Part shown: positions 1-64,000 of the stretch, piece by piece
Layout: each line of letters opens with the position of its first letter
Position numbering within the stretch: the first letter of the stretch is position 1
Assembly: GCF_011617465.1 (NCBI RefSeq)
Contig: NZ_CP050153.1
Span: 3,720,001-3,784,000, forward strand
Reading direction: 5' to 3'
From: Brevibacterium pigmentatum
GTDB taxonomy: Bacteria; Actinomycetota; Actinomycetes; Actinomycetales; Brevibacteriaceae
DNA: 64,000 bases
The notes under the pieces: generated by a model
Told to the model about the DNA's origin: nothing
Seen by the model: only the letters and a program-made list of their open reading frames with translations
Database searches by the model: none
Position numbers and translations under genes: made by a program

Positions 1-438
1 CGCCGCGACATAGGCGGATTTGTTCGCCGAGGCGCGCAGACCGTGGACGGAGGAGAGGTTGATGATGCGTCCCCACCCGCGTTCGTACATCTTCGGCAGC
101 ACCGCCTTCGTGAGCACGAACGGCGCCTCGAGCATGAGAGTGTTGATCAGCTGCCAGTCCTCGAGCGGAAATTCCGTGATCGGGTGGATCCGCTGGATGC
201 CGGCGTTGTTGACGAGGATGTCGACGTCGAGATCGGTGCCCTCCAACGCCGAGGTGTCCGCCAGGTTGACGGCCCACGCTTCGCCGCCGATGTCGTCGGC
301 AACGGCCTGTGCCGAGTCGGCGTCGACGTCAGCGACGATGACGGCGGCTCCGGCCTGAGCGAAGGACTGGGCGATCGCTTTTCCGAGCCCGGATGCTCCG
401 CCGGTGACGAGAGCGCGTTTGCTGGTGAGATCTCCCAA
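1..438 (-). CDS. 3-hydroxybutyrate dehydrogenase-like SDR, 3' end outside window
   Basis: Short-chain dehydrogenase, 146 residues visible; the C-terminus lies beyond the left edge. The start is TTG at 438, with AAAGGGA six bases upstream; no ATG fits. Visible motifs are the Rossmann glycine motif GGASGLG (residues 13-19), NNAG (77-80), the catalytic Ser near 130 and the Tyr of YxxxK at 143; the Lys is cut off. The stretch NNAGIQ followed by GWGRIIN and SVHGL is typical of D-3-hydroxybutyrate dehydrogenases, which oxidise 3-hydroxybutyrate to acetoacetate with NAD. It follows an MHS transporter on the same strand, which suggests uptake and oxidation of a hydroxy acid. Family is certain; substrate is inferred. 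Confidence 0.8.
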   Translation of the reverse strand, partial: MGDLTSKRALVTGGASGLGKAIAQSFAQAGAAVIVADVDADSAQAVADDIGGEAWAVNLADTSALEGTDLDVDILVNNAGIQRIHPITEFPLEDWQLINTLMLEAPFVLTKAVLPKMYERGWGRIINLSSVHGLRASANKSAYVAA

Positions 439-543
439 GAGATGTCCCTTTCGTGGTTCGGGTCAGTGGTACGGATCCAACTTCCTCCCTGCGGAGGGCG
501 AGGATTCATCGAGGTGGGTGCCGCGCACGGTGGCACGCAATGA

Positions 544-571
544 GGCGGTGCCGATAGTCACCGACACCGCC
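544..571 (-). terminator. Weak hairpin between transporter and SDR gene
   Basis: Inverted repeat GGCGGTG / CACCGCC with a 14-base loop, in the 158-base gap between the transporter stop and the SDR start. No T-run follows, so it could be a partial terminator or an mRNA processing structure within an operon. Confidence 0.3.
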
Positions 572-596
572 CCCTCAAGACGAGCGCTGGCTGGTT

Positions 597-1955
597 TCAG
601 CTGGCGGTGGCAACTCCGCGGCGCACCTTGTCTGCATGGTCGAGAGAGCGCAGGTCGATGCCCTTGGTCTCGCGGGTGTACATGAGAGCGATGAACGAGA
701 TGATCGCAGCGGCCAGCAGGTAGAGCGCGATCGGGATCGAGGATCCGAAGGCGTCGAGCAGCGCGGTGGCGATGATCGGCGCGAAGGATCCGGCGACGAT
801 CGCCGTGACCTGGTATCCGGTCGAGACGCCCGAGTTGCGCATGCGTGTCGGGAACATCTCGGACATGATCGCCGGCTGACCGGCATACATGAGCGCGTGG
901 AAGACCAGGCCGATGAGAAGGGCGAGGAAGATCATCACGGCGCTGCCGGTGTCATACATCGGGAAGGCGAAGAAGCCCCACGTCGCAGTCAGGATGATGC
1001 CCACAGCGTAGGGCAGTTTGCGTCCGATGCGGTCCGTGGCGGCACCGACGATGGGAACGAGAACCGCATGGATCGCGTGCGCGCCGAGGAGGAGGCCGAG
1101 GATTTCGGCCGATTCGATCTTCACCTGCGTGGCAAGGTAGGTGATCGAGAAGGTGACCACCAGGTAGTAGTGGATGTTCTCGACGAAGCGCAGACCCATC
1201 GCGGCGAAGACCTCACGTGGGTAGCGCTTGAACACGGCCTTGACGCCGTAGTCGACGCCCTCTTCGATTTCTTCTGACTGCACCTCGTCAAAGATCGGAG
1301 CGTCGGAGACGCGGGTGCGGATGTAGTAGCCGATGAGGACGATGACGGCAGACAGCCAGAACGAAATGCGCCAACCCCACGACAGGAAGTGCTCTTCGGT
1401 GAGCGTCGCGGTGAGGATGAACAGAACTGCAGTGGCGAGCAGGTTGCCCAAGGGAACACCGGACTGCGGGAACGACGCCCAGAAGCCGCGTTCCTTGTTC
1501 GGCGCGTGCTCGGCCACGAGGAGGACAGCGCCTCCCCATTCGCCGCCGACGGCAAAGCCCTGGACGACGCGCAGCAGCACGAGCAGGATCGGGGCGAGGT
1601 ATCCGATCTGGTCGAATGTCGGCAGGCAGCCCATGAGGAACGTGGCCACACCGACGAGGACGATCGAAAGCTGCAGCAGCTTCTTGCGACCGTATTTATC
1701 GCCGAAGTGACCGAAGACGATGCCGCCGACTGGCCGGGCGATGAATCCGACCGCGTAGGTGGCGAAACCGGCCAGGATCGGAGTCAGCGGATTATCGGAA
1801 GGCGGGAACAGAATGTGGTTGAACACCAGTGTGGCGGCCGAACCGTAGAGGAAGAACTCGTACCATTCGACGACCGTTCCGGCCATCGAGGCAGCGACGA
1901 CCTTGCGCAGCTGAGCACGGATCGACTTCCTCTCGGCATTGCTCTGAGAACTCAT
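597..1955 (-). CDS. MFS transporter, metabolite:H+ symporter (MHS) family
   Basis: Polytopic membrane protein of 452 residues with about 12 hydrophobic segments. It has the MHS-family opening (VVEWYEFFLYG, about residues 20-30) and the loop GHFGDKYGRKK between the second and third segments. Relatives (ShiA, ProP, KgtP) import organic acids or compatible solutes with protons. Start chosen at 1955 because AAGGAG sits five bases upstream; an in-frame ATG at 1976 has no such site. The next gene downstream is a 3-hydroxybutyrate dehydrogenase-like SDR, so a short hydroxy- or keto-acid is a reasonable substrate guess. The family is clear; the substrate cannot be read from sequence. Confidence 0.85.
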   Translation of the reverse strand: MSSQSNAERKSIRAQLRKVVAASMAGTVVEWYEFFLYGSAATLVFNHILFPPSDNPLTPILAGFATYAVGFIARPVGGIVFGHFGDKYGRKKLLQLSIVLVGVATFLMGCLPTFDQIGYLAPILLVLLRVVQGFAVGGEWGGAVLLVAEHAPNKERGFWASFPQSGVPLGNLLATAVLFILTATLTEEHFLSWGWRISFWLSAVIVLIGYYIRTRVSDAPIFDEVQSEEIEEGVDYGVKAVFKRYPREVFAAMGLRFVENIHYYLVVTFSITYLATQVKIESAEILGLLLGAHAIHAVLVPIVGAATDRIGRKLPYAVGIILTATWGFFAFPMYDTGSAVMIFLALLIGLVFHALMYAGQPAIMSEMFPTRMRNSGVSTGYQVTAIVAGSFAPIIATALLDAFGSSIPIALYLLAAAIISFIALMYTRETKGIDLRSLDHADKVRRGVATAS

Positions 1956-2354
1956 GGGACTCCTTCGTTTCCACAATCCGCGTCACCATTGAATGCGCGA
2001 ATCGACTTGCTCCGGCGCCGACCGGCTGACGGCTCGGGGTACTCAGACCGCATCGGTGCGGCCGGGGAACCCCTGCTTCAGCGCAGTGTCTCGGGCGCTT
2101 GGATATTCCTCATCCAAAGATCAGTGTGCGCCACGTTACAGAGATTTTGGAAACGACCTGGCCATAATCCGAGAATTTCCGGTGCACATTCGTGCACAGC
2201 CGATGTGCGACAGTCAGATGAGACTGCCCCAAGCCCGCAAGGCCCATTGCGGCACGCACGGCAGTGCAGGACGGTCCGTCCAGCCTACGAAGAGTCGCCC
2301 CGCCAGCTGCCGATCCAACACCGCGGTCCGCACAAAGAGCACGGCCTGTTGAGC
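1956..2354. other. Intergenic region upstream of MHS transporter
   Basis: About 400 bases without a credible gene. It should hold the transporter promoter. Visible elements are an inverted repeat GTGCACATTCGTGCAC at 2182-2197, a possible operator though more than 220 bases from the start codon, and a short hairpin CCGCAA/TTGCGG at 2235-2252 that could help end the CopD-CtaG transcript. Confidence 0.4.
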
Positions 2355-4412
2355 TCACCGACGGCGCGGAGGCGACTTCGCATCGCGCTCGGCCATGGAC
2401 GCGAGCATCGCGTTGTAGGCGCGCAGTTCGGAGTCGTCGGTGCGGTCCTCGTTGCGATCGATGCGCTTGGCCTCCCGGTCCGAGGACTTCGCCCATTGGA
2501 CGCAGACCATGATCGCGATGAAGAGGGTCGGGAACTCGCCGATACCCCACGCGATGGAACCGCCCAGCTGCTGGTCGTCGATCGCCGTATAGCCCCAGCC
2601 TGCGCCGACATTGCCGAACCAATCACCGGCGATCAGCACGTTCGAGCTCATGATCGAGATTCCGAAGAATGCGTGGAAGGCCATCGTCACCAGCAGCATC
2701 ACGAGACGCATCGGATAGACGGGGCGCTTGACCCCTGGATCGATGCCGATGAGGGCCTGCGCGAAAAGATATCCGGCGCCGAGGAAGTGGGCGATCATCA
2801 GCTCGTGCCCGATATGGGTATCGAGCGCGTAGTACATGATTCCCGAGTAGTAGAAGACGACGAGCGAACCCGCGAAGTTCACACTCGCCACGATCGGGTG
2901 CGCAAAGAAGCGCAGGTACGGAGTATGGACGAGCCAGAGCACCCATTCGCGAACGCCGGCCGACCCGTCCCGCCGGGCCTTCGTTCCGCGCATGAGCATC
3001 GTGATCGGTGCGCCGAGCACCAACGGCAGGGGCACGACCATGACCAGGAGCATGTGCTCGATCATGTGCGCAGAGAACTGCACCTCACCGTAGACGCGGG
3101 GTCCGCCCGAGGTGACGTAGACGAGGAAGACCATGCCCACCAGCCAGCTGATGAGTCGCAGCACCGGCCATTTGTCACCCCGGCGGCGGAGGTTGATGAA
3201 CGCCACGACGTAGGCGATCGAGGCGCCCGCTGCGATCGCGATCCACAGCGGATCCATCGACCATTCGCTGAAGTAGCGGGAGAAGCTGGGCTTCGGCGGC
3301 AGCGGATCACCGGTGAGGATCTCGGCCGGGGTGGGGTCGCCCACCGGCTCCTGCGACACCGGCGGCTGCGAGCGGGCCAAGGCCACGGCCATGCCCATCG
3401 TGACCCCGAAGAGGATGAATTCGACGGTGATGAGGCGCCAGAACTCCACCGTCGCCGAGGCGGCTGTGCCCAAGCGTGAAATGACGAACTGACGGTGCCA
3501 GAATCCGATCAGACCGAGCAAGACCGTCGCGAACGCCTTCGCGAGGATGACTTGCCCGTAGGTGGTCATGAGGTCGTCGAAGTCATGCACCCGCAGGAGC
3601 GCGTTGACGACACCGGAGAAGACGATGAGACCGAACGAGATGAGTGCGATCGTCGAATACCGCTCGACGATCGGCTTGGGGTTCTTCGAGACGGCCAGCC
3701 GTGTGCCCAACAGGGCAATGACGAAGAGTCCACCGAGCCAGAGGGCCGCACCGAGGATGTGCAGGCCGAGGCTGTTGACGGCCTGAGTGTGCCCGGAGGC
3801 CTCCGCGGAGTGGCCCATCAGCGCCAAGGGAAGGATCACGGCGACACTGAGCACTCCAGCGGCGGCGATGCCGATATGCGAGCGGGTACCGAAGCACAGG
3901 GTGGAGGCGACGGCGATGAGGACGACGATGAGCACCCACAGCTGCCCGTAGGCGATCTGAGTGACGAAGACGCCGAGCTGGTTCGAGAAATCGAGGTAGG
4001 CCTGAGCACCGACGGTGTCGACGAATGAGAAGACGAGCACGGCGACCGCGGACAGCGTCCACACCACCGAGGAGACTTCGGCGATCCGAATGGCTCTCGT
4101 CCACAACGGGTCGAGCGGAAGGTCTTCGTCCGCATTCTTCTGTCGGCGGCTGCGGCCACCCGCAGTGCGAGGAAGGATGAGGACGGCGAACATCAGGGCG
4201 CCGACGGTCAGCGACATCGCAGTATTGAAGACGAACTTCGCTGCGGGAAGGCCGAAACGGACGACGGAGCCGGGGTCATTGAGCAGCGTCGGGTTGGCTG
4301 CTCCGGTGAAGAAGAGTGCGGCCAGTCCAGCGATCGCCCCGAGGAAGACGACGATGGGGACCGCGGCACGTTGCACGAACCGTGTGATCGGTTCGAAACC
4401 TGAAGAACTCAC
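2355..4412 (-). CDS. CopD/CtaG fusion: copper resistance D and cytochrome c oxidase assembly domains
   Basis: Integral membrane protein of 685 residues. The N-terminal half (roughly residues 10-340) is CopD-like, with multiple helices and the stretch LMGHSAEASGHTQAVNSLGLHI. The C-terminal half (about 390-640) is caa3_CtaG-like, with FSAHMIEHMLLVMVVPLPLVLGAP and a histidine-rich pattern typical of membrane copper handling. Such fusions are common in actinobacteria and are thought to move copper across the membrane or to cytochrome oxidase. The start is GTG at 4412; it overlaps the stop of a nine-codon ATG frame (4438-4409) in the arrangement AGTGA, with AAGGGG inside that mini-frame, so coupling is possible. 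No oxidase gene is nearby. Domain call is firm; metal role is inferred. Confidence 0.85.
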   Translation of the reverse strand: MSSSGFEPITRFVQRAAVPIVVFLGAIAGLAALFFTGAANPTLLNDPGSVVRFGLPAAKFVFNTAMSLTVGALMFAVLILPRTAGGRSRRQKNADEDLPLDPLWTRAIRIAEVSSVVWTLSAVAVLVFSFVDTVGAQAYLDFSNQLGVFVTQIAYGQLWVLIVVLIAVASTLCFGTRSHIGIAAAGVLSVAVILPLALMGHSAEASGHTQAVNSLGLHILGAALWLGGLFVIALLGTRLAVSKNPKPIVERYSTIALISFGLIVFSGVVNALLRVHDFDDLMTTYGQVILAKAFATVLLGLIGFWHRQFVISRLGTAASATVEFWRLITVEFILFGVTMGMAVALARSQPPVSQEPVGDPTPAEILTGDPLPPKPSFSRYFSEWSMDPLWIAIAAGASIAYVVAFINLRRRGDKWPVLRLISWLVGMVFLVYVTSGGPRVYGEVQFSAHMIEHMLLVMVVPLPLVLGAPITMLMRGTKARRDGSAGVREWVLWLVHTPYLRFFAHPIVASVNFAGSLVVFYYSGIMYYALDTHIGHELMIAHFLGAGYLFAQALIGIDPGVKRPVYPMRLVMLLVTMAFHAFFGISIMSSNVLIAGDWFGNVGAGWGYTAIDDQQLGGSIAWGIGEFPTLFIAIMVCVQWAKSSDREAKRIDRNEDRTDDSELRAYNAMLASMAERDAKSPPRRR

Positions 4413-4584
4413 TGTGCGCGGACCGCCCCTTCTGACATGAAACCAGGATATCGTTCGGCGTCACTGCACTGCCAACCGGGAGATCCCTTCGTGGCCGAGA
4501 TCTCGGGGAGCCGCCTCGGCGAGGATGGATTCCGTCCGCTGGGACGACGAATCCGCCCCCTATTCGAAGATGTTCCGAGACAGC

Positions 4585-4616
4585 AAATGGCCCGGATCAG
4601 ACGATCCGGGCCATTT
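4585..4616 (-). terminator. Strong hairpin after HU gene
   Basis: Perfect 14-bp stem, AAATGGCCCGGATC / GATCCGGGCCATTT, with a four-base loop, 17 bases after the HU stop codon. T-rich tail on the minus strand is short. Good intrinsic terminator candidate. Confidence 0.8.
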
Positions 4617-4632
4617 AACACTGCTGCGTCGA

Positions 4633-4920
4633 TCAGTTCGGGCTGCCAGCGGCACCCTTCAGCTTCGAACCAGCGGACAGCTTCACGGAGTAGCCGGCCT
4701 TGATCTGGATCTCTTCACCGGTCTGCGGGTTGCGACCCTTGCGAGCGGCACGCTCGGTACGCTCAACGGAGAGCCAGCCGGGGATGGTGAGCTTTTCGCC
4801 CTTGGCCACGACGTCGGAGAAGACGTCGAAGACACCATCGAGCACGTCCGAGACCTGCTTCTGGGTCAGGCCGGACTTCTCGGCAACTTCTGCAACGAGC
4901 TCACTGCGGTTCTTAGCCAT
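4633..4920 (-). CDS. hup: HU-family nucleoid protein
   Basis: 95-residue HU-type DNA-bending protein. It starts MAKNRSELVAEVAEKSGLTQ and carries the arm motif GRNPQTGEEIQI (about residues 61-72). Length matches a plain HU without the lysine-rich tail of mycobacterial or streptomycete HupB/HupS. It binds DNA as a dimer and shapes the nucleoid. A near-ideal ribosome binding site (TAAGGAGG) lies nine bases before ATG at 4920, consistent with a highly expressed protein. It lies just downstream of the S14-L33-L28 cluster on the same strand and is closed by a strong terminator. Confident. Confidence 0.97.
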   Translation of the reverse strand: MAKNRSELVAEVAEKSGLTQKQVSDVLDGVFDVFSDVVAKGEKLTIPGWLSVERTERAARKGRNPQTGEEIQIKAGYSVKLSAGSKLKGAAGSPN

Positions 4921-4989
4921 AAAAGTGTCCTCCTTAGGACAAGTCGGTAGGTCACCGGTCCGTTTTTCCGATGACGAACTTCCTCGAGA

Positions 4990-5295
4990 TTACCAGCTTG
5001 ACTTGGTAACGCCGGGCAACTCGCCGTTGTGAGCCATTTCGCGGAAACGAACTCGGGAGAGTCCGAACTTCCGGAGGTAGCCACGCGGACGGCCGTCGAC
5101 CTGGTCGCGGTTGCGAACGCGAACCGGCGAAGCATCGCGGGGAAGCTTCTGCAGGGCGAGGCGTGCCTCTTCGCGCTGCTCGTCGGTGGAGTCAGGGTGG
5201 GTCAGCTGACGCTTGAGAGTCGCGCGGCGCTCTGCATAGCGTTCAACGATGACGCGACGCTGCTTGTCTTTTGCGATCTTTGACTTCTTAGCCAT
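4990..5295 (-). CDS. rpsN: 30S ribosomal protein S14, zinc-independent type
   Basis: 101 residues, the long S14 form without CxxC zinc motifs (no cysteine at all). It has the conserved C-terminal block [20 protein letters not shown] ending in KSSW. S14 sits in the head of the 30S subunit. It is the third gene of a tight minus-strand cluster L28-L33-S14, six bases after the L33 stop. In many actinobacteria such cysteine-free paralogues form a zinc-starvation set repressed by Zur; I see no obvious Zur box here, and in Micrococcales this set is often the housekeeping one. Identification is secure; the regulation is open. Confidence 0.97.
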
Positions 5296-5301
5296 GTGCG
5301 C

Positions 5302-5469
5302 TCAGCGCTCCTCTCGGAAATCGACGTGCTTGCGGACTACGGGATCGTACTTCTTGAGCACGATGCGGTCCGGGGTGTTGCGGCGGTTCTTGCGGGTCAC
5401 GTAGGTGTACCCGGTGCCGGCCGTCGATTTGAGCTTGATGATGGGACGAACATCCTGTGCCTTAGCCAT
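5302..5469 (-). CDS. rpmG: 50S ribosomal protein L33, zinc-independent type
   Basis: 55-residue L33, beginning [20 protein letters not shown] and ending DFREER, with the conserved [13 protein letters not shown] core. It lacks the CxxC pairs of zinc-binding L33. Its ATG shares one base with the TGA of the upstream L28 gene (TGATG), so translation is probably coupled. It is a small basic protein of the 50S subunit near the E site. Too short for most gene scans, but length, sequence and position between L28 and S14 make it certain. Confidence 0.96.
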
Positions 5470-5705
5470 CAGAGCTTCACTCCCTTGGCGATGAGTTCGT
5501 TGACCACAGCGTCGATTCCGCGAGCGTCGATGACCTTGATGCCCTTAGCGGACAGGGTCAGCGTGACGCTGCGGCGCAGCGACGGAACGTAGTAGCGCTT
5601 TTTCTGAATGTTCGGGTTGAAGCGACGCTTCGTGCGGCGCTTCGAGTGGGACACGTTGTGTCCGAAACCAGGGACTGCCCCGGTTACCTGGCAGGTTGCT
5701 GCCAT
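5469..5705 (-). CDS. rpmB: 50S ribosomal protein L28
   Basis: 78 residues, the standard length for this L28 form, starting [20 protein letters not shown] and containing [13 protein letters not shown]. The first CxxC of zinc-type L28 is replaced (CQVTG) and no second pair is present, so it is of the zinc-independent class. It heads the L28-L33-S14 unit. The start at 5705 is chosen because the protein family begins MAA and GGAGAG lies just upstream; an extension to 5723 is possible but unlikely. Confidence 0.96.
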
Positions 5706-6269
5706 GTCTCTCCTCCAGTTCACAAGTTACCGACTCTCGAAACAAGCTCCTGCGGGATCACACGTCAGTGTTCTCCCCGCTCGCTTGCGCCGATGTCGGA
5801 AGACATCAACAAATTTTCTCGACTGTCACCGTGAAAATTGTGTACGCCAAAACAGGTCTGCCCGTTCGGGCGAGATGTCTCACCAGCGCTGAAGCCGTAG
5901 CCTGTGAGAGATGGCCGAAGCTGGAGTGCAGCGGTGGGTGAGCACCATGTTTGTCCTAGCAGATCGATCGGCGACCGGGCTGCTACGACACAACAAGAAT
6001 CAATCTTACTGAGACGTCGGGTCGGAGGGCAAATTCATCTCGGTTTCCGTGATGGGGTCTTCGTCACTGATTTCGTTCATCTCGAGGGGTTCATGCGGCC
6101 TTTGTCGACGGCAGGAGGGACTTTCACAGCTGGGGTCAAGGCAACTCGGGGATTTCCGCAGTAGGCTTTCGTCGGCAACGCGTCCTGTCGGCGATCCTGT
6201 TGAACGCCTGCTCGACTCGTGCCAAGGTAAGTAGATGATTGCCACCACATCTGGCATTCAGGAGGACTG
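5706..6269. promoter_or_regulatory. 560-base intergenic region upstream of rpmB; spaced inverted repeat
   Basis: No convincing gene. It must contain the rpmB promoter (minus) and the promoter of the membrane protein at 6270 (plus). An A/T-rich inverted repeat AATTTTC (5812-5818) / GAAAATT (5833-5839), separated by 14 bases, lies about 110 bases upstream of rpmB. It does not match a Zur box but could be an operator or promoter element. A 24-codon acidic frame on the minus strand ending at 6006 has no ribosome site and is not called. Confidence 0.4.
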
Positions 6270-7229
6270 ATGAGCGACGTTCCACAGAGGCCGCGCATTC
6301 GTCCGGCGACTAGCGACGACTGGCACAAGGGTTCAAGTGAATCCGCTGGTCAGAACCCGTCGTACGGGAATGAGGCGGACCATTCGTCTGCCGATTTCGA
6401 CAACTCGACCTACTACGAGTATCTCGAACGGCACACGGGGGAACAGTCGATCGCGAAAGCTCGCAGCGGCAACGTCTTCGCCCCTGCCGGACACTCACCT
6501 TTCGATGACGCACACTCTGCCGGCTCACATCAGTATGCGAATTCTCAGCCGGCGCAACGGTCTGCCGGCGGTGGTGCCGGCAACGGCGTCGGCGGCTCGG
6601 CACGAAGTGGGCCTCAGACTCCTCCTCCGCCACAGTTTCCGCCCACCGTCCACAGCGATTCGTCGTCAGGCAATGGCCTGAAGATCACCGTCGTCATCAT
6701 CGCCATCATCATGATTCTGGCTCTGGTGGGATTCTTCGGCATCCGATGGCTCGCACCCTCGTCGGGCACCGTCCCCGTCGACGTCGGATCCAGCGAGTCG
6801 GCAAGCCCGTCACCCAGACCGTCCGACGATCTCGTCCAGCCGACGAAGAGCCCGGAACAGCAGCTCGACGACTATACGGCAGACGGCACCGAGAAAGCCG
6901 CCGACCTCGAAGGCAAGTGGGTGACTCAGGTGAGCGCGAAGAACGTCGGCCTCGAGGCAGACGGCAAGACGTGGTCAGCGCAGGACATCCTCAACGAGTA
7001 CGAGGCCAACAAGGTCAAGTATCCGGGCGCGATCCTCATCCACAGCGGCGACTGGGCCTCGTACAAGGACGGCAGCTACTGGGTCACGGTCGTCGACACC
7101 GGCTACAGCGATCCGGAACAGGCCCTCGACCAGTGCCGCTCATGGGGCCTCGACCGCAACCACTGCATAGCCAAGCGCCTCGTCAAGGACGGCAGCCCCA
7201 AGGACAACAGCGCCTACCTCGACGGATAG
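6270..7229 (+). CDS. Membrane-anchored protein of unknown function, single TM
   Basis: 319 residues. A long polar, probably disordered cytoplasmic N-terminus (about 1-128) is followed by one membrane segment (GLKITVVIIAIIMILALVGF, about 131-155), a Ser/Pro linker and a compact extracytoplasmic domain (about 205-319). The latter reads GAILIHSGDWASYKDGSYWVTV and contains two cysteines (DQC, NHC) that could pair. The layout resembles actinobacterial proteins with an external SPOR-like sensing or peptidoglycan domain, but I do not recognise the family. AGGAGG lies five bases before the ATG. It stands alone between oppositely oriented units. Real gene; function unknown. Confidence 0.85.
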   Translation: MSDVPQRPRIRPATSDDWHKGSSESAGQNPSYGNEADHSSADFDNSTYYEYLERHTGEQSIAKARSGNVFAPAGHSPFDDAHSAGSHQYANSQPAQRSAGGGAGNGVGGSARSGPQTPPPPQFPPTVHSDSSSGNGLKITVVIIAIIMILALVGFFGIRWLAPSSGTVPVDVGSSESASPSPRPSDDLVQPTKSPEQQLDDYTADGTEKAADLEGKWVTQVSAKNVGLEADGKTWSAQDILNEYEANKVKYPGAILIHSGDWASYKDGSYWVTVVDTGYSDPEQALDQCRSWGLDRNHCIAKRLVKDGSPKDNSAYLDG

Positions 7230-7606
7230 ACCGTGAAGTCGGACCGGCCGCGTGCAAGCGGGGTGGCCCGGAGTGCTTGTGCCGGCCCGCGCGCATGGGG
7301 AGCGGCCTGGCCCGCTTGGGGAGCGGCCTGGCCCGCTTGGGGAGCGGCTCCGCCCTTGCGCGCGCCGATCGTCACTGTCCTGCCAATCGCTCGCAGCCCA
7401 GTTTGAGCTGAATAGCCCATGTTCAAACATGGGCCATCTGCTTTGGAATGGGCCGCGACCGGCAGAGCGAGAGAAATGCCCAGGCCAACTGGGCCCTGAC
7501 CATCAGAGAGAGTGAAGCGCCCCGGTCTCGCACCTTGCGAAACCGGGGCGTTCGGGCCTCGTTCAAGCCCTCAGCGCCGACGAACAGCCGGCACCGGGGT
7601 GAAACC
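7230..7606. repeat. Intergenic region with 21-bp tandem repeat and hairpin
   Basis: 377 bases without a gene. A 21-base unit beginning TGGGGAGCGGCCTGGC is repeated at 7296-7316 and 7317-7337, with a partial third copy from 7338. A palindrome GCCCATGT-TCAA-ACATGGGC follows at 7415-7434 and may terminate the transcript of the upstream gene. The bkd terminator is at the right end. Confidence 0.6.
7518..7550 (-). terminator. Terminator of the bkd operon
   Basis: Hairpin with arms CGCCCCGGTCTCGCA and TGCGAAACCGGGGCG (one mismatch, three-base loop), 57 bases after the E2 stop codon on the minus strand. Confidence 0.75.
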
Positions 7607-9022
7607 TTAGGCCAACATCAAGGTCGGGTCTTCCAGACCACGTCCGACGTCGGCGAGGAACTCCGAGATGATCTCGCCGTCGACGACACGATGATCGGCA
7701 CTGACCGACAGCGTGGTGATCTCACGCGGAACGATCTCGTCGCCCACCACCCACGGCTTCTTCCGGACCTGCCCGAACGCGAGGATCGCGGCCTCACCAG
7801 GATTGATGATCGGCGTACCGGCATCGACTCCGAAGACACCGACGTTCGTGATGGTGATCGTTCCGCCGGCCTGGTCAGCCGGCGGCGTCTTGCCCGACCG
7901 TGCCAGAGCGGTGAGGTCCTGAATGCCCTGCGCCAGTTCGCCCAGACCCATGGCCTGCGCGTTCTTGATGTTCGGCACGATCAGTCCGCGCGGAGTGGCG
8001 GCGGCGATGCCGAGGTTGACGTACTTCTTCACGACGATCTCGTCGCCCTCGAGGCACGAATTGATCCGCGGATTGCGCCCCACGGCCCATGCCACGGCCT
8101 TGGCGACGATGAGCAGCGGCGAGACCTTGACGTCCTCGCCCAGGAACTTCGTCGACTTCAGCCGGCGGACCATCGCCATCGTCTCGGTGACGTCCACGTC
8201 GAGGAACTCGGTGACATGCGGCATCGTGAAGGCCGAATCGACCATGGCCTTAGCCATCATCTTCGTCACGCCCTTGAACGGGATCCGCTCTTCGAGCGCT
8301 CCCTGGTCACTCGCCGAGGCGGCCGCCGGTGCCGTCGCACCCGCAGTGGGAGCGGTCGCCTGGTTCGCGGCAGCGTGCACATCGTCGCGTGTGACGTCCC
8401 CGCGGGGACCGGTCGGGGTCACCTGGGACAGGTCGACGCCCAGATCCTTTGCAAGCTTCCGCACGGGCGGCTTCGCCAGCGGCTTGCCCGGCGAGGCAGG
8501 TGCCGATGCGGGCTGTGCCTGCGCGGCCGGAGCTGCTGCGAGTGCGGGCGGGGCCACCTCCACCGCTGGGGCTGCCGGAGCCGCCGGGGCAGCGGGCGCT
8601 GCGGCAGCGGCAGGAGCCGGGACGGAAGCGCCCTTGCGCGGACGCCGCTTCGACGAGGTCTCCTTCGCTCCATATCCGACGAGGGTGGCTCCGCCGTCGG
8701 CTTCACCGGACTCCTCGGCCGACTTCTCAGCCGAACCGGAAGCAGGCGCACCAGCGGAGGCGGGGGCCGCCTCGGCGCTGGAATCATCTCCGCCGAACCG
8801 GATGATCGGGGTGCCGACCTCGATGGTCTGACCCTCCTCGACCAATAGGGCACCAACGGTGCCGGCCTGCGGGCTGGGCAGCTCGACGAGCGACTTCGCG
8901 GTCTCGATCTCGACGAGGATCTGATTGACGGTGACGGTGTCGCCGGGGGCGACCTTCCACGCGACGATGTCGGCCTCGGTCAGGCCCTCACCGACGTCGG
9001 GAAGAGGAAATTCGAATGACAT
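7607..9022 (-). CDS. bkdC: E2 dihydrolipoyl acyltransferase of branched-chain 2-oxoacid dehydrogenase
   Basis: 471 residues. One lipoyl domain (residues 1-80, modified Lys near 43 in IETAKSLVELPS) is followed by an Ala/Pro-rich hinge, a peripheral-subunit-binding domain (around 185-220, VRKLAKDLGVDLSQVTPTGP) and the acyltransferase domain, whose catalytic HRVVDG is near 444-449. It transfers acyl groups from E1 to CoA. It is the last gene of the E1alpha-E1beta-E2 operon, 18 bases after E1beta, with GAGGAGA upstream of the ATG. The single lipoyl domain and partner genes favour branched-chain rather than pyruvate substrates. No E3 gene follows. Confidence 0.93.
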   Translation of the reverse strand: MSFEFPLPDVGEGLTEADIVAWKVAPGDTVTVNQILVEIETAKSLVELPSPQAGTVGALLVEEGQTIEVGTPIIRFGGDDSSAEAAPASAGAPASGSAEKSAEESGEADGGATLVGYGAKETSSKRRPRKGASVPAPAAAAAPAAPAAPAAPAVEVAPPALAAAPAAQAQPASAPASPGKPLAKPPVRKLAKDLGVDLSQVTPTGPRGDVTRDDVHAAANQATAPTAGATAPAAASASDQGALEERIPFKGVTKMMAKAMVDSAFTMPHVTEFLDVDVTETMAMVRRLKSTKFLGEDVKVSPLLIVAKAVAWAVGRNPRINSCLEGDEIVVKKYVNLGIAAATPRGLIVPNIKNAQAMGLGELAQGIQDLTALARSGKTPPADQAGGTITITNVGVFGVDAGTPIINPGEAAILAFGQVRKKPWVVGDEIVPREITTLSVSADHRVVDGEIISEFLADVGRGLEDPTLMLA

Positions 9023-9040
9023 TCTTGACTCTCCTCGAAA

Positions 9041-10018
9041 TCAGTAGGACAGGGCCCGATCGACACCATCGAAGATGCGATCGAGGTCGGGCAGGTAGTG
9101 CTCTTCCATCCGCGAGCCGGGGTACGGGGTGTGGTAACCGCCGACCCGGATGACCGGGGCTTCGAGGTTGAAGAAGCAGCGTTCGGTGATGCGTGCTGCG
9201 ATCTCAGAGCCCAGCCCCAGGAAGGTCGGAGCCTCGTGGGCGACGACCAGTCGGCCGGTCTTCGTCACGGACTTCTCGATCGCGTCGAAGTCGATCGGGT
9301 TGAGGCTGCGCAGGTCGATGAGTTCGACGCTCGTGCCTTCCTCCGCGGCCGCGGTGACCACGTCCTGCGCAGTCGGAACCAGTGGACCGTAGGCGACGAG
9401 GGTGACGTCGGTGCCTTCGGATACGACTCGGGCGTCGTGCATGCCCAGCTCGCCCCGGGCGGAGGTGTCGACGTCCCCGCGCATCCAGTAGCGGCGCTTG
9501 GGTTCGAAGAACATCACCGGATCCTCGCTCTTGATTGCGTCCTGGATCATCCAGTACGCGTCATGAGCGTTCGACGGGGATATGAGCCGCAGTCCCGCAT
9601 GGTGGGCGAACACGGTCTCGGGGCTCTCCGAATGGTGCTCGGGCGAGCCGATGCCGCCGCCGTAGGGCACACGGACGACCAGCGGGATGTTCTCTTTGCC
9701 CAGGGTGCGGTTGTACAGCTTCGCCACCTGGGTGACGATCTGGTCGTAGGCAGGGAAGATGAATGCGTCGAACTGGATCTCGATGACGGGACGGTAGCCG
9801 CGGATGGCCATGCCGATCGAGGTGCCGACGATGCCGGACTCGGCCAGCGGGGCATCGATGACGCGTTGGGGACCGAAGTCCTTCTGCAGTCCTTCGGTGA
9901 CGCGGAAGACGCCGCCGAGCTTGCCGATGTCCTCACCGATGAGGACGACCTTCGGGTCGTCCTCCATGGCCTTGCGCATTCCGGCGGTGATCGCCTTAGA
10001 GAGGGGAAGTTTCTCCAT
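9041..10018 (-). CDS. bkdB: E1 beta subunit of branched-chain 2-oxoacid dehydrogenase
   Basis: 325 residues, the usual length for a separate E1beta. It contains VLIGEDIGKLGGVFRVTEGL near the start, IDAPLAESGIVG, and the HSESPE segment of thiamine-diphosphate-dependent 2-oxoacid dehydrogenases. It forms the alpha2beta2 E1 that decarboxylates branched-chain keto acids from Val, Leu and Ile, giving acyl-CoAs for catabolism and branched fatty acid primers. Its ATG overlaps the E1alpha stop by one base (TGATG), so the subunits are translationally coupled. Confidence 0.94.
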   Translation of the reverse strand: MEKLPLSKAITAGMRKAMEDDPKVVLIGEDIGKLGGVFRVTEGLQKDFGPQRVIDAPLAESGIVGTSIGMAIRGYRPVIEIQFDAFIFPAYDQIVTQVAKLYNRTLGKENIPLVVRVPYGGGIGSPEHHSESPETVFAHHAGLRLISPSNAHDAYWMIQDAIKSEDPVMFFEPKRRYWMRGDVDTSARGELGMHDARVVSEGTDVTLVAYGPLVPTAQDVVTAAAEEGTSVELIDLRSLNPIDFDAIEKSVTKTGRLVVAHEAPTFLGLGSEIAARITERCFFNLEAPVIRVGGYHTPYPGSRMEEHYLPDLDRIFDGVDRALSY

Positions 10019-11172
10019 CAGGCCTCACCCGCATCGGCGAACGAGGCCTGGTATGCCAGGAATTCGGCACGTTCCTCGTCGACGAGGGAGTGGGGTTCCG
10101 CGGTGACATGCGCGAACATCTCGACGCCGTCGGGGTTCTCCATGGTCATGCAATTGTGGCGGATACGAGCGGCCAGGGTGTCGGCCTCGGCGTCCACCTC
10201 GGCGAAGAATTCGTCGCTGGTCTCGGTGTGCTTGTCCAGGTAGGCCTTGAGACGGGTGATCGGGTCGCGGTCCTCCCAGATCTCCTCTTCGGCCTTGTCG
10301 CGGTACTTCGTCGGGTCATCGGCCGTGGTGTGGGCACCACGACGGTAGGTGAAGGCTTCGATGAGCATCGGGCCGTTGCCGGCGCGCACGGAATCGAGGC
10401 TGGCGCGGGCGACGGAGTACATCGCGATGATGTCGTTGCCATCGACGCGGATTCCGGGGACTCCGAATCCTTCGCCGCGGGTGGACAGCGGCGCCGCGGA
10501 CTGGACGTGAGTGGGCTCGGAGATGGCCCACTGGTTGTTCTGGCAGAAGAACAGGACCGGCGCGTGGAAAGCTCCGGCGAAGGTCAGTGCTTCGGAGACA
10601 TCGCCCTGCGAGGTCGCACCGTCGCCGAAGCAGGCGATGGAGACGGTGTCGCGCTCGATGTCTCCGGTGCCGACATCACCGTCCATGGAGATGCCCATGG
10701 CGTAGCCGGTGGCATGCAGGGTCTGCGAGCCGATGACGATGGTATAGGTGTGGAACCGGTGCTCCTGCGGATCCCAGCCGCCGTGATTCTGACCACGGAA
10801 GATGCTGAGCAGAGTTTCAGGTTCGACACCGCGGGTGTAGGCGAGGCCGTGCTCGCGGTAGGTGGGGAAGACGAAATCTTGCGGGCGAGCGGCCCGTCCC
10901 ATGCCGATCTGGGCTGCTTCCTGTCCGAACAGCGGCGCCCACAGGCCCAGCTGTCCCTGACGCTGCAGGGCAGCTCCTTCGGCGTCGATGCGGCGGACCA
11001 GGACCATGTCCCGGTAGAAGCCGCGCAGATCCTCATCGGTGAGTTCTGCTGCGAAGGCGTCGTACTCACCGGATTCGACGCGATTTCCGTCTTCGGTGAG
11101 CATCTGGATCATTCTGGGTTCCGAGGACTGACTGTGGGCAGCGCCGGTTCCCACTGAAATGTTGGAGGTCAT
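10018..11172 (-). CDS. bkdA: E1 alpha subunit of branched-chain 2-oxoacid dehydrogenase
   Basis: 384 residues from the chosen start. The thiamine diphosphate/Mg motif is clear: GDGATSQGDVSEAL (from about 183) through QNNQWAIS (about 212-218). The start is ATG at 11172 (MTSNISVG) because AAAGGAGA precedes it by about seven bases; the in-frame ATG at 11205 has a worse site. First gene of the operon. RYREHGLAY- and HFHTYT-like segments match E1alpha of branched-chain complexes. No dedicated regulator or E3 is encoded beside it. Confidence 0.94.
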   Translation of the reverse strand: MTSNISVGTGAAHSQSSEPRMIQMLTEDGNRVESGEYDAFAAELTDEDLRGFYRDMVLVRRIDAEGAALQRQGQLGLWAPLFGQEAAQIGMGRAARPQDFVFPTYREHGLAYTRGVEPETLLSIFRGQNHGGWDPQEHRFHTYTIVIGSQTLHATGYAMGISMDGDVGTGDIERDTVSIACFGDGATSQGDVSEALTFAGAFHAPVLFFCQNNQWAISEPTHVQSAAPLSTRGEGFGVPGIRVDGNDIIAMYSVARASLDSVRAGNGPMLIEAFTYRRGAHTTADDPTKYRDKAEEEIWEDRDPITRLKAYLDKHTETSDEFFAEVDAEADTLAARIRHNCMTMENPDGVEMFAHVTAEPHSLVDEERAEFLAYQASFADAGEA

Positions 11173-11593
11173 TTCAGTTCTCCTTTGTTCGAGGTCCATC
11201 TTCACCGGAGGTGACCAGTGGTGGACCGTGTCCGTCGGGCAGGCCCTCGGAGGTGAGAACTCGCCCTCGAGTGATCTGATTCACAGGTGCTATCACAATA
11301 CCGAATCCACTCACTGCTTGCCACTCTCCCCATGCGGTTCGAGTATCAAAAGTGCAGGTCAGGAACAGACTATGGCCCGAGCTCGACACATGTGGCCGAG
11401 TTCCAAAGCGTTCCGTGGACAATTGTCGATCACGGCAGAGATGCTCCATCGTCCGACCAATGCACATCCGAGCACCGAGGCCGCCCGTCGTCGGATGGTC
11501 GAGCTCGGTGTCCGTGAGGTCCGTTCGTCGCCGAGGCGGCCCATCGTTTCGATGGCGAACGCCGTGTCCGCGGGACCGTCCGCGCGACCGAGT
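11173..11593. other. Intergenic region upstream of the bkd operon
   Basis: About 420 bases. It should hold the bkd promoter. I find no operator I can name and no credible gene in either strand. One exact copy of the 14-mer TCGCCGAGGCGGCC lies at 11528-11541. Confidence 0.4.
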
Positions 11594-13111
11594 TCAGTGG
11601 CGTTTGCGCTTGCCCTGGTAGTCGCGCGTCTTCGCGAGGTCACCGGTGAAGAAGCCCGAGTTCTTCGAGGTGAAGCGGTCGAAGCCGGGATTGCCGGCCC
11701 GCAGCAGCAGGCCGATCGAAGCAGCATAGGCGACCGACGAGTGTGCCGCCCCGGCCGAAGCGAACATCTCATCGAGCTCGGCATCGGACTTGTTCGCAAG
11801 CTCGGGGACCTTGCGCAGTTCATCGGGGTCGTAGTCGACGGTGATCGTCGACCAGTTCTTCGCCGCCGGGTTCTCGTTGCCGTCGAGATCGGGCACGAGG
11901 TCCTGTTCATGTTCGATGGAGAGCACGTCGATTTCCGAATCGATGGCGAAATCGGAGACCGGAGCACCGACCGTCATCAGTGCAGTGACGTTGACATCGT
12001 CGAGGAACGCCGGGTCCGCGGCCAGAGATCCTGCGGTGATCCCTCCCTGCGAACACCCGACGAGCATGACCTCGGCGTCGCGTCCGATCCCGGCATCGGC
12101 GATCGCCTGGCGCACCATCTCACGCATCACGGTGTCATTGCCGGCCATCCCCTGCACGTTCGTCGTCAGGTCCGTCGTGTTGACCCCGGACTTCGGCGAC
12201 CAGTCGGTGGTGGCCGGAACGTAGACGATATAGCGGGTCGTCCCATCGGGGCCGACGATCTCCTCGATGCGGACCTGTCCGGAATCGGCTCCGCGGTGAC
12301 AGTTCGCTTCGCGGATGAAGAGGTCTTCGACATCACGCGGCGGCTCCTTGTGCGGCGGAGTCAGCCCTTTCGCCCTCCACACTTCGACGTCGGAGGGCAG
12401 CAGCAGTCCGAACGCGTTCGCACCGGCCAGGACCCAGATCGTCATCGACGTCGAGTCGTGCGGCCAGAATGCGTGGTCGCCATCGGCGTTGAGGACGAAC
12501 GGCGGCAGACCCAGGAACCCGATTACGACGCCCGGAAGCACGTGCTCGATGACGGCACCGGAGACGTCGGACTGCTCGAACGCGAACGTGATCAGCGCTT
12601 CCTTCGCTTGCGCCTTCGTTTTGCCCAGGTCGATGCCGAACTGTTTGGTGATGACATCGTCGAGTCCGGTGGCGTCGAGGATCTTCGTGACCACGACGAC
12701 CTGGGCACCGACGACGAGTGCGACGGGGATGACGACAGGCAGACTGAGAGCTATGACACGGCCGGCAGCGTAGCCGAGGGCGTCGAGCAGTCCGCCGAAG
12801 ACTTCGCTGATCCCCTTCTCCGCCTGTCGGTAGGCAAAGGCAGCGGCCCGAACTGCGACCAGTGTGGCTTCGAGCTCGAGCACCGAGGCGGCGAGCTGGC
12901 TGTGGAATCGGATCCTGCAGGCATCGAGGTTGAGCGCAGTCACGGGGGCCGGGACCTGGGTGAGCAGAGTCGCGAGATCGAAGTCCCCGACAGCAGCGTC
13001 GACGGTCAGGTCGCCGATACCTGAGATGACGGTCTGCAGTGCGTCTCCGCTGCCATCGGCGCGTTCGTCGACGGTGATCCCCCCGCCGCCGCGCGTCGTC
13101 GAATCGATCAT
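11594..13111 (-). CDS. Large cassette protein with membrane segments and GCSQGG hydrolase-like motif
   Basis: 505 residues, third gene of a small WXG-like cassette. The N-terminal part (about 60-120) is helical. A hydrophobic stretch follows (about 140-165, VIALSLPVVIPVALVVGAQVVVV). The C-terminal half resembles an alpha/beta hydrolase: VMLVGCSQGGITAGSLA carries a nucleophile-elbow-like GxSxG, followed by VNVTALMTVGAPVSDF and LSIEHEQDLVPDLDG, which could hold the acid and other catalytic residues. This suggests a lipase/esterase-like effector or processing enzyme linked to type VII secretion, but no tested relative comes to mind. GGGGAGA lies upstream of the ATG. Gene certain, function unknown. 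Confidence 0.8.
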   Translation of the reverse strand: MIDSTTRGGGGITVDERADGSGDALQTVISGIGDLTVDAAVGDFDLATLLTQVPAPVTALNLDACRIRFHSQLAASVLELEATLVAVRAAAFAYRQAEKGISEVFGGLLDALGYAAGRVIALSLPVVIPVALVVGAQVVVVTKILDATGLDDVITKQFGIDLGKTKAQAKEALITFAFEQSDVSGAVIEHVLPGVVIGFLGLPPFVLNADGDHAFWPHDSTSMTIWVLAGANAFGLLLPSDVEVWRAKGLTPPHKEPPRDVEDLFIREANCHRGADSGQVRIEEIVGPDGTTRYIVYVPATTDWSPKSGVNTTDLTTNVQGMAGNDTVMREMVRQAIADAGIGRDAEVMLVGCSQGGITAGSLAADPAFLDDVNVTALMTVGAPVSDFAIDSEIDVLSIEHEQDLVPDLDGNENPAAKNWSTITVDYDPDELRKVPELANKSDAELDEMFASAGAAHSSVAYAASIGLLLRAGNPGFDRFTSKNSGFFTGDLAKTRDYQGKRKRH

Positions 13112-13216
13112 CGCCCGTCTCCCCTCACGCCCCGGCCCGTGCCGGCTTCTTCCGCGTGTCCCGTTCCCCGCCGGGCCCTGAGGCCACGAGTTCCCAGCGG
13201 ACTCCTGCTGCCGCCG

Positions 13217-14008
13217 TCACTTCGGGGCTCCTGCCGTCAGCGTCCGGGTGAGCACGGCGCTGAGCAGTTGTCGCACCGCCGCATCTCCCGCGACGACCTC
13301 GCTGTCGACGGTGACGGAGTCTCCGGCGCGCTCGATGACCGGCCGAAACCAGACCCCGTCCTTTCGACGGAGGAACTCCAGTCCCGTGCCTCCCTGTCCG
13401 GATGCCCAGCTGAGCGTGAGCACGCAATCCTGTTCGACGAGTTCGGCGAGATCCTCGACGACGTGCCCGATCCGTCCCGGTTCGATCCTGCGCAGCAGCT
13501 GATGCTGCGCGAAGTCCTCAAGCCCTTCGCCCTGCAGAGCGAGGACCGCGAGCCCGACGCCCGGCCCCAGGCACAGCGCCAGGTGCACGGTTTCGGCTCC
13601 CGATGACACGACGACGCTGATGCGCGTGGTCACTCGGTCGAGTTCGGAGGCGAAGCCGCGCAGCCATGCGGTGAGGACATCGATGTCTCGCTTCGCCGTC
13701 CCCGTGACCCCGCTAGCCGTCCCCGGCGCCGCGCTGGCCGCCCCAGCGGCGACAGCCCCCGAGGCTGTGGCGGCATCCCCAACCACTGCGTCAGCCGTGC
13801 CTGGTTTTGTCCCACCCAGTTCCGTTGCGGCGCTGGCCCTCCCAACCTTCGCCGAGGCGGCTCGGGAGTCCTGTCCGACCCGGCGAGGGAGCAGATCAGG
13901 CGGCCAGAGACGACGCAGACGTTCCGGCAGCCTGATGATCCGGTCGAGGTCGACGACGATCCAGCTGTCGATTCCGGCGGTCTCTCGCGCGGCGGGTCGG
14001 GCGTTCAC
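13217..14008 (-). CDS. Unrecognised protein of a WXG-like cassette
   Basis: 263 residues, GTG start at 14008 overlapping the previous stop (GTGA). Residues 1-40 hold a Leu/Arg-rich start (DLDRIIRLPERLRRLW). A low-complexity Ala/Gly/Thr linker (about 50-108) is followed by a folded C-terminal domain with alternating beta strands (RISVVVSSGAETVHLALCLG, then DCVLTLSW and GVWFRPVIERAG). The second half could be an EspG-like chaperone for the adjacent small secreted protein, judging only by size, strand pattern and position. I do not recognise it with confidence. The linker contains a copy of the TCGCCGAGGCGGC motif. Confidence 0.7.
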   Translation of the reverse strand: MNARPAARETAGIDSWIVVDLDRIIRLPERLRRLWPPDLLPRRVGQDSRAASAKVGRASAATELGGTKPGTADAVVGDAATASGAVAAGAASAAPGTASGVTGTAKRDIDVLTAWLRGFASELDRVTTRISVVVSSGAETVHLALCLGPGVGLAVLALQGEGLEDFAQHQLLRRIEPGRIGHVVEDLAELVEQDCVLTLSWASGQGGTGLEFLRRKDGVWFRPVIERAGDSVTVDSEVVAGDAAVRQLLSAVLTRTLTAGAPK

Positions 14009-14250
14009 AGTTGGATCCGCCCTCCCACCGACACAACCTGCAGGTGGAGGTCATACGCCTCGGCGAGCTTCTCCGCCCGCTCGCCCAGACGGTCGATCGA
14101 TTCCGCACACGACGCCACCCTGTCATCGAGCAGCTGTCCCGCCGGGGAATCCCAGCCGTCGATCTGACGGCAGCTCTGTGCCAGGGAGCGCAGCACCTCC
14201 GCTCGCCGTCTCCACTGCTCGCGATTGCGCTCCAGCTCGTCCGTGATCAT
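14005..14250 (-). CDS. Small WXG100/EspC-like protein
   Basis: 81 residues, all predicted helix: MITDELERNREQW, then a turn with IDGWDSPAGQLLDDR (about 30-44), then a second long helix. A helix-turn-helix hairpin with a central Trp-x-x-Pro-Ala element is the shape of ESX-type secreted proteins, though it departs from strict WxG. A good site (GGGAGGG) precedes the ATG. It is the first gene of a three-gene cassette overlapping the next by four bases. I see no EccC-type ATPase in this window, so any export machinery would lie elsewhere. Confidence 0.7.
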   Translation of the reverse strand: MITDELERNREQWRRRAEVLRSLAQSCRQIDGWDSPAGQLLDDRVASCAESIDRLGERAEKLAEAYDLHLQVVSVGGRIQL

Positions 14251-14539
14251 GCCTCAGCCCTCCCACCTGTCCGTCCGGCATCTGCGACCGAATCCGGCAC
14301 CCATGCCCGAATCCGGTGTCCGTACCCGAATCACTCGACCGTAGGAGGGCGCGGGGCAGGGGCGGAAGCCTCGATTTCAGGGCTGGGGAAGAGCGCCGAG
14401 CATCCACAAGGCGCTGATGGCGAAGTCATCGCCGAATCCACAGGCGGAAACGCCCGAGTCCAGCTCTCCTTCCGCGTCTACCGGCCGGTAGACCCGGACG
14501 GGTGCCGCCCCGGTTCGCCGCTCATGAGAAAATGAGGGC

Positions 14540-15973
14540 ATGCCGACTGTTTCCCTTGCCGAAATCTCGCCCGCCATCGCTCTCGGACCGCTTGATGGTC
14601 GCTACCGCAAAGACACCGCTGACCTCGTCGATCACCTCTCCGAGGCGGCTCTCAACCGCAATCGCATCACGGTTGAGATCGAATGGTTCATCCACCTCGC
14701 CCAGAACTCGGTGATCGAGGGCGTCCGCACCCTCACCCCCGATGAGGTCGACGGACTGCGCGCCTTCGCCGCCGACTTCGACGCCGACACCATCGCCACG
14801 CTGGCCGCTCATGAAGCCGTCACCGTCCACGACGTCAAGGCCGTCGAATACACAATCAAAGAAGCCCTAGTGAAGATCGGCGCCGAGGATCTCGGTGAGC
14901 TCGTCCACTTCTGCTGCACGTCCGAAGACATCAACAACCTCTCCTGGGCGCTGGGAATCAAGGGCGCCACCGAACAGGTGTGGTTGCCGCGAGCGAAGGC
15001 CCTCATCGACGCTCTCGCCGAGTCCGCCGCGGAGCTGGCCGAGGTGCCGATGCTCGCCCACACCCACGGTCAGCCGGCCACCCCGACGACGATGGGCAAG
15101 GAACTCGCGGTCTTCGTCCACCGCCTGCGCCGCCAGTACGAACGCATCGCCGCCACAGAGTTCCTCGGCAAGATCAACGGCGCCACCGGCACCTATTCCG
15201 CTCACCTGGCGGCCGTGCCGGGAGCCGATTGGCCGCAGATCGCACGCACCTTCGTCGAAGACCGCCTCGGGCTGAGCTTCAACGCTCTGACAACACAGAT
15301 CGAGTCGCACGACTGGAACGCCGAACTGTTCGCCGATATCGCTCGGTTCAACAGGATCGCGCACAACCTGGCCACCGACATGTGGACCTACATCTCGATG
15401 AACTACTTCAAGCAGATCCCCGTCGCCGGTGCGACCGGTTCGTCGACGATGCCGCACAAGGTCAACCCGATCCGGTTCGAGAACGCCGAAGCGAACCTCG
15501 AGCTCTCCTGCGCCCTGCTCGATTCCCTCGGTTCGACGCTGGTCACCTCGCGGATGCAGCGCGACCTCACCGACTCGACCTCGCAGCGCAATATCGGCGT
15601 CGCCTACGGACACTCCGTGCTCGCACTCAACAACCTGGTCAAGGGCCTCGGTGCCCTCGCGATCAACGAGGATGCTCTGGCCGCCGACCTCGACGGCAAC
15701 TGGGAGGTCCTCGGCGAAGCAGTCCAGTCGGTCATGCGTGCCGCCGGGCTGCAAGGCGTGCCGGGCATGGACAACCCGTACGAAACGCTCAAGGAACTCA
15801 CTCGCGGCAAGCGCATCAACCAGGCCGATCTGCAGACGTTCGTCGACGGCCTCGGCCTGACCGAGGAGCGTGCCGAACTGCTCAAGGCTCTGACGCCTGC
15901 CACCTACACCGGTGTGGCCGCTCAGCTCGCCGAGTCCGAGGTGTCTGACTGGAAGGCATTCAGCGAAGGCTGA
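14540..15973 (+). CDS. purB: Adenylosuccinate lyase
   Basis: 477 residues. It cleaves SAICAR to AICAR and adenylosuccinate to AMP in purine synthesis. The N-terminus (ALGPLDGRYRKDTADLVDHLSE) and the signature SSTMPHKVNPIRFENAE (from about residue 300) are those of the E. coli-like PurB group. The conserved TSEDINN (about 130) and HTHGQPATPTTMGKE (from 173) are also present. It is monocistronic, with a GAGGGC site before ATG and a very strong palindromic terminator after the stop. Confident. Confidence 0.97.
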   Translation: MPTVSLAEISPAIALGPLDGRYRKDTADLVDHLSEAALNRNRITVEIEWFIHLAQNSVIEGVRTLTPDEVDGLRAFAADFDADTIATLAAHEAVTVHDVKAVEYTIKEALVKIGAEDLGELVHFCCTSEDINNLSWALGIKGATEQVWLPRAKALIDALAESAAELAEVPMLAHTHGQPATPTTMGKELAVFVHRLRRQYERIAATEFLGKINGATGTYSAHLAAVPGADWPQIARTFVEDRLGLSFNALTTQIESHDWNAELFADIARFNRIAHNLATDMWTYISMNYFKQIPVAGATGSSTMPHKVNPIRFENAEANLELSCALLDSLGSTLVTSRMQRDLTDSTSQRNIGVAYGHSVLALNNLVKGLGALAINEDALAADLDGNWEVLGEAVQSVMRAAGLQGVPGMDNPYETLKELTRGKRINQADLQTFVDGLGLTEERAELLKALTPATYTGVAAQLAESEVSDWKAFSEG

Positions 15974-15988
15974 TCCAAGACGTTGACG

Positions 15989-16034
15989 ACGCATCGCGGC
16001 CGGACTCCGAATTCGGAGTCCGGCCGCGATGCGT
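15989..16034. terminator. 46-bp perfect palindrome between convergent genes
   Basis: A perfect 46-base palindrome centred on GAATTC (half-site begins ACGCATCGCGGCCGG), 16 bases after the purB stop and 80 bases after the end of the opposing lipoprotein gene. As RNA it forms a very stable hairpin in either direction. It is most simply a bidirectional terminator. Confidence 0.85.
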
Positions 16035-16113
16035 ATGTCGCTGATCGGCCGACGCCGCCTGGCTGCAGAACTCACGTGCCGCAGCCGCGGGTCGCGCGGT
16101 TGGGCCTCGAGAG

Positions 16114-16929
16114 TCAGAGAGCGGGGATGTCGAAGGTCTTCGTGAACTCCGGGACCTTCTCGTCGGTTCCCATCACCTTGCCGGGTCCGCGTTCGTAGCG
16201 GATCGTGTAGGTGTCCTGCTTCTCATTCGGAACATAGGCGAGCCAGCCCTGGTGCGTTCCGCCGTCGCGGCGATTGATATCTTCCCAGGGCTCGAATCCG
16301 GCGGCCCTCATCTCGGCTTCGAGGCCGTCGGTCTGGTCGTAGCGGAAGTTCGTTCCACCGTCCTCTGAGATCTTCAAGGCTCCGGATTGGATGAGTCCGC
16401 TGTATTTCTGTCCCGGGGTGACCTTGACTTCGAGGAGGACGACTTCGCCGCCGAGTTCGATCGACGAGGCCTTCTTGGACGAGTCGAAGTTCCGCACCGC
16501 CGAGAGCACCTCGATCTTGTCCTGCATCTCCGGATCTTCGAAGCTTTCGCCGATGCTGACCTGGCCCTGGCTGCCGGACGAGGCTCCCGAGTCCGAGCCT
16601 GTGGACCCGTCGGCGGATGAAGTCGACGATGACGAAGAATTCGAGGAGTTCGATGCCGACTGATCGGAACTCGAGTCCTGACCGTTGGCTTGGTCCTGGC
16701 CGCTCTGGTCGCCCTGGTCCTGGCCGCTCTGCTCCTGACCATTCTGGTCGCCCTGATCCTGACCGTTCTGGTCCTGGTTGCCCTGGTCCTGACCGTCGGC
16801 GTTCGTCTGCTCGCCGGTCTGGTCCTGTTCGGGCTGGACGACCTGGCTGATGAGCGAGCAGCCCGAGAAGGTGAGGGTGCAGCTGAGCAGGGCCGCGGCG
16901 GTGAAGGTGGCGCGCTTCATGCGTTTCAT
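16114..16929 (-). CDS. DUF4352-like lipoprotein with Gln/Asp/Gly-rich stalk
   Basis: 271 residues. A signal peptide ends in a lipobox (LTFSGC, Cys about 24). A long low-complexity stalk (about 35-115) is built of near-repeats of GQDQGDQN and then Ser/Asn runs. The C-terminal domain (about 120-271) reads SIGESFEDPEMQDKIEVLSAVRN and later GGEVVLLEVKVTPG, the pattern of DUF4352/telokin-like immunoglobulin-fold domains. It is likely anchored outside the membrane with the domain held in the wall; role unknown. AAGGAG lies five bases before ATG at 16929. The stalk DNA is internally repetitive and may vary between strains. Confidence 0.85.
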   Translation of the reverse strand: MKRMKRATFTAAALLSCTLTFSGCSLISQVVQPEQDQTGEQTNADGQDQGNQDQNGQDQGDQNGQEQSGQDQGDQSGQDQANGQDSSSDQSASNSSNSSSSSTSSADGSTGSDSGASSGSQGQVSIGESFEDPEMQDKIEVLSAVRNFDSSKKASSIELGGEVVLLEVKVTPGQKYSGLIQSGALKISEDGGTNFRYDQTDGLEAEMRAAGFEPWEDINRRDGGTHQGWLAYVPNEKQDTYTIRYERGPGKVMGTDEKVPEFTKTFDIPAL

Positions 16930-17142
16930 GATGACTCCTTGATCGGTCTCTCACACCCGGGAGCAGGTCGCCCGAATGCGTGTTCTGAAACCAATCTATG
17001 AGCCCGGCACGCTCGAGATGCGCGCATCGTGTGGCAGAACGGCAACGTCTGTCACCGATCCGCCGCAGCCCCTGGAAAGCCGCTGTCGCCGGAGCTCCCT
17101 GCCACTGTGAGCGGACCCGCGCAACCTCAGCGCGAACGTCCC

Positions 17143-18513
17143 TCAGACGGACACGAGATGCTTGTCCTCGTCCACCTCGGCGAGGGTCTTCTTGCCCATG
17201 CTGCGGGCGAGGATGAGGGTCGGAACTCCGGCGACGACGATGACGACGGTGGCGTAGATCGCCGGCGCCAGCGTGATGCCCGTCGACGACATGAGTGCCG
17301 TGGCGATGAGCGGCGACAGCCCGCCGAAGAGGACGGTGGCGATGTTGTAGCCGATCGCCATACCGGAGAAGCGGCTCGTGCCGGTGAATTGCTCGGGCAC
17401 CATGGCGGCGGCCACCGCGCTCCACCCGGCCGCGGGAATCGCGAGGAACGCAACACCGAAGACCGCCCCGCCTGAGGAGCTGCCGCCCAGCAGAGCGTAG
17501 GCGGGAATGATCGTGAACACGAAGACGGCCATGAGCACCGCCAGGGCAGGTTTGCGGCCGAATTTGTCCGAGGCGAGGCCGAAGAACGGGGTGACGACGA
17601 TGGCGACGACGGCCGCAACCGTACCCAGAGCCAGGGAACCGGAGTTCGGGACCTTCGCCACCTCCTCGATGTAGGTGGGCACATAGGTGATGTTGAGGAA
17701 GTAGCTGACCGAGCCGATCGAGGAGATGAGGAAAGCGACGAGGATCGCCCGCGGCTGCTCGAGGATCGCGGTGATGAGCGGGGAGCGCTCGAGTCCGACG
17801 TCCTTCTTCTCCTTCTCCGCTTTCTGCAGCCGCTTGAAGGTCTCCGTCTCCTCCATCATCGACCGCAGCGGAACCATGAGGATGGCGAGCACTGCACCGA
17901 GGACGAACAGCAGCCGCCAGCCCCAGGAATCCATCGCTTCGGGACTGAGCGTATTCGCCAGCAGCGCACCGGATCCCACCGCCAGGAGGGCACCGACCTC
18001 GCTGTTGGCCGCGGCCCAACTCGCGGCCAGGCCGCGGCGTCCCGGGCCCGCCGACTCCATGAGGAAGACCATGATTCCGGTGTATTCCGCACCGACGGAG
18101 AATCCGGACAGGCAGCGCAGGGCCACCATGAGGACGCCCGCCCAGATGCCGATCGTGTCATAGTTCGGGATCACCGCGATTCCAAGCATCGAGATCGCCA
18201 TGAGGACGGCGGAGATGATGAGCGTCGATCGCCGCCCGATCCGATCGCCCAGGTGGCCGAAGACCATCGCGCCCAACGGCCGGAAGAGGAATCCCGCCGC
18301 ACCGACCCCGAGGGTCAGGAGCAGAGAATCGGTCTGGTCGCCGAAGAACTCCTTGGTCAGGGTCGTGGCGACGTAGAAGAAGATCGAGAAGTCGTACCAC
18401 TCGACGACGGTGCCGAAGGCCGCGACGAACATCGACCTGCGCCGGCCTCTCTCCCGCTCTCGGCTTGTTGCCTGGGTGGGTGATGCGGGGTGGTTCCGAT
18501 CCGACGCGGTCAT
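17143..18513 (-). CDS. MFS transporter, MHS family
   Basis: 456 residues from ATG at 18513, about 12 membrane segments. It has TVVEWYDFSIFFYVATTL near the start and GHLGDRIGRRSTL in the 2-3 loop, both marks of the metabolite:H+ symporter group. It is a second MHS carrier in this window, only distantly like the one at 597-1955. The start is placed at MTASDRNHP because the upstream in-frame extension to 18618 is not hydrophobic-family sequence; the ribosome site there is weak. Substrate probably an organic acid or betaine; not determinable. It stands alone, divergent from a hydrolase gene. Confidence 0.85.
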   Translation of the reverse strand: MTASDRNHPASPTQATSRERERGRRRSMFVAAFGTVVEWYDFSIFFYVATTLTKEFFGDQTDSLLLTLGVGAAGFLFRPLGAMVFGHLGDRIGRRSTLIISAVLMAISMLGIAVIPNYDTIGIWAGVLMVALRCLSGFSVGAEYTGIMVFLMESAGPGRRGLAASWAAANSEVGALLAVGSGALLANTLSPEAMDSWGWRLLFVLGAVLAILMVPLRSMMEETETFKRLQKAEKEKKDVGLERSPLITAILEQPRAILVAFLISSIGSVSYFLNITYVPTYIEEVAKVPNSGSLALGTVAAVVAIVVTPFFGLASDKFGRKPALAVLMAVFVFTIIPAYALLGGSSSGGAVFGVAFLAIPAAGWSAVAAAMVPEQFTGTSRFSGMAIGYNIATVLFGGLSPLIATALMSSTGITLAPAIYATVVIVVAGVPTLILARSMGKKTLAEVDEDKHLVSV

Positions 18514-18715
18514 GACCCGAGCGTACCAGCACGCTCCGACATGGAATCCCGCCGAGAACTGCTGTGTGATGCAGAGATTGCGCCGGAGGATCCAGCTGAT
18601 TGATGCGGAGGATCGCAATGAGGACGATGCGGACTATGCCGGTACGGACGCCGGCAGCGAGAAAGACATTACCGACCAGTAGCATCCTGACGCCGCGGTG
18701 ACTACCCTGAAGGAT

Positions 18716-19555
18716 ATGGACTCACTTCTCCAGCAGGACGTGCGCATTCCGGTGCAGAGCCGATACGGTTCCAGCGAACTCGAGGGACATCTCTTCCTCC
18801 CCGCGGTCGCCCCGCACGCAGTGCTGACGATCCACCCCGCCACCGCGACTCCGGAACGCTTCTACTTCTCCTTCGCCGAGGCGGCTGCCGCGAGAGGGTT
18901 CGCCGTGATCACCTACGGCTACCGCGGTGTGGGCGGTCGGACGGCAGCTCGCGCCCATCGGCACATCCGCATGCGCGATTGGATCGCCGAAGATGTGGCG
19001 GCCGTGGGCACGTGGGCCGAGAAGAAGTTCCCTGATCTGCCGCATACAGCACTGGGCCACAGCGTCGGCGGGCACGCCCTGCTCCTGGGGCACGGCGGTG
19101 AACGGGTGTCCGGAATCGCCACCATCGCCACTGCAATGGTGTCGGCCCGCAAGATCGCACCCCGCAGTGAGCGCTTCCGGGTGGAATTCGGGCTCGGTGT
19201 CTTCGCCAGGGTGGCCACTCGGGTATTGGGGTATATGCCCGGCAGCCGAGTGGGCCTCGGCGTAGACATCCCCGCTGCCGCTCTCTATGAATGGACGAAC
19301 TGGCTGCGCCGTCCGCACTTCTTCTTCGACGACCCGAGCTTCGACGCCGAGGCGCGCGTCTCCCGGCTGCGCACGCCGGTGCTCGCCCTCGGCACTTCCG
19401 ACGATCCCTGGGCGACAGAGGCGTTCATCGATGCACTCACCGATCGTCTGCGACTTGCTCCGGTGACGCGGCGGACCATTGCCCCTGCGGAGCTCGGCAC
19501 CGAGACCATCGGCCATCTCGGCCTCATGCGCAGATCCGTCGCTGAAGCCTTCTGA
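18716..19555 (+). CDS. Alpha/beta hydrolase, COG4757-like
   Basis: About 279 residues from ATG at 18716 (GTG at 18698 is an alternative; the spacing of GAAGG to the ATG is short). It shows the alpha/beta hydrolase order: strand and oxyanion region LTIHPATATPERFYFSFAEAA, ITYGYRGVGG, then nucleophile elbow GHSVGGHALLLG (Ser near 116), and an acid region LALGTSDDPWA. The HPATATP and YRGVGGS-like pattern fits the family of predicted esterases COG4757. No neighbour suggests a substrate. FAEAA is encoded by a copy of the window-wide GCCGAGGCGG motif. Confidence 0.8.
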   Translation: MDSLLQQDVRIPVQSRYGSSELEGHLFLPAVAPHAVLTIHPATATPERFYFSFAEAAAARGFAVITYGYRGVGGRTAARAHRHIRMRDWIAEDVAAVGTWAEKKFPDLPHTALGHSVGGHALLLGHGGERVSGIATIATAMVSARKIAPRSERFRVEFGLGVFARVATRVLGYMPGSRVGLGVDIPAAALYEWTNWLRRPHFFFDDPSFDAEARVSRLRTPVLALGTSDDPWATEAFIDALTDRLRLAPVTRRTIAPAELGTETIGHLGLMRRSVAEAF

Positions 19556-19638
19556 CCGGAGATCCTCGAGTGGCTCGAAACGAGAGCCGCCGCAGACAAC
19601 CGCTAGAGTCCGCTTCTCGGCAGCGGCCCGACAGCTCC

Positions 19639-21039
19639 TCAGCGACCAGCTACACCGAACAGCGAGTCGGTGAATCGATTGCCGAACATGGCCCCCGGGT
19701 CCAGGCGGGACCGCAGGTCACAGAAGTCCGCGAAACGCGGATAGAGCTCATCAAGCTCCGCAGCCGTCCGGGTGTGGATCTTGCCCCAGTGCGGGCGGCC
19801 GCCGTGCCGGCACAGAATCTCCTCGACGACGCGGAAGTACTCGGCGAAGTCCTCCTTGATGAAGCGGTGCACGGCGATGTACATCGTCTCCCGCCCCGTC
19901 GCCGTCGACAGGGGCACATCGTCGGCGGCGGCACACCGGACCTCGAGAGGGAAGGAGATCGACCACCCCTTGGCCTCGATGACGTCACGGATCTCCCGAA
20001 TCGCTTCAGGTCCGGACCCGAAGGGCAGCGCGTATTCCATCTCGTTGAACCGCACCCGCCGTGGGGTGACGAACACATCGTGGCCCGGAGCCCGGTAGGT
20101 CCGATCAGCCACGACCGACTGGGCGATGCGATTGATCGAGGGCACCACGGCCGGAACCTTCGCCCCGAGCTCGACGGCCAACCGCAGCGCTCCGTTCTCC
20201 ACCACCTCTTTGTCGAGGAGGTTGAGCCAACGGTTGCGCACCCCCGCCTCGGCGAGGCGGCCCGGCCCGGCCTGCCCGGGCTCCACCCGGGTGTTCGTCT
20301 TCGTCAGCACCGAATCGGTGTGCGGGAACCAGTAGAACTCGAAATGGTCGGCCCCGCGCATCCGCTCGGCCAGCCCGTCGAGGAGCTCATCGAATCCGGC
20401 CACCCTCTCCTCGGCGATGAGGTCGAATACCGGCACGCACTGGAGCTCGACCTCGGTGATGACACCGAGGACGCCGAGGCTGACCCGCGCGAGGTCGAAG
20501 ACCTCCGATTCCGCCTCGGCCGAGAGTTCGCGCACCGCACCGTCGGGGCCCATCAGGCTCAGTCCGGTGACGGTCCCGGCGAACCCCGTGAACCCGATCC
20601 CGGTGCCGTGCGTGCTCGTCGAGATCGCACCGGCCAGGGCCTGCGGGTTGACGTCTCCCTGATTCTCCAGGGCCAGGCCGACGGGTTCGAGCAGCCCGGG
20701 AATGTCCCGCAGCCGAGTGCCGGCGGCAAAGCGCACCCGCTTGCGCGCCTCATCGACGGCGATGATTCCCGACAGACCGTCGAGGCTGACCATGACGTCA
20801 TCGCCGGCGGCCACGGGGGTGAAGGAATGTCCGGCCCCGACGACCCGCAGCCGGTCCCCCGCCGCCGCAGCGGCTGTGACGATTTCCGATAGTTCCTCCG
20901 CCGAGGCGGGAGTGGAGAACGTGTGCGGATGCGCGTGGACGTGCCCGGCCCAGTTCCGAAACGCGTGCCGGCCCTTCGCCGAGCCGCTTTTCGCCCCGCG
21001 TCCGGCCCGTTCGCCGCGCCCTGACTGCACTTCTCTCAC
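19639..21039 (-). CDS. FAD-linked sugar-lactone oxidase (ALO/gulonolactone oxidase family)
   Basis: 466 residues. An FAD-binding PCMH domain (about 30-200) carries RVVGAGHSFTPVAAGDDVMVSLDGL and later STSTHGTGIGFTGFAGTV. The C-terminal D-arabinono-1,4-lactone oxidase domain contains the family motif HWGK (in GRPHWGKIHTRT). Relatives oxidise aldonolactones or alditols, often without covalent FAD; here His is not seen at the usual flavinylation position, though I did not align it. It overlaps the upstream PLP-enzyme gene by four bases, a pairing seen in other actinobacteria, which suggests a common pathway for a hydroxylated substrate. Confidence 0.85.
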   Translation of the reverse strand: MREVQSGRGERAGRGAKSGSAKGRHAFRNWAGHVHAHPHTFSTPASAEELSEIVTAAAAAGDRLRVVGAGHSFTPVAAGDDVMVSLDGLSGIIAVDEARKRVRFAAGTRLRDIPGLLEPVGLALENQGDVNPQALAGAISTSTHGTGIGFTGFAGTVTGLSLMGPDGAVRELSAEAESEVFDLARVSLGVLGVITEVELQCVPVFDLIAEERVAGFDELLDGLAERMRGADHFEFYWFPHTDSVLTKTNTRVEPGQAGPGRLAEAGVRNRWLNLLDKEVVENGALRLAVELGAKVPAVVPSINRIAQSVVADRTYRAPGHDVFVTPRRVRFNEMEYALPFGSGPEAIREIRDVIEAKGWSISFPLEVRCAAADDVPLSTATGRETMYIAVHRFIKEDFAEYFRVVEEILCRHGGRPHWGKIHTRTAAELDELYPRFADFCDLRSRLDPGAMFGNRFTDSLFGVAGR

Positions 21040-22328
21040 AGAACGAGTCCCTCTCCTCGATAGGTGGTCCAGACAGCGCCGATGCGGTCCTGGGACACGA
21101 CCTGGAAGTCATTGAGATGTTCGGCCAGCTCCCCGGCCTTGGCATGCCGGAACCACACGAGATCGCCGATGCGCAGCGCGTCCGTGCCCGGCCCGGTCAG
21201 CGGAGTCTGCACCTCTCCGGGGCCTTCGAGACCGGAATACTCGAGGCCCGGCGGCCATGCGATCGTCGGCAGACGGTCTGGAGCGGGGACTCCGGAGGCG
21301 ATGAACCCGCCTTTGAAGACAGTCACCCAACCGGGACCGGGTCTGCGCACAACGGGAGACACGAAGTACGCGGCCGGACGGTGCCGGAAATGCGTGTAGC
21401 CGTCGAAGAGTCCCGGAGAGAAGAGGCCGGATCCGGCGGCGAGTTCGGTCAGTGTGCCTTCGACGGAACTGGACTCGAACGAGCCGGTTCCCCCGCCGTT
21501 GACGAATTCGAGGTCGGCGATCTCACGGACCGCGGCGATGACGGCGGCTCGTCGTTCCGCGAGTTCGGCGATCGAGGCCTTCTGCATGGCCCGCACGATC
21601 GCCTGCCTGACCGTTCGTCCGGCGTCGGCGGTGCCCGCGATCTGGCCTTCGTAGAACATCATCCCCACGAGGTCGAAACCGGGACGAGCCGCCACCTGCC
21701 GGGCCAAGGCGACGGCTGATCGGGCATCCCGGATCGGCGAGCGCCTGGCCCCGATATGGACGCGGTCGCCCAACCAGGACTCGGCCGGTCGATAGGAGGA
21801 GTCGACGTCGATGCACACCCGCACCGAGGCGGCTCCCGCCTCGGCGAGGTTCGTCGCGTCCTCCCCCGGAGCGGTCACGTCCGGGACAGTGCCGTCCGGA
21901 ACGGTCACTTCCGGGGCGGAGCCCGGCCCCGCCTCGGCGAGGGATCTCCGGACGTCGTCGATGATGTCGAGGTGGTCCACGGAATCGATCATCACGGTGA
22001 TGTTCGAGAGCGCATCCGCCTCGGCGATCATCCGCGCCAGGGCGGGACGGTCGAGGCTGGGATAGCCGATGACGATATCGCGGATGCCGCGGGCGTGGAG
22101 GAACAGTGCCTCGGGGACGGAATACGCGAGCACACCGGAATAGCCGGGATGGGCGAGCGCCCGGTCGATGGCGGCGGGCACGCGCAGGGACTTCGTGGCC
22201 AGCCGGATCGGCAGTCCGCGAGCGCGTTCGGCCAGGGCGTCGAGGTTGGCGTCGAAGGCGTCGAGATCGAGGACGGCGGTGGGTGCACAGGTTCCTTTCA
22301 GCGCACCCCGGAGACCACTCGACACCAT
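21036..22328 (-). CDS. PLP-dependent alanine racemase-fold enzyme (amino acid deaminase/aldolase type)
   Basis: 430 residues. The N-terminal TIM-barrel reads PTAVLDLDAFDANLDALAE, with PLP Lys in RLATKSLRVP (about residue 46), as in type III PLP enzymes such as D-threonine aldolase and D-serine dehydratase-like proteins. The C-terminal domain is beta-rich (GPGWVTVFKGGFIASG). An insertion rich in Val/Pro/Gly (about 140-160, built of PEVTVPDGTVPDV) looks added to the fold. It is translationally coupled (ATGA overlap) to the lactone oxidase. Reaction unknown; an aldolase or deaminase on a D-hydroxyamino acid is plausible. The insertion DNA contains copies of the GCCTCGGCGAGG motif. Confidence 0.8.
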   Translation of the reverse strand: MVSSGLRGALKGTCAPTAVLDLDAFDANLDALAERARGLPIRLATKSLRVPAAIDRALAHPGYSGVLAYSVPEALFLHARGIRDIVIGYPSLDRPALARMIAEADALSNITVMIDSVDHLDIIDDVRRSLAEAGPGSAPEVTVPDGTVPDVTAPGEDATNLAEAGAASVRVCIDVDSSYRPAESWLGDRVHIGARRSPIRDARSAVALARQVAARPGFDLVGMMFYEGQIAGTADAGRTVRQAIVRAMQKASIAELAERRAAVIAAVREIADLEFVNGGGTGSFESSSVEGTLTELAAGSGLFSPGLFDGYTHFRHRPAAYFVSPVVRRPGPGWVTVFKGGFIASGVPAPDRLPTIAWPPGLEYSGLEGPGEVQTPLTGPGTDALRIGDLVWFRHAKAGELAEHLNDFQVVSQDRIGAVWTTYRGEGLVL

Positions 22329-22378
22329 ATTGGGTAGTCTAGCCTGCGATGACCTACGTCACATGGATTAGGAAGCCG

Positions 22379-23980
22379 ATGACCACAGACACCACTGCCC
22401 ACGTCTCCGCAGCAGGCACCGCCGGGACCGCATCCTCGCATGTCACCGCGGCGCTGCGGGACTTCCTCGACACAGATCCGTACGAGGATGCCTCCGGTTC
22501 GGGCGAGGTGATGCGCGGCGTCGAACCGTTCACCGGCCGAGAGGTCGACCGGTTCACTCGGAACACTCCTGCCGACATCGAAGCCGCCTACGCCACGGCC
22601 CGCATCGCCGGCCCCACGTGGGCTGCCCAGTCGGTGGAGCACCGGGCGAAGGTGCTCACTCGACTGCACGCCGCACTGGCTCGGAACGAGGATCTGCTCC
22701 TCGACATCATCCAGTACGAGACCGGCAAGGCTCGCATCCACGCCTATGACGAGATCCTCGATACCTACAACGTGCTGCGCCACTACGGGGTGATGGCCGC
22801 CCGCTATCTGCGTCCCGAACGTCGGCGCGGGGCGATCCCCGTGCTCACCCGCACCGAGATCACGCACACTCCGCTGGGAGTGGTCGGGTTCATCACCCCA
22901 TGGAACTACCCGCTCACCCTGGGAGCGACCGACCTGTTCGCGGCCCTGACCGCCGGCAACGCCGTCGTCCACAAACCCGATTCGACCACGACGCTGACCT
23001 CGGTGTTCATGCGCAGGCTGGCGATCGCCGCCGGTCTGCCTCCCGAGGTCTGGCAGCTCGTGCCCGGCCCGTCCTCCGAGCTCGGGCACGCGCTCATGGC
23101 CGGTGCGGACGGAATCTCGTTCACCGGTTCGACGGCCGCGGGACGGTCGATCGCCGCCGAGACGGGGCAGCGTCTGCTCCCGACCGCGCTCGAGCTCGGG
23201 GGAAAGAATCCCCTGATCGTGGCCGCCGACGCGGACCTGGAGAAGGCCGTCGAAGGTGCCGTTCGCGGGTCGTTCTCCTCGGCCGGGCAGCTGTGCATCT
23301 CGATCGAGCGGATCTACGTCCACGAGGACCTCTATGAGACCTTCTGCGCCCATTTCGCCGAGGCGGCCCGGGCCTACCGTCTCAGCGCCGAATTCGAGTA
23401 CGGCCCGGACATGGGCACCCTGGCGGGGCCGAAGCAGCTCGAGACGATCACCAACCATGTCGAACAGGCCCGCAGCGTCGGCGCCACGGTCCTTGCCGGC
23501 GGACACCCAGTGCCCGATCTCGGTCCCTATTTCTACGCTCCGACAGTTCTCACGGATGTTCCCGCGTCAGCCGAGCTGCGTCGGGAGGAGACCTTCGGTC
23601 CCGTCGTCTCCGTCTATTCGGTCCCGTCCGACGCCGCGGCGATCGCTGCGGCCAATGACAGCGACTACGGACTCTCGGCATCGGTGTACTCGCGCTCCCA
23701 CGGGCGTGAGATCGCGCGGCAGGTCGAGGCCGGAATGGTCAACGTCAATGAGGTCTACCCGGCCAGCTGGGGGTCCATCGACGCTCCGGCGGGCGGAGTC
23801 AAGGCCTCAGGATTGGGCCACCGGCACGGACCCGAGGGCCTCTTTCAGTTCATGCACTCGCACACGATCGCGCAGCAGCGCCTCCACCCGATCGCGCCGG
23901 CTGGACCTCTCGACCAGAAGACGTTCGCGAAGGCCATGTCCGGTGCGCTTCAGGTGATGCGGTCGCTGCGCATGAAATAA
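22379..23980 (+). CDS. Succinate-semialdehyde dehydrogenase-type aldehyde dehydrogenase
   Basis: 533 residues from ATG at 22379, chosen for AGGAAG five bases upstream (22349 is an alternative). Catalytic Glu is near 272 (ELGGKNPL) and catalytic Cys near 306 (SAGQLCISIER); NAD(P)-binding GSTAAGR is present. The sequence GFITPWNYPLTLGATD and the AGQLCISIERIYVH block match actinobacterial succinic semialdehyde dehydrogenases (GabD2 type), which oxidise succinate semialdehyde to succinate. No GABA transaminase is beside it, so the aldehyde is not proven. It is divergent from the racemase-fold/lactone oxidase pair. Confidence 0.85.
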   Translation: MTTDTTAHVSAAGTAGTASSHVTAALRDFLDTDPYEDASGSGEVMRGVEPFTGREVDRFTRNTPADIEAAYATARIAGPTWAAQSVEHRAKVLTRLHAALARNEDLLLDIIQYETGKARIHAYDEILDTYNVLRHYGVMAARYLRPERRRGAIPVLTRTEITHTPLGVVGFITPWNYPLTLGATDLFAALTAGNAVVHKPDSTTTLTSVFMRRLAIAAGLPPEVWQLVPGPSSELGHALMAGADGISFTGSTAAGRSIAAETGQRLLPTALELGGKNPLIVAADADLEKAVEGAVRGSFSSAGQLCISIERIYVHEDLYETFCAHFAEAARAYRLSAEFEYGPDMGTLAGPKQLETITNHVEQARSVGATVLAGGHPVPDLGPYFYAPTVLTDVPASAELRREETFGPVVSVYSVPSDAAAIAAANDSDYGLSASVYSRSHGREIARQVEAGMVNVNEVYPASWGSIDAPAGGVKASGLGHRHGPEGLFQFMHSHTIAQQRLHPIAPAGPLDQKTFAKAMSGALQVMRSLRMK

Positions 23981-24009
23981 TCCGCGCATGAAGCAGGGGG
24001 CGCGTCCCC

Positions 24010-24058
24010 GTCGGGAGGCGGCGGCCGCAGGTCAGCTGCGGTTGCCGCTCCGCCCGAC
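24010..24058. terminator. Hairpin between convergent aldehyde dehydrogenase and PBP genes
   Basis: Long GC-rich imperfect hairpin with outer arms GTCGGG / CCCGAC and inner arms CCGCAG / CTGCGG around a five-base loop. It lies in the short gap between two convergent stop codons and probably serves both. Confidence 0.6.
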
Positions 24059-24077
24059 GGAGCCGCCTCGGTGGTGG

Positions 24078-26021
24078 TCAGTTGACCTCGTCGAGGAAGT
24101 CGTGCGCCACCGGGACGGCCGCCTCGGCGCCGAATCCGCCATCCTCGACGAGGACGGCCACGGCCAGGTCTCCCTGGAATCCGGCGAACCATGAGTGAGT
24201 GCGCGGCGGGGTCTCGTCGCCGTATTCGGCCGTTCCGGTCTTGCCGTGGACGGGATCGCCGGGAACATCTTCGAGATCGGTGGCGGTTCCCTCGGTGACG
24301 ACCTTGCGCATCATCTCGGAGACCTCCTTCGCCGCGTCCGCGTCGAGCGTCGGGGAGTCGCTGTCGTCGTCGGCGCCTTGGCCGCCGTCGCCGTTCTCCG
24401 CCTCCTCGACCGCATCTCCGAGGACGAGCTGCGGGGTGATCGTCTCCCCCGCCTCGACCGAGGCGGTCATCGTCGCCACGGCCAGCGGGCTCGACTGCAC
24501 CTTGCCCTGACCGATCATCTGCGCGGCATGGGTGACCTCGTCATCGTCGGCCGACACCGAGGCCATCTTCGCGCCGATGGCCGAGGCGTCGCCGAGCATG
24601 CCGAGCTGGGCGGCAGCATCGGCCAACTCGCTGCCTGAGACCTTTTCGCCGGAGGAGACGAAGGCGGTGTTGCAGGAGTGTGCGAAGTCCTCGGCGAAGC
24701 TGACGTTGCCGAGCACTTCGTCTTCGGCGTTCTTGAAGCTCTTGCCGCCGACGTTCACGGTCTTCGGGCAGTCGATGTCGTCATCGGGACTCACCCCGGC
24801 GTCGAGCAGCGCCAGCCCCGAGGCGATCTTGAACACCGAGCCGGGAGCGTACTGGCCGCTCAGTGCTCGGTCCCAGGCCGCTCCTCCCGGGTCGTGGTTG
24901 GCCACGGCGAGAACATGGCCGTCGCTGGGGCGGATCGCGACGACAGCAGCGGGTTTCTTCGCGGTCGCCGCCGCCTTGTCCGCGGCGGCCTGGATGTCGA
25001 CGTCGAGGGTGGTCTCGAGATCGTCGCCGTCCTTCGATTCGAAGGCGTGCAGGCTCGTCAGCTTCGTCTTCCCACCCTTGTCGTCGGTCGCATCGCCCTT
25101 GGCGAAGACTTCGACGCTGCCGGGACCTGCGAGGCGGGAGTTGAAGGTCTTCTGCAGTCCGGTGCGCCCGACGATGTCACCGGCGATGATCTCGCCCTTG
25201 GACTTCTCGATGTCATCGGCGCTGGCGGGTCCGGCCGAACCGAGTGTGGCCTGGGCGAACCCGCGGGAGCGTGTCAGGGTCTGGGTATCCTCGGTGAAGA
25301 GGATTCCCGGCAGATCGTGGATGGCGCTCTTGACCTCTTTGTAGTCGTCTTCGCGCAGGATCACGACGGGGACGAGCTGATTGTCCTCGGCGTCATCGAC
25401 CGACTTCTCGAGGTCATCGGCGTCGAGGTCGAGGGAGTCGACGCCGTCATTGAGCCCCTTGACGAGCTTGCCGATGGTGTCGGGTTCGAGCCGGTTCGGG
25501 TGGATGCCGATATCGATGACCTTCCCGTCCTCCATGAGCACTTCGTCATTGGCACCGAGGATCTTCCCGCGTCCGCCTGGATTCGCGCGCAGTGCGAAGC
25601 TGCCGCCCTTGCCGAGCTTCGGGTGGATGGCCTTCTCCGTGAGATCCGCCCACCAGAAGAGTCCGCTCTTCTCCAACGGCAGCTGGGAACTGTATTCCCA
25701 GGACTCTCCGTCGTTGTTCGCCCAGGTCCAGTCGAGTGTGGCCACGGTGCGGCCATCGGCCTCGGTGATGTCGTCAACGGTGACCGACCGCAGGTCGACC
25801 CTCTTGCCCAACGACTTCGTGACCCGGTCGAACAGCCCTTGGGCGAGGTCCTTCTCATGCCAGATGTCCGAGCTCAGCTGCTCTTCGGCGAGGTCGTGAG
25901 CGGCCGCCTCGGCGGCGGAGGACTTCGTCATCGGAAGCCGGAAGAGGGCGAAGACCCCGGCTCCGGCGAGCAGCACGATAACGAGTGAGACGGCCAGCCA
26001 GACCCGGGACTTCTTCGACAT
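24078..26021 (-). CDS. Penicillin-binding protein (transpeptidase with NTF2-like domain)
   Basis: 647 residues from ATG at 26021 (GAGGA upstream; the ATG at 26063 is less likely). One N-terminal membrane anchor (about 7-30) is followed by an NTF2-like MecA_N domain, a dimerisation region and a transpeptidase domain. Active-site motifs are SVFK (Ser near 395), SCN (about 449) and KTG (HGKTGTAEYGD, near 592). It cross-links peptidoglycan outside the membrane; the domain order matches low-affinity class B PBPs of actinobacteria. An acidic insertion EEAENGDGGQGADDDSDS lies between SCN and KTG. The gene stands alone. Confidence 0.9.
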   Translation of the reverse strand: MSKKSRVWLAVSLVIVLLAGAGVFALFRLPMTKSSAAEAAAHDLAEEQLSSDIWHEKDLAQGLFDRVTKSLGKRVDLRSVTVDDITEADGRTVATLDWTWANNDGESWEYSSQLPLEKSGLFWWADLTEKAIHPKLGKGGSFALRANPGGRGKILGANDEVLMEDGKVIDIGIHPNRLEPDTIGKLVKGLNDGVDSLDLDADDLEKSVDDAEDNQLVPVVILREDDYKEVKSAIHDLPGILFTEDTQTLTRSRGFAQATLGSAGPASADDIEKSKGEIIAGDIVGRTGLQKTFNSRLAGPGSVEVFAKGDATDDKGGKTKLTSLHAFESKDGDDLETTLDVDIQAAADKAAATAKKPAAVVAIRPSDGHVLAVANHDPGGAAWDRALSGQYAPGSVFKIASGLALLDAGVSPDDDIDCPKTVNVGGKSFKNAEDEVLGNVSFAEDFAHSCNTAFVSSGEKVSGSELADAAAQLGMLGDASAIGAKMASVSADDDEVTHAAQMIGQGKVQSSPLAVATMTASVEAGETITPQLVLGDAVEEAENGDGGQGADDDSDSPTLDADAAKEVSEMMRKVVTEGTATDLEDVPGDPVHGKTGTAEYGDETPPRTHSWFAGFQGDLAVAVLVEDGGFGAEAAVPVAHDFLDEVN

Positions 26022-26115
26022 GGAACCATCCTCTACCGGGGGTTCCGCAATGTCCATTGCCATGCGGCAGGTCGGGTGGGCACGCAGAGCCCGCCGCCAC
26101 GTCGGTCCATGACCG

Positions 26116-26175
26116 ATTGTTAGGTCGATCCACGGCGGTTTCGGCGCTCAGAACGCCGTGGATCGACCCAACAAT
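26116..26175 (-). terminator. 22-bp stem hairpin after response regulator gene
   Basis: Arms of 22 bases (26116-26137 and 26154-26175) differing at one position, loop 16 bases, beginning ATTGTTAGGTCGATCC. It lies between the regulator stop at 26325 and the PBP start. Possible terminator or PBP leader structure. Confidence 0.6.
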
Positions 26176-26221
26176 GCCCACGGCATCGGTCACGGTCACG
26201 TATTCCTGCCATCCGGACCCA

Positions 26222-26302
26222 CTAAGTGGTCAAAATGGTCACGCCGACCACGGTTTTTCGTGACCATTTCGCCCACCTAGCGTGACCATTTCGCCCACCC
26301 AG
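26222..26302. repeat. Palindromic/tandem repeat element
   Basis: A 22-base unit beginning CGTGACCATTTCGCCCAC is present in tandem at 26259-26280 and 26281-26302 and in inverted orientation at 26222-26243 (three mismatches). The inverted pair forms a hairpin with a 15-base loop. It sits just past the response regulator stop. It shows limited similarity to the hairpin repeats at 40.4 and 41.8 kb. Confidence 0.75.
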
Positions 26303-26324
26303 CGGTGCAGAATCCGCGGAATAG

Positions 26325-27059
26325 TCAGCCTGCGTCGGGGACGACGGTGTATTCGAGGACGGGACGTCCGGCCGAACCGTACCGGGGACGCCGCTCGAGC
26401 ATGCCGGCGTCGGCCATGGATTCGAGATAGCGACGAGCGGTGACTCGGGAGACGCCGAGGCCTTCGGCCAACTCGGCCGCGGACTGACCCGGGTTCTCGT
26501 TGAGCAGCTTCTTCACCTCGGCCTGGACCGCATCGGGCACGCCCTTCGCAGTCGCTGCCACGGTGTGGGTGCGCAGAGCCGAGATCGCCTTGTCGACCTC
26601 GGTCTGGGTGACCTCGCCGTCGTTCGAATCCCCGCCGAGGCGGTTGCGGAAGGACGAATATGCCTCGAGTTTGGATTTGAAGACGGGGAAGGTGAAGGGC
26701 TTGATGATGTACTGGGCGACGCCGTAGGACAATGCCTCCTGCACGATCTGCATGTCCCGGGCGGCGGTGACGGCGATGATGTCGACGTCGACGCGCTGGC
26801 CGCGGATGGCGCGACAGACCTGGAGTCCGTGCCCGTCGGGCAGATTCATGTCGAGGAGGACGAGGTGGATGCCGGAGGAATCGAGGCCGTAGATCTGCCC
26901 CGTGAGAGCAGCCATCGCCTGAGTCGCATTCTTCGCCACCCCTGCGACGTGATAGCCGTCGATGCGGTCGATGTACTTCGCGTGAGCACGGGCGGCGACC
27001 ACCTCATCCTCGACGACGAGCACACCGATGCTCGATTCAGGCACAGTTGAGTCCGACAT
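26325..27059 (-). CDS. CitB/DcuR-type response regulator
   Basis: 244 residues. The receiver domain (about 10-130) has acidic residues VVEDE (17-19), phosphoacceptor Asp 70 in LVLLDMNLPDG and Lys 120 in YIIKPF. The C-terminal helix-turn-helix (about 190-225, SAAELAEGLGVSRVTARRYLESM) is the type found in regulators of C4-dicarboxylate or citrate uptake. It is 55 bases downstream of its sensor kinase on the same strand. No transporter of that type is next to it, so the target genes are unknown. The ribosome site at 27059 is weak. Confidence 0.9.
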   Translation of the reverse strand: MSDSTVPESSIGVLVVEDEVVAARAHAKYIDRIDGYHVAGVAKNATQAMAALTGQIYGLDSSGIHLVLLDMNLPDGHGLQVCRAIRGQRVDVDIIAVTAARDMQIVQEALSYGVAQYIIKPFTFPVFKSKLEAYSSFRNRLGGDSNDGEVTQTEVDKAISALRTHTVAATAKGVPDAVQAEVKKLLNENPGQSAAELAEGLGVSRVTARRYLESMADAGMLERRPRYGSAGRPVLEYTVVPDAG

Positions 27060-27114
27060 GCCGCCAGTCTATCTGCACCCGTTTGACAGCGTGCCTGATC
27101 GTGTTGCAGTCCCG

Positions 27115-29001
27115 TCACATCGAGCTGTGGCCAGATTGACCTGCACCGGCCGAGTCCGGCAGCCATACCGTGAGCACCGCACCCTTGAATCGGTCGCAGT
27201 CCTCTCCACGGCCCTGCACGTCGACGGCTCCCCCGAGGCGGCGGATCGCCTGCACGACCAGGGACAGCCCGACCCCGCGGGTGCCCGTCTGCTGGCGCCC
27301 CTGCCCCTGGTCGGTCTCGACACCGTCGTGCTTCGTCGACCAGCCGCGTTCGAAAATCGCGTCGAGGTACTCCTCATCGATGCCCGGACCGTCGTCGCTG
27401 ACTTCGATCATGAATCCGCCGGGACCGCCGGAACCGGAGAGCTCGACATGGACCCTCTTGTCTTCGGACAGAACATCCTGCCTGCTCAGAGCGTCGAAGG
27501 CATTGTCGACGAGGTTGCCGAGGATCGTGGCGAGGTCGCGATCATCTCCGCCGAGGTTGCCCGTGAGGTCCGCGGTGTCCACCGTCATCTCGATGCCCGC
27601 CTCGGCGGCTTGGGAGATCTTGGACAGCAGCAGGGCCGAGAGGACGGGGTGGTCGAAGGTCATCGACCCGTCCCCGTTGACCCGGTTGAGATCGTCGATG
27701 TCCTTGGCCGCGAAGTCGATGGCCTCGTCGACGTGCCCGGTCTCGAGCAGGGACACGACCATGTGCAGCCGGTTCGCGTATTCGTGGGTCTGCGCGCGCA
27801 GGGAATCGGAGAAGGACCGCACGGAGACGAGCTCGCCGGAGAGTTCGGCCAGCTCCGTGTGATCGCGCATGGTCACGACCCACGTATCGCTGGCCGCCTC
27901 GGTGGGCTGCTGATTGACGACGAGGACGCGGTCGTCGGTGTAGTGGATCTCGTCGCGGGCCCACCGGCCGGACGCGAGCAGATCGTGCAGCGCCTCGGGC
28001 AGGTCGAGTTCGCGCAGCGGCATCTCCTCCGCCGAGGTGGGGCCCGGGTCCGCGTCGTCACCGGCGGGAGGCATGCCCAGCAGTTCCCGGGCCTCGGTGT
28101 TGATGAGCACGATCCCGCGGGCTCGGTCGACGAGCAGCAGACCTTCGGAGACCGCCGTGAGCACGGAGGAGTAGAAGTCGAGCATGCTGCGCAGCTCGTC
28201 GGCGCCGTAGTCGCCGGTGACCCGGCGCAGGCCTCGCGATGTCACCCACGACGAGCCGATGCCGAGGATGAGGGTGAGCACGGCGATGCCGATGAGCCAT
28301 TTGCCCTGTGCCATGAATCCCTCGCGGACCGAATCGGCGGAGCTGCCGACGATGACGGCGCCGACGACCGTGTCGGACCTCATTCCGTCGACGCCGACGT
28401 GTTCGGCGTAGACCGGGGTGACGACGTACATGGTGCCGTCGGCCGGGCCTCCGTCGTTGATGAAGCGCACCGTCGACTTGCCCTCCTGCAGGGCCTGTCC
28501 GTCGACGGCCTGGGCCAGCTGATCGATGGAGTCCTCGGGGATCTTCCCGGAATCCGCCGAGGCGGTCTTCGCTTCCAGCGCCTGCTGGCGTCCGGGAGAG
28601 CCCAGGGTCGGCGGGGTGAGCAGGAAGTCGATGGGCACGACCGCGGCGATGTCGAAGCCGTATTGGCTGATGACGTTGTTGAGAAGCGTCTGGACATCGT
28701 CGCGGGATTCGGTGTCGAAGTAGTCGTCTTGGCCGACCTCACCGGTGCCGACGAGGCCGAGCGACATCGAGATGTTGTCCGCGGCCGACCGCAGCAGGTC
28801 CTGTTCGCGTTTCGTGTTCAGCTGGGAGAGCTGGAGGTAGAGCAGACTCGTCGTGAGCACCATGATGCCCACGAGCATGATCGAGTTCGCGAACATGATC
28901 CGCCCGGCCGCGCTGAGGCGGACCCACCGACTCAGGCGGCCCACCGGTCCGGCGGGCCCCTTCGACAGTACGGAACGCTTCTTCTTCGGCATGGAAACCA
29001 T
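27115..29001 (-). CDS. CitA/DcuS-type sensor histidine kinase
   Basis: 628 residues. Two membrane segments (about 35-60 and 230-250) flank an extracytoplasmic PAS-like sensor; a cytoplasmic PAS domain follows (about 270-370). The H-box QTHEYANRLHMVVSLLETG (His near 404) is the SpoOB-type of the CitA/DcuS family. The N-box LGNLVDNAFDAL and G-box DDGPGID are intact. It senses an external ligand, usually citrate, malate or fumarate in relatives, and phosphorylates the adjacent regulator. Start at 29001 follows GGGTGG; MPKKKRS at 28992 is an alternative. Confidence 0.9.
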   Translation of the reverse strand: MVSMPKKKRSVLSKGPAGPVGRLSRWVRLSAAGRIMFANSIMLVGIMVLTTSLLYLQLSQLNTKREQDLLRSAADNISMSLGLVGTGEVGQDDYFDTESRDDVQTLLNNVISQYGFDIAAVVPIDFLLTPPTLGSPGRQQALEAKTASADSGKIPEDSIDQLAQAVDGQALQEGKSTVRFINDGGPADGTMYVVTPVYAEHVGVDGMRSDTVVGAVIVGSSADSVREGFMAQGKWLIGIAVLTLILGIGSSWVTSRGLRRVTGDYGADELRSMLDFYSSVLTAVSEGLLLVDRARGIVLINTEARELLGMPPAGDDADPGPTSAEEMPLRELDLPEALHDLLASGRWARDEIHYTDDRVLVVNQQPTEAASDTWVVTMRDHTELAELSGELVSVRSFSDSLRAQTHEYANRLHMVVSLLETGHVDEAIDFAAKDIDDLNRVNGDGSMTFDHPVLSALLLSKISQAAEAGIEMTVDTADLTGNLGGDDRDLATILGNLVDNAFDALSRQDVLSEDKRVHVELSGSGGPGGFMIEVSDDGPGIDEEYLDAIFERGWSTKHDGVETDQGQGRQQTGTRGVGLSLVVQAIRRLGGAVDVQGRGEDCDRFKGAVLTVWLPDSAGAGQSGHSSM

Positions 29002-29098
29002 TGTGCCACCCGGTCGAGCGCCCTCTGCCGGTTCACCCGGCGGGGTCAGAGCGCCGAGTCAGCCTGCCTGGTTAGCCTGCTTGGTCAGGCTGCCGGGT

Positions 29099-30943
29099 TC
29101 AGAGAGCCAGACTGATGGGCCCGGCGGGGACCGCAGAGCATACGAGCACTTCGTCGCTCTCGACTCGGGTGGCCGGTTCGATCGGGTAGAGCACGGATCC
29201 GGCGGCCAGGGACACCGAGCAGGTTCCGCAGGATCCGCCTCGGCAGGAGCTCGGTGACCGGAATCCGCGCGCTTCCAGGGATTCGAGCAGGGTTCCTTCC
29301 TGCGGTTGCCAGACGAAGCTCGTTCCCGAGTTCTCCAGGGTCACCTCGGCGGGGGAACAGGCGGCGATGGCCTCGCTCATTCCCGTGTTCGGGGAGGCGA
29401 AAGTCTCCTGGTGGACGGCGGGAACGCCGGCCTCATCGGCGGCGGCGAGCACGGCCGCGGTGAAGTCGCGGGGTCCGCAGACCATGACGTTGTCGCAGCC
29501 GGCCACCCAGTCGACGAGGTCCCGGTGTCCGGGTCGGCCTGCCGTCGCGGTGTCACGGTGGTGGGTCTCGACGGGGACGGCGCCCGAGTGGGCTCGGTCC
29601 TGCAGTCGGTTCCACAGGCACGCGGTGCGGTGGTCGCGGTCGACATGGAAGAGTCGGATCCGATCGGTGGCGGGCAGGTCGCCCAGACCGTTGCTGCGCA
29701 GCAGTCCGAGGCTCGGAGTGATGCCGATGCCCGCGGTGATCAGCGCCGTTGTGCCGCCGAAGACCCGGGAGGCGGTCATCGTTCCGTGCGGGCCGGAGGT
29801 GAGGATCCGCTGTCCCTCTTCCAATGAGGCCACAGCCCGGGAGCCCTTGCCCTGGGTGCGCACGGCGATGCGGACGATGTCGTCCTCGACGTCGGTGATC
29901 GTATAGGTCCGCCAGAACGGTGCGCCGAGGTCGAGGTGGACGCGCAGGTTCGTGCCCGGTTCGTCGAACTCGCGGATCCAGCCGAGGTCGTCGCGCAGGG
30001 ACACCTCGACAATGTCGTTGCAGATCTGCTGACGCCCGACGACGGTCATGAGGCGCGGCGTGCGCGCGACCTTGACGAGTTCGCGCGGGGCTGGGCCTTC
30101 GACGGTGATCTCGTCGCCGGCTCTGACATCGCCGGTCTCGAGGATCTGCCCGTAGATTCCGCAGTGCAGATGCCCGCAGGCGGAGTTGAGCAGCCGCGGC
30201 ACATTGACGTCGACCTCGGTGGTGGTCGGATTGACGGTGGTCGCCGGGCAGCGTTCGATCGTCGAGCGGATTGCCAGGCGCACCCCGCCGAGGCGGATGA
30301 TCGAACCGATGAGCGCGAATTCCTCGAACGGCGCGAGTCCCTCGACGAGGACATTGCCGCGGAACCTCAGCGGATCGAGTTCATCGTTATCAGTGCCGAG
30401 GGCTGCCCGTCCTTCGTCCGTCTCGGCGATCGCGGCGACCGTGGCGGGGTTGATGAGCGAGATCCCCGAGCGCTGCGAGTCGAACATCCCCTGATCGGCG
30501 ACGGCCAGGCAGCGCGGGAATGTACCCTGAGGGGGTATGCGCTCAGAGAGGAAGCTCGCCGAGGCGGCTCTGCCCTGATCATCGCCCGTGGAGAAGGTCG
30601 TCGACTCCCCCGTCGGAGCCGTCAGGGTCACGGTCGCGGAGTCATGGTCGGCCGCCTCGACGGTGGAGTTCCGATCATCAGGACCGGACTCAATCGCGGA
30701 TTCGGTGTCGGTCGCCTCGGGGAGGGTTGCTGCTACCTGCCATTTCTGCAGGTCGGTGTCGTTCTTGAGCACGGTGAAGGCGGAGTACGAGTGCCAGGCG
30801 TCGGCGGGGACGTCGAGGCTGCCGTTGGTGAACGCCGCGATCCGGTCGCCGCGGATTCCGCGGTCCCTGACCACCCGAGCCTCGGTGAGCTCCTCGGCGG
30901 GGAATCCCTTGACCGGGAACCGGAACAGTCTGGCAGCACGCAT
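29099..30943 (-). CDS. MOSC domain / flavoreductase / [2Fe-2S] ferredoxin fusion
   Basis: 614 residues in three parts. An N-terminal MOSC barrel and MOSC domain (about 1-290, start RLFRFPVKGFPAEELTEARVVRDRGIRGDR) is followed by an FNR-like FAD/NAD domain (about 300-500, with NLRVHLDLGAPFWRTYTI and TAGIGITPSLGLL). The C-terminal plant-type ferredoxin has CRGGSCGTC and a later Cys (VLVCSAV). MOSC domains act in molybdenum-cofactor sulfur transfer or in reducing N-hydroxylated compounds; a self-contained electron chain from NAD(P)H fits the latter. It is divergent from csoR. A Ser/Thr/Asp-rich insertion interrupts the N-terminal part (about 75-120), and its DNA holds a second CsoR-like palindrome. 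Confidence 0.85.
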   Translation of the reverse strand: MRAARLFRFPVKGFPAEELTEARVVRDRGIRGDRIAAFTNGSLDVPADAWHSYSAFTVLKNDTDLQKWQVAATLPEATDTESAIESGPDDRNSTVEAADHDSATVTLTAPTGESTTFSTGDDQGRAASASFLSERIPPQGTFPRCLAVADQGMFDSQRSGISLINPATVAAIAETDEGRAALGTDNDELDPLRFRGNVLVEGLAPFEEFALIGSIIRLGGVRLAIRSTIERCPATTVNPTTTEVDVNVPRLLNSACGHLHCGIYGQILETGDVRAGDEITVEGPAPRELVKVARTPRLMTVVGRQQICNDIVEVSLRDDLGWIREFDEPGTNLRVHLDLGAPFWRTYTITDVEDDIVRIAVRTQGKGSRAVASLEEGQRILTSGPHGTMTASRVFGGTTALITAGIGITPSLGLLRSNGLGDLPATDRIRLFHVDRDHRTACLWNRLQDRAHSGAVPVETHHRDTATAGRPGHRDLVDWVAGCDNVMVCGPRDFTAAVLAAADEAGVPAVHQETFASPNTGMSEAIAACSPAEVTLENSGTSFVWQPQEGTLLESLEARGFRSPSSCRGGSCGTCSVSLAAGSVLYPIEPATRVESDEVLVCSAVPAGPISLAL

Positions 30944-31020
30944 ACCTTCGATTGTAGGAGCCGGGCGACACGGAAGGGTCGGGGTGAGAGCAAACGCACA
31001 GCCACCTCGGCGAGGGTCGA

Positions 31021-31057
31021 TCTTGATTCATACCCCATAGGGGTATACAGTGTGACC
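31021..31057 (+). promoter_or_regulatory. csoR promoter with CsoR-type operator; leaderless start
   Basis: Palindrome ATACCCCATAGGGGTAT at 31030-31046 has the C-tract/G-tract form of CsoR operators. A -10-like TATACA (31044-31049) overlaps its right arm, and TCTTGA (31021-31026) lies 17 bases before it. Transcription should begin about at the A of the csoR ATG (31058), which has no Shine-Dalgarno, so the mRNA is probably leaderless. Confidence 0.75.
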
Positions 31058-31351
31058 ATGACTGAGCAACATGGATACACCCCGCAGAAGGACGCTCTCA
31101 CGCGGAGGATGAAGCGGATCGAAGGTCAGGTCCGCGGCATCGGGAAGATGATCGATGACGATAAATACTGCATCGACATCCTCACCCAGGTCTCCGCCGC
31201 GACAGCCGCGCTGCACGCGGTCTCCATCAACCTCCTCGAAGAGCACATCGCTCACTGCGTGGTCGACGCCGCCGGGTCCGGCGACGAAGAGGAAGCGCGG
31301 AAGAAGGTCGAGGAGGCATCAGCCGCCATCTCCCGACTCATCAAGAGCTGA
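31058..31351 (+). CDS. csoR: Copper-sensing repressor CsoR
   Basis: 97 residues, all-helical DUF156 protein. The copper ligands are in place: Cys 38 (KYCIDIL), His 63 (EEHIAHC) and Cys 67, the Cys-His-Cys set of CsoR rather than the variant sets of nickel or formaldehyde sensors. KRIEGQVRGIGKMI is the family signature. Cu(I) binding releases it from DNA and switches on copper export. It heads csoR-copZ-copA and has an operator overlapping its own promoter, so it is autoregulated. Start at 31058 leaves no ribosome site. Confidence 0.93.
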   Translation: MTEQHGYTPQKDALTRRMKRIEGQVRGIGKMIDDDKYCIDILTQVSAATAALHAVSINLLEEHIAHCVVDAAGSGDEEEARKKVEEASAAISRLIKS

Positions 31352-31438
31352 GCCGGACGGCCGCGTCCGCCCGTTCGGGGTGCGACGACGCCTGAGGCCC
31401 GGACATCGGGACACTTTCACAGCTGATAGGAGAGCACG

Positions 31439-31651
31439 ATGACGACCACCACCATCACCGTTTCGGGAATGACCTGCGGACACTGCGAAGCCGCGGTCAA
31501 GGAAGAGCTCGGCGCACTTGCGGGCGTCTCGGACGTCGCGGTCGACCTCAACGCCGGGGGCGATTCCCCGGTGACGATCACCTCGTCGAACGAACTCGAC
31601 GATGCGGCGATCCGTGCCGCCGTCGATGAGGCCGGCTACGAGGTGAAGTGA
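31439..31651 (+). CDS. copZ: Copper chaperone, heavy-metal-associated domain
   Basis: 70 residues, one ferredoxin-like HMA domain with the metal site MTCGHC (Cys 13 and 16). It carries Cu(I) in the cytoplasm to the exporter CopA. GGAGAG lies a few bases before the ATG. Its TGA overlaps the ATG of copA (TGATG), so chaperone and pump are translationally coupled. Typical length and context; confident. Confidence 0.93.
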
Positions 31652-33996
31652 TGCCCCGCGAGCTCGAGCTCGACATCACGGGCATGACCTGTGCGTCGTG
31701 TTCGGCCCGGATCGAGAAGAAGCTCACCCGCCTCGACGGGGTCACCGCGGAGGTCAACCTGCCGCTGGAGACCGCGCATGTGATCATCGATTCCGAGCTC
31801 AGCGACGACGACATCACCGCCGCCGTCGAGAAGGCCGGCTACAGCGCCACGGTGCGCAGCCCCGGCGGAGGCGGCGACGGCCCCGAGATCGTCGACTACG
31901 ATCCCCGCCATCTGCGGCCGCGCTTCATCGGCTCACTCATCCTGGCGGTGCCGATCGTCGCGATCTCGATGGTCATGAGCTGGCACTTCACCGGCTGGCA
32001 GTGGATCGTCGCGATCCTCGCCCTGCCCGTCGTCACGTGGGGTGCGTGGCCGTTCCATTCGGCGGCGTTCAAGGCCGCGCGCGGTGGGTCGACGACCATG
32101 GACACCCTGGTCAGCGTCGGCATCACCGTCGCGAGCCTGTACTCCTACTTCACGCTGGGCCGGGCCGTCGCCGATGGCCATGGCTGGGCGATCCCGGGCG
32201 ATTACCACGTGTGGTTCGAGGCGGCCGCGGCGATCACGGTGTTCCTGCTCATCGGCAAGCTCACCGAAGATCGGGCGAAGAACCGGGCGACGGCCGCGCT
32301 CAAGGCACTCCTCGACCTCGGCGCGAAGTCCGCGACCGTGCTGCGCGAGGGTGCCAGCACGGATGGAGTTGGCGCGGAGGGGGCTGCAGCTGATGCCGCT
32401 CCCGCGAGCGCGGGCCGTGTCGAAGTGCAGGTGCCGATCGACGAGTTGGTCGTCGGCGATGTCTTCCTCGTCCGCCCCGGCGAGAAGATCGCCACCGACG
32501 GTGAGGTGCTGACCGGTCATTCGGCCATCGACGAGGCGATGCTCACCGGCGAATCCGTGCCGGTCGAGGTCGCTCCCGGCGATTCCGTCACCGGGGCCAC
32601 GATCAACACCTCCGGCGTGCTCGGGGTCCGTGCCACCCGAGTGGGTGCGGATACGACGCTGGCGGCCATGGCCGATCTCGTCTCTCGTGCACAGAACGGC
32701 AAGCCCGCCGTGCAGCGGCTGGCCGACCGGATCTCCGCGGTGTTCGTGCCGATCGTCTTCGGCATCGCCGTCGTCACCCTGCTCATCTGGGGCTTCGTCA
32801 CCGGCGATTGGGCGGCTGGACTGCATGCCGCTCTCACCGTGCTCATCATCGCCTGTCCATGTGCCCTGGGCCTGGCTACGCCGACGGCTCTCGCGGTCTC
32901 GTCCGGGCGCGGATCCCGACTGGGCATCCTCGTCTCCGGGCCCGAGGCGCTCGAGTCGACGCGGTCGATCGACACGGTCGTCCTCGACAAGACCGGCACG
33001 CTGACCACCGGCGTGATGAGCCTGACCGGAACCGAGTTGTCCCCTGCGGACTTCGATGTCCTGGCCCGACTGGAATCGCGCAGCGAACATCCGATCGCCC
33101 GCGCCATCGTCGCAGCCGCCCCCGAGATCGTCGGGGCGGGTTCGGCGGGAGCTGCGGCTGGGACTGTCCCGACTGGAACCGTCCCGGCTGAGCCCGATTC
33201 GATGGGATCGGTCGAGGAATCGGCCAGGGCCGCCTCGGCGGGGTCGATGGAAGCGTCGGTGGAGTCATCGGTCACGGAATTCGACAACATCGCCGGCGGC
33301 GGACTGCGGGCCACGATCGACGGCGCCGAGGTGCTCGCCGGTCGCCCGGACCTGCTCCGGGAGCGCGGAATCGCGGTCGACTATGCGGCCGATTCGGTTC
33401 CGCGTGGGGCCACGATCGTCGCGTTGGCGATCGACGGGCGCTTCCACGGTCTGAGCTTCGTCTCCGATGAGGCCAAGCCGACGGCCAAGGCTGCGATCGC
33501 CGAACTGCATTCGCTGGGGCTGAGCACCGTGCTGCTGACCGGGGACAATGCCCAGGCCGCCGAGGTGGTCGCCGAGGCTCTCGGGATCACCGAGGTCCGT
33601 GCGGATGTCCGCCCGGAAGGCAAGGTCTCCGTGGTGAGCGAACTGCAGGAGCAGGGCCGGGCCGTGGCCATGGTCGGCGACGGGGTCAATGACGCCGCCG
33701 CTCTGGCCGGTGCGGATCTCGGCATTGCGATGGGGTCGGGCACTGATGCGGCGATGGCGGCCTCGGACGTCACCATGGTCAGGTCCGATCCGCAGCAGAT
33801 TCCGCAGGCGATCAGGCTCTCACGCCGGACCTTGGGGCTGATCAAGGGCAACCTGTTCTGGGCCTTCGCCTACAACACTGCGGCGATCCCGATCGCGGCA
33901 TTCGGACTGCTCGATCCGATGATCGCCGGTGCTGCAATGGCGTTCTCGTCGGTGTTCGTCATCCTCAACAGCCTCCGGCTGCTGCGCTTCAAGTAG
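31651..33996 (+). CDS. copA: Copper-exporting P1B-type ATPase
   Basis: 781 residues from ATG at 31651 (GTG at 31648 is possible). One N-terminal HMA domain (MTCASC, Cys 14 and 17), eight membrane helices, CPC in the sixth helix (near 401), phosphorylation motif DKTGT (Asp near 446), SEHP (near 480) and GDGVND (near 675). It pumps Cu(I) out of the cell. Two low-complexity insertions are unusual: Ala/Gly-rich in the actuator domain (about 233-255), and an Ala/Ser/Pro/Thr-rich stretch of about 50 residues in the nucleotide domain (about 493-543), rich in GTVP and SVEES pieces. Confidence 0.95.
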
Positions 33997-34081
33997 CTGC
34001 GGTGCGAACGGCGGGGCTGGTCGGCTTCCCGCGCAGACCACACGACTGGCTCTCCCCTCGACCGCGAGAATCCCTCATGAC

Positions 34082-34123
34082 AAGCGCCATAACTCCCTGC
34101 TCCTGCAGGGCGTTATGGCGCTT
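34082..34123. terminator. Strong terminator after copA
   Basis: Arms AAGCGCCATAAC-CCCTGC and GCAGGG-GTTATGGCGCTT with one internal mismatch and a four-base loop. It lies between copA and the convergent small membrane protein gene and probably serves both. Confidence 0.85.
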
Positions 34124-34220
34124 TCGGTGTCTGATGCCTCAGCAGCTGTAGGAAATGACAGTCACGCGAGGTTATGCGAGCAACGAGCTGTCTCGCATGC
34201 GAAGCACGCGGTAGGGCGAC

Positions 34221-34502
34221 TCAGCGCATGACGGGGTAGGACTGGTTCTGGTTCTGCGTGTCTTTGCGCATCACCCAGTTGAGGTAGCTCGTGAAACCCG
34301 ACACCAGCACAAATGCCGCTCCGGCATAGATGAATGCGTAACCGAAGGCACGGCCGTCCTGCCACGCTCGGGTGACGATGATCGCGAGGACGAGGGTGAC
34401 GATTGCGCAGACGGCACCGACCTTGAGCGCGTCCTTGTAGGACACCGTGCTGGTGGGCTTGCCGCCTGTGGACTTCTTCTTCGGGGTGTTCGTGGGCGCC
34501 AT
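34221..34502 (-). CDS. Small two-TM membrane protein
   Basis: 93 residues. A basic N-terminus (MAPTNTPKKKSTGGK) is followed by two membrane helices, AVCAIVTLVLAIIVT (about 29-43) and FGYAFIYAGAAFVLVSGF (about 53-70), and a short charged tail ending SYPVMR. I do not recognise the family. The start is ATG at 34502, since the frame continues far upstream without any sensible sequence. Convergent with copA and divergent from the lipoprotein operon. Confidence 0.75.
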   Translation of the reverse strand: MAPTNTPKKKSTGGKPTSTVSYKDALKVGAVCAIVTLVLAIIVTRAWQDGRAFGYAFIYAGAAFVLVSGFTSYLNWVMRKDTQNQNQSYPVMR

Positions 34503-34763
34503 GCCCGCCATTCTACCGGTCAGACCTGAGAGCCAACCCATCCTGTGGCCGAGATCAAGTCGTGGACTGCCCCACCTGGAAGCTCGATCCCCTCGGCACC
34601 GTGGTGGCCGTGCCTGACCGTCCATCCCCACGACACCGAGGTGGCCACAAGAAGCCTTGAACCCAACGGAGAACGCGGCGACCAGCCGATCCGGGGCCGG
34701 CCCAGACCCGCCTGCGCCGATGATCAGGTGGACTACAGGCTCCGAACAGGCAAAAATGAGGGT

Positions 34764-35525
34764 GTGCCAGTCACCGTCAGACGCGCCTCCGGGGAGGCGC
34801 TGTGCTCTTTTCACTCCAGCCAGGCCCCGCCTGGCCGTGAGCCATGCGCAGACGCATCGGCCCCGACGGCAACCTCTACGGGCACCACAGCAGTCGGACC
34901 AAGCCCCCTCGACAATCCCCACTCGACATCCCTCCGTCGCACCCTCCGCACCTTCACGGCGCTCCTCCTTGCGGCAGTCATGACGTTCACCGTCACAGCG
35001 TGCGGACCCGATCGCGGCCTCAAGGTCTCGCCCGAGGGCAACCCCTCCCCCTCGCTCTTCGCCCCCAACACCGAGGCCGCCGGCGAGCCGAACGAGCCGT
35101 TCTCGCTCGACGAGGTCCGCAAGGCCATCGAATCGTCGTCGGGCAACGCGGTCACCGGCAGCGCCACGGAGACGGCCGAGGTCATCGCCGATTGCAAGGA
35201 CTGCCTGAAGTTCTCGTCGCCGTTCCTCAGCGGCGAACAGAAGTTCCAGCTGGTCACGGTGGCCAACCCCAAGCAGCGGGATGAGACCATCGCCGGCGCG
35301 GTCGTCAGCGAACACAGGGGCGAGCCCCGCCTCGAACTCATCGCCACCGGCAATCAACTCAAGGTCGATCCCGGCAGAAATGGGACACTGGTGGTGCAGG
35401 AGGCCATGTTCGCCGACGGGGACAAAGCATGCTGCCCATCCGGCTGGTCGGTGCAGGTGTATCGCCTGCACGACGGTAGGTTTGAACCAGGTCAACGCTT
35501 CACGCGGCTTAATGGAGAAACGTAA
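34764..35525 (+). CDS. Lipoprotein preceding a two-component system
   Basis: A secreted lipoprotein: signal TFTALLLAAVMTFTVTAC with the lipobox Cys around residue 80 from the assigned GTG at 34764. The start is uncertain, because the family should begin just before SLRRTLRTF (about 34935), where no ATG/GTG/TTG fits, so the real start may be an unusual codon. The mature part (about 170 residues) carries SLDEVRKAIESSSG, a CKDC pair and later ACC. The stop codon TAA shares a base with the ATG of the response regulator (TAATG), so it is coupled to the kinase system. It may be an extracytoplasmic modulator of the sensor; function unknown. Confidence 0.7.
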   Translation: MPVTVRRASGEALCSFHSSQAPPGREPCADASAPTATSTGTTAVGPSPLDNPHSTSLRRTLRTFTALLLAAVMTFTVTACGPDRGLKVSPEGNPSPSLFAPNTEAAGEPNEPFSLDEVRKAIESSSGNAVTGSATETAEVIADCKDCLKFSSPFLSGEQKFQLVTVANPKQRDETIAGAVVSEHRGEPRLELIATGNQLKVDPGRNGTLVVQEAMFADGDKACCPSGWSVQVYRLHDGRFEPGQRFTRLNGET

Positions 35526-36487
35526 TGCATATAGTTCTGGTCGAGGATGATGAGGTCATCCGCGAAACGACGCAGATCGGACTCGAACGATTCGACTACA
35601 CGGTCTCGGCATTCGCCGACGGCCGCGAGGGGTACGAATTCGTCTCCGCCAACGGCGCCGACGTCCTCCTGCTGGATCTCATGCTGCCGACGATGAACGG
35701 CGCTTCCATCTGCCGTGCCGTGCGCGAGCGTTCGACGATCCCGATCATCATCATCTCCGCCCGCTCCGATGCCATCGACATCGTCCAGGCCCTCGAGGCC
35801 GGCGCCGACGACTATCTCACCAAGCCGTTCGACATGCAGGTGCTCAACGCCCGCATCCGTGCGGTCGTCCGCCGGTTCATCACGACCGGCACAGACCGGT
35901 TCGGCTACTCCCCCGCCCCCGAGGCGGATGAACACCACGACACCGTGATCGGCCCCGGCGGCATGGTCACCGGCGACGGCATCCCCGAGGTCCTCGGCGC
36001 CAGCCCCGGAATGGACACCCGGGATCGGCTGCGAGCGCAGCTCGAATCCGATGACACCTACCTCGGTGCCGGTGGGAAGTTCACCACCGCCCCCGAGGCG
36101 GACGACGACGAAGAGGCGATCGGCGGCGCGGTTCCGCCACGTCCGAGCGGCTCGCCCACGGTGGCCGCGGAAACGTCCGGATCCGACGGCGGGCTGGGTC
36201 CGTTCCGCACACGACTGGGCTCCCTCGTCCTCGACACCGGCCGGCTGACGGTCGAGGTCGACGGGGAGGAAGTCCACCTCACCCCGACCGAGCTGCGTGT
36301 CCTCCTGCTGCTGACCGAGCAGCCCGAGCACGTGTATTCGCGGGAGAAGATCGCGTTCACGGTCTGGGGCTACGAATGGGCCGGCGACTCCCGCGTCGTC
36401 GACGTCCACATCCAGCGCCTGCGGAAGAAGATCGGGGCGAACATGATCGAAACCGTTCGCGGATTCGGTTACCGCTTCGCAGGCTGA
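35525..36487 (+). CDS. OmpR-family response regulator with long linker
   Basis: 320 residues against about 230 for a usual OmpR regulator. The receiver (1-120) has EDD (8-10), phosphoacceptor Asp 51 (LLLDLMLPT) and Lys 100 (YLTKPFD). The winged-helix DNA-binding domain (about 225-320) is complete, with HLTPTELRVLLLL and VVDVHIQRLRKKIG. Between them is an acidic, Gly/Pro-rich linker of about 100 residues, likely disordered. It is coupled to the preceding lipoprotein and followed four bases later by its sensor kinase. Confidence 0.92.
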   Translation: MHIVLVEDDEVIRETTQIGLERFDYTVSAFADGREGYEFVSANGADVLLLDLMLPTMNGASICRAVRERSTIPIIIISARSDAIDIVQALEAGADDYLTKPFDMQVLNARIRAVVRRFITTGTDRFGYSPAPEADEHHDTVIGPGGMVTGDGIPEVLGASPGMDTRDRLRAQLESDDTYLGAGGKFTTAPEADDDEEAIGGAVPPRPSGSPTVAAETSGSDGGLGPFRTRLGSLVLDTGRLTVEVDGEEVHLTPTELRVLLLLTEQPEHVYSREKIAFTVWGYEWAGDSRVVDVHIQRLRKKIGANMIETVRGFGYRFAG

Positions 36488-36491
36488 TTAG

Positions 36492-37778
36492 ATGTCGCTG
36501 CGCTGGAAGATCTCTCTGCTCATCGTCGCCTCGGTGATCATCGCCGTCCTGTCGTGCTCGATCGTGCTGCGCCAATCCGCGGCCCGGGCCGAGGACGACC
36601 GCATGCGGTCGACGGTGACCGAGCAGCTGACGAACGCGACAGCCATCTTCTCCGAGACCGGGGTGCTCACTCTCAACGCCCGCATCGATGATCCGGAGCT
36701 GCCCAAGGAGGCGCGCAAGTCCGCGCTCAAGGGGCAGAGCGTGACGATCCGCTCCGAGGTCGACGGTGAGGAGATCGTGTGGGCAGCGGCCCCGATCGAG
36801 GTCGGCTCGCATACCCAGGTGATCTCCGTACGCGCTTCGACCAAGGACAGCCAGGAGCTCATCGGCCGCATCGACCAGGCACTGCTGGTGGGCATGATCG
36901 GCTCCGCCCTCGTCGTCGGCGGTGTCGGCTCGATCGTCGCCGGCCGCATCTCCCGCAGGCTGACCCTGGGCGCGCAGGCCGCCCGGAAGATCGCCGGCGG
37001 GGACACGACGACGCGCATCGCCGATGTCATCGACGAATCCGATCAGGAAGTGTGGGCCTTCGCCACGGCAGTCGACACCGCTGTGGCCCGCCTGACCGAA
37101 CGCATCGACTCCGAGCAGCGCTTCACCGCGGACCTCGCGCACGAGATGCGCACCCCGCTGACCGGGCTGGTCAATGCCGCGAACCTGCTCGAAGAGGATT
37201 CCCGCCCCGCCGAGCTCGTCAAGGACCGAGTCGTGCGCATGCAGGTCCTCGTCGAGGATCTCCTCGAGGTCTCCCGTCTCGACGCCGGCCGTGCCAATCC
37301 CGAGTTCACCCGCGTCGACGTCGATCAGGCGATCCGTTCCCTGCTGGGCACGATGGAGGCCTCGGGCGCCCTGGCCGGCCACCAGATCGACACTCATCTG
37401 GCGGCGCTGAATTCGACGCTGGTCACCGATGTCCGCCGCTTCGAGCGCATCGTGTCGAACCTGCTGGTCAACGCGATCAAGCACGGCGGGGATCCCATCC
37501 GCCTGGAGACGAGCACGCGCAGCATCATCGTCTCCGACTCCGGTGCCGGCTATCCGCCGGATATCGTCAACACCGGCCCGACCCGCTTCGTCTCCGCCGG
37601 AGGCGGCGGAATGGGCCTCGGCCTCGTCATCGCGCAGGGGCAGGCACGCCTGCTCGGCATCAAGCTGATCTTCAGTAACGATCCCGTAACAGGGGGCGCA
37701 CGGACGGAAGTGGTCTTCCCCGACGAGGAAGCCCAGGAACGCGCGCTCCGGCAGTACGTCGAGAGCCGATCCGAATAA
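36492..37778 (+). CDS. Sensor histidine kinase
   Basis: 428 residues. Two membrane helices (about 5-27 and 133-157) enclose a small external domain of about 105 residues. A HAMP domain follows (about 157-210), then the H-box FTADLAHEMRTPLTGL (His 217). The ATPase domain has an N-box LVNAIKHG, DSGAGYPP and GGMGLGLVIAQG. Pairs with the upstream OmpR-type regulator. The C-terminal ATPase domain is compact. No ligand can be inferred, though the next gene is a cell-wall carboxypeptidase. Confidence 0.92.
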   Translation: MSLRWKISLLIVASVIIAVLSCSIVLRQSAARAEDDRMRSTVTEQLTNATAIFSETGVLTLNARIDDPELPKEARKSALKGQSVTIRSEVDGEEIVWAAAPIEVGSHTQVISVRASTKDSQELIGRIDQALLVGMIGSALVVGGVGSIVAGRISRRLTLGAQAARKIAGGDTTTRIADVIDESDQEVWAFATAVDTAVARLTERIDSEQRFTADLAHEMRTPLTGLVNAANLLEEDSRPAELVKDRVVRMQVLVEDLLEVSRLDAGRANPEFTRVDVDQAIRSLLGTMEASGALAGHQIDTHLAALNSTLVTDVRRFERIVSNLLVNAIKHGGDPIRLETSTRSIIVSDSGAGYPPDIVNTGPTRFVSAGGGGMGLGLVIAQGQARLLGIKLIFSNDPVTGGARTEVVFPDEEAQERALRQYVESRSE

Positions 37779-38003
37779 CCTCGCCGCGGCGGGGCCCTGT
37801 TTACCGTAAGGTGCTGACCTCGGTCGATGCTTGGTTTCCAGAGGTTACGCTGAGGCCGGCCTGAGCGTCGGCTGACCGCCCATGAGTGCGACTCGTCACT
37901 TAAATATGACAGGTCCTATACATTCCCGTTACAATTTTGTGATGTTGCATTGAAGTCGTCGTAACCTCGGCGGTCTTCGCGGAATCACACCAAACGGAGT
38001 TTT

Positions 38004-39095
38004 ATGTCAGAGTCATCATCGAGCACAGAACCACAGGTGCGTCGACGGGATCTGCACAGGCGTCGCTCATCGTCCCCATTCTCTCGCGCTCGCACGTCGA
38101 AGCGCGAGACCGGGACACCCACCGCCCCTGCTGCCGCTGACTCCGGGACACCGACCGCTTCTGCATCCGCTGCCAGCACGACCGAGACCCTGTCGCCCAG
38201 GCGCGCAGCGATGGCCGCCGAGGCACGTGCGGCACAGACATCTCCGCGGCGGAACGCGATGGCTCGTGAAGCCGCCACAGTCCCGACGACCTTCGGTTCT
38301 CCGTCCGCCTCGTCGATCCGCCGGGTCAGCGCAGGAGCCGCCGAGAGCCGCGGGTCCGATGGCGCGCTGCTGAAATCCGTGCGCAAGCGGAAGCTGCGGA
38401 CCGCGTCCACCCTCGCCGCCGTCTCTGTGGCAGGCGCCGCCACTGCAGTGACCATGCTGGTCAACAATCTCAGCGGAGGTGCCGAGGTCAAGACCGACCC
38501 GTCTGCCGCCAGTGAGCCCTCTGCCATCAACGCGGAGAAGGTCAACGCCGACGTCCCCGAGGTCAAGGGCAAGTCGGCGATGGAGATCGGCGTGCCCAGC
38601 GCCAAGCAGAAGAAGGTCGAAGCCGCGTCCCGCGCAGTCGAGAAGAGCGCCCTGCCCGGCTGCGATGAGAAGCAGAACTTCGACCAGTCCGCCGGCAACG
38701 GCGAGCTGCCCGATGAGTGGCTGTGCGACCTCGGCAAGGAAGATCACCGACTCCGTGCCGACGCCGCCGTCTCCTTCGCGAAGATGAACGCCGCCTACAA
38801 GAAGGACACCGGCAAGGAACTCGAGATCACGGATTCCTACCGCGACATGGCCGGCCAGCTCTCTGTGGCCAGCCGGAAACCGGGACTGTCGGCTAAGCCG
38901 GGCACCTCGCTGCACGGATGGGGTATCGCCCTCGACCTCGGCGGCGGAGTCGCCAACAAGACCGGAGCCTGGGGCTGGCTCGTCGAGCACGGTGACGAAT
39001 ACGGCTGGGAGAACCCGGACTGGGCCAAGGCGAGCATGTACGAACCGTGGCACTGGGAATACACCCCGGCCCGCGACTCGATTCCCGGCAACTGA
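38004..39095 (+). CDS. M15 (VanY-type) D,D-carboxypeptidase with long cytoplasmic N-terminus
   Basis: 363 residues. The first 130 are Ser/Thr/Ala/Arg-rich and probably disordered inside the cell. One membrane helix follows (about 132-155). The extracytoplasmic peptidase domain (about 240-363) shows the M15 zinc set: SLHGWGIALD (His 304, Asp 311) and EPWHWEY (Glu 347, His 350). It trims the terminal D-Ala of peptidoglycan stem peptides. GGAG lies just before the ATG. The upstream gap is A/T-rich for this genome and likely contains a promoter. Confidence 0.9.
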   Translation: MSESSSSTEPQVRRRDLHRRRSSSPFSRARTSKRETGTPTAPAAADSGTPTASASAASTTETLSPRRAAMAAEARAAQTSPRRNAMAREAATVPTTFGSPSASSIRRVSAGAAESRGSDGALLKSVRKRKLRTASTLAAVSVAGAATAVTMLVNNLSGGAEVKTDPSAASEPSAINAEKVNADVPEVKGKSAMEIGVPSAKQKKVEAASRAVEKSALPGCDEKQNFDQSAGNGELPDEWLCDLGKEDHRLRADAAVSFAKMNAAYKKDTGKELEITDSYRDMAGQLSVASRKPGLSAKPGTSLHGWGIALDLGGGVANKTGAWGWLVEHGDEYGWENPDWAKASMYEPWHWEYTPARDSIPGN

Positions 39096-39131
39096 CCGAT
39101 CAGCAGCCCGTCCGGCAGTTGCCTCAGCGTT

Positions 39132-39250
39132 GCCGGATCAACTGCGCACGGCCCGCTGCGAGGCACCCTCATCCGCTTTCGAAGTGAGGTGACCTCGCCC
39201 GACGAGCGCTTCTCGCTCATCAGCGCGCCGGATCAGCTGCGCAAGGCCCG
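39132..39250. repeat. Imperfect 24-bp direct repeat at end of DUF1990 gene
   Basis: GCCGGATCAACTGCGCACGGCCCG at 39132-39155 recurs at 39227-39250 with two differences; the second copy overlaps the last codons of the DUF1990 gene. It suggests a local duplication of that gene's 3' end. Confidence 0.55.
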
Positions 39251-39808
39251 TCCGTAGCGTCGCCGATAGATGATCTGAGCGATGCGGACGAAGGGTTCGC
39301 CGAGTCGCCAGATGCCCAGCCCCGCTCGCGAGACCGACCTCAGAATGAGGAACACTCGGTCATCGGCGGTGCGGATGAGGATGCAGGACTCCTCTCCGGT
39401 GATCGGATGTCCCGGCTTCGTGCTGTAGGTGAAACCGCACCGATCCTCGGTTTCGAATACATCGATGACGCGAGACGGCTCGAGCAATCGGAACGGTCCG
39501 AGTCGCACCCGAATCGTCGGCTCCTGCCCCCGCTCCACACGGGGCGGTCGACGCGCAGTCTTTGCTGACGCACCGCTGCCGGACGCGCGGTCGCTGCTAT
39601 CCGAACGTCCATCCACGTCGATATCGAAGCCGCTGCGGATCTTGACCTCCCAGTGCAGGACCTCCTCGGCGCAGCGATCGAACGTGTCCCGGCCACGGCC
39701 AACGAAGTACGCGGATTCGAAGTGACGGTATCCGTCGGGACGCTCCAACCACCTCGGCGAGAGAGGATGCGTCAGCGTTTCCGGACGCTCCTGTGGATCT
39801 TCGGCCAT
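39233..39808 (-). CDS. DUF1990 family protein
   Basis: 191 residues. The sequence GYRHFESAYFVGRGRDTFDRCAEEVLHW and later GFTYSTKPGHPITGEESCILIR match the DUF1990 pattern of small actinobacterial proteins of START-like fold and unknown role. A disordered insert (about 60-85) breaks the domain. It is monocistronic, divergent from the MaoC gene. No function can be stated. Confidence 0.8.
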   Translation of the reverse strand: MAEDPQERPETLTHPLSPRWLERPDGYRHFESAYFVGRGRDTFDRCAEEVLHWEVKIRSGFDIDVDGRSDSSDRASGSGASAKTARRPPRVERGQEPTIRVRLGPFRLLEPSRVIDVFETEDRCGFTYSTKPGHPITGEESCILIRTADDRVFLILRSVSRAGLGIWRLGEPFVRIAQIIYRRRYGRALRS

Positions 39809-39954
39809 GTCACCAACCTAACGGACTCAAGTCGCGCGACTCACAGTCCGGACGGTGGGGTGGCGTCGCACGGCCCGCCACGTATGATGCCAAGAACGGC
39901 GGACCTCAATCGAATGTCCGCTCAGCATCTGAGCCAGGATCAAGGGAGAACCAC

Positions 39955-40407
39955 GTGCGCACAATCAACGGCATCGACGAGTTCGAATCGCTCATCGGCC
40001 AGGAGCTCGGCACCTCCGAGTGGCTGACGATGGACCAGGACGCCATCAACACCTTCGCCGACGTCACCGGCGACCACCAGTGGATCCACGTCGACGAAGC
40101 GCGCGCGGCCGAGGGCCCCTACGGTGCGACGATCGTGCACGGATTCTTCACTCTCGCGCTGATTCCGAAGTTCTCCTCCGAGGTCTTCACCATCGAAGGC
40201 GTGTCCATCCGCGTCAACTACGGCCTCAACAAGGTCCGCTTCCTCCAGCCCGTCGTCGTCGGCTCGCGCCTGCGCGGAAAGGTCGAGGTCAAGGACGTCA
40301 TCCGCGGGGATAAGGGCACGCAGGTCATCCTCCAGCAGACGATCGAGATCGATGGCCAGGAGCGGCCCGCCTGCATAGCCGAGGTGGTCACTCTCCTCGT
40401 CGAGTGA
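39955..40407 (+). CDS. MaoC-like (R)-specific enoyl-CoA hydratase
   Basis: 150 residues, a single hot-dog domain with the hydratase motif FADVTGDHQWIHVDEARAAEGPYGATIVHGF (from about residue 36), holding catalytic Asp and His. It hydrates trans-2-enoyl-CoA to (R)-3-hydroxyacyl-CoA. The start is GTG at 39955, with AAGGGAGA six bases upstream. It ends at a repeat hairpin that separates it from the convergent DUF559 gene. Confident for family, unspecific for chain length. Confidence 0.92.
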   Translation: MRTINGIDEFESLIGQELGTSEWLTMDQDAINTFADVTGDHQWIHVDEARAAEGPYGATIVHGFFTLALIPKFSSEVFTIEGVSIRVNYGLNKVRFLQPVVVGSRLRGKVEVKDVIRGDKGTQVILQQTIEIDGQERPACIAEVVTLLVE

Positions 40408-40428
40408 GGCTCGGCCCTCCGACGAAAT

Positions 40429-40504
40429 TGAGTCGATAGTGGCGAAAAGTCTGAAATTCCCAACTATCTCCGACTTTTCGCCACATCCAAATCAGCTCGA
40501 CTCA
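40429..40504. repeat. Hairpin repeat element, left of DUF559 gene
   Basis: Nested inverted repeats: inner arms GTGGCGAAAAGTC (40439-40451) and its complement (40472-40484), outer arms TGAGTCGA (40429-40436) and TCGACTCA (40497-40504). The outer right arm includes the DUF559 stop codon. The sequence GTGGCGAAAAGTCTGAA recurs at 41757. It could terminate both convergent genes. Confidence 0.75.
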
Positions 40505-41410
40505 TAACAGACCTGCACGGCGGAGATGATGTTCGACGATTCGACGGATGTCCGCCCAGTTCGAGCGTTTCGAGACTCTGAGAACGAACCACCCTTCGGC
40601 CTCCAATGCGGCGATTCGCCGATTGTCTTCAGCGAACTGCAACGGTGAGGTGCGATGATGATCGCCTTCGTACTCGATGGCGAAGCGGATTGCCGGGTAT
40701 ACCATGTCCGGATGCAACACCGAATCGATCAGGCCACAGTACACAGCCGGATGCACGGACGGCTCGGGAAATCCGGCGGCGATCAACTGCAGGCGAAGGC
40801 GCGTCTCCGGGGGCGAATCCACATCCTCTCGGACCAATTCGATCGCTTTCTGTGCCGTCTGGCGTCCGACCAGCCGGGAACGAGCGGCCAGTTCAGCGCG
40901 GATCTCAGCGATCGTCGTGAGTGGGCCACATTGCCATCTGCCCACAGCCGCATCGCCGAGCTCGACAAGTTGCTCGGTCGTCAGCGCTCCGGCGAGTTCC
41001 GCGAATAGTTGTGGCACCGAGATGAGCGGCAGGCCGAAGAAGTCGTCCGCCCGCAGCCGGACATAACGGTGCAGGACAGCATCCCGCCGGCGCCGGGAAG
41101 CGTTCATCTCGCCGAGCGCCACGTGCAGACGCTTATCGGCCGAGCCCGGCAAGGGCAGCCCGTACAACCGGGCCGCAGTGACATTGCACCCGACTGATCT
41201 GGGATCAATGCCGATGCCCGCAGTGAGCCTGACCTGTTCCAGCGCCCAATCATCGTCTGCCCAGATCGGGGCGATGATGTCGGTTTCGGGTTCCGTGTCT
41301 ATCCACATTCCATGAGTGACCTGTACATACCGCGAGCTGGTCAGCAGCTTGTGACGGGTCACCCCACGTGCGGCCGCCTCAGCGCGAGAGAAGGGCACCG
41401 GCGCCCTCAT
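40502..41410 (-). CDS. DUF559 endonuclease-like protein with AbiEi-like N-terminus
   Basis: 302 residues from ATG at 41410 (GGAAG three bases upstream; the frame extends to 41626 without family sequence). The N-terminal part (RAEAAARGVTRHKLLTSSRYVQVTHGMW) is a winged-helix of the AbiEi antitoxin type. The C-terminal DUF559 domain is Vsr/restriction-fold, with RFAIEYEGDHHRTSPLQFAEDNRRIAALEAEGW holding likely metal ligands (Glu, Asp, His). These proteins are numerous in actinobacterial genomes and have no agreed role. A hairpin repeat lies immediately after the stop, and a second copy about 350 bases before the start. Confidence 0.85.
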   Translation of the reverse strand: MRAPVPFSRAEAAARGVTRHKLLTSSRYVQVTHGMWIDTEPETDIIAPIWADDDWALEQVRLTAGIGIDPRSVGCNVTAARLYGLPLPGSADKRLHVALGEMNASRRRRDAVLHRYVRLRADDFFGLPLISVPQLFAELAGALTTEQLVELGDAAVGRWQCGPLTTIAEIRAELAARSRLVGRQTAQKAIELVREDVDSPPETRLRLQLIAAGFPEPSVHPAVYCGLIDSVLHPDMVYPAIRFAIEYEGDHHRTSPLQFAEDNRRIAALEAEGWFVLRVSKRSNWADIRRIVEHHLRRAGLL

Positions 41411-41877
41411 CAGCTTCCGCGGTTTCTCAGTCCAAGGCAGGATCGGCCATTTCCTCGCAGGTTCCCTACCCGTGGGCGACAGTCCCGATACCGGTCTGGT
41501 CGAAGTTGCTGTCCTCTGCAGTCGTCCCGAGTCCATGACGACTGATCGTGCACGTTCGGGCTGCCTCACCGCTAGCGCTGGAGAACTGCCTGTGGACAGC
41601 GGTTGCGCGTCCACAGGGCGCAGCACACGAGTGGAGCACGGAGGAGAACGCTAACGAAGGACTGTTCAATCCACGCACGTACCGTGGAAATCGACCTCCG
41701 GAGAGGGTTCAGGGCCCGACAAACCTCACCAATCCCGGCCCCGGCTGAATACGAATGTGGCGAAAAGTCTGAATCCGCCGCGAATTTCGGACATTTCGCC
41801 ACTATCAACTGGCGAGCGCGGGCAGGTGAGTCCACAGCCACTGCACCCCAAGTGTCACGCCCGACCGCGTCCGGCCC
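41411..41877. other. Intergenic region upstream of DUF559 gene
   Basis: About 470 bases with no credible gene. It holds a hairpin CTGTGGAC / GTCCACAG near 41593-41620, probably the DUF559 promoter, and the second hairpin repeat at 41757-41802, listed separately. Confidence 0.5.
41757..41802. repeat. Hairpin repeat element, right of DUF559 gene
   Basis: Arms GTGGCGAAAAGTCTGAA (41757-41773) and TTCGGACATTTCGCCAC (41786-41802) pair at 15 of 17 positions around a 12-base loop. It is a second copy of the element at 40439-40484, in the same orientation. It sits 76 bases after the stop of the trehalose-phosphatase/GH15 gene and may terminate it. Confidence 0.75.
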
Positions 41878-44523
41878 TCAGCTGAGGCGGAGGGCGTCGA
41901 GCTGCTGGGCGACGCGGATGTAGCCGAGGTGCGAGTACGCCTGCGGGTGATTGCCCAAGTGCATCTCGGCGACGGGGTCGTATTCCTCCGACAGCAGTCC
42001 GGTGGGCCCGAGCAGAGCGTCGACCTGCCGGAACAGATCCCAGGCATCGTCGATGCGGCCGACCTTGATGAAGGCTTCGATGAGCCACGTCGTGCAGATG
42101 TGGAACCCGCCCTCGAGTCCGGGCAGCCCGTCATCGTAGCGGTAGCGGAACACCGTCGGGCCGACCCGCAGCTCCCGCTCGATCGCGTCGACCGTGGACA
42201 CGAACCGCGGGTCGTCGGCGTCGAGCAGTCCCGAGAGTCCGACGAACAGGGCCGCCGAATCCAGGTCCGTCTCACCGTAGGCGACGGTGAACGCCCCGAC
42301 CTCCTCGTTGAACCCATGCGTGAGCACATCCTGGGCGATCTCCTCACGCAGCTGCCGCCACGCGCCGGGCGGCTCCCGATCGAAGCGGTCGGCGATGCGC
42401 AGCGCCCGGTCGACCGTCACCCAGCACATCACCCGCGTGTACACGTTGTGCTTCGGCGGACGTCTGGCCTCCCAGATCCCGTGATCGGCCTCGAACCACC
42501 GTTTGCCCACGGCTTCGACCATCTGACAAGTGAGCGTCCAATAATCGTCAGGCAGCTCGCCGAGGTGGTCGCTGAGTTCGTCGAGGAGCTCCGTGACCGG
42601 GCCGAACACGTCCAGTTGGACCTGGTGTTCGGCGGCGTTGCCGACCCGCACCGGCCGTGATCCGGCGTATCCGGGCAGGTGGTTGAGCACCGCCTCGGTG
42701 GTCAGAGCCGAACCGTCGACGGCATAGAGCGGATGGAGCTGTTCGGGAGAGACCGTGTGCTCAAGGATGCCCGAGAGCCAGGAGAGGAATCCTTCGGCCT
42801 CACCGGTGGAGCCGAGGGCGAGCAGGGCGCGGACGGTCATCGATCCGTCGCGCAGCCACGTGTACCGGTAGTCCCAGTTGCGGACTCCGCCGATGCCTTC
42901 GGGCAGGGAGGTCGTGGGGGCGGCGAGGACTCCGCCGGTAGGTTCGTGGCAGAGAGCGCGCAAGGTGATCGCCGACCGGATGACCTCTTCGCGGTGGTGG
43001 CCGGGCAGGGTGAGCGAGTCGACCCAGTTCGTCCAGAAGTTCAGGGCGCGTTCGCGCACATGATGCTCCCCGCCGGTGGCCATATATCCGGCGTCTCCGG
43101 TACCGGTCCCGCAGGCGAGGACGAGGACGACGGATCCGCCGGGCTTCTGCGAGGGTACGACGGTCGCCTCGGCGGTGTGGGAGTCTCCGTTCTCGATGAG
43201 CTCGAAGTCGATGCCGGGGGCGTGGAGTTCGATCGGCTCCGCGGTTCCGAGCACCGCCACCCCGTCATCGGTCCTGGTCATGCGGGTGGGAACCGTGGCG
43301 TAGTCGAGCCTGGGGGCGAAGCGGATGCGGGTGGGGGTGTCGCCGGTGAGCACGCGGACGACGATCGTGTCGTCGCTGTGTCCGTCGACGGGTGCGAGGT
43401 AGTCGACGCAGCTCAGTCCTGCCCATCGGGTCTCGAGCAGGGTCGAGTTCCCGAGGTACCGCTGGGTCAGCGGGGCCGCCCCGTTTTCGGGGGCGACGGC
43501 GAAGAATCCGGCCGCCTCGGTGCCGAGGACCTCGGAGAACATCGATGCCGAGTGCGGCAGCGGGTGCGGCATCCAGCAGATGCTGCCGGCGGGGTCGATG
43601 AGCGCGGTCGACTGTCCGTTTCCGATGAGGCTGTGCCGCTGGATCGGGGTGGCACGGCGCCCGAAGAGCCAGGATTTCCGCAGCTCGAACAGTGCACTGA
43701 GGACGATGGAGACTTCCGCCGGTGAGTCCAGTCGGAAGTCCGCGTGAGTGGGCGCGGCTTCGGCACCGACCTTGAGCCCGAGGTCGTCGGCGCCGAGTGT
43801 CTCGAGCGCGAATTCGTCGGCAGTGTCATCGCCGATGAACACGACGGCTTCCGCTCCGGTCTGGCTGCGCAGCCGGGTCAGCGCATCGGCCTTCGAGGAG
43901 GGCACGACGGACAGGTCGATGACCTGTTTGCCGCGAGTGGGGTGGATCGGGTGAGCGGACGCGAGCTTCTCGACGGCGGCTTCGATCTCACGCCGGTCGG
44001 TCTCGTCGAGTCCGCGCAGGTGCACGGCCGCGCCCGTAGTCTTGTGCTCGATGACATCGCGCGGCAGGGTGCGGGTGAGATCGGCGCGGAAGTCGGCGAG
44101 GACCGTTCGCTGCGCTTCAGTGAGGGTGTCGATGGTGAATGTGTCGGTCTCACCGCCGTGAGACCCGAACAGGTGGACCTCCCGGGGCAGGCGTGACATC
44201 GCCGCAAGGTCGCGCAGGCTGCGACCGGAGATCACCCCCGCCGAGGTGGACGGAAGCAAGGCGAGCGCGCGCAGTGAATCGACCGAGCCCTCCAAAGGGA
44301 AGGCCTGGCCGGGAACGTCGACGATGGGGGCGATCGTCCCGTCGTAATCGGTGGCCACCAGCAGGGATGGCGACCGGGAGAGTTCGAAGAGCCGCCGGAA
44401 GAGAACGGGGTCGAGTGCTCGGCTCGCTTCGGCCAAGTCGCCCAATAATTCGGAGGACCTCACCGAGGCGGCAATGGTGGCCAATCGGGATTCGGTTGCG
44501 CTCTCGTGCTCGACAGTGCTCAT
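41878..44523 (-). CDS. Trehalose-6-phosphate phosphatase / GH15 trehalase-like fusion
   Basis: 881 residues. Residues about 50-290 are an OtsB-type HAD phosphatase: DYDGT (59-63), VISGRSLRDL and GDDTADEF (about 240). Residues about 300-870 are a glycoside hydrolase family 15 domain of the trehalase/glucoamylase group, with RNWDYRYTWLRDGSM (about 540) and an acidic C-terminal active-site region. The fusion would couple removal of phosphate from trehalose-6-phosphate to splitting of trehalose, or the GH15 part may act on another glucoside. No OtsA synthase is in the window. No signal peptide, so cytoplasmic. Confidence 0.88.
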   Translation of the reverse strand: MSTVEHESATESRLATIAASVRSSELLGDLAEASRALDPVLFRRLFELSRSPSLLVATDYDGTIAPIVDVPGQAFPLEGSVDSLRALALLPSTSAGVISGRSLRDLAAMSRLPREVHLFGSHGGETDTFTIDTLTEAQRTVLADFRADLTRTLPRDVIEHKTTGAAVHLRGLDETDRREIEAAVEKLASAHPIHPTRGKQVIDLSVVPSSKADALTRLRSQTGAEAVVFIGDDTADEFALETLGADDLGLKVGAEAAPTHADFRLDSPAEVSIVLSALFELRKSWLFGRRATPIQRHSLIGNGQSTALIDPAGSICWMPHPLPHSASMFSEVLGTEAAGFFAVAPENGAAPLTQRYLGNSTLLETRWAGLSCVDYLAPVDGHSDDTIVVRVLTGDTPTRIRFAPRLDYATVPTRMTRTDDGVAVLGTAEPIELHAPGIDFELIENGDSHTAEATVVPSQKPGGSVVLVLACGTGTGDAGYMATGGEHHVRERALNFWTNWVDSLTLPGHHREEVIRSAITLRALCHEPTGGVLAAPTTSLPEGIGGVRNWDYRYTWLRDGSMTVRALLALGSTGEAEGFLSWLSGILEHTVSPEQLHPLYAVDGSALTTEAVLNHLPGYAGSRPVRVGNAAEHQVQLDVFGPVTELLDELSDHLGELPDDYWTLTCQMVEAVGKRWFEADHGIWEARRPPKHNVYTRVMCWVTVDRALRIADRFDREPPGAWRQLREEIAQDVLTHGFNEEVGAFTVAYGETDLDSAALFVGLSGLLDADDPRFVSTVDAIERELRVGPTVFRYRYDDGLPGLEGGFHICTTWLIEAFIKVGRIDDAWDLFRQVDALLGPTGLLSEEYDPVAEMHLGNHPQAYSHLGYIRVAQQLDALRLS

Positions 44524-44558
44524 CTCACCTCGGATGTCTCGGTTGGCTCGGGTGCCGG

Positions 44559-45395
44559 TCAGGGCTCTTTCGTCACGCGGGTGTCGCTGTCCGGATCGTC
44601 CGGATCACCGGAATCGGCCGTGCGATCGGCCTCGCCGTCGGGGTCCGTTGAGTCGGGCGTGTCCGCGGCATCGGACCGGCTCGTATCGTCGGCGGCGTCA
44701 GCGGCACCCGCGGGGGCAGCGTCGGCGCGGTCGGTCGCCTCGGTGGGGGTATCGATCTGTTCGGGCAAGGCACCGAGCTTTGCCAGCTGGCGGCCCTTGC
44801 TCAGGCGGGAGTAGCCGCCGATGATGAAGATCACGCCGGCGATGAGGGTCGCCGCTCCCGTGAAGCCGAGGATCGACAGGGCCTCCATGCCGTCGCCGAA
44901 GACGAGGATGATGCCGAGCAGGACGTGGACTCCGGAGGCGATGAGGAAGTCCGAGGCCATGGGCTGGGACCGCAGCTGCCGGTAGGCCCAGAATTCGAGT
45001 GCGCCGTGCAGCAGGGCCCAGATGCTCAGGGCCGCGCGCAGTTCGGCGGGCTGGTCGGCGAGGAAGAGGAAGACGATGGCCGGGATCGCGATGACGGCCT
45101 GTCCGAAGATCGCGGTGCGCACGTTCAACGGCGAGCGCACGGCCTGGAAGACCAGGGCCACGGCGAAGAGGATGAGGTAGCCGATCGCGAGGTGGTCGAC
45201 GACGTCGGTCGGCAGGCTCAGCTGCAGCGGATTGCTCGAATCGCGAGGCCAGAAGACGGTGACGATGCCGAAGGCGACGCCGAGGATTCCGCGTACGACC
45301 ATGGGCCAGCCGAGTCGACTCGCTGCGGCAATGGCCTGCGGGGCGGCCTCGTTACGCGGGGCTGTGGATTCGGTGCGCGGATCTTCGGTACTCAT
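44559..45395 (-). CDS. HdeD-like (DUF308) membrane protein with acidic tail
   Basis: 278 residues. Six membrane helices (about 30-205) in the HdeD/DUF308 arrangement (WPMVVRGILGVAFGIVTVFWP, then paired helices ending LGFTGAATLIAGVIFIIGGY). The C-terminal 65 residues are Asp/Ala/Thr-rich, acidic and probably disordered. HdeD-type proteins are linked to acid or membrane stress; the role here is unknown. It is just upstream of the trehalose fusion on the same strand (gap 35 bases), so they may be co-transcribed. Start ATG at 45395; ribosome site weak. Confidence 0.8.
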   Translation of the reverse strand: MSTEDPRTESTAPRNEAAPQAIAAASRLGWPMVVRGILGVAFGIVTVFWPRDSSNPLQLSLPTDVVDHLAIGYLILFAVALVFQAVRSPLNVRTAIFGQAVIAIPAIVFLFLADQPAELRAALSIWALLHGALEFWAYRQLRSQPMASDFLIASGVHVLLGIILVFGDGMEALSILGFTGAATLIAGVIFIIGGYSRLSKGRQLAKLGALPEQIDTPTEATDRADAAPAGAADAADDTSRSDAADTPDSTDPDGEADRTADSGDPDDPDSDTRVTKEP

Positions 45396-45530
45396 CACGG
45401 CACCAGTCTAGGTCGCCTGCCTGAGTCTGTCCGGTCAGCGTCGACTCAGGCGCGGGGTGGCGACGGCTGCAGGGCAGGGGCGAGGCCGCGTGAGGAATGG
45501 GACGAAGGGGCAATCGCTTCATTGCATGTA

Positions 45531-45565
45531 TTTACGTAATTACGTACTTCCAGTATTGTCGAAGC
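45531..45565 (+). promoter_or_regulatory. Leaderless promoter with TACGTAATTACGTA operator
   Basis: A perfect 14-base palindrome TACGTAATTACGTA lies at 45533-45546. TTTACG (45531-45536) and TATTGT (45554-45559) are spaced 17 bases as -35 and -10, placing the start of RNA about at the ATG at 45566, which has no Shine-Dalgarno. The palindrome overlaps the -35/spacer, a classic repression site for the encoded ArsR-like protein. Confidence 0.7.
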
Positions 45566-46195
45566 ATGGAACCAACACCGTCGGCAGAAGATCGCCTTTC
45601 CGCTCTCGAACAACGAGTCGCCGAACTCGAGGCTGCGGCCGCAGAATCCTCTGCATCGCAGGAGCCCGGCGCGACGCCGCAGAAGGCGGACGGAACGTCG
45701 TCGATCAGAGCGGAATCACCGGCGCCATACGGTTTCCCGGAATCGTCAGTCCAACCCGCCGCCGGGAACACAGCCCTGCCGGGCGACACCGAGACGTTCT
45801 GGGCGCTGCACGGGCTCGTCGACCACGTCGGCGAGGAGGGCGGAGTGACCTACACCGGGTACACGACTCCTCCGGGCGGCAGCGGTCCCGTGGCGTGGCA
45901 GATGGGCCTGAGCAGCGCAGGGCTGGCGCAGATCGATTTCGCCGAGGCGGCCGGATCCTTGGCAGCGCTCGGTCACCCGGTCCGCCTGCAGCTGCTCCAA
46001 GCGATCTATGAGGGCACGAGCACGGTGGCCGAACTGGGCAAGGACGAACGGTTCGGCACGTCCGGGCAGATCTATCACCATGTGCATGCCCTCGCCGGCG
46101 CCGGCTGGTTAGAGAGCGCCCGCCGCGGGCACTGGCGCGTTCCCGCTCAGCGAGTCGTTCCGCTGCTCACCCTCGTCCTCATCGGAACGCACTGA
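45566..46195 (+). CDS. ArsR-like winged-helix regulator
   Basis: 209 residues. A short coiled coil (SAEDRLSALEQRVAELEAAAAE, about 7-28) and a polar linker precede a C-terminal winged helix (about 125-205): AAGSLAALGHPVRLQLLQAIYEG, then TSGQIYHHVHALAGAGWLESARRG. This is the ArsR dimer DNA-binding fold with an added N-terminal domain, which may bind a ligand or help oligomerise. No metal-binding ELCVC motif. It starts a probable operon with a serine hydrolase and a membrane protein, and its own promoter contains a perfect palindrome. Confidence 0.85.
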   Translation: MEPTPSAEDRLSALEQRVAELEAAAAESSASQEPGATPQKADGTSSIRAESPAPYGFPESSVQPAAGNTALPGDTETFWALHGLVDHVGEEGGVTYTGYTTPPGGSGPVAWQMGLSSAGLAQIDFAEAAGSLAALGHPVRLQLLQAIYEGTSTVAELGKDERFGTSGQIYHHVHALAGAGWLESARRGHWRVPAQRVVPLLTLVLIGTH

Positions 46196-46282
46196 CAGAA
46201 CCTCTCGCCGGCGGGCCGCACGCCCACCGCGCGACCCGAACCCGACCACCACACATTCCACCCCTGCCGACCAGGAGGAACG

Positions 46283-47383
46283 ATGAACAGCCCCAACGCC
46301 AACCCCACATCTGCGGCTGCGGGACGGCCGCCTCGGCGAGTGTTGATTGCCGTCATTGCGGCAACCGTCACGGCCGCTGTGCTCGCGGCGATCACCCCGT
46401 GGCCGCGCGGCTTCCAAGGCACGCCGACAGGGGACGCCGAGCTCATGACCGAACTCGAGGACGCGCTCGGCAGTCAGCATTGGCAGCATGTGGCCGCGGC
46501 CCGCATCGACGGCGACGAGGTGACCTTCGCGGGCGCCGGAGCCGATGAGCACACCGAGTTCGAGATCGGCTCGATCACGAAGACATTCACGGCCGCGCTC
46601 TTCGCCGAGGCGATCGACCGGGGCGAGGTCGAGACGGACACCCGCCTCGGCGAAGTCTGGCCGAACCTGGAGGGGAAGGTCGCCGAGGTGACGCTCGAGT
46701 CGATTGCGATGCAGCGGTCGGGGCTGCCCTCCCAGGAACCCGCTCCGAGCTTCGGCGACGGGGTGATGACCATGCAGTCGAACTACGTCCACACCGACCC
46801 TTACCGCGGGGACGCCGGGGACATCGTCGCCAGCCTCAACGACCTGGACGTGGGCGAGCCGGAGCCCGAGTATTCGAACTACGGGTTCGCCGTCCTCGGC
46901 CAGGCCCTCGCCGAGGCGGCCGGGCAGGACTATTCCGAACTCGTTCGCGACCGCCTCACCGAACCTTTGGGGATGAATGAGACATTCGTCCCGGGGTCCG
47001 CTGACGGTCTGTCCCATGGGTTCACGGCATCGGGGCTGCCGGCCGCTCCGTGGACTCTCGGCGGCTCGGCGCCAGCCGGCGCGATTCGATCGACGACCCA
47101 TGACCTGTCGATCTGGCTGCGAGCCGTGAGCGACGGAGCCGCGCCCGGCGCCGAGGCGGCCGAACCTCGAGCCGACTTCGAGGACGACCGCATCGGCTGG
47201 GCGTGGTTCACGACGACGCACGACGGCTCGACCATCACCTGGCACAACGGCGGCACCGGAGGGTACCGGTCGTACCTCGGATTCGACAGAGAGAGCGGTG
47301 GCGGCATCATCGTCCTGAACGACTCAGCCAACGACGTCGATGAGGCCGCGAGTCTTGTCTCGACGAAGGGAGAACGCTCATGA
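46283..47383 (+). CDS. Serine hydrolase, class C beta-lactamase/DD-peptidase family
   Basis: 366 residues. An N-terminal membrane anchor or signal (RRVLIAVIAATVTAAVLAAI, about 19-38) is followed by the penicillin-recognising fold: SITK (Ser 97, Lys 100), YSN (Tyr 197) and HNGGTGGY in place of KTG near 313. Such proteins may be D-aminopeptidases, esterases or beta-lactamase relatives acting outside the membrane. AGGAGGA precedes the ATG. It overlaps the next gene by four bases (ATGA). The upstream ArsR-like gene is its likely regulator. Confidence 0.88.
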   Translation: MNSPNANPTSAAAGRPPRRVLIAVIAATVTAAVLAAITPWPRGFQGTPTGDAELMTELEDALGSQHWQHVAAARIDGDEVTFAGAGADEHTEFEIGSITKTFTAALFAEAIDRGEVETDTRLGEVWPNLEGKVAEVTLESIAMQRSGLPSQEPAPSFGDGVMTMQSNYVHTDPYRGDAGDIVASLNDLDVGEPEPEYSNYGFAVLGQALAEAAGQDYSELVRDRLTEPLGMNETFVPGSADGLSHGFTASGLPAAPWTLGGSAPAGAIRSTTHDLSIWLRAVSDGAAPGAEAAEPRADFEDDRIGWAWFTTTHDGSTITWHNGGTGGYRSYLGFDRESGGGIIVLNDSANDVDEAASLVSTKGERS

Positions 47384-47754
47384 GTCCCGAACTCGTCTCT
47401 ACTGTCATCGGGGCCCTCATCGTGGCGTGGGGCGCATTCACCGCGTGGCGAGCGCCCCGCGCAGCGTCCCGGATCGGGCTGCTCTCGGGGATGGTCACGG
47501 CGGTCGTATTCGTGCTGCTCATCCGCCTCATCACACCGTTCGGAGGCTGGGAGAGCTGGTTCTTCTACGTCTGGCTGGCCGGAATGCTCGTCATCGTCGT
47601 CTCCGTCTTCCGGGCCGCGCTCGTCTGGGCGGACCTGCCGTGGCGATCCGACGATGCGAAGGCCCGCCGGAACGAAGCGAGCGGGCTCGGCTTCTCGGCC
47701 CTGCTCGCGCTCCTCATCGCCGGCGCCCTCGTCGTTCCCGGGCTCTTCCTCTGA
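47380..47754 (+). CDS. Small membrane protein coupled to the serine hydrolase
   Basis: 124 residues, four membrane helices (about 5-22, 35-55, 63-85, 103-124) and few charged residues. Unrecognised family. Its ATG overlaps the hydrolase stop, so the two are translated together. It may anchor, export or regulate the hydrolase; that is inference from position alone. Confidence 0.8.
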   Translation: MSPELVSTVIGALIVAWGAFTAWRAPRAASRIGLLSGMVTAVVFVLLIRLITPFGGWESWFFYVWLAGMLVIVVSVFRAALVWADLPWRSDDAKARRNEASGLGFSALLALLIAGALVVPGLFL

Positions 47755-47778
47755 CGGAGTGTGCCCGGCTCCGCGAAC

Positions 47779-47815
47779 GGCCGACCACGACGGGTTGCGA
47801 AGGCCGGCGTCGGCC
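47779..47815. terminator. Possible hairpin between convergent genes
   Basis: GGCCGAC (47779-47785) and GTCGGCC (47809-47815) separated by 23 bases, in the gap between the membrane protein and Rieske genes. Weak, without a T-run. Confidence 0.3.
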
Positions 47816-47835
47816 TGAGTCGGTCTCTACGTGCC

Positions 47836-48294
47836 CTACTGCCCCTTGACGGTCAGTGTGCCGCCGTTTTCGGAGACCTCGTACTTCGCCAGCGGCTCCT
47901 CGGCCGGCCCGGAGATCACCTCTCCGGTCGTGACCGAGAAGTTCGAGGAATGGCATGGGCAGACGATGGCCTCCTCGGTGACCCGAGTGACCTGGCAGCC
48001 CTGGTGGGTGCACACCGATGAGAACGCGAAGAACTCGCCTTCCTTCGGCTGAGTGACGACGTAGGTGTCCTCGATGACGGTGCCGGAACCGACGGGAACG
48101 TCGGAGGCCGGCAGACTTGAGTCCTTCGTCGGCTCCGCCTCCTCGTCAGACGAACACGCCGAGGTGGCCGCCACAGAGCCGCCGATGACCGCAACCGTTC
48201 CGGCCACGCCCGCCGTCTTCATCACCCGGCGCCGGGTCGGGTCCGCCGGTGCGGTCGAGTCGGCTTCGGCGGGGCTGTTCGGGGTCGTCGTCAT
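47836..48294 (-). CDS. Rieske [2Fe-2S] lipoprotein with Tat-like signal
   Basis: 152 residues from ATG at 48294 (AAGGAG nine bases upstream). The signal has a twin Arg (RRRVMKTAGVAG) and a lipobox (ATSAC, Cys 47). The Rieske domain holds CTHQGC (Cys 95, His 97, Cys 100) and CPCHSS (Cys 112, Cys 114, His 115), all ligands and the disulfide pair present. It would be exported folded through Tat and tethered outside the membrane as an electron carrier. Not part of a cytochrome bc operon, so its partner is unknown. Convergent with the hydrolase operon. Confidence 0.93.
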   Translation of the reverse strand: MTTTPNSPAEADSTAPADPTRRRVMKTAGVAGTVAVIGGSVAATSACSSDEEAEPTKDSSLPASDVPVGSGTVIEDTYVVTQPKEGEFFAFSSVCTHQGCQVTRVTEEAIVCPCHSSNFSVTTGEVISGPAEEPLAKYEVSENGGTLTVKGQ

Positions 48295-48451
48295 CGGAAT
48301 CTGCTCCTTCTCGCGGGTGCGCACAATCCGCCATGTGCTCACGCAGGCATGGACTCGTAAGTACCAGCGTACAATTGCAGTCGGTTCACCGGCTGCAGGC
48401 ACCTGTCAGGATCGAATGGCACCGGACCGATCCTCGGACGATCGGGGCGAT

Positions 48452-48478
48452 GGGCGCGGTGGGCGCGGTGGGCGCGGT
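48452..48478. repeat. 9-bp tandem repeat upstream of MFS gene
   Basis: GGGCGCGGT is repeated three times in tandem, about 50 bases before the GTG of the MFS gene and just before an exact copy of the 14-mer motif. Could vary in copy number by slippage. Confidence 0.7.
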
Positions 48479-48525
48479 GGGCCGCCTCGGCGAGGGACGA
48501 TTTCAAACGGAAAAGGGGTGCGGCA

Positions 48526-49737
48526 GTGGCCGACGAGACGGCAGCACACCAGCGGCGCCCGGATCTGCGCATCGCGACGGGATGGGGCCTGGCCGCCTCG
48601 GTGTACGTATTCACCGTCGTCATGATGGGCACCACCCTGCCCACGCCCCTCTACCCGCTCTATGAGGAGCGGTTCGGGTTCGGCACCGCATTCACCACTC
48701 AGCTCTTCGCGATCTACACGATCGGGGTCATCGGCGCGCTCATCATCTTCGGTCGGCTCTCCGACGGACTGGGGCGACGGGCGGTGCTCAGCCTCGGGGT
48801 GATCTTCTCGATCGCCTCGGCGGTGCTCTTCCTCATCGGATCCCACATCGGCCTGCTGCTGACCGGCCGAATCCTGTCCGGTCTGGCCGCGGGGATCTTC
48901 ACGTCGACCGCCACCGTCACCGTGCTCGAGAACGCGCCCGCCGGGCGCGAACGACTCGCCGGATCCTTGGCCACGGCGGCGAATATGGGCGGGCTGGGAC
49001 TCGGGATCCTGTCCTCCGGACTGCTCGCCCGCTTCGCTCCCGCTCCCCTGCTCACGCCGTTCCTCGTCAACGCGCTCATGCTCGTCATCGCAGGCTTGGC
49101 GCTCATCTTCGTGCGGGACCGAACGCGCGGCGGGGCGACGGCTGTGCGGTTGCAGCTGCCGGGGATTCCCGCCTCGGCGAAGCGCATGTTCCTGGCCGCC
49201 TCACCTGGGGCGATCACCGGCTTCTCGGTGTGCGGGCTGTATTCGGCGATCGCGCCGAGCTTCATCGGGCAGACCCTGCACGTGACGTCGACCGCGATCA
49301 CGGGCGCCGTCGTGTTCCTTCTCTTCGGCGCCTCGGCGACGGCGCAGGTGCTGCTGCGCGGGTTGAGCGACCGTCGGCTCATCATCGGCGGGACCGTGAC
49401 CATGATCGTGAGCATGGGTGCTCTCGTATGCGCGCTCATGGCGGGGTCGCTGCCGGTGCTCATCGCCTCCGCAGCGTTGGCCGGTGCCGGGCAGGGGCTC
49501 GTGTTCATGACCGGGATGCGTGCGATCACCGCGGTGACCGCGCCGGAGCACCGCACCGAGGCGACCACCTCGTACTTCATCCTTGCGTACGTGTTCATAT
49601 CGGTGCCGGCGATCGGTGCCGGATTCCTCGCCGCCGAGGTGGGACTGGCGAACGCGACCGTGATCTTCGCCGTCGCGGTGGCCGTGGTGTGCGTGTTGGG
49701 ACTCGTGGCGGCCCGGAGGTTCAGGTCAGTGACGTGA
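48526..49737 (+). CDS. MFS transporter
   Basis: 403 residues, GTG start at 48526 (AAAGGGG upstream). About 12 membrane segments with the loop FGRLSDGLGRRAVL in the 2-3 position. The opening MGTTLPTPLYPLYEERFGFGTAFTTQLFAIYTIGV resembles drug-efflux-type MFS carriers of actinobacteria (DHA1-like). No neighbour suggests a substrate. It is divergent from the Rieske gene and immediately upstream of recQ. Confidence 0.85.
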   Translation: MADETAAHQRRPDLRIATGWGLAASVYVFTVVMMGTTLPTPLYPLYEERFGFGTAFTTQLFAIYTIGVIGALIIFGRLSDGLGRRAVLSLGVIFSIASAVLFLIGSHIGLLLTGRILSGLAAGIFTSTATVTVLENAPAGRERLAGSLATAANMGGLGLGILSSGLLARFAPAPLLTPFLVNALMLVIAGLALIFVRDRTRGGATAVRLQLPGIPASAKRMFLAASPGAITGFSVCGLYSAIAPSFIGQTLHVTSTAITGAVVFLLFGASATAQVLLRGLSDRRLIIGGTVTMIVSMGALVCALMAGSLPVLIASAALAGAGQGLVFMTGMRAITAVTAPEHRTEATTSYFILAYVFISVPAIGAGFLAAEVGLANATVIFAVAVAVVCVLGLVAARRFRSVT

Positions 49738-49752
49738 ACTAGGGTGGGTGCC

Positions 49753-51588
<1,836 letters not shown>

Positions 51589-51618
51589 ACCGCCTCGGCC
51601 CCTCAAACACCCCATTTG

Positions 51619-51674
51619 CTACCTGACGGCGGCCCAGCAACCTCGCGCCGGGTTGCTGGGCCGCCCTCGGGTAG
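51619..51674. repeat. Palindromic repeat copy A
   Basis: Arms of 24 bases (51619-51642 and 51651-51674) match at 22 positions around an eight-base loop; the left arm reads CTACCTGACGGCGGCCCAGC. It lies between the convergent recQ and OsmC stop codons and could terminate both. Two relatives, B and C, are at 53763 and 54608. Confidence 0.85.
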
Positions 51675-51684
51675 TCCTGGGAGG

Positions 51685-52245
51685 TCAGTTGGTCTTCGTG
51701 ACGGTGACGTCGATCGGGGTCGGGTTGGTGAAGATGTCGAAGACGGGGCAATGAGCGTCCACGGTCTCCTGCAGCTTCTGGTAGTCCTCGTTGCTGTCGG
51801 GTCCGGCGATGTTGACGCTCACGCGCACGGACGAGAATCCGGGGCGCACGGTCTCATCGGCGCCGAAGAGTCCCCGCACATCAAGGTCGCCTTCAGCGCT
51901 GACATCGAGTTCGTCGATGGTCAGTCCGAGGTTCTGGGCGTAGAGGCGGTAGACGACGACCTGGCAGGAGATGAGTGCGCCGAGGGCGTATTCGACGGGG
52001 TTCGGGGCGGCGTCGTCCCCGGCCAGCGGGGTCGGTTCGTCGACGGTGAAGGTGTGGCGGCCGGCGGTGATCAGTGAGGACACCGAACCGCGGGCGGTGC
52101 CCGAGGCCGAGAAAGTCAGCTGCCCGTTCTTCGCCGAGGCGGCCAGTCGTTCGTTCCATGCGTTTCCGGCCGTGGTCAGTCGCGTGGCGCGTTCTTCGTC
52201 GCTGATGGCGATGGTCGTGTCGAACTCGGTGGTTGCTGCAGTCAT
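51685..52245 (-). CDS. OsmC family protein
   Basis: 186 residues with the OsmC fold. Two conserved cysteines are present, ALISCQVVVYRLY (about 92) and AHCPVFDIF (about 162), separated by the usual spacing. Such proteins reduce organic or lipid hydroperoxides with thiols. The GRHTFTVDEPTPLAGDDAAPNPVEYALGALISC stretch is typical of the YhfA-like OsmC branch. Monocistronic, convergent with recQ through repeat A. Confidence 0.9.
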   Translation of the reverse strand: MTAATTEFDTTIAISDEERATRLTTAGNAWNERLAASAKNGQLTFSASGTARGSVSSLITAGRHTFTVDEPTPLAGDDAAPNPVEYALGALISCQVVVYRLYAQNLGLTIDELDVSAEGDLDVRGLFGADETVRPGFSSVRVSVNIAGPDSNEDYQKLQETVDAHCPVFDIFTNPTPIDVTVTKTN

Positions 52246-52460
52246 GAGGGTGGACTCCTGATCGAATGGTCGAGCGTGTGGTCGAGATCGTGCGGGTCGG
52301 TGCTGGTTTCAGACTAGAAACGAACACCCCACCGCGCGCTCCGCACCGTCTGCTGCCGTCGTCTGGCGTCATGAACAGGTCATAGATCGTCATCAGCCGA
52401 CGCACGGTAGCCTGGACTGCAGAGAAACCCACCGGTTCCCTCCCCATGTGGAAAGCGACG

Positions 52461-53762
52461 ATGATGACCTCTGACCGGACAGCCGCCTCGGCGAATCCAA
52501 GTGCACTCACCCGCGCAGACTGCGAACACCGCGATGCGAACGATCCCCTGCGGAAATTCCGCGGGGAATTCTTGATCCCCGAAGACACGATCTACCTCGA
52601 CGGGAACTCGCTCGGTCCCCGCACGAAGGGTGCGGCCGAACGCGCCCAGGACGTCATCACCGACGAATGGGGCACGGGTCTCATCGGATCGTGGAACACC
52701 GCCGGCTGGTGGGATCTGCCGGCAAAGCTGGGTGAGAAGGTCGCCGGGCTCGTCGGCGGCGGGGCCGGGTCGACCGTCGTCACGGACACCACGTCGATCA
52801 ATCTGTTCAAGGCCGCCTCGGCGGCGCTGAAGATTCAGGCCGAGGACTCCCCGGACCGGCGGGTCATCCTCACGCAGCGGGAGAACTTTCCCTCCGATAT
52901 CTACATGCTCCAAGGATTGGCCGAGCAGCTCGGCGACGGATACGAGGTCCGCCTCGTCGACGATGAGGAAGTCACCGCAGGGTTCCCGACCACGATGTCC
53001 GACGAGGTGGCCCTCGTCGTCCTCACCCATGTGAACTACCGGACGGGTCGGCTCTTCGATATGGGCACGACCACCTCGGCGATCCATTCCGGCGGAGCCA
53101 TGGTCATCTGGGACCTGTGCCATTCGGCCAGTGCGCTGCCCATCGATCTGGCCGGAACCGGTGCGGACATGGCGATCGGCTGCACGTACAAGTTCCTCAA
53201 CGGCGGACCCGGCTCCCCCGCATTCATCTGGGTCGCCGAGGCGCTGCAGAACCGATTCAGCCACCCTCTGTCGGGGTGGTGGTCGCATGCGCAGCCCTTC
53301 GACATGGCCCCGGACTACCGGCCCGCCGACGGTATCCGCCGCTACCTCACCGGAACGCAGGGAATCCTGTCGATGTCCGTGGCGGAACTCGGCCTCGACA
53401 TCCACTCGCGGATGGACATGGAACAGATCCGGGAGAAGTCCCTGGCCCTGTCGGACCTGTTCATCGACCTCGTCGATGAGCGTTTGGCCGATCACCCGGT
53501 CGAGGTTGTCACCCCACGTGCGCACGCTCATCGCGGGTCCCAGGTCTCGATCCGTCACCCGGAGGGATTCGCGGTGATGAGCGCGCTCATCGAACGCGGA
53601 ATCATCGGCGACTACCGCGAGCCGGAGGTGCTGCGGTTCGGATTGACCCCGCTCTACATCGGGTTCACCGAGATGTGGGACACCGTCGAGGCCCTGCGCG
53701 ATATCCTCGACAACCGACTCTGGGACACCCCGGCGCACAAGGTCCGCGGCGCCGTCACCTAA
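52461..53762 (+). CDS. kynU: Kynureninase
   Basis: 433 residues from ATG at 52461 (GGAAAG five bases upstream; the next codon is also ATG). It cleaves kynurenine to anthranilate and alanine with PLP. The start RADCEHRDANDPLRKFRGEF, IYLDGNSLGP and the PLP lysine in CTYKFLNGGPGSPAF (near 244) are family marks. No other kynurenine-pathway gene (tryptophan dioxygenase, formamidase) is beside it, so the rest of the pathway is elsewhere. Its stop TAA is directly joined to repeat copy B. Confidence 0.95.
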   Translation: MMTSDRTAASANPSALTRADCEHRDANDPLRKFRGEFLIPEDTIYLDGNSLGPRTKGAAERAQDVITDEWGTGLIGSWNTAGWWDLPAKLGEKVAGLVGGGAGSTVVTDTTSINLFKAASAALKIQAEDSPDRRVILTQRENFPSDIYMLQGLAEQLGDGYEVRLVDDEEVTAGFPTTMSDEVALVVLTHVNYRTGRLFDMGTTTSAIHSGGAMVIWDLCHSASALPIDLAGTGADMAIGCTYKFLNGGPGSPAFIWVAEALQNRFSHPLSGWWSHAQPFDMAPDYRPADGIRRYLTGTQGILSMSVAELGLDIHSRMDMEQIREKSLALSDLFIDLVDERLADHPVEVVTPRAHAHRGSQVSIRHPEGFAVMSALIERGIIGDYREPEVLRFGLTPLYIGFTEMWDTVEALRDILDNRLWDTPAHKVRGAVT

Positions 53763-53821
53763 TTGCTACCTGACGGCGGCGCAGCAACCTGGCGCCAGGT
53801 ATCTGGGCCGTCGTCACCTGC
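53763..53821. repeat. Palindromic repeat copy B
   Basis: A copy of the element at 51619, beginning TTGCTACCTGACGGCGGCGC and ending GTCACCTGC, with arms pairing at about 18 of 22 positions around a central CTGGCGCCAG. It lies between the convergent kynU and MOSC stop codons. It is in opposite orientation to copy C at 54608-54667. Confidence 0.85.
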
Positions 53822-53837
53822 GTTGGGACGTGACCGC

Positions 53838-54590
53838 TCAGGTGTCCGGAGCCGCAGAGGTTTCGATGACCTCGGCATTGACTCCGAAGTACGGTTCACC
53901 CGCCTCATTTCGCAGGCGGCTGGCGACAAGCGTCTTGAGCAGATTGCTGCCCCGCTCCCCAGTGATCGGGTCGAAATCGAGGACAGCACACCGCGCGATC
54001 GGATCCCCGATTCGCACACGCAGCGCGCCGGTGTCCGGCACGTTCACCGTCACATCCCGGCCTCGCCAGGTCTCTTCGATGAAGGGTTCGTCCGTGTCGA
54101 GGACGAGGGTGGCCCGGAAGCGGGCGGCCTCATCAAGCAGCTCATGGTGACCCGACCGATCGGCGAGTTCCCTCATCGAAGCGGTCGTGACGATCGACAG
54201 GCCAGCTCCGTAGATCACGTCTCCACGACGTGCGCGGGCCAGCCACACCGGCTTTCCCAGCCACTCGGAGGCGAGTGCCGAATGCGGGCCGTCAGTGAGT
54301 TCGAGGTCGACCGGTCGCTTCCAGTAATTGCAGGTCAGGCGCTCACCCGAGCCGGCTGGCACCCCGGTGACAGAGCGCCCGTCGGGCAGGGTGATCGTCA
54401 AAATGTCGTCGACGAGTGAGGTGGTCATGCGGATGAGCCGAGGATTCTGCACGGTCTTGAGCACCTGCCGTCGCTCGACATCGACGAAGCAGAACTCACG
54501 ATCGCCGACCGGACCGTGAACGTCGACGGCTGCGCTCGGTCGAGCCTCGTGCCGTGTGCCTTTGACGTGGGCGAACCCGAGCGATGGCAC
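53838..54590 (-). CDS. MOSC domain protein
   Basis: 250 residues from a GTG at 54590. The N-terminus LGFAHVKGTRHEARPSAAVD and the segment VGDREFCFVDVERRQVLKT are MOSC-barrel features; a later MOSC domain has RVRIGDPIARCAVLDFDPITGERGS with a conserved Cys that may bind the sulfur or molybdenum cofactor. It lacks the reductase and ferredoxin domains of the other MOSC protein in this window. A longer in-frame reading through repeat C is not credible. The gene is bracketed by inverted repeat copies B and C. Confidence 0.82.
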   Translation of the reverse strand: MPSLGFAHVKGTRHEARPSAAVDVHGPVGDREFCFVDVERRQVLKTVQNPRLIRMTTSLVDDILTITLPDGRSVTGVPAGSGERLTCNYWKRPVDLELTDGPHSALASEWLGKPVWLARARRGDVIYGAGLSIVTTASMRELADRSGHHELLDEAARFRATLVLDTDEPFIEETWRGRDVTVNVPDTGALRVRIGDPIARCAVLDFDPITGERGSNLLKTLVASRLRNEAGEPYFGVNAEVIETSAAPDT

Positions 54591-54607
54591 TCCGAATTCC
54601 CGCGCAG

Positions 54608-54667
54608 AAGCAGGTGACGGCGGCCCGGATACCTGGCGCCAGGTTGCTGCGCCCCCGTCAGGTAGCA
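54608..54667. repeat. Palindromic repeat copy C, inverted
   Basis: Reads as the complement of copies A and B (its minus strand begins TTGCTACCTGACGGGGGCGC and ends GTCACCTGC). It starts 18 bases before the MOSC GTG and its end encodes the last codons and stop of the MFS gene (PIAT then TGA). Confidence 0.85.
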
Positions 54668-55938
54668 ATTGGGGCATGGGGGTTGCGTCTTCCTGTGACG
54701 GCGTAGGTGCCGATGGCCACTGCTCCGATGGCCAGGACAGTGCCGCCGATGATGACGGCTCCGGGGATCGTGGCGATCGTGCCGAGCACTCCGACGGTGA
54801 CTCCGGAGAAGGTCTGCATGCCGGGGCCGAACGTCGCATAGGAGCCGATGACGCGGCCGCGGATCTCGGGAGGGGCTTCGAGTTGGATGATCGCCATCTC
54901 GGTCGACTCTGCGGTGATCTTCGCGACTCCGGCGATGACGAGCATGATCACGGCCACCCACAGGTGCGAGGTCAGAGCGAAGAACAGCGAACTGAGTCCC
55001 ATCGCCGCGGCAGCCAGTGCCGCGGCAGCCGGGACGGCCTTGATCCACCCGGTCGCCTCGAGCCCGAAACCGCCGAGCACCCCACCGGCACCCATCGCAA
55101 ACAGCAGCACCCCATAAGCGAAGTCGCTGTCCCCACCGACCGGATTTAGGATGTCGCCGAACACCGGCATGGCCGTCTGCAGCACTGCCCCGATCGTCGT
55201 CGAGGCGAGCGCAGCGAGCAGGAGCATGCCAACGATTGCGCGGTTGTGCCGCACCTCGACGAGCACCTTCAACGACTGCAGCAGCGTCGTTCGTGCAGTG
55301 CGCACTCCACCGCTGCGCAGATGTCCGGTGAACGGGGTACGGATGAGGAAGATCGTCAGCGGCAGGTAGAAGACGATGTTGATGAAGATGCCCCAGGTGG
55401 CGCCGACTCCGAGTAGCAGGGCGGATCCGACGACCGGGCCGAAGAGGATGCCGAGGCTGCGGAACGTCGCATTGAGCCGGACCGCGCTCGGCAGCTCCTT
55501 CCGATCGACGAAGTCGTGGAGCATCATCTGCTCGGCCGGACCCCACAGACATCCGGCCAGTCCGTGGATGACGAGCAGCACGCAGGCCTGCCACAGCTGC
55601 AGAGAGTCCGTGAGGAAGAGGATCCCCCAGCACAGAGACACGACCATGAACATGATCTGTCCGATCTGGATGAGGCGGCGGCAGTCGAAGCGTTCGGCCA
55701 GAGATCCGGCATAGACGGACAGGAGCAGGAAGGGCAGCCAGTGGCTGATGAGCTGGAATCCGACGAGCGCCGGGGATTCGAACTTCTGCCACAGCACCCA
55801 ATAGGTGATGACGTGCTCGATATTGTCGCCCATCATCGCCGTGCCCGATCCGACCAGATAGGGCGCAGTCTTCCAGCTGCGCAGCACGCTGAAACGGCGC
55901 GGACCGGCGGCACCGTTGTCCTCGGAGAAATCGCTCAC
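54658..55938 (-). CDS. MFS transporter, MFS_3-like
   Basis: 426 residues from GTG at 55938 (GGGGGA upstream; the frame is open to 56022). About 12 membrane segments; sequence SWKTAPYLVGSGTAMMGDNIEHVITYWVLWQ near the start, PVVGSALLLGVGATWGIFINIVFYLPL in the middle. This resembles the transmembrane secretion effector/enterobactin exporter-like MFS group. Substrate unknown. Its C-terminal codons and stop are supplied by repeat copy C, so the original end may have been altered by the repeat. Confidence 0.85.
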   Translation of the reverse strand: MSDFSEDNGAAGPRRFSVLRSWKTAPYLVGSGTAMMGDNIEHVITYWVLWQKFESPALVGFQLISHWLPFLLLSVYAGSLAERFDCRRLIQIGQIMFMVVSLCWGILFLTDSLQLWQACVLLVIHGLAGCLWGPAEQMMLHDFVDRKELPSAVRLNATFRSLGILFGPVVGSALLLGVGATWGIFINIVFYLPLTIFLIRTPFTGHLRSGGVRTARTTLLQSLKVLVEVRHNRAIVGMLLLAALASTTIGAVLQTAMPVFGDILNPVGGDSDFAYGVLLFAMGAGGVLGGFGLEATGWIKAVPAAAALAAAAMGLSSLFFALTSHLWVAVIMLVIAGVAKITAESTEMAIIQLEAPPEIRGRVIGSYATFGPGMQTFSGVTVGVLGTIATIPGAVIIGGTVLAIGAVAIGTYAVTGRRNPHAPIAT

Positions 55939-56032
55939 TCCCCCATTCTCACACCCGCGGAACCGGCCGGCGTCGAGCTCTTGTCTGCTGGGATCGAGGC
56001 GAGGACAATGATCCTTGATCAAGGAGGATCAC

Positions 56033-56602
56033 ATGTCCACAGCTCAGCCGCCGACGTCCGCCCGCTCGAACTCCGCCCTTGTCGTCATCGACGTCCAGAA
56101 CGGAGTGATGCAGGCCAGTTGGAACTCCGAATCCGTCGTCTCCACGATTGCCGATCTCGTCGACCGTGCCCGGAACACCGGCACCGAGGTGGTCTGGGTT
56201 CGGCACAGCTCCGGTGAGCTGCCGATCGATTCCCCGCAATGGCAGATCATCGACACGCTCTCCCCCGCCGACGGCGAATCCATCATCGAGAAGACCCACG
56301 GCAACACCTTCGAGGACACGGACTTCGAGGAGGTGCTCGCCGGAAAGGACGTCGGCCACCTCGTCGTCACCGGCGCTCAATCGGACGCCTGCGTGCGCTC
56401 GACGATCCACGGCGGCTTCGCCCGCGGCTACGACGTCACCCTCGTCACCGACGCCCACACCACCGAGAATCTCACCGAGTGGGGTGCTCCCCCACCGGAG
56501 CAGGTCGTCTCCCACACGAACCTGTATTGGCAGTTCGAATCCGGTCCCGGCAGGCACGCTCGAGTGCAGGAATCGAGCGAGGTCGACTTCACCAAACCTT
56601 GA
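56033..56602 (+). CDS. Isochorismatase-family cysteine hydrolase
   Basis: 189 residues, start ATG at 56033 with AAGGAGG six bases upstream. Catalytic Asp is in LVVIDVQNGVM (about 22), and the nucleophile Cys in VTGAQSDACVRSTIHGGFARGYDV (near 122), with a cis-peptide GAQ before it. Members hydrolyse isochorismate, nicotinamide or other amides; the sequence is not specific enough to choose. Divergent from the MFS gene, followed by an OsmC gene 43 bases on. Confidence 0.9.
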   Translation: MSTAQPPTSARSNSALVVIDVQNGVMQASWNSESVVSTIADLVDRARNTGTEVVWVRHSSGELPIDSPQWQIIDTLSPADGESIIEKTHGNTFEDTDFEEVLAGKDVGHLVVTGAQSDACVRSTIHGGFARGYDVTLVTDAHTTENLTEWGAPPPEQVVSHTNLYWQFESGPGRHARVQESSEVDFTKP

Positions 56603-56645
56603 TCGTCCCAGCTCCTGCCACCCGGAAGTCTGCCATCATTAGTCC

Positions 56646-57068
56646 ATGAGTGAAGACATTCGCAGCATCGAACTGACCCGCATCGCCGAGAACCACTACC
56701 GCGCCACCGCCCCGAGCGGAGCGAGCATCGAATTCGGCCGCGGCGAGGGTCTCATGACCCCCGTCGAACTGCTCCTGGCCGCCGTCGCCGGCTGCTCGTC
56801 GATCGACGTCGACACCGTGACCAGCCGTCACACCGAACCGACGAAGTTCGACGTCTCCGCGACCGCGGACAAGATCGACGAGGACGGAGCCTCTCGCGTG
56901 GACAACGTTCACCTCGACTTCGACCTCGCGTTCCCCGACGACGAGGAGGGCCGAAAGGCCGATGCCCGCGTCGAACGGCTCGTCGGGCTCTCTCACGACA
57001 AGTACTGCACGGTCTCACGCACGGTCGAACACCCCACGAAGGTCGACTTCAGCATTCGTCGCGACTGA
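56646..57068 (+). CDS. OsmC family protein (second)
   Basis: 140 residues, a compact OsmC domain: LLAAVAGCSSIDVDTV (Cys about 56) and SHDKYCTVSRTVEHPTKV (Cys about 120). The shorter form matches the YhfA/OsmC-like branch. It may be co-transcribed with the upstream isochorismatase-like gene (gap 43 bases). Together with the genes at 51685 and 60800 it makes three OsmC-fold proteins in 10 kb. Confidence 0.9.
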   Translation: MSEDIRSIELTRIAENHYRATAPSGASIEFGRGEGLMTPVELLLAAVAGCSSIDVDTVTSRHTEPTKFDVSATADKIDEDGASRVDNVHLDFDLAFPDDEEGRKADARVERLVGLSHDKYCTVSRTVEHPTKVDFSIRRD

Positions 57069-57153
57069 CGTCGCGATTCGTCACGGCAGGTCCCTCGCCG
57101 AGGCGGCCCCACGTTCCGCACAAACGTGACCGGCAGCGCCCCGTCGGGTCCCC

Positions 57154-58014
57154 TCAGCTCTCGGCGAGTCGCTTCTTCTCGATCTCGACGTCGAAATCGG
57201 CGGCGGGCCACTGCGGGTCGATGCCTTTGAGGACGTCAAGCAGCAGTCGCTGCACGGCCAGCCGGGCGTACCATTTCCGGTTCGCCGGCACGACGAACCA
57301 GGGAGCCGCCCCGGTGGAGGTACGGTCGAAGGCGGCCTGGTAGGCATCCATGTAGTCCGGCCACAGGAGTCGCTCGTCGACGTCTCCCGGATTGTATTTC
57401 CAGTGTTTGTCGGCACGGTCGAGCCTTTCGGCCAGGCGCTCCTTCTGCTCGTCCGGGGAGATGTGGAGCATGACCTTGACAATGTGCACCCCTGCCGCGA
57501 CGAGTTCGGCTTCGAAGTCGTTGATGGCTGAGTAGCGGCGCTCGATCTCGGCGCCGTCGGCGAGTTCGCGGACGCGGCCGATGAGCACATCCTCGTAGTG
57601 GGAGCGGTCGAAGACGCCGATCATGCCGGGCCCGGGCACGCGTGGGCGGATGCGCCAGAGGAAGTCGTGGGCGAGTTCCTCGTCGGTGGGTTTCTTGAAG
57701 GCCGCGAGTTCGACACCCTGCGGGTCGACGGCGCCGACGACATGGCGGACGATTCCGCCTTTGCCGGCGGTGTCCATGGCCTGCAGGACGAGGAGAACGG
57801 CGGGGCCGGATTCCTCGTCGTGGTGAGCGGCGAAGAGGCGTTCCTGCAGATCGCTGAGCTCGGTCGACAGCGCTTCCAGATCCTTCTTCCCCGACTCCTT
57901 GTCCCCGTCGTAGCCGGGAGTGGATTCGGGGTCGACCTCGCCGAGGCGGAATCCCTCCCCGGCGCGGAGAAGTGGGGCGGGGTCGGTCGTCCAGTTGCTC
58001 GTCGGCTCACTCAT
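57154..58014 (-). CDS. ppk2: Polyphosphate kinase 2 family protein
   Basis: 286 residues from ATG at 58014. Walker A in AMDTAGKGG (80-88), Walker B-like FDRSHYEDVL (about 140), the lid region KERLAERLDRADKHWKYNPGD and the ending VPANRKWYARLAVQRLLLDVLKGIDP define PPK2. It transfers phosphate between polyphosphate and nucleoside mono- or diphosphates. The class (AMP or ADP as acceptor) cannot be assigned by eye. Convergent with the OsmC gene; lies beside a membrane protein gene. Confidence 0.92.
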   Translation of the reverse strand: MSEPTSNWTTDPAPLLRAGEGFRLGEVDPESTPGYDGDKESGKKDLEALSTELSDLQERLFAAHHDEESGPAVLLVLQAMDTAGKGGIVRHVVGAVDPQGVELAAFKKPTDEELAHDFLWRIRPRVPGPGMIGVFDRSHYEDVLIGRVRELADGAEIERRYSAINDFEAELVAAGVHIVKVMLHISPDEQKERLAERLDRADKHWKYNPGDVDERLLWPDYMDAYQAAFDRTSTGAAPWFVVPANRKWYARLAVQRLLLDVLKGIDPQWPAADFDVEIEKKRLAES

Positions 58015-58073
58015 GCGTTCATCTTTCCAGGTGGGAAGGGCCGCGTCCATGCCGATGAGTCACAGGTGAACGC

Positions 58074-58925
58074 TCACCGCCTCGGGTCCTGCGGCGGATG
58101 CGGCGGCGGCTGAGGTCCGTCGATGCCCGGCAGCGGGTTCTCGTTCGTCAGTCCGCGCCGACGCCTGTCCTCCAGGTACCTCTGGTAAGCCACATCGCGT
58201 TCGGCGGCGGTCATCTGCGGCGTGGACTTGTCCATGACATTGCGCAGCATCGCCAGAACGGTCAGCACCGCCAGGCCGGTCAGCGTCACAGCCACCCAGA
58301 TCATCGTGGTGAGCAGGCTCGGCGGATTGTCGAAGACTCTCACACCGGCGAAGCCGATGAGGAAGACGAATCCGAGATACGGCAGCAGGAGCCACAGCGC
58401 GGCCTTGAAGCCGCCGATCATCATCGGCATCACCACACACATACTCCACGCCATTCCGCCGATGAAGAAGAGCAGGACGAGGAAGAAGCTCGCCGGATCG
58501 CTGTTGAGTTCCGCCGCTACTGTTCCGGGCACAGCCCGCTCGCCGAGAAACAACGGCCAGACCAGCGCCACCAACGTGACGATCACTGCGGAAGCGACCA
58601 CGCTGAGCAGAATCAGCGGGACGAGACCCTCACGCCGGAACCCGTCGTCCGGTCGTTTGTGCTCCATGAACAGGAAGGGAAAGAGAAGCGCAATTACACC
58701 AGCAATGATTCCTGACCAGAGGCCATCTGCCTCAATTCTGTCGGTCATGTTCCGCTGGTACATCAGCCCAGTCGACGCGGACCAGATGAAGAAGGTGAAG
58801 AAGAGCGCACCGAAGAGGGTGAAGCCGAGGACGCGCAGAAAGTCGCGTGTCCACGTCGGGACCGGTTCCTCCTCGTGCAACGGAAGCGGACCCGGAGGCG
58901 GTGGTCCGGGCGGTGTCTCACTCAT
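58074..58925 (-). CDS. Membrane protein of unknown function
   Basis: 283 residues from ATG at 58925 (GAGGATG upstream). A Pro/Gly-rich N-terminus (SETPPGPPPPGPLPLHEEEPVP) precedes about six membrane helices in three pairs, and the C-terminus is Pro-rich (PQPPPHPPQDPRR). I do not recognise the fold. It is upstream of the PPK2 gene on the same strand (gap 60 bases). No conserved polar motif stands out. Confidence 0.8.
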   Translation of the reverse strand: MSETPPGPPPPGPLPLHEEEPVPTWTRDFLRVLGFTLFGALFFTFFIWSASTGLMYQRNMTDRIEADGLWSGIIAGVIALLFPFLFMEHKRPDDGFRREGLVPLILLSVVASAVIVTLVALVWPLFLGERAVPGTVAAELNSDPASFFLVLLFFIGGMAWSMCVVMPMMIGGFKAALWLLLPYLGFVFLIGFAGVRVFDNPPSLLTTMIWVAVTLTGLAVLTVLAMLRNVMDKSTPQMTAAERDVAYQRYLEDRRRRGLTNENPLPGIDGPQPPPHPPQDPRR

Positions 58926-59029
58926 GATTTCATCCTCGCACAAGCACGGGCGACTGATACCGGCAGCGACGTTTCAGATCCGCCACCGCGAACGTCAACC
59001 GGTCAGAGACCGCCCCACAGGCCACACCC

Positions 59030-59716
59030 TCAGTCCGGTTTCCGGAACACCGACGGCAGCTTCTTCTTCACCCGGCGTCCGGTGTCCCGGTACGACCATT
59101 GCCGCATCGGCTGCGGCACCCGCCACTGCAGCTTCCAGGCGAGCATGCGGAACCCGAAGGCGGCGGCTGCGATGATGAGTGAGGCGATGGCACCCAACAG
59201 TCCGGTCACCTCGGCGATGATCGTCAGCCCCGAACCGAACAGGGCGGGGATGAGGTAGAGGTCGGTGCCGCGGAAGATCGCCGGATCCTCGCTGGCCACG
59301 GCGTCGCGCATGAGTCCGCCGCCGCACGCGGTCAGCGCACCCATGAGCAGCGCCGCCGGATAGTTCGCCCCGGCGGACAGTGCGATCGTCGTACCGGTGA
59401 CGCTGAAGAGCCCGAGGCCCATCGCGTCGAAGGCGACGATCCAGATCCGTGCCCGGGAGATGTGGGAGCCGATGATGTAGATGAGCAGGGTCGCGATCAC
59501 CGGCGGGGCGAGGTAGATCGGTTGGCCGATGGCGTTGGGCACTCGGTCGAGGAGCACATCGCGGATCATGCCGCCGCCGATTCCCGTCATCGTGCCCAGC
59601 ACCAACCCGCCCGTGATATCGAAATCGCGGCGGGCGGCCAACAGCACTCCGGAGACCGCGAAGACGAAGGTGCCGGTGAGGTCGAGGGCGAGGAACAGGA
59701 ACTCCTGCAGGTTCAT
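59030..59716 (-). CDS. TRIC channel / UPF0126-family membrane protein
   Basis: 228 residues, seven membrane helices with two internal repeats carrying GGMIRDVLLDRVP (about 50) and GGGLMRDAVASEDP (about 135), the signature of UPF0126/YicG, bacterial homologues of trimeric intracellular cation channels. It probably conducts or transports small cations or an unidentified solute. ATG at 59716 follows GAGGTGGAG. The basic C-terminal tail (RRVKKKLPSVFRKPD) is cytoplasmic. Confident for family. Confidence 0.92.
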   Translation of the reverse strand: MNLQEFLFLALDLTGTFVFAVSGVLLAARRDFDITGGLVLGTMTGIGGGMIRDVLLDRVPNAIGQPIYLAPPVIATLLIYIIGSHISRARIWIVAFDAMGLGLFSVTGTTIALSAGANYPAALLMGALTACGGGLMRDAVASEDPAIFRGTDLYLIPALFGSGLTIIAEVTGLLGAIASLIIAAAAFGFRMLAWKLQWRVPQPMRQWSYRDTGRRVKKKLPSVFRKPD

Positions 59717-59858
59717 CTCCACCTCGGCTCGTCTCGTCGCTCCGTGCCCGGTCCGGTGCCGAGCGTCCTACCAGCCACTGTAATCCGCTTCGACATCCAG
59801 TGAGCCATTTGTCTGGTGTTCCGTTCCCCATCGCCGAGGCGGCCGCTAGGCTGAGGAG

Positions 59859-60731
59859 ATGACGCAGCCGACGCTCATCCTCGTCCACGGCGCTTTCGCC
59901 ACTTCCTTCTCTTTCGCCCCGTTGCAGGCCGAACTCGCCTTCCACGGAGTGCGCTCGGCTGCGGTTGACCTGCCGGGTCACGGTTTCGCCGCCACCTTCC
60001 CGCTCGGGTATCAGGCGCCTCAGGACCTCGCCCGGTTCACCTCGGAGCCGGGATCGCTCAGGGGTGTGACCGTCGACGACAATGTCCGGGCTCTCACCGA
60101 GGCGGCGGCCCGTGCCAAGGAGCACGGACCGGTGGTCATCGTCGCCCACAGCCGCGGCGGGGCCACATTGACCGCGCTGGCGAATGCGCATCCGGAGCTC
60201 ATCGACCACATGGTCTATGTCTCCGCATGGGCACCGGTGGACCTCCCGGCCGCCGAATACAATGCCGAACCCGAAATGAAGACCGTCGACAATGCGGCTC
60301 TCGCTCGGGCCCTGGCCGGTGATCCCGGGCAGTTGGGACTGCTGCGCTGCAATTTCCGCCAGGCCGACCTGGAAGTCCTCGACGGGTTGAAAGCACTCTT
60401 CTGCGCCGACGTCAGCGATGACGAATTCCGCATCTTCCTGAACTCACTGCAGCCGGATGAGAACCTCGACGCGGGAGGGCCCGAACACCGGGCGCAGGCG
60501 GGCACGTGGGGGACGATTCCGCGTACGTTTGTCCGCCTCGGCGAGGATCGGAGCGTGCCGACCGCGATGCAGGATCGCCTCATCCGCGAAGGTGATGCGC
60601 TCACCCCGGACAATCCCTACCGGGTGCGCACGCTCATGTCGTCCCACGTGGGATGGCTGATCCGCCCCGCCGAGGCGGCCATGCAGATGGCGCAGATCGC
60701 CGCCGACGTTGCCGCGGAGTCCGACAGGTAA
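59859..60731 (+). CDS. Alpha/beta hydrolase
   Basis: 290 residues. LILVHGAFATSFSFAPLQAEL forms the HG oxyanion hole, VDLPGHGFA follows, and VIVAHSRGGATLTALA (Ser near 92) is the nucleophile elbow. An acid and His are expected near DRSVPTAMQ and MSSHVGWLIRP. The family includes esterases and haloalkane-type hydrolases; the nearest match is the AB hydrolase EstC/methyl-ketone-type group, not certain. It is closed by a strong terminator and convergent with the Ohr-like OsmC gene. Confidence 0.85.
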   Translation: MTQPTLILVHGAFATSFSFAPLQAELAFHGVRSAAVDLPGHGFAATFPLGYQAPQDLARFTSEPGSLRGVTVDDNVRALTEAAARAKEHGPVVIVAHSRGGATLTALANAHPELIDHMVYVSAWAPVDLPAAEYNAEPEMKTVDNAALARALAGDPGQLGLLRCNFRQADLEVLDGLKALFCADVSDDEFRIFLNSLQPDENLDAGGPEHRAQAGTWGTIPRTFVRLGEDRSVPTAMQDRLIREGDALTPDNPYRVRTLMSSHVGWLIRPAEAAMQMAQIAADVAAESDR

Positions 60732-60750
60732 AGCGCAGGTGCCGACGGAA

Positions 60751-60781
60751 GAGGCCCCGACCGTGACAGTCGGGGCCTCTC
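60751..60781. terminator. Terminator between hydrolase and OsmC genes
   Basis: AGAGGCCCCGAC / GTCGGGGCCTCT, a perfect 12-bp stem with seven-base loop, between the convergent stops at 60731 and 60800. Confidence 0.85.
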
Positions 60782-60799
60782 GTTCTCTGCTCAGCCGGT

Positions 60800-61303
60800 T
60801 CAGCTGAGTTGGAAGTTGTCCGGGTTCTTGTACGGTTCGATCTCGACGACCGGGGTGCCCTTGCCCATGAGCAGTTTGGAGATGGGGCAGCGAGCGTGGG
60901 CGCGGGCAGCGTACTTCTCGGCGTCGGTGTCCGAGACCCCTTCGATGGAGATGAACGCCTTCGGAGCGAAGTAGAAGCCGTTGCCGGAGGGTTCGTTGTG
61001 CAGTTCGACCTCGACGCGCACACGTGAGAGTGCTTCGATCTCGTTGACCGCGAGAACGACCTTGAGCGTTTCACCAAGGCAGGTCGACCAGGCCATGGCA
61101 AGGAACTGTTCCGGGTTGTTGCCCTCTTCGACCCGTGAGGTCGGGGCGGTGGACAGGTTCTGGCCGTCTTCGACGCGCACCTCGCCCGAGGTGCCGCCGA
61201 GGTTCTCGACCTTCGCGGTGTAGATCGGCGCACTCGGGCTCTTCGGCTCATCCGCATCTCCGGTCGGAGCCTGCGGCTGGGCGTATCCGGGTTTCTCAGT
61301 CAT
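60800..61303 (-). CDS. Ohr-like OsmC family peroxiredoxin
   Basis: 167 residues. Cysteines in AWSTCLGETL (about 75) and ARCPISKLL (about 142), plus SAPIYTAKVENLGGTSGEVR, mark the Ohr/OsmC fold. The reactive Cys pair reduces organic hydroperoxides, recycled by lipoyl thiols in relatives. A 20-residue polar N-terminal extension is unusual. No OhrR-type regulator is adjacent. Confidence 0.9.
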   Translation of the reverse strand: MTEKPGYAQPQAPTGDADEPKSPSAPIYTAKVENLGGTSGEVRVEDGQNLSTAPTSRVEEGNNPEQFLAMAWSTCLGETLKVVLAVNEIEALSRVRVEVELHNEPSGNGFYFAPKAFISIEGVSDTDAEKYAARAHARCPISKLLMGKGTPVVEIEPYKNPDNFQLS

Positions 61304-61402
61304 TGCACCATGCTACGACAGGCACGCAACAAGGTCACTGGCGTTTCAGTGAATGGTCAGTAACAAAACCCGCAGACCCATCCGCCGTCCCGGCGGCTCC
61401 GA

Positions 61403-63001
61403 ATGATCACTATGAATCGGAAAACCCGTGCAACCCACCGTTTCCGCGGCGTCGTGGCAGGCATCGCCGCCGCACTCATGATGTTCGGTCTCGCAGACCT
61501 CATCGCGCGTGCCTTCACCCCGAGCGCCGCACCTCTGCTCACCCTCGGTCAGGCGATCATCCCACTGGCTCCCCCGGCGGCGATCAAACCCGTCATCGCC
61601 TTGTTCGGTGACAACGACAAACTCGTCCTCGTCCTCTCCACCGGCCTCGGTGCGATCGTCCTCGCCGGGCTCATCGGAGCACTGGCGGTTTCCCGCCGGC
61701 GCCTGGCCACGAGGCTGCTGGTTGTCGCCGGGCTCGTCCCAGTCATCGTCATCATCATCCGTCCCGAGGCGGGTGCCTTCGACGTCATTCCCACGTTCAT
61801 CGGCATCGCGGCCGGCATCGCGGTCTTCGTCATGCTGCTGCGCCTCGGAACACCCCAAACCCTCGCCGAGGCGGCCGACCGTCCCGATATCGCCCCCAGT
61901 ATCGCCCGCGGCTCCCAGCCGTCGGATCCGCTGAGTCGACGTCGCTTCTTCGGCCTCGCCGGGGCCCTCGGCGCCATCGGGGCCGGCACCATCGCCGCCG
62001 GCCAGACCGTTGCTTCGCTGGCTCAGGATGCCGGAGCCGCGGTGGCCAAGCTCGTTCTGCCCACCCCTGCGAAGAAGGCGGCCGCGATCCCTGCGGCCGC
62101 GAGCACCGGCGTCGACGGCACGGTCCCCTTCGTCACCGAGGCCAAGGACTTCTACCGCATCGACACGGTCCTCTCACCACCGGTCATCGACCCCGAACAG
62201 TGGTCGCTGCGCATCCACGGCATGGTCGAGAACGAGCTCACCCTGACGATGGACGACGTGCTCGACCTGCCCCTCGAAGAGCACCACATCACGCTCACCT
62301 GCGTATCCAATCCCGTCGGCGGAGAGCTCGTCGGCAATGCGACCTGGCTCGGCTATCCAGTCCGCGAACTCCTCGCCCGAGCCCGCCCGAGCTCGCAGGC
62401 CGATATGGTTCTCTCCCACTCCTTCGACGGATTCACCGCCTCGACCCCGATCGGTGCACTGACCGATGACCGTGCGGCCCTCCTGGCGGTGGGAATGAAC
62501 GGCGAACCGCTCACCCCGATCCACGGGTTCCCCGCCCGCCTCGTCGTTCCCGGACTCTACGGATTCGTCTCCGCGACGAAGTGGGTGACCGAACTCGAGG
62601 TCACCCGCTTCGATGAGAAGACCGCCTACTGGACCGACCGCGGGTGGGATGCCAAAGCCCCCATCCTCGTCGCTTCCCGCATCGAGGTCCCCAAGCCGTT
62701 GGCCAAGGTCCCTGCCGGGGACATCCGGGTCGGCGGCACCGCCTGGGCACAGCGTTCAGGGATCGAGCGTGTCGAGGTCAAGCTCGACGACGGCGAGTGG
62801 ACGCAGGCGGATCTCGCCGAGGAAGTCACGATCGACACCTGGCGGCAATGGCGGGCCGAATTCGCCGAGGTGGCCGCGGGCTCCCATACCGTCACCGTGC
62901 GCGCCACGGACAAGGACGGCACCGTGCAGACGTCGAAACGTCGAGATTCGATCCCGAACTCGGCCACCGGGCACCACCACATCCAATTCCGCGTCGAATA
63001 G
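61403..63001 (+). CDS. Membrane-anchored molybdopterin oxidoreductase (sulfite oxidase-like)
   Basis: 532 residues. The N-terminal part has four to five membrane helices (about 15-165), followed by a Tat-like [12 protein letters not shown] and the molybdenum-binding domain. [20 protein letters not shown] (Cys 300) supplies the Mo ligand; [22 protein letters not shown] is the conserved pterin-binding region. A C-terminal Mo-co dimerisation domain follows. Similar to actinobacterial membrane sulfite oxidase-like proteins, active outside the membrane. ATG at 61412 is an alternative start. A fasciclin lipoprotein follows. Confidence 0.9.
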
Positions 63002-63161
63002 CTGTCCCTCCGGGGCCGCCTCGGCGAAGGAATTCTCATATTTCTTCCCCATCCACCCATCCGAACCGGGCACCGCACCGAATACCCAGTACACAGCGAG
63101 CAATGGAGATCACTTCACAGCTGTGCGCGAATACGCATCACTGTTGATTAGGAGAAGAACA

Positions 63162-63854
63162 ATGAAGACACTGCTTCGCACACGCACCGCCACCATCCTC
63201 TCGGCCGGCGCCATCGGCCTGCTGGCTCTGAGCGGCTGCGGAATGGACTCCGGATCCGGCGGGGAGGAGTCCGGTTCGGAATCGGGCAGCTCCGAATCCC
63301 AGCCCGCTGACTCGGGCGAGTCCGAGATGCCCGACGAGTCCGCCGACTCCTCCATGGCCGATTCCGACCTCGTCGGCAAGGGCTGCTCGGCTTACGCGGA
63401 AGCGAACCCGGACGGGGCCGGTTCTGTCGAGGGCATGGGACAGGACCCGGTGGCCACCGCCGCCTCGAACAACCCGATGCTCAAAACCCTGACCAAGGCG
63501 GTCTCGGGCAAGCTCAATCCCGATGTCGACCTCGTCGACACCCTCAACGGCGACGAATTCACCGTCATCGCCCCGGTCGACGACGCCTTCGCCGATGTGC
63601 CGAAGGACGACCTCGACGCCCTGGCCAAGGATTCGGACATGTTGACGAAGGTCCTGACCTACCACGTCATCCCCGGTCAGCTCTCTCCCGATGAGATCGC
63701 CGGTGAGCACGAGACCGTCGAAGGCTCGAAGGTCACAATCTCCGGTGAGGGCGAGGACATGAAGTTCGACGATGCCGGACTGGTCTGCGGCGGCGTCAAG
63801 ACCGCCAACGCCACGGTCTACATGGTCGACGCCGTGATGATGCCCGGGAAGTGA
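63162..63854 (+). CDS. Fasciclin-domain lipoprotein
   Basis: 230 residues, start ATG at 63162 with AGGAGAAG upstream. Lipobox LLALSGC (Cys about 25), a Ser/Glu/Gly-rich spacer (about 27-65) and a single FAS1 domain (about 85-230, with [41 protein letters not shown] and [13 protein letters not shown]). Two cysteines in the mature domain (GKGC, LVCGG) may pair, as in mycobacterial MPT83-type proteins. It is surface-anchored, perhaps adhesive. It follows the Mo oxidoreductase, a pairing known with SigK-type regulation in mycobacteria. Confidence 0.92.
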
Positions 63855-63876
63855 CGACGACACACCGAATGGTGGT

Positions 63877-63917
63877 GGCCGGGGAACGATCAATGCAGTC
63901 GCGATCGGGCCCCGGCC
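63877..63917 (+). terminator. Hairpin after fasciclin gene
   Basis: GGCCGGGG (63877-63884) pairs with CCCCGGCC (63910-63917), with an internal GATC pair; 22 bases after the stop codon. No T-run, so only a candidate. Confidence 0.45.
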
Positions 63918-63984
63918 GCCGTCGTCTTCCCCTGCCCCCTGGACGCGGCACGACGCGCAGTCCGAGGGATGACATGATTGGTCA

Positions 63985-64000
63985 ATGAGTTCAGACGATC
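63985..64000 (+). CDS. First codons of a further gene, cut by window end
   Basis: An ATG at 63985 opens MSSDD and runs off the edge. By analogy with mycobacterial and other actinobacterial loci, a SigK-like sigma factor gene could follow, but five codons prove nothing. Confidence 0.25.

What the first reader, a model, noticed from the sequence alone, without database searches (positions are those of the whole stretch)
4511..63027. Highly iterated 14-mer TCGCCGAGGCGGCC, in the style of a DNA-uptake or HIP-type motif
Seen directly: exact copies on the plus strand at 11528, 23355, 45939, 46908, 51330, 52131, 57095, 59831 and 61863, and on the minus strand at 46326-46339, 48480-48493 and 63014-63027. 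By my hand count the core GCCGAGGCGG occurs about 40 times, roughly evenly on both strands. A rough composition estimate gives about one core and far fewer than one 14-mer. Copies lie between genes (4511, 11528, 48480, 57095, 59831, 63014) and inside genes, where they read F/L-A-E-A-A or A-A-S-A, often in loops or insertions. So it is not just codon use. No strand skew is visible. Candidates: DNA-uptake sequence, HIP1-like mark for a methyltransferase, or a nucleoid-protein site.
Basis: partly seen in the sequence, partly recalled or inferred. Interest (0 to 1): 0.75.

Follow-up and report, generated by a model that had tools for sequence, protein, structure and literature searches.

The report
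Candidate DNA-uptake motif in Brevibacterium
Many genomes of the bacterium Brevibacterium carry more than a thousand copies of one short DNA word, kept almost unchanged between close species and spelled slightly differently by different lineages, much like the self-recognition tags that some other bacteria use to take up DNA of their own kind.

Summary
The window (Brevibacterium, B. linens/B. sediminis clade) holds 13 copies of the 14-mer and 42 of the core; dinucleotide shuffles give 0.00 and 0.93. The 3.91-Mb genome has 291 14-mers, 141 + and 150 -. Between genes the consensus is (CCC)TCGCCGAGG[C/T]GGCC. It is not codon use: it exceeds synonymous-codon shuffles several-fold and is denser between genes. 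It has no leading/lagging-strand bias. Third codon positions inside motifs are 166/166 identical in B. sediminis, flanks 83%. Of 57 Brevibacterium genomes 38 are rich in the T-form, 10 intermediate, 9 poor; of 361 sampled genomes of other genera none exceeds 24 14-mers. Preferred spelling (GGCGG or GGTGG) varies about six-fold between species. A recently transferred island, assigned to the ICE BreLI, holds 2 copies where 18.6 are expected. This resembles DNA-uptake sequences, and comEA-comEC and Tad pilus genes are present. Uptake itself is inferred, not shown; both spellings coexist within genomes, unlike clean dialects. Methylation is disfavoured, not excluded. If right, it would be, as far as I could search, the first such sequence in a Gram-positive lineage.

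The parts
8311..8324 (+).
11528..11541 (+). 14-mer, intergenic; 10-base core unchanged in 2 of 7 aligned relatives, CACC variant in 2 more
23355..23368 (+). 14-mer, in gene (FAEAA)
45939..45952 (+). 14-mer, in gene (FAEAA)
46326..46339 (-). 14-mer, in gene (PPRRV frame)
46908..46921 (+). 14-mer, in gene (LAEAA)
48480..48493 (-). 14-mer, intergenic
51330..51343 (+). 14-mer, in recQ-like gene (RRGGP frame)
52131..52144 (+). 14-mer, in gene (AASAK)
57095..57108 (+). 14-mer, intergenic
59831..59844 (+). 14-mer, intergenic
61863..61876 (+). 14-mer, in gene (LAEAA)
63014..63027 (-). 14-mer, intergenic
3453..3463 (+). CGCCGAGGCGG, genic
4511..4521 (-). CGCCGAGGCGG, intergenic
8767..8777 (-). CGCCGAGGCGG, genic
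13850..13860 (+). CGCCGAGGCGG, genic
18874..18884 (+). CGCCGAGGCGG, genic
20244..20254 (-). CGCCGAGGCGG, genic
20511..20520 (-). GCCGAGGCGG core without the leading C
20899..20909 (+). CGCCGAGGCGG, genic
21836..21846 (-). CGCCGAGGCGG, genic
21929..21939 (-). CGCCGAGGCGG, genic
22016..22026 (-). CGCCGAGGCGG, genic; all 11 bases unchanged in 6 of 7 aligned relatives while the flanks differ
24119..24129 (-). CGCCGAGGCGG, genic
25904..25914 (-). CGCCGAGGCGG, genic
26633..26643 (+). CGCCGAGGCGG, genic (NRLGG frame)
27597..27607 (-). CGCCGAGGCGG, genic
28555..28565 (+). CGCCGAGGCGG, genic
29235..29244 (-). GCCGAGGCGG core without the leading C
30286..30296 (+). CGCCGAGGCGG, genic
30557..30567 (+). 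CGCCGAGGCGG, genic
33230..33240 (-). CGCCGAGGCGG, genic
46642..46652 (-). CGCCGAGGCGG, genic
47149..47159 (+). CGCCGAGGCGG, genic
49169..49179 (-). CGCCGAGGCGG, genic
51590..51599 (-). GCCGAGGCGG core without the leading C, just after a stop codon
52483..52493 (-). CGCCGAGGCGG, genic
52813..52823 (-). CGCCGAGGCGG, genic
57939..57949 (+). CGCCGAGGCGG, genic
60533..60543 (-). CGCCGAGGCGG, genic
60668..60678 (+). CGCCGAGGCGG, genic
10194..10204 (-). variant CGCCGAGGTGG, genic
17172..17182 (-). variant CGCCGAGGTGG, genic
28030..28040 (+). variant CGCCGAGGTGG, genic
31002..31012 (-). variant CGCCGAGGTGG, intergenic
33558..33568 (+). variant CGCCGAGGTGG, genic
39749..39759 (-). variant CGCCGAGGTGG, genic
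42558..42568 (+). variant CGCCGAGGTGG, genic
44239..44249 (+). variant CGCCGAGGTGG, genic
48157..48167 (+). variant CGCCGAGGTGG, genic
49632..49642 (+). variant CGCCGAGGTGG, genic
53071..53081 (-). variant CGCCGAGGTGG, genic
62863..62873 (+). variant CGCCGAGGTGG, genic
12881..12891 (+). variant CACCGAGGCGG, genic
21822..21832 (+). variant CACCGAGGCGG, genic
24063..24073 (-). variant CACCGAGGCGG, intergenic
27894..27904 (-). variant CACCGAGGCGG, genic
42690..42700 (-). variant CACCGAGGCGG, genic
43512..43522 (-). variant CACCGAGGCGG, genic
44461..44471 (+). variant CACCGAGGCGG, genic
48593..48603 (-). variant CACCGAGGCGG, genic
60095..60105 (+). variant CACCGAGGCGG, genic

Best explanation
The motif (core CGCCGAGG[C/T]GG, fullest form CCCTCGCCGAGGCGGCC) is a lineage-specific self-recognition tag of the DNA-uptake-sequence (DUS) kind. 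Proposed working: free DNA carrying the motif is preferentially bound and taken up by this bacterium's transformation machinery (Tad/Flp pilus, ComEA, ComEC); recombination with tagged kin DNA then restores damaged copies, so that copies born by point mutation accumulate wherever they are tolerated and stay unchanged, while lineages drift in preferred spelling as the receptor changes. Shown: the motif, its enrichment, conservation between close species, lineage distribution, differing spelling preferences, scarcity in one mobile island, and presence of comEA-comEC and Tad-type genes. Inferred: that the strains transform, that uptake or recombination is motif-biased, and that this drives the accumulation. 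The receptor is unknown; ComEA, whose last helix-hairpin-helix looks different in the four motif-rich sequences compared, is only a lead.
For: 291 14-mers in the genome against 0 for the reversed control. In the first 464 kb examined the genic 12-mer occurs 77 times against 4.6 in synonymous-codon shuffles, and between genes 28 times against 0.00 in a Markov model. Equal strands and no replichore bias (leading 259, lagging 278; between genes 42 and 42). Five intergenic head-to-head pairs 13-55 bp apart, a layout that I recall from uptake-sequence terminators. Motif sites fully conserved 38/46 and 44/52 in the two nearest species against 104/309 and 121/348 for composition-matched control 11-mers; third codon positions 166/166 and 179/182 against 83% and 82% in flanks. 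Spelling: the ratio of C-form 12-mers to T-form 11-mers runs from 0.20 (G012) to 1.28 (G019) among the rich genomes counted in both searches; some sites switch C to T in place (7 of 30 aligned C-form sites in G073); the motif-rich rows form one clade in a purB tree (100/99). Confined to this genus among the genomes sampled. The 35.6-kb stretch shared at 99.99% by B. linens and B. antiquum has 2 copies against 18.6 expected at matched GC, while a chromosomal control has 60 against 51.2. comEA-comEC-holA in the own genome, one clear Tad cluster and a second T2SSE/T2SSF pair; ComEC in 57 of 57. Neisseriaceae DUS have dialects that follow phylogeny (PMC3630211, passages) and atypical DUS distributions in ICEs (PMC7371117, abstract).
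Against: No sequence-biased uptake in any Gram-positive and no natural transformation of Brevibacterium turned up in the searches (listings). ComEC and PF00437 ATPases are present in motif-poor species too, so competence genes do not track the motif, and they do not prove competence; the ComEA and ComEC scores lie below NCBIfam's curated cut-offs, though over Pfam's. Both spellings coexist within each rich genome, unlike the uniform Neisseriaceae dialects; in G063 the 60 kb sampled favour the C form (36 to 11) though its genome-wide counts point the other way (393 C-form 12-mers and 978 T-form 11-mers, listed for G024; G024 and G063 have identical T-form counts). Conservation and scarcity in foreign DNA would also be seen for other chromosome-wide binding motifs. 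Nine motif-poor or intermediate genomes carry a high-scoring PF00437 copy that no rich genome has. Intergenic sites turn over in distant species (motif identity 0.41 against flank 0.57 in G063, 0.41 against 0.51 in G092, 0.64 against 0.68 in G026). Spacing is not more even than random (41 pairs within 100 bp, 32.4 expected).
Confidence: 0.47

Rival explanations
1. Binding site of an abundant intracellular DNA-organising or regulatory protein. The near-dyad CGCC-GA-GGCG would bind it at well over a thousand sites per chromosome, and copies would be kept by selection on chromosome structure or expression.
For: Strong base-specific conservation; near-dyad with a fixed GA centre; somewhat denser near gene ends (convergent gaps 1.06/kb, tandem 1.01/kb, divergent 0.69/kb). 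Scarcity in the island fits this equally well, as recently arrived DNA.
Against: No replichore polarity and only a mild, uneven fall from origin to terminus; no fixed spacing; so strict and dense a site for a nucleoid protein would itself be unusual (my judgement). Lineage spellings would need a changing protein here too.
Confidence: 0.24
2. HIP1-like methyltransferase mark: an orphan methyltransferase modifies the motif, and repair or methylation-linked selection keeps it frequent.
For: HIP1 of cyanobacteria is a highly iterated word tied to orphan methyltransferases (PMC4390886, passages). 56 of 57 Brevibacterium genomes have a PF01555 match, most of one orphan-sized class (430 aa in the own genome, L093:2118-3410 -). 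The single A in CCGAGG would suit one-strand methylation (inference).
Against: No PF00145 match in the own genome and in 20 of the 38 motif-rich genomes, own included; no PF02384 match in 11 of 38, own included. PF01555 matches are as common in motif-poor species. The PacBio methylome note on B. linens SMQ-1335 reports CGGANNNNNNTTC and DTGAAT only (PMC5105094, whole text); that strain's own motif count was not checked, and m5C is poorly seen by PacBio (recalled). Other methyltransferase families were not searched.
Confidence: 0.12
3. Chi-like recombination hotspot recognised by the strand-resection enzyme during repair.
For: Density and over-representation are in the range of Chi-type sites (recalled); lineage spellings would fit an evolving enzyme.
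Against: No leading-strand preference (259 leading, 278 lagging); enrichment between genes; conservation in place is stronger than a merely over-represented word needs (inference).
Confidence: 0.08
4. By-product of codon use, mutation bias or a small mobile repeat.
For: In-gene copies mostly encode AEA or ASA; the 14-mer occurs at low numbers in many relatives of other genera; motif density rises with GC.
Against: Synonymous-codon shuffles and intergenic counts; only the GA centre is enriched among ten centre pairs; little conserved sequence beyond about 21 bp; third positions near-invariant in close species.
Confidence: 0.03

Closest known systems
DUS dialects of Neisseriaceae (10- to 12-mers, read by ComP)
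   Same: Length, more than a thousand copies, both strands, spellings around a constant core that differ by lineage, competence genes present (PMC3630211, passages); unusual distribution in ICEs (PMC7371117, abstract).
   Different: Other sequence; Gram-positive actinobacterium with Tad/Flp-type genes; two spellings coexist in one genome; no ComP candidate; no uptake data; several congeners lack the motif.
USS of Pasteurellaceae
   Same: Short strict core with a weaker flanking extension, in genes and between genes (recalled; PMC2346458 seen only in a search listing with the start of its abstract).
   Different: Other sequence and phylum; the extension here is C-rich.
HIP1 of cyanobacteria
   Same: Highly iterated word whose frequency differs between relatives, some with replaced words (PMC4390886, passages).
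   Different: HIP1 is a perfect 8-bp palindrome tied to GATC/CGATCG methyltransferases; here the centre is asymmetric and no methyltransferase family searched tracks the motif.
Chi sites
   Same: Over-represented short oligomer.
   Different: No replichore polarity here.

Membership tests
DNA uptake sequence (DUS/USS) | Short word over-represented far beyond codon and composition models | tested here: met
DNA uptake sequence (DUS/USS) | Both orientations equally, no replichore polarity | tested here: met
   (sample of 864 kb; terminus taken at the midpoint)
DNA uptake sequence (DUS/USS) | Lineage spellings on a constant core | tested here: met
   Met as a preference, not as clean replacement: C-form/T-form ratio 0.20-1.28; related word SCCGAGGTSG in G025 (30 against 3.4); weak, about 3-fold, GCCGAGGCC in G029, G030, G015, G013; nothing clear in G002 and G003
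DNA uptake sequence (DUS/USS) | Atypical, here scarce, in recently arrived mobile DNA | tested here: met
   One island only, 2 against 18.6; the rest of that contig, 18.9 kb, has 5 against 8.5
DNA uptake sequence (DUS/USS) | Uptake machinery encoded | tested here: met
   comEA-comEC and Tad-type genes; also present in motif-poor species
DNA uptake sequence (DUS/USS) | Dedicated receptor such as ComP | tested here: inconclusive
   Only ComEA was compared (8 sequences); the clade signature is confounded with phylogeny
DNA uptake sequence (DUS/USS) | Motif-bearing DNA is taken up or transforms better | not testable with these tools
   needs an assay
HIP1-type iterated palindrome | Perfect palindrome | tested here: not met
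   Centre is GA/TC; palindromic centres are not enriched
HIP1-type iterated palindrome | Cognate orphan methyltransferase tracks the motif | tested here: not met
   PF00145, PF01555 and PF02384 do not track it; other families not searched
Chi / polar segregation motifs | Leading-strand bias | tested here: not met
REP/MITE repeat | Extended conserved element beyond the core | tested here: not met
   Information falls off beyond about 21 bp

The most novel reading that the evidence does not exclude
Probability: 0.43. Interest if true: 0.9.

Novelty: new variant of a known kind. Interest (0 to 1): 0.75.

Why it matters
Sequence-tagged uptake is known, as far as I recall and could search, only from Neisseriaceae and Pasteurellaceae. 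An independent case in Gram-positive actinobacteria would show that self-tagging can evolve again with a different pilus, would give a natural experiment in changing spelling within one genus (38 rich, 10 intermediate and 9 poor genomes by the T-form count), and would offer a practical handle: adding the motif to DNA might help to transform these cheese and soil bacteria.

Tried and rejected
A haloarchaeal origin (first guess; paper search) was dropped. Hairpin or terminator role: flanks of 84 intergenic copies fold only slightly better than mononucleotide shuffles (left -9.30 against -8.38, right -11.40 against -10.98 kcal/mol). Chi/KOPS-type polarity: none. Mobile repeat: little conserved flank. 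PF00145 and PF02384 methyltransferases: no match in the own genome. Rfam: no match in the window. ComEA comparison: lead only. Plasmid similarity search with window 45000-52000: 6 records with partial, low-identity matches, half of them at recQ-like genes. The Brevibacterium genome papers PMC6579920 and PMC5719810 hold neither 'competence' nor 'natural transformation'.

Limits. Genome-wide statistics beyond exact pattern counts rest on 40 stretches of 20 kb plus the window (864 kb, about 22% of the genome); searches used the first 20 stretches plus the window. Gene calls are mine and simple. The ortholog test covers the window only, 7 relatives, 60 motif-variant sites of which 26 to 52 were aligned per species; unaligned sites were left out, and control 11-mers holding GAGG, CCGAGG or CCTCGG were excluded. 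The island was assigned to BreLI from a LanC-like match (PF05147) in the two strains named as carriers in PMC5719810 and its 99.99% identity between two species, not from mapped borders; expected counts there use the window's genome, not that of B. linens. Other-genus genomes are an even draw from a larger group. On checking this report I found the spelling preferences less clean than first written (both coexist; G063 sample and genome disagree) and lowered the main reading from 0.50 to 0.47, the novel case from 0.45 to 0.43, and raised the binding-protein rival from 0.22 to 0.24.

Full report
1. What was seen and whether it holds. The window lies at 3,720,001-3,784,000 of a single 3,913,130-bp contig. 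purB matches put it in Brevibacterium, nearest B. sediminis (98%) and B. linens ATCC 9172 (97%). Dinucleotide shuffles give 0.00 14-mers and 0.93 cores. The whole genome has 141 + and 150 - copies of the 14-mer, and none of the reversed word.

2. Not codon use. In 464 kb (20 stretches and the window) the genic 10-mer occurs 155 times against 22.7 +- 4.5 in 30 synonymous-codon permutations, the 12-mer 77 against 4.6, the 14-mer 30 against 1.2; in 53 kb of intergenic DNA the 12-mer occurs 28 times and the 14-mer 19 times, against 0.00 in a second-order Markov model. The 14-mer is five times denser between genes than in them (0.379 against 0.072 per kb). Genic copies lie mainly in the frames that read AEA or ASA, with fewer in the others: the protein filters where copies may sit, but does not cause them.

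3. Anatomy. In 864 kb the twelve most enriched 10-mers and 12-mers are this word, its variants and overlaps. Among ten centre dinucleotides between GCC and GGC arms, only GA/TC is enriched: CGCCGAGGCG 421 against at most 17 for any other centre. The commonest single changes to CGCCGAGGCGG (327 sites, 63 of them between genes) are T at the ninth base (121, 9 between genes) and A at the second (89, 11 between genes); no other change exceeds 4 between genes within the 11-mer. Around 84 intergenic copies the information extends from CCC upstream to GGCC(C) downstream, about 21 bp, then falls off. So this is a strict word with a weak extension, not a repeat element.

4. Layout. dnaA, dnaN, recF and gyrB stand at the contig start, so the origin is there; taking the terminus at the midpoint, the motif is on the leading strand 259 times and on the lagging 278 times, and 42 and 42 times between genes. 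Density by distance from the origin is 0.63, 0.64, 0.77, 0.48 and 0.48 per kb. Pairs closer than 100 bp number 41, against 32.4 expected at random; five intergenic pairs are head to head 13-55 bp apart. In tandem gaps 30 of 45 copies point against the genes.

5. Conservation. Against seven relatives, motif sites are fully conserved in 38/46 and 44/52 aligned cases in B. sediminis and B. linens, where composition-matched control 11-mers manage 104/309 and 121/348; further out it is 20/47, 21/49, 27/49, 5/26 and 10/28 against 5-13%. Third codon positions inside motifs are 166/166 and 179/182 identical, against 83% and 82% in flanks 6-36 bp away in the same genes; in the other five species 73-92% against 54-67%. 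First and second positions are also higher in the motif, except in G092 (0.834 against 0.839). Between genes the two near species show 0.95 and 0.97 motif identity against 0.73 and 0.80 in flanks; G073 and G020 also favour the motif, but G063, G092 and G026 do not, so intergenic sites turn over with distance.

6. Distribution and spelling. CGCCGAGGTGG counts in 57 Brevibacterium genomes fall into 38 with 472-1037, 10 with 80-221 and 9 with 5-35. The 12-mer CGCCGAGGCGGC ranges from 3 to 772 in 37 genomes of the genus, own included. Among 361 sampled genomes of other genera in the order the 14-mer never exceeds 24, against 291 here. In a purB tree the ten motif-rich rows form one clade (100/99). 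The ratio of C-form 12-mers to T-form 11-mers runs from 0.20 (G012) through 0.40 (G024) to 1.21 (own) and 1.28 (G019). In samples, G012 has 6 C-form and 25 T-form 11-mers in 80 kb; G063 has 36 and 11 in 60 kb although its genome-wide counts lean to T. Some sites switch C to T in place (7 of 30 aligned C-form sites in G073). G025, a small-genome species, has a related word SCCGAGGTSG, 30 against 3.4. GCCGAGGCC words are about three-fold over shuffles in G015, G030, G013 and G029, a weak hint; G002 and G003 show nothing clear. Both spellings coexist in rich genomes, so these are preferences rather than clean dialects.

7. Mobile DNA. A LanC-like search of six genomes found matches in two, B. linens ATCC 9172 and B. 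antiquum CNRZ 918, both named as carriers of the ~96-kb ICE BreLI (PMC5719810, passages). The two contigs share 35,645 bp at 99.986% identity, a recent transfer. That stretch has 2 motif copies against 18.6 expected at matched GC (P 1.7e-6); the other 18.9 kb of the B. linens contig has 5 against 8.5; a chromosomal control from B. linens has 60 against 51.2. The motif therefore marks the resident chromosome.

8. Machinery. The own genome has comEA (SLBB and helix-hairpin-helix) next to comEC and holA by Pfam; the NCBIfam comEA and ComEC models match below their curated cut-offs. It has one clear Tad cluster (T2SSE, two T2SSF, TadE) and a second T2SSE/T2SSF pair with DUF4244. A Tad/Flp pilus with ComEA and ComEC is the transformation apparatus of the actinobacterium Micrococcus luteus (PMC6370729, passages). 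ComEC is present in 57 of 57 congeners, so it does not discriminate. Methyltransferases: PF00145 in 26 of 57 and not in the own genome; PF02384 in 41 of 57 and not in the own genome; PF01555 in 56 of 57, rich and poor alike. The methylome note on B. linens SMQ-1335 reports two other motifs only (PMC5105094, whole text).

9. Reading. Length, copy number, both strands, conservation at synonymous sites, lineage spellings on a constant core, scarcity in an ICE and encoded uptake machinery together resemble uptake sequences of the Neisseriaceae (PMC3630211, passages; PMC7371117, abstract and outline). What is missing is any functional test and a receptor, and the spellings are not as clean as in that family. 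I put 0.47 on a DUS-like role, 0.24 on another binding protein, 0.12 on methylation, 0.08 on a Chi-like role. Literature: the listings of searches showed no report of this motif, of transformation in Brevibacterium, or of an uptake sequence in Actinobacteria; most listed papers were not opened, and the library lacks most subscription papers.

Noticed in passing
window 51619-51674, 53763-53816, 54615-54674: A separate dispersed, nearly perfect ~56-bp palindrome beginning CTACC and ending GGTAG, REP-like, with 14 further copies in the sampled genome and tens of short matches in sister genomes such as G059, G060, G073 and G020, while G092, G062 and G067 have 8, 5 and 7 matches of any kind. It does not contain the 14-mer.
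   Followed up: partly
own genome sample and L136-L139: The palindrome CGATATCG is enriched: both-strand tally 184 against 40 expected (92 sites) in the own sample, 22 against 3.7 in G013.
   Followed up: no
window 33241-45939: No copy of the main CGCCGAGGCGG form in 12.7 kb, though TGG and CACC variants occur there.
   Followed up: no
L093:2118-3410 (-): Orphan PF01555 methyltransferase, 430 aa with DPPY motif; 56 of 57 Brevibacterium genomes have a PF01555 match, most of them one of this size class; target unknown.
   Followed up: partly
G076, G009, G014, G029, G016, G004, G078, G025, G003: Nine motif-poor or intermediate genomes carry a high-scoring PF00437 copy (233-247 bits) not seen in any motif-rich genome; in three of them its neighbours look like a Tad cluster.
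   Followed up: partly
L164-L171 (comEA): Four motif-rich ComEA share GIGPKTFESL and a one-residue shorter loop in the last helix-hairpin-helix, unlike four poorer species; confounded with phylogeny.
   Followed up: partly
L030: A record titled Vibrio cholerae strain 35D encodes a purB 67% identical to that of the window on a stretch of 68% GC, probably contamination of that assembly.
   Followed up: no
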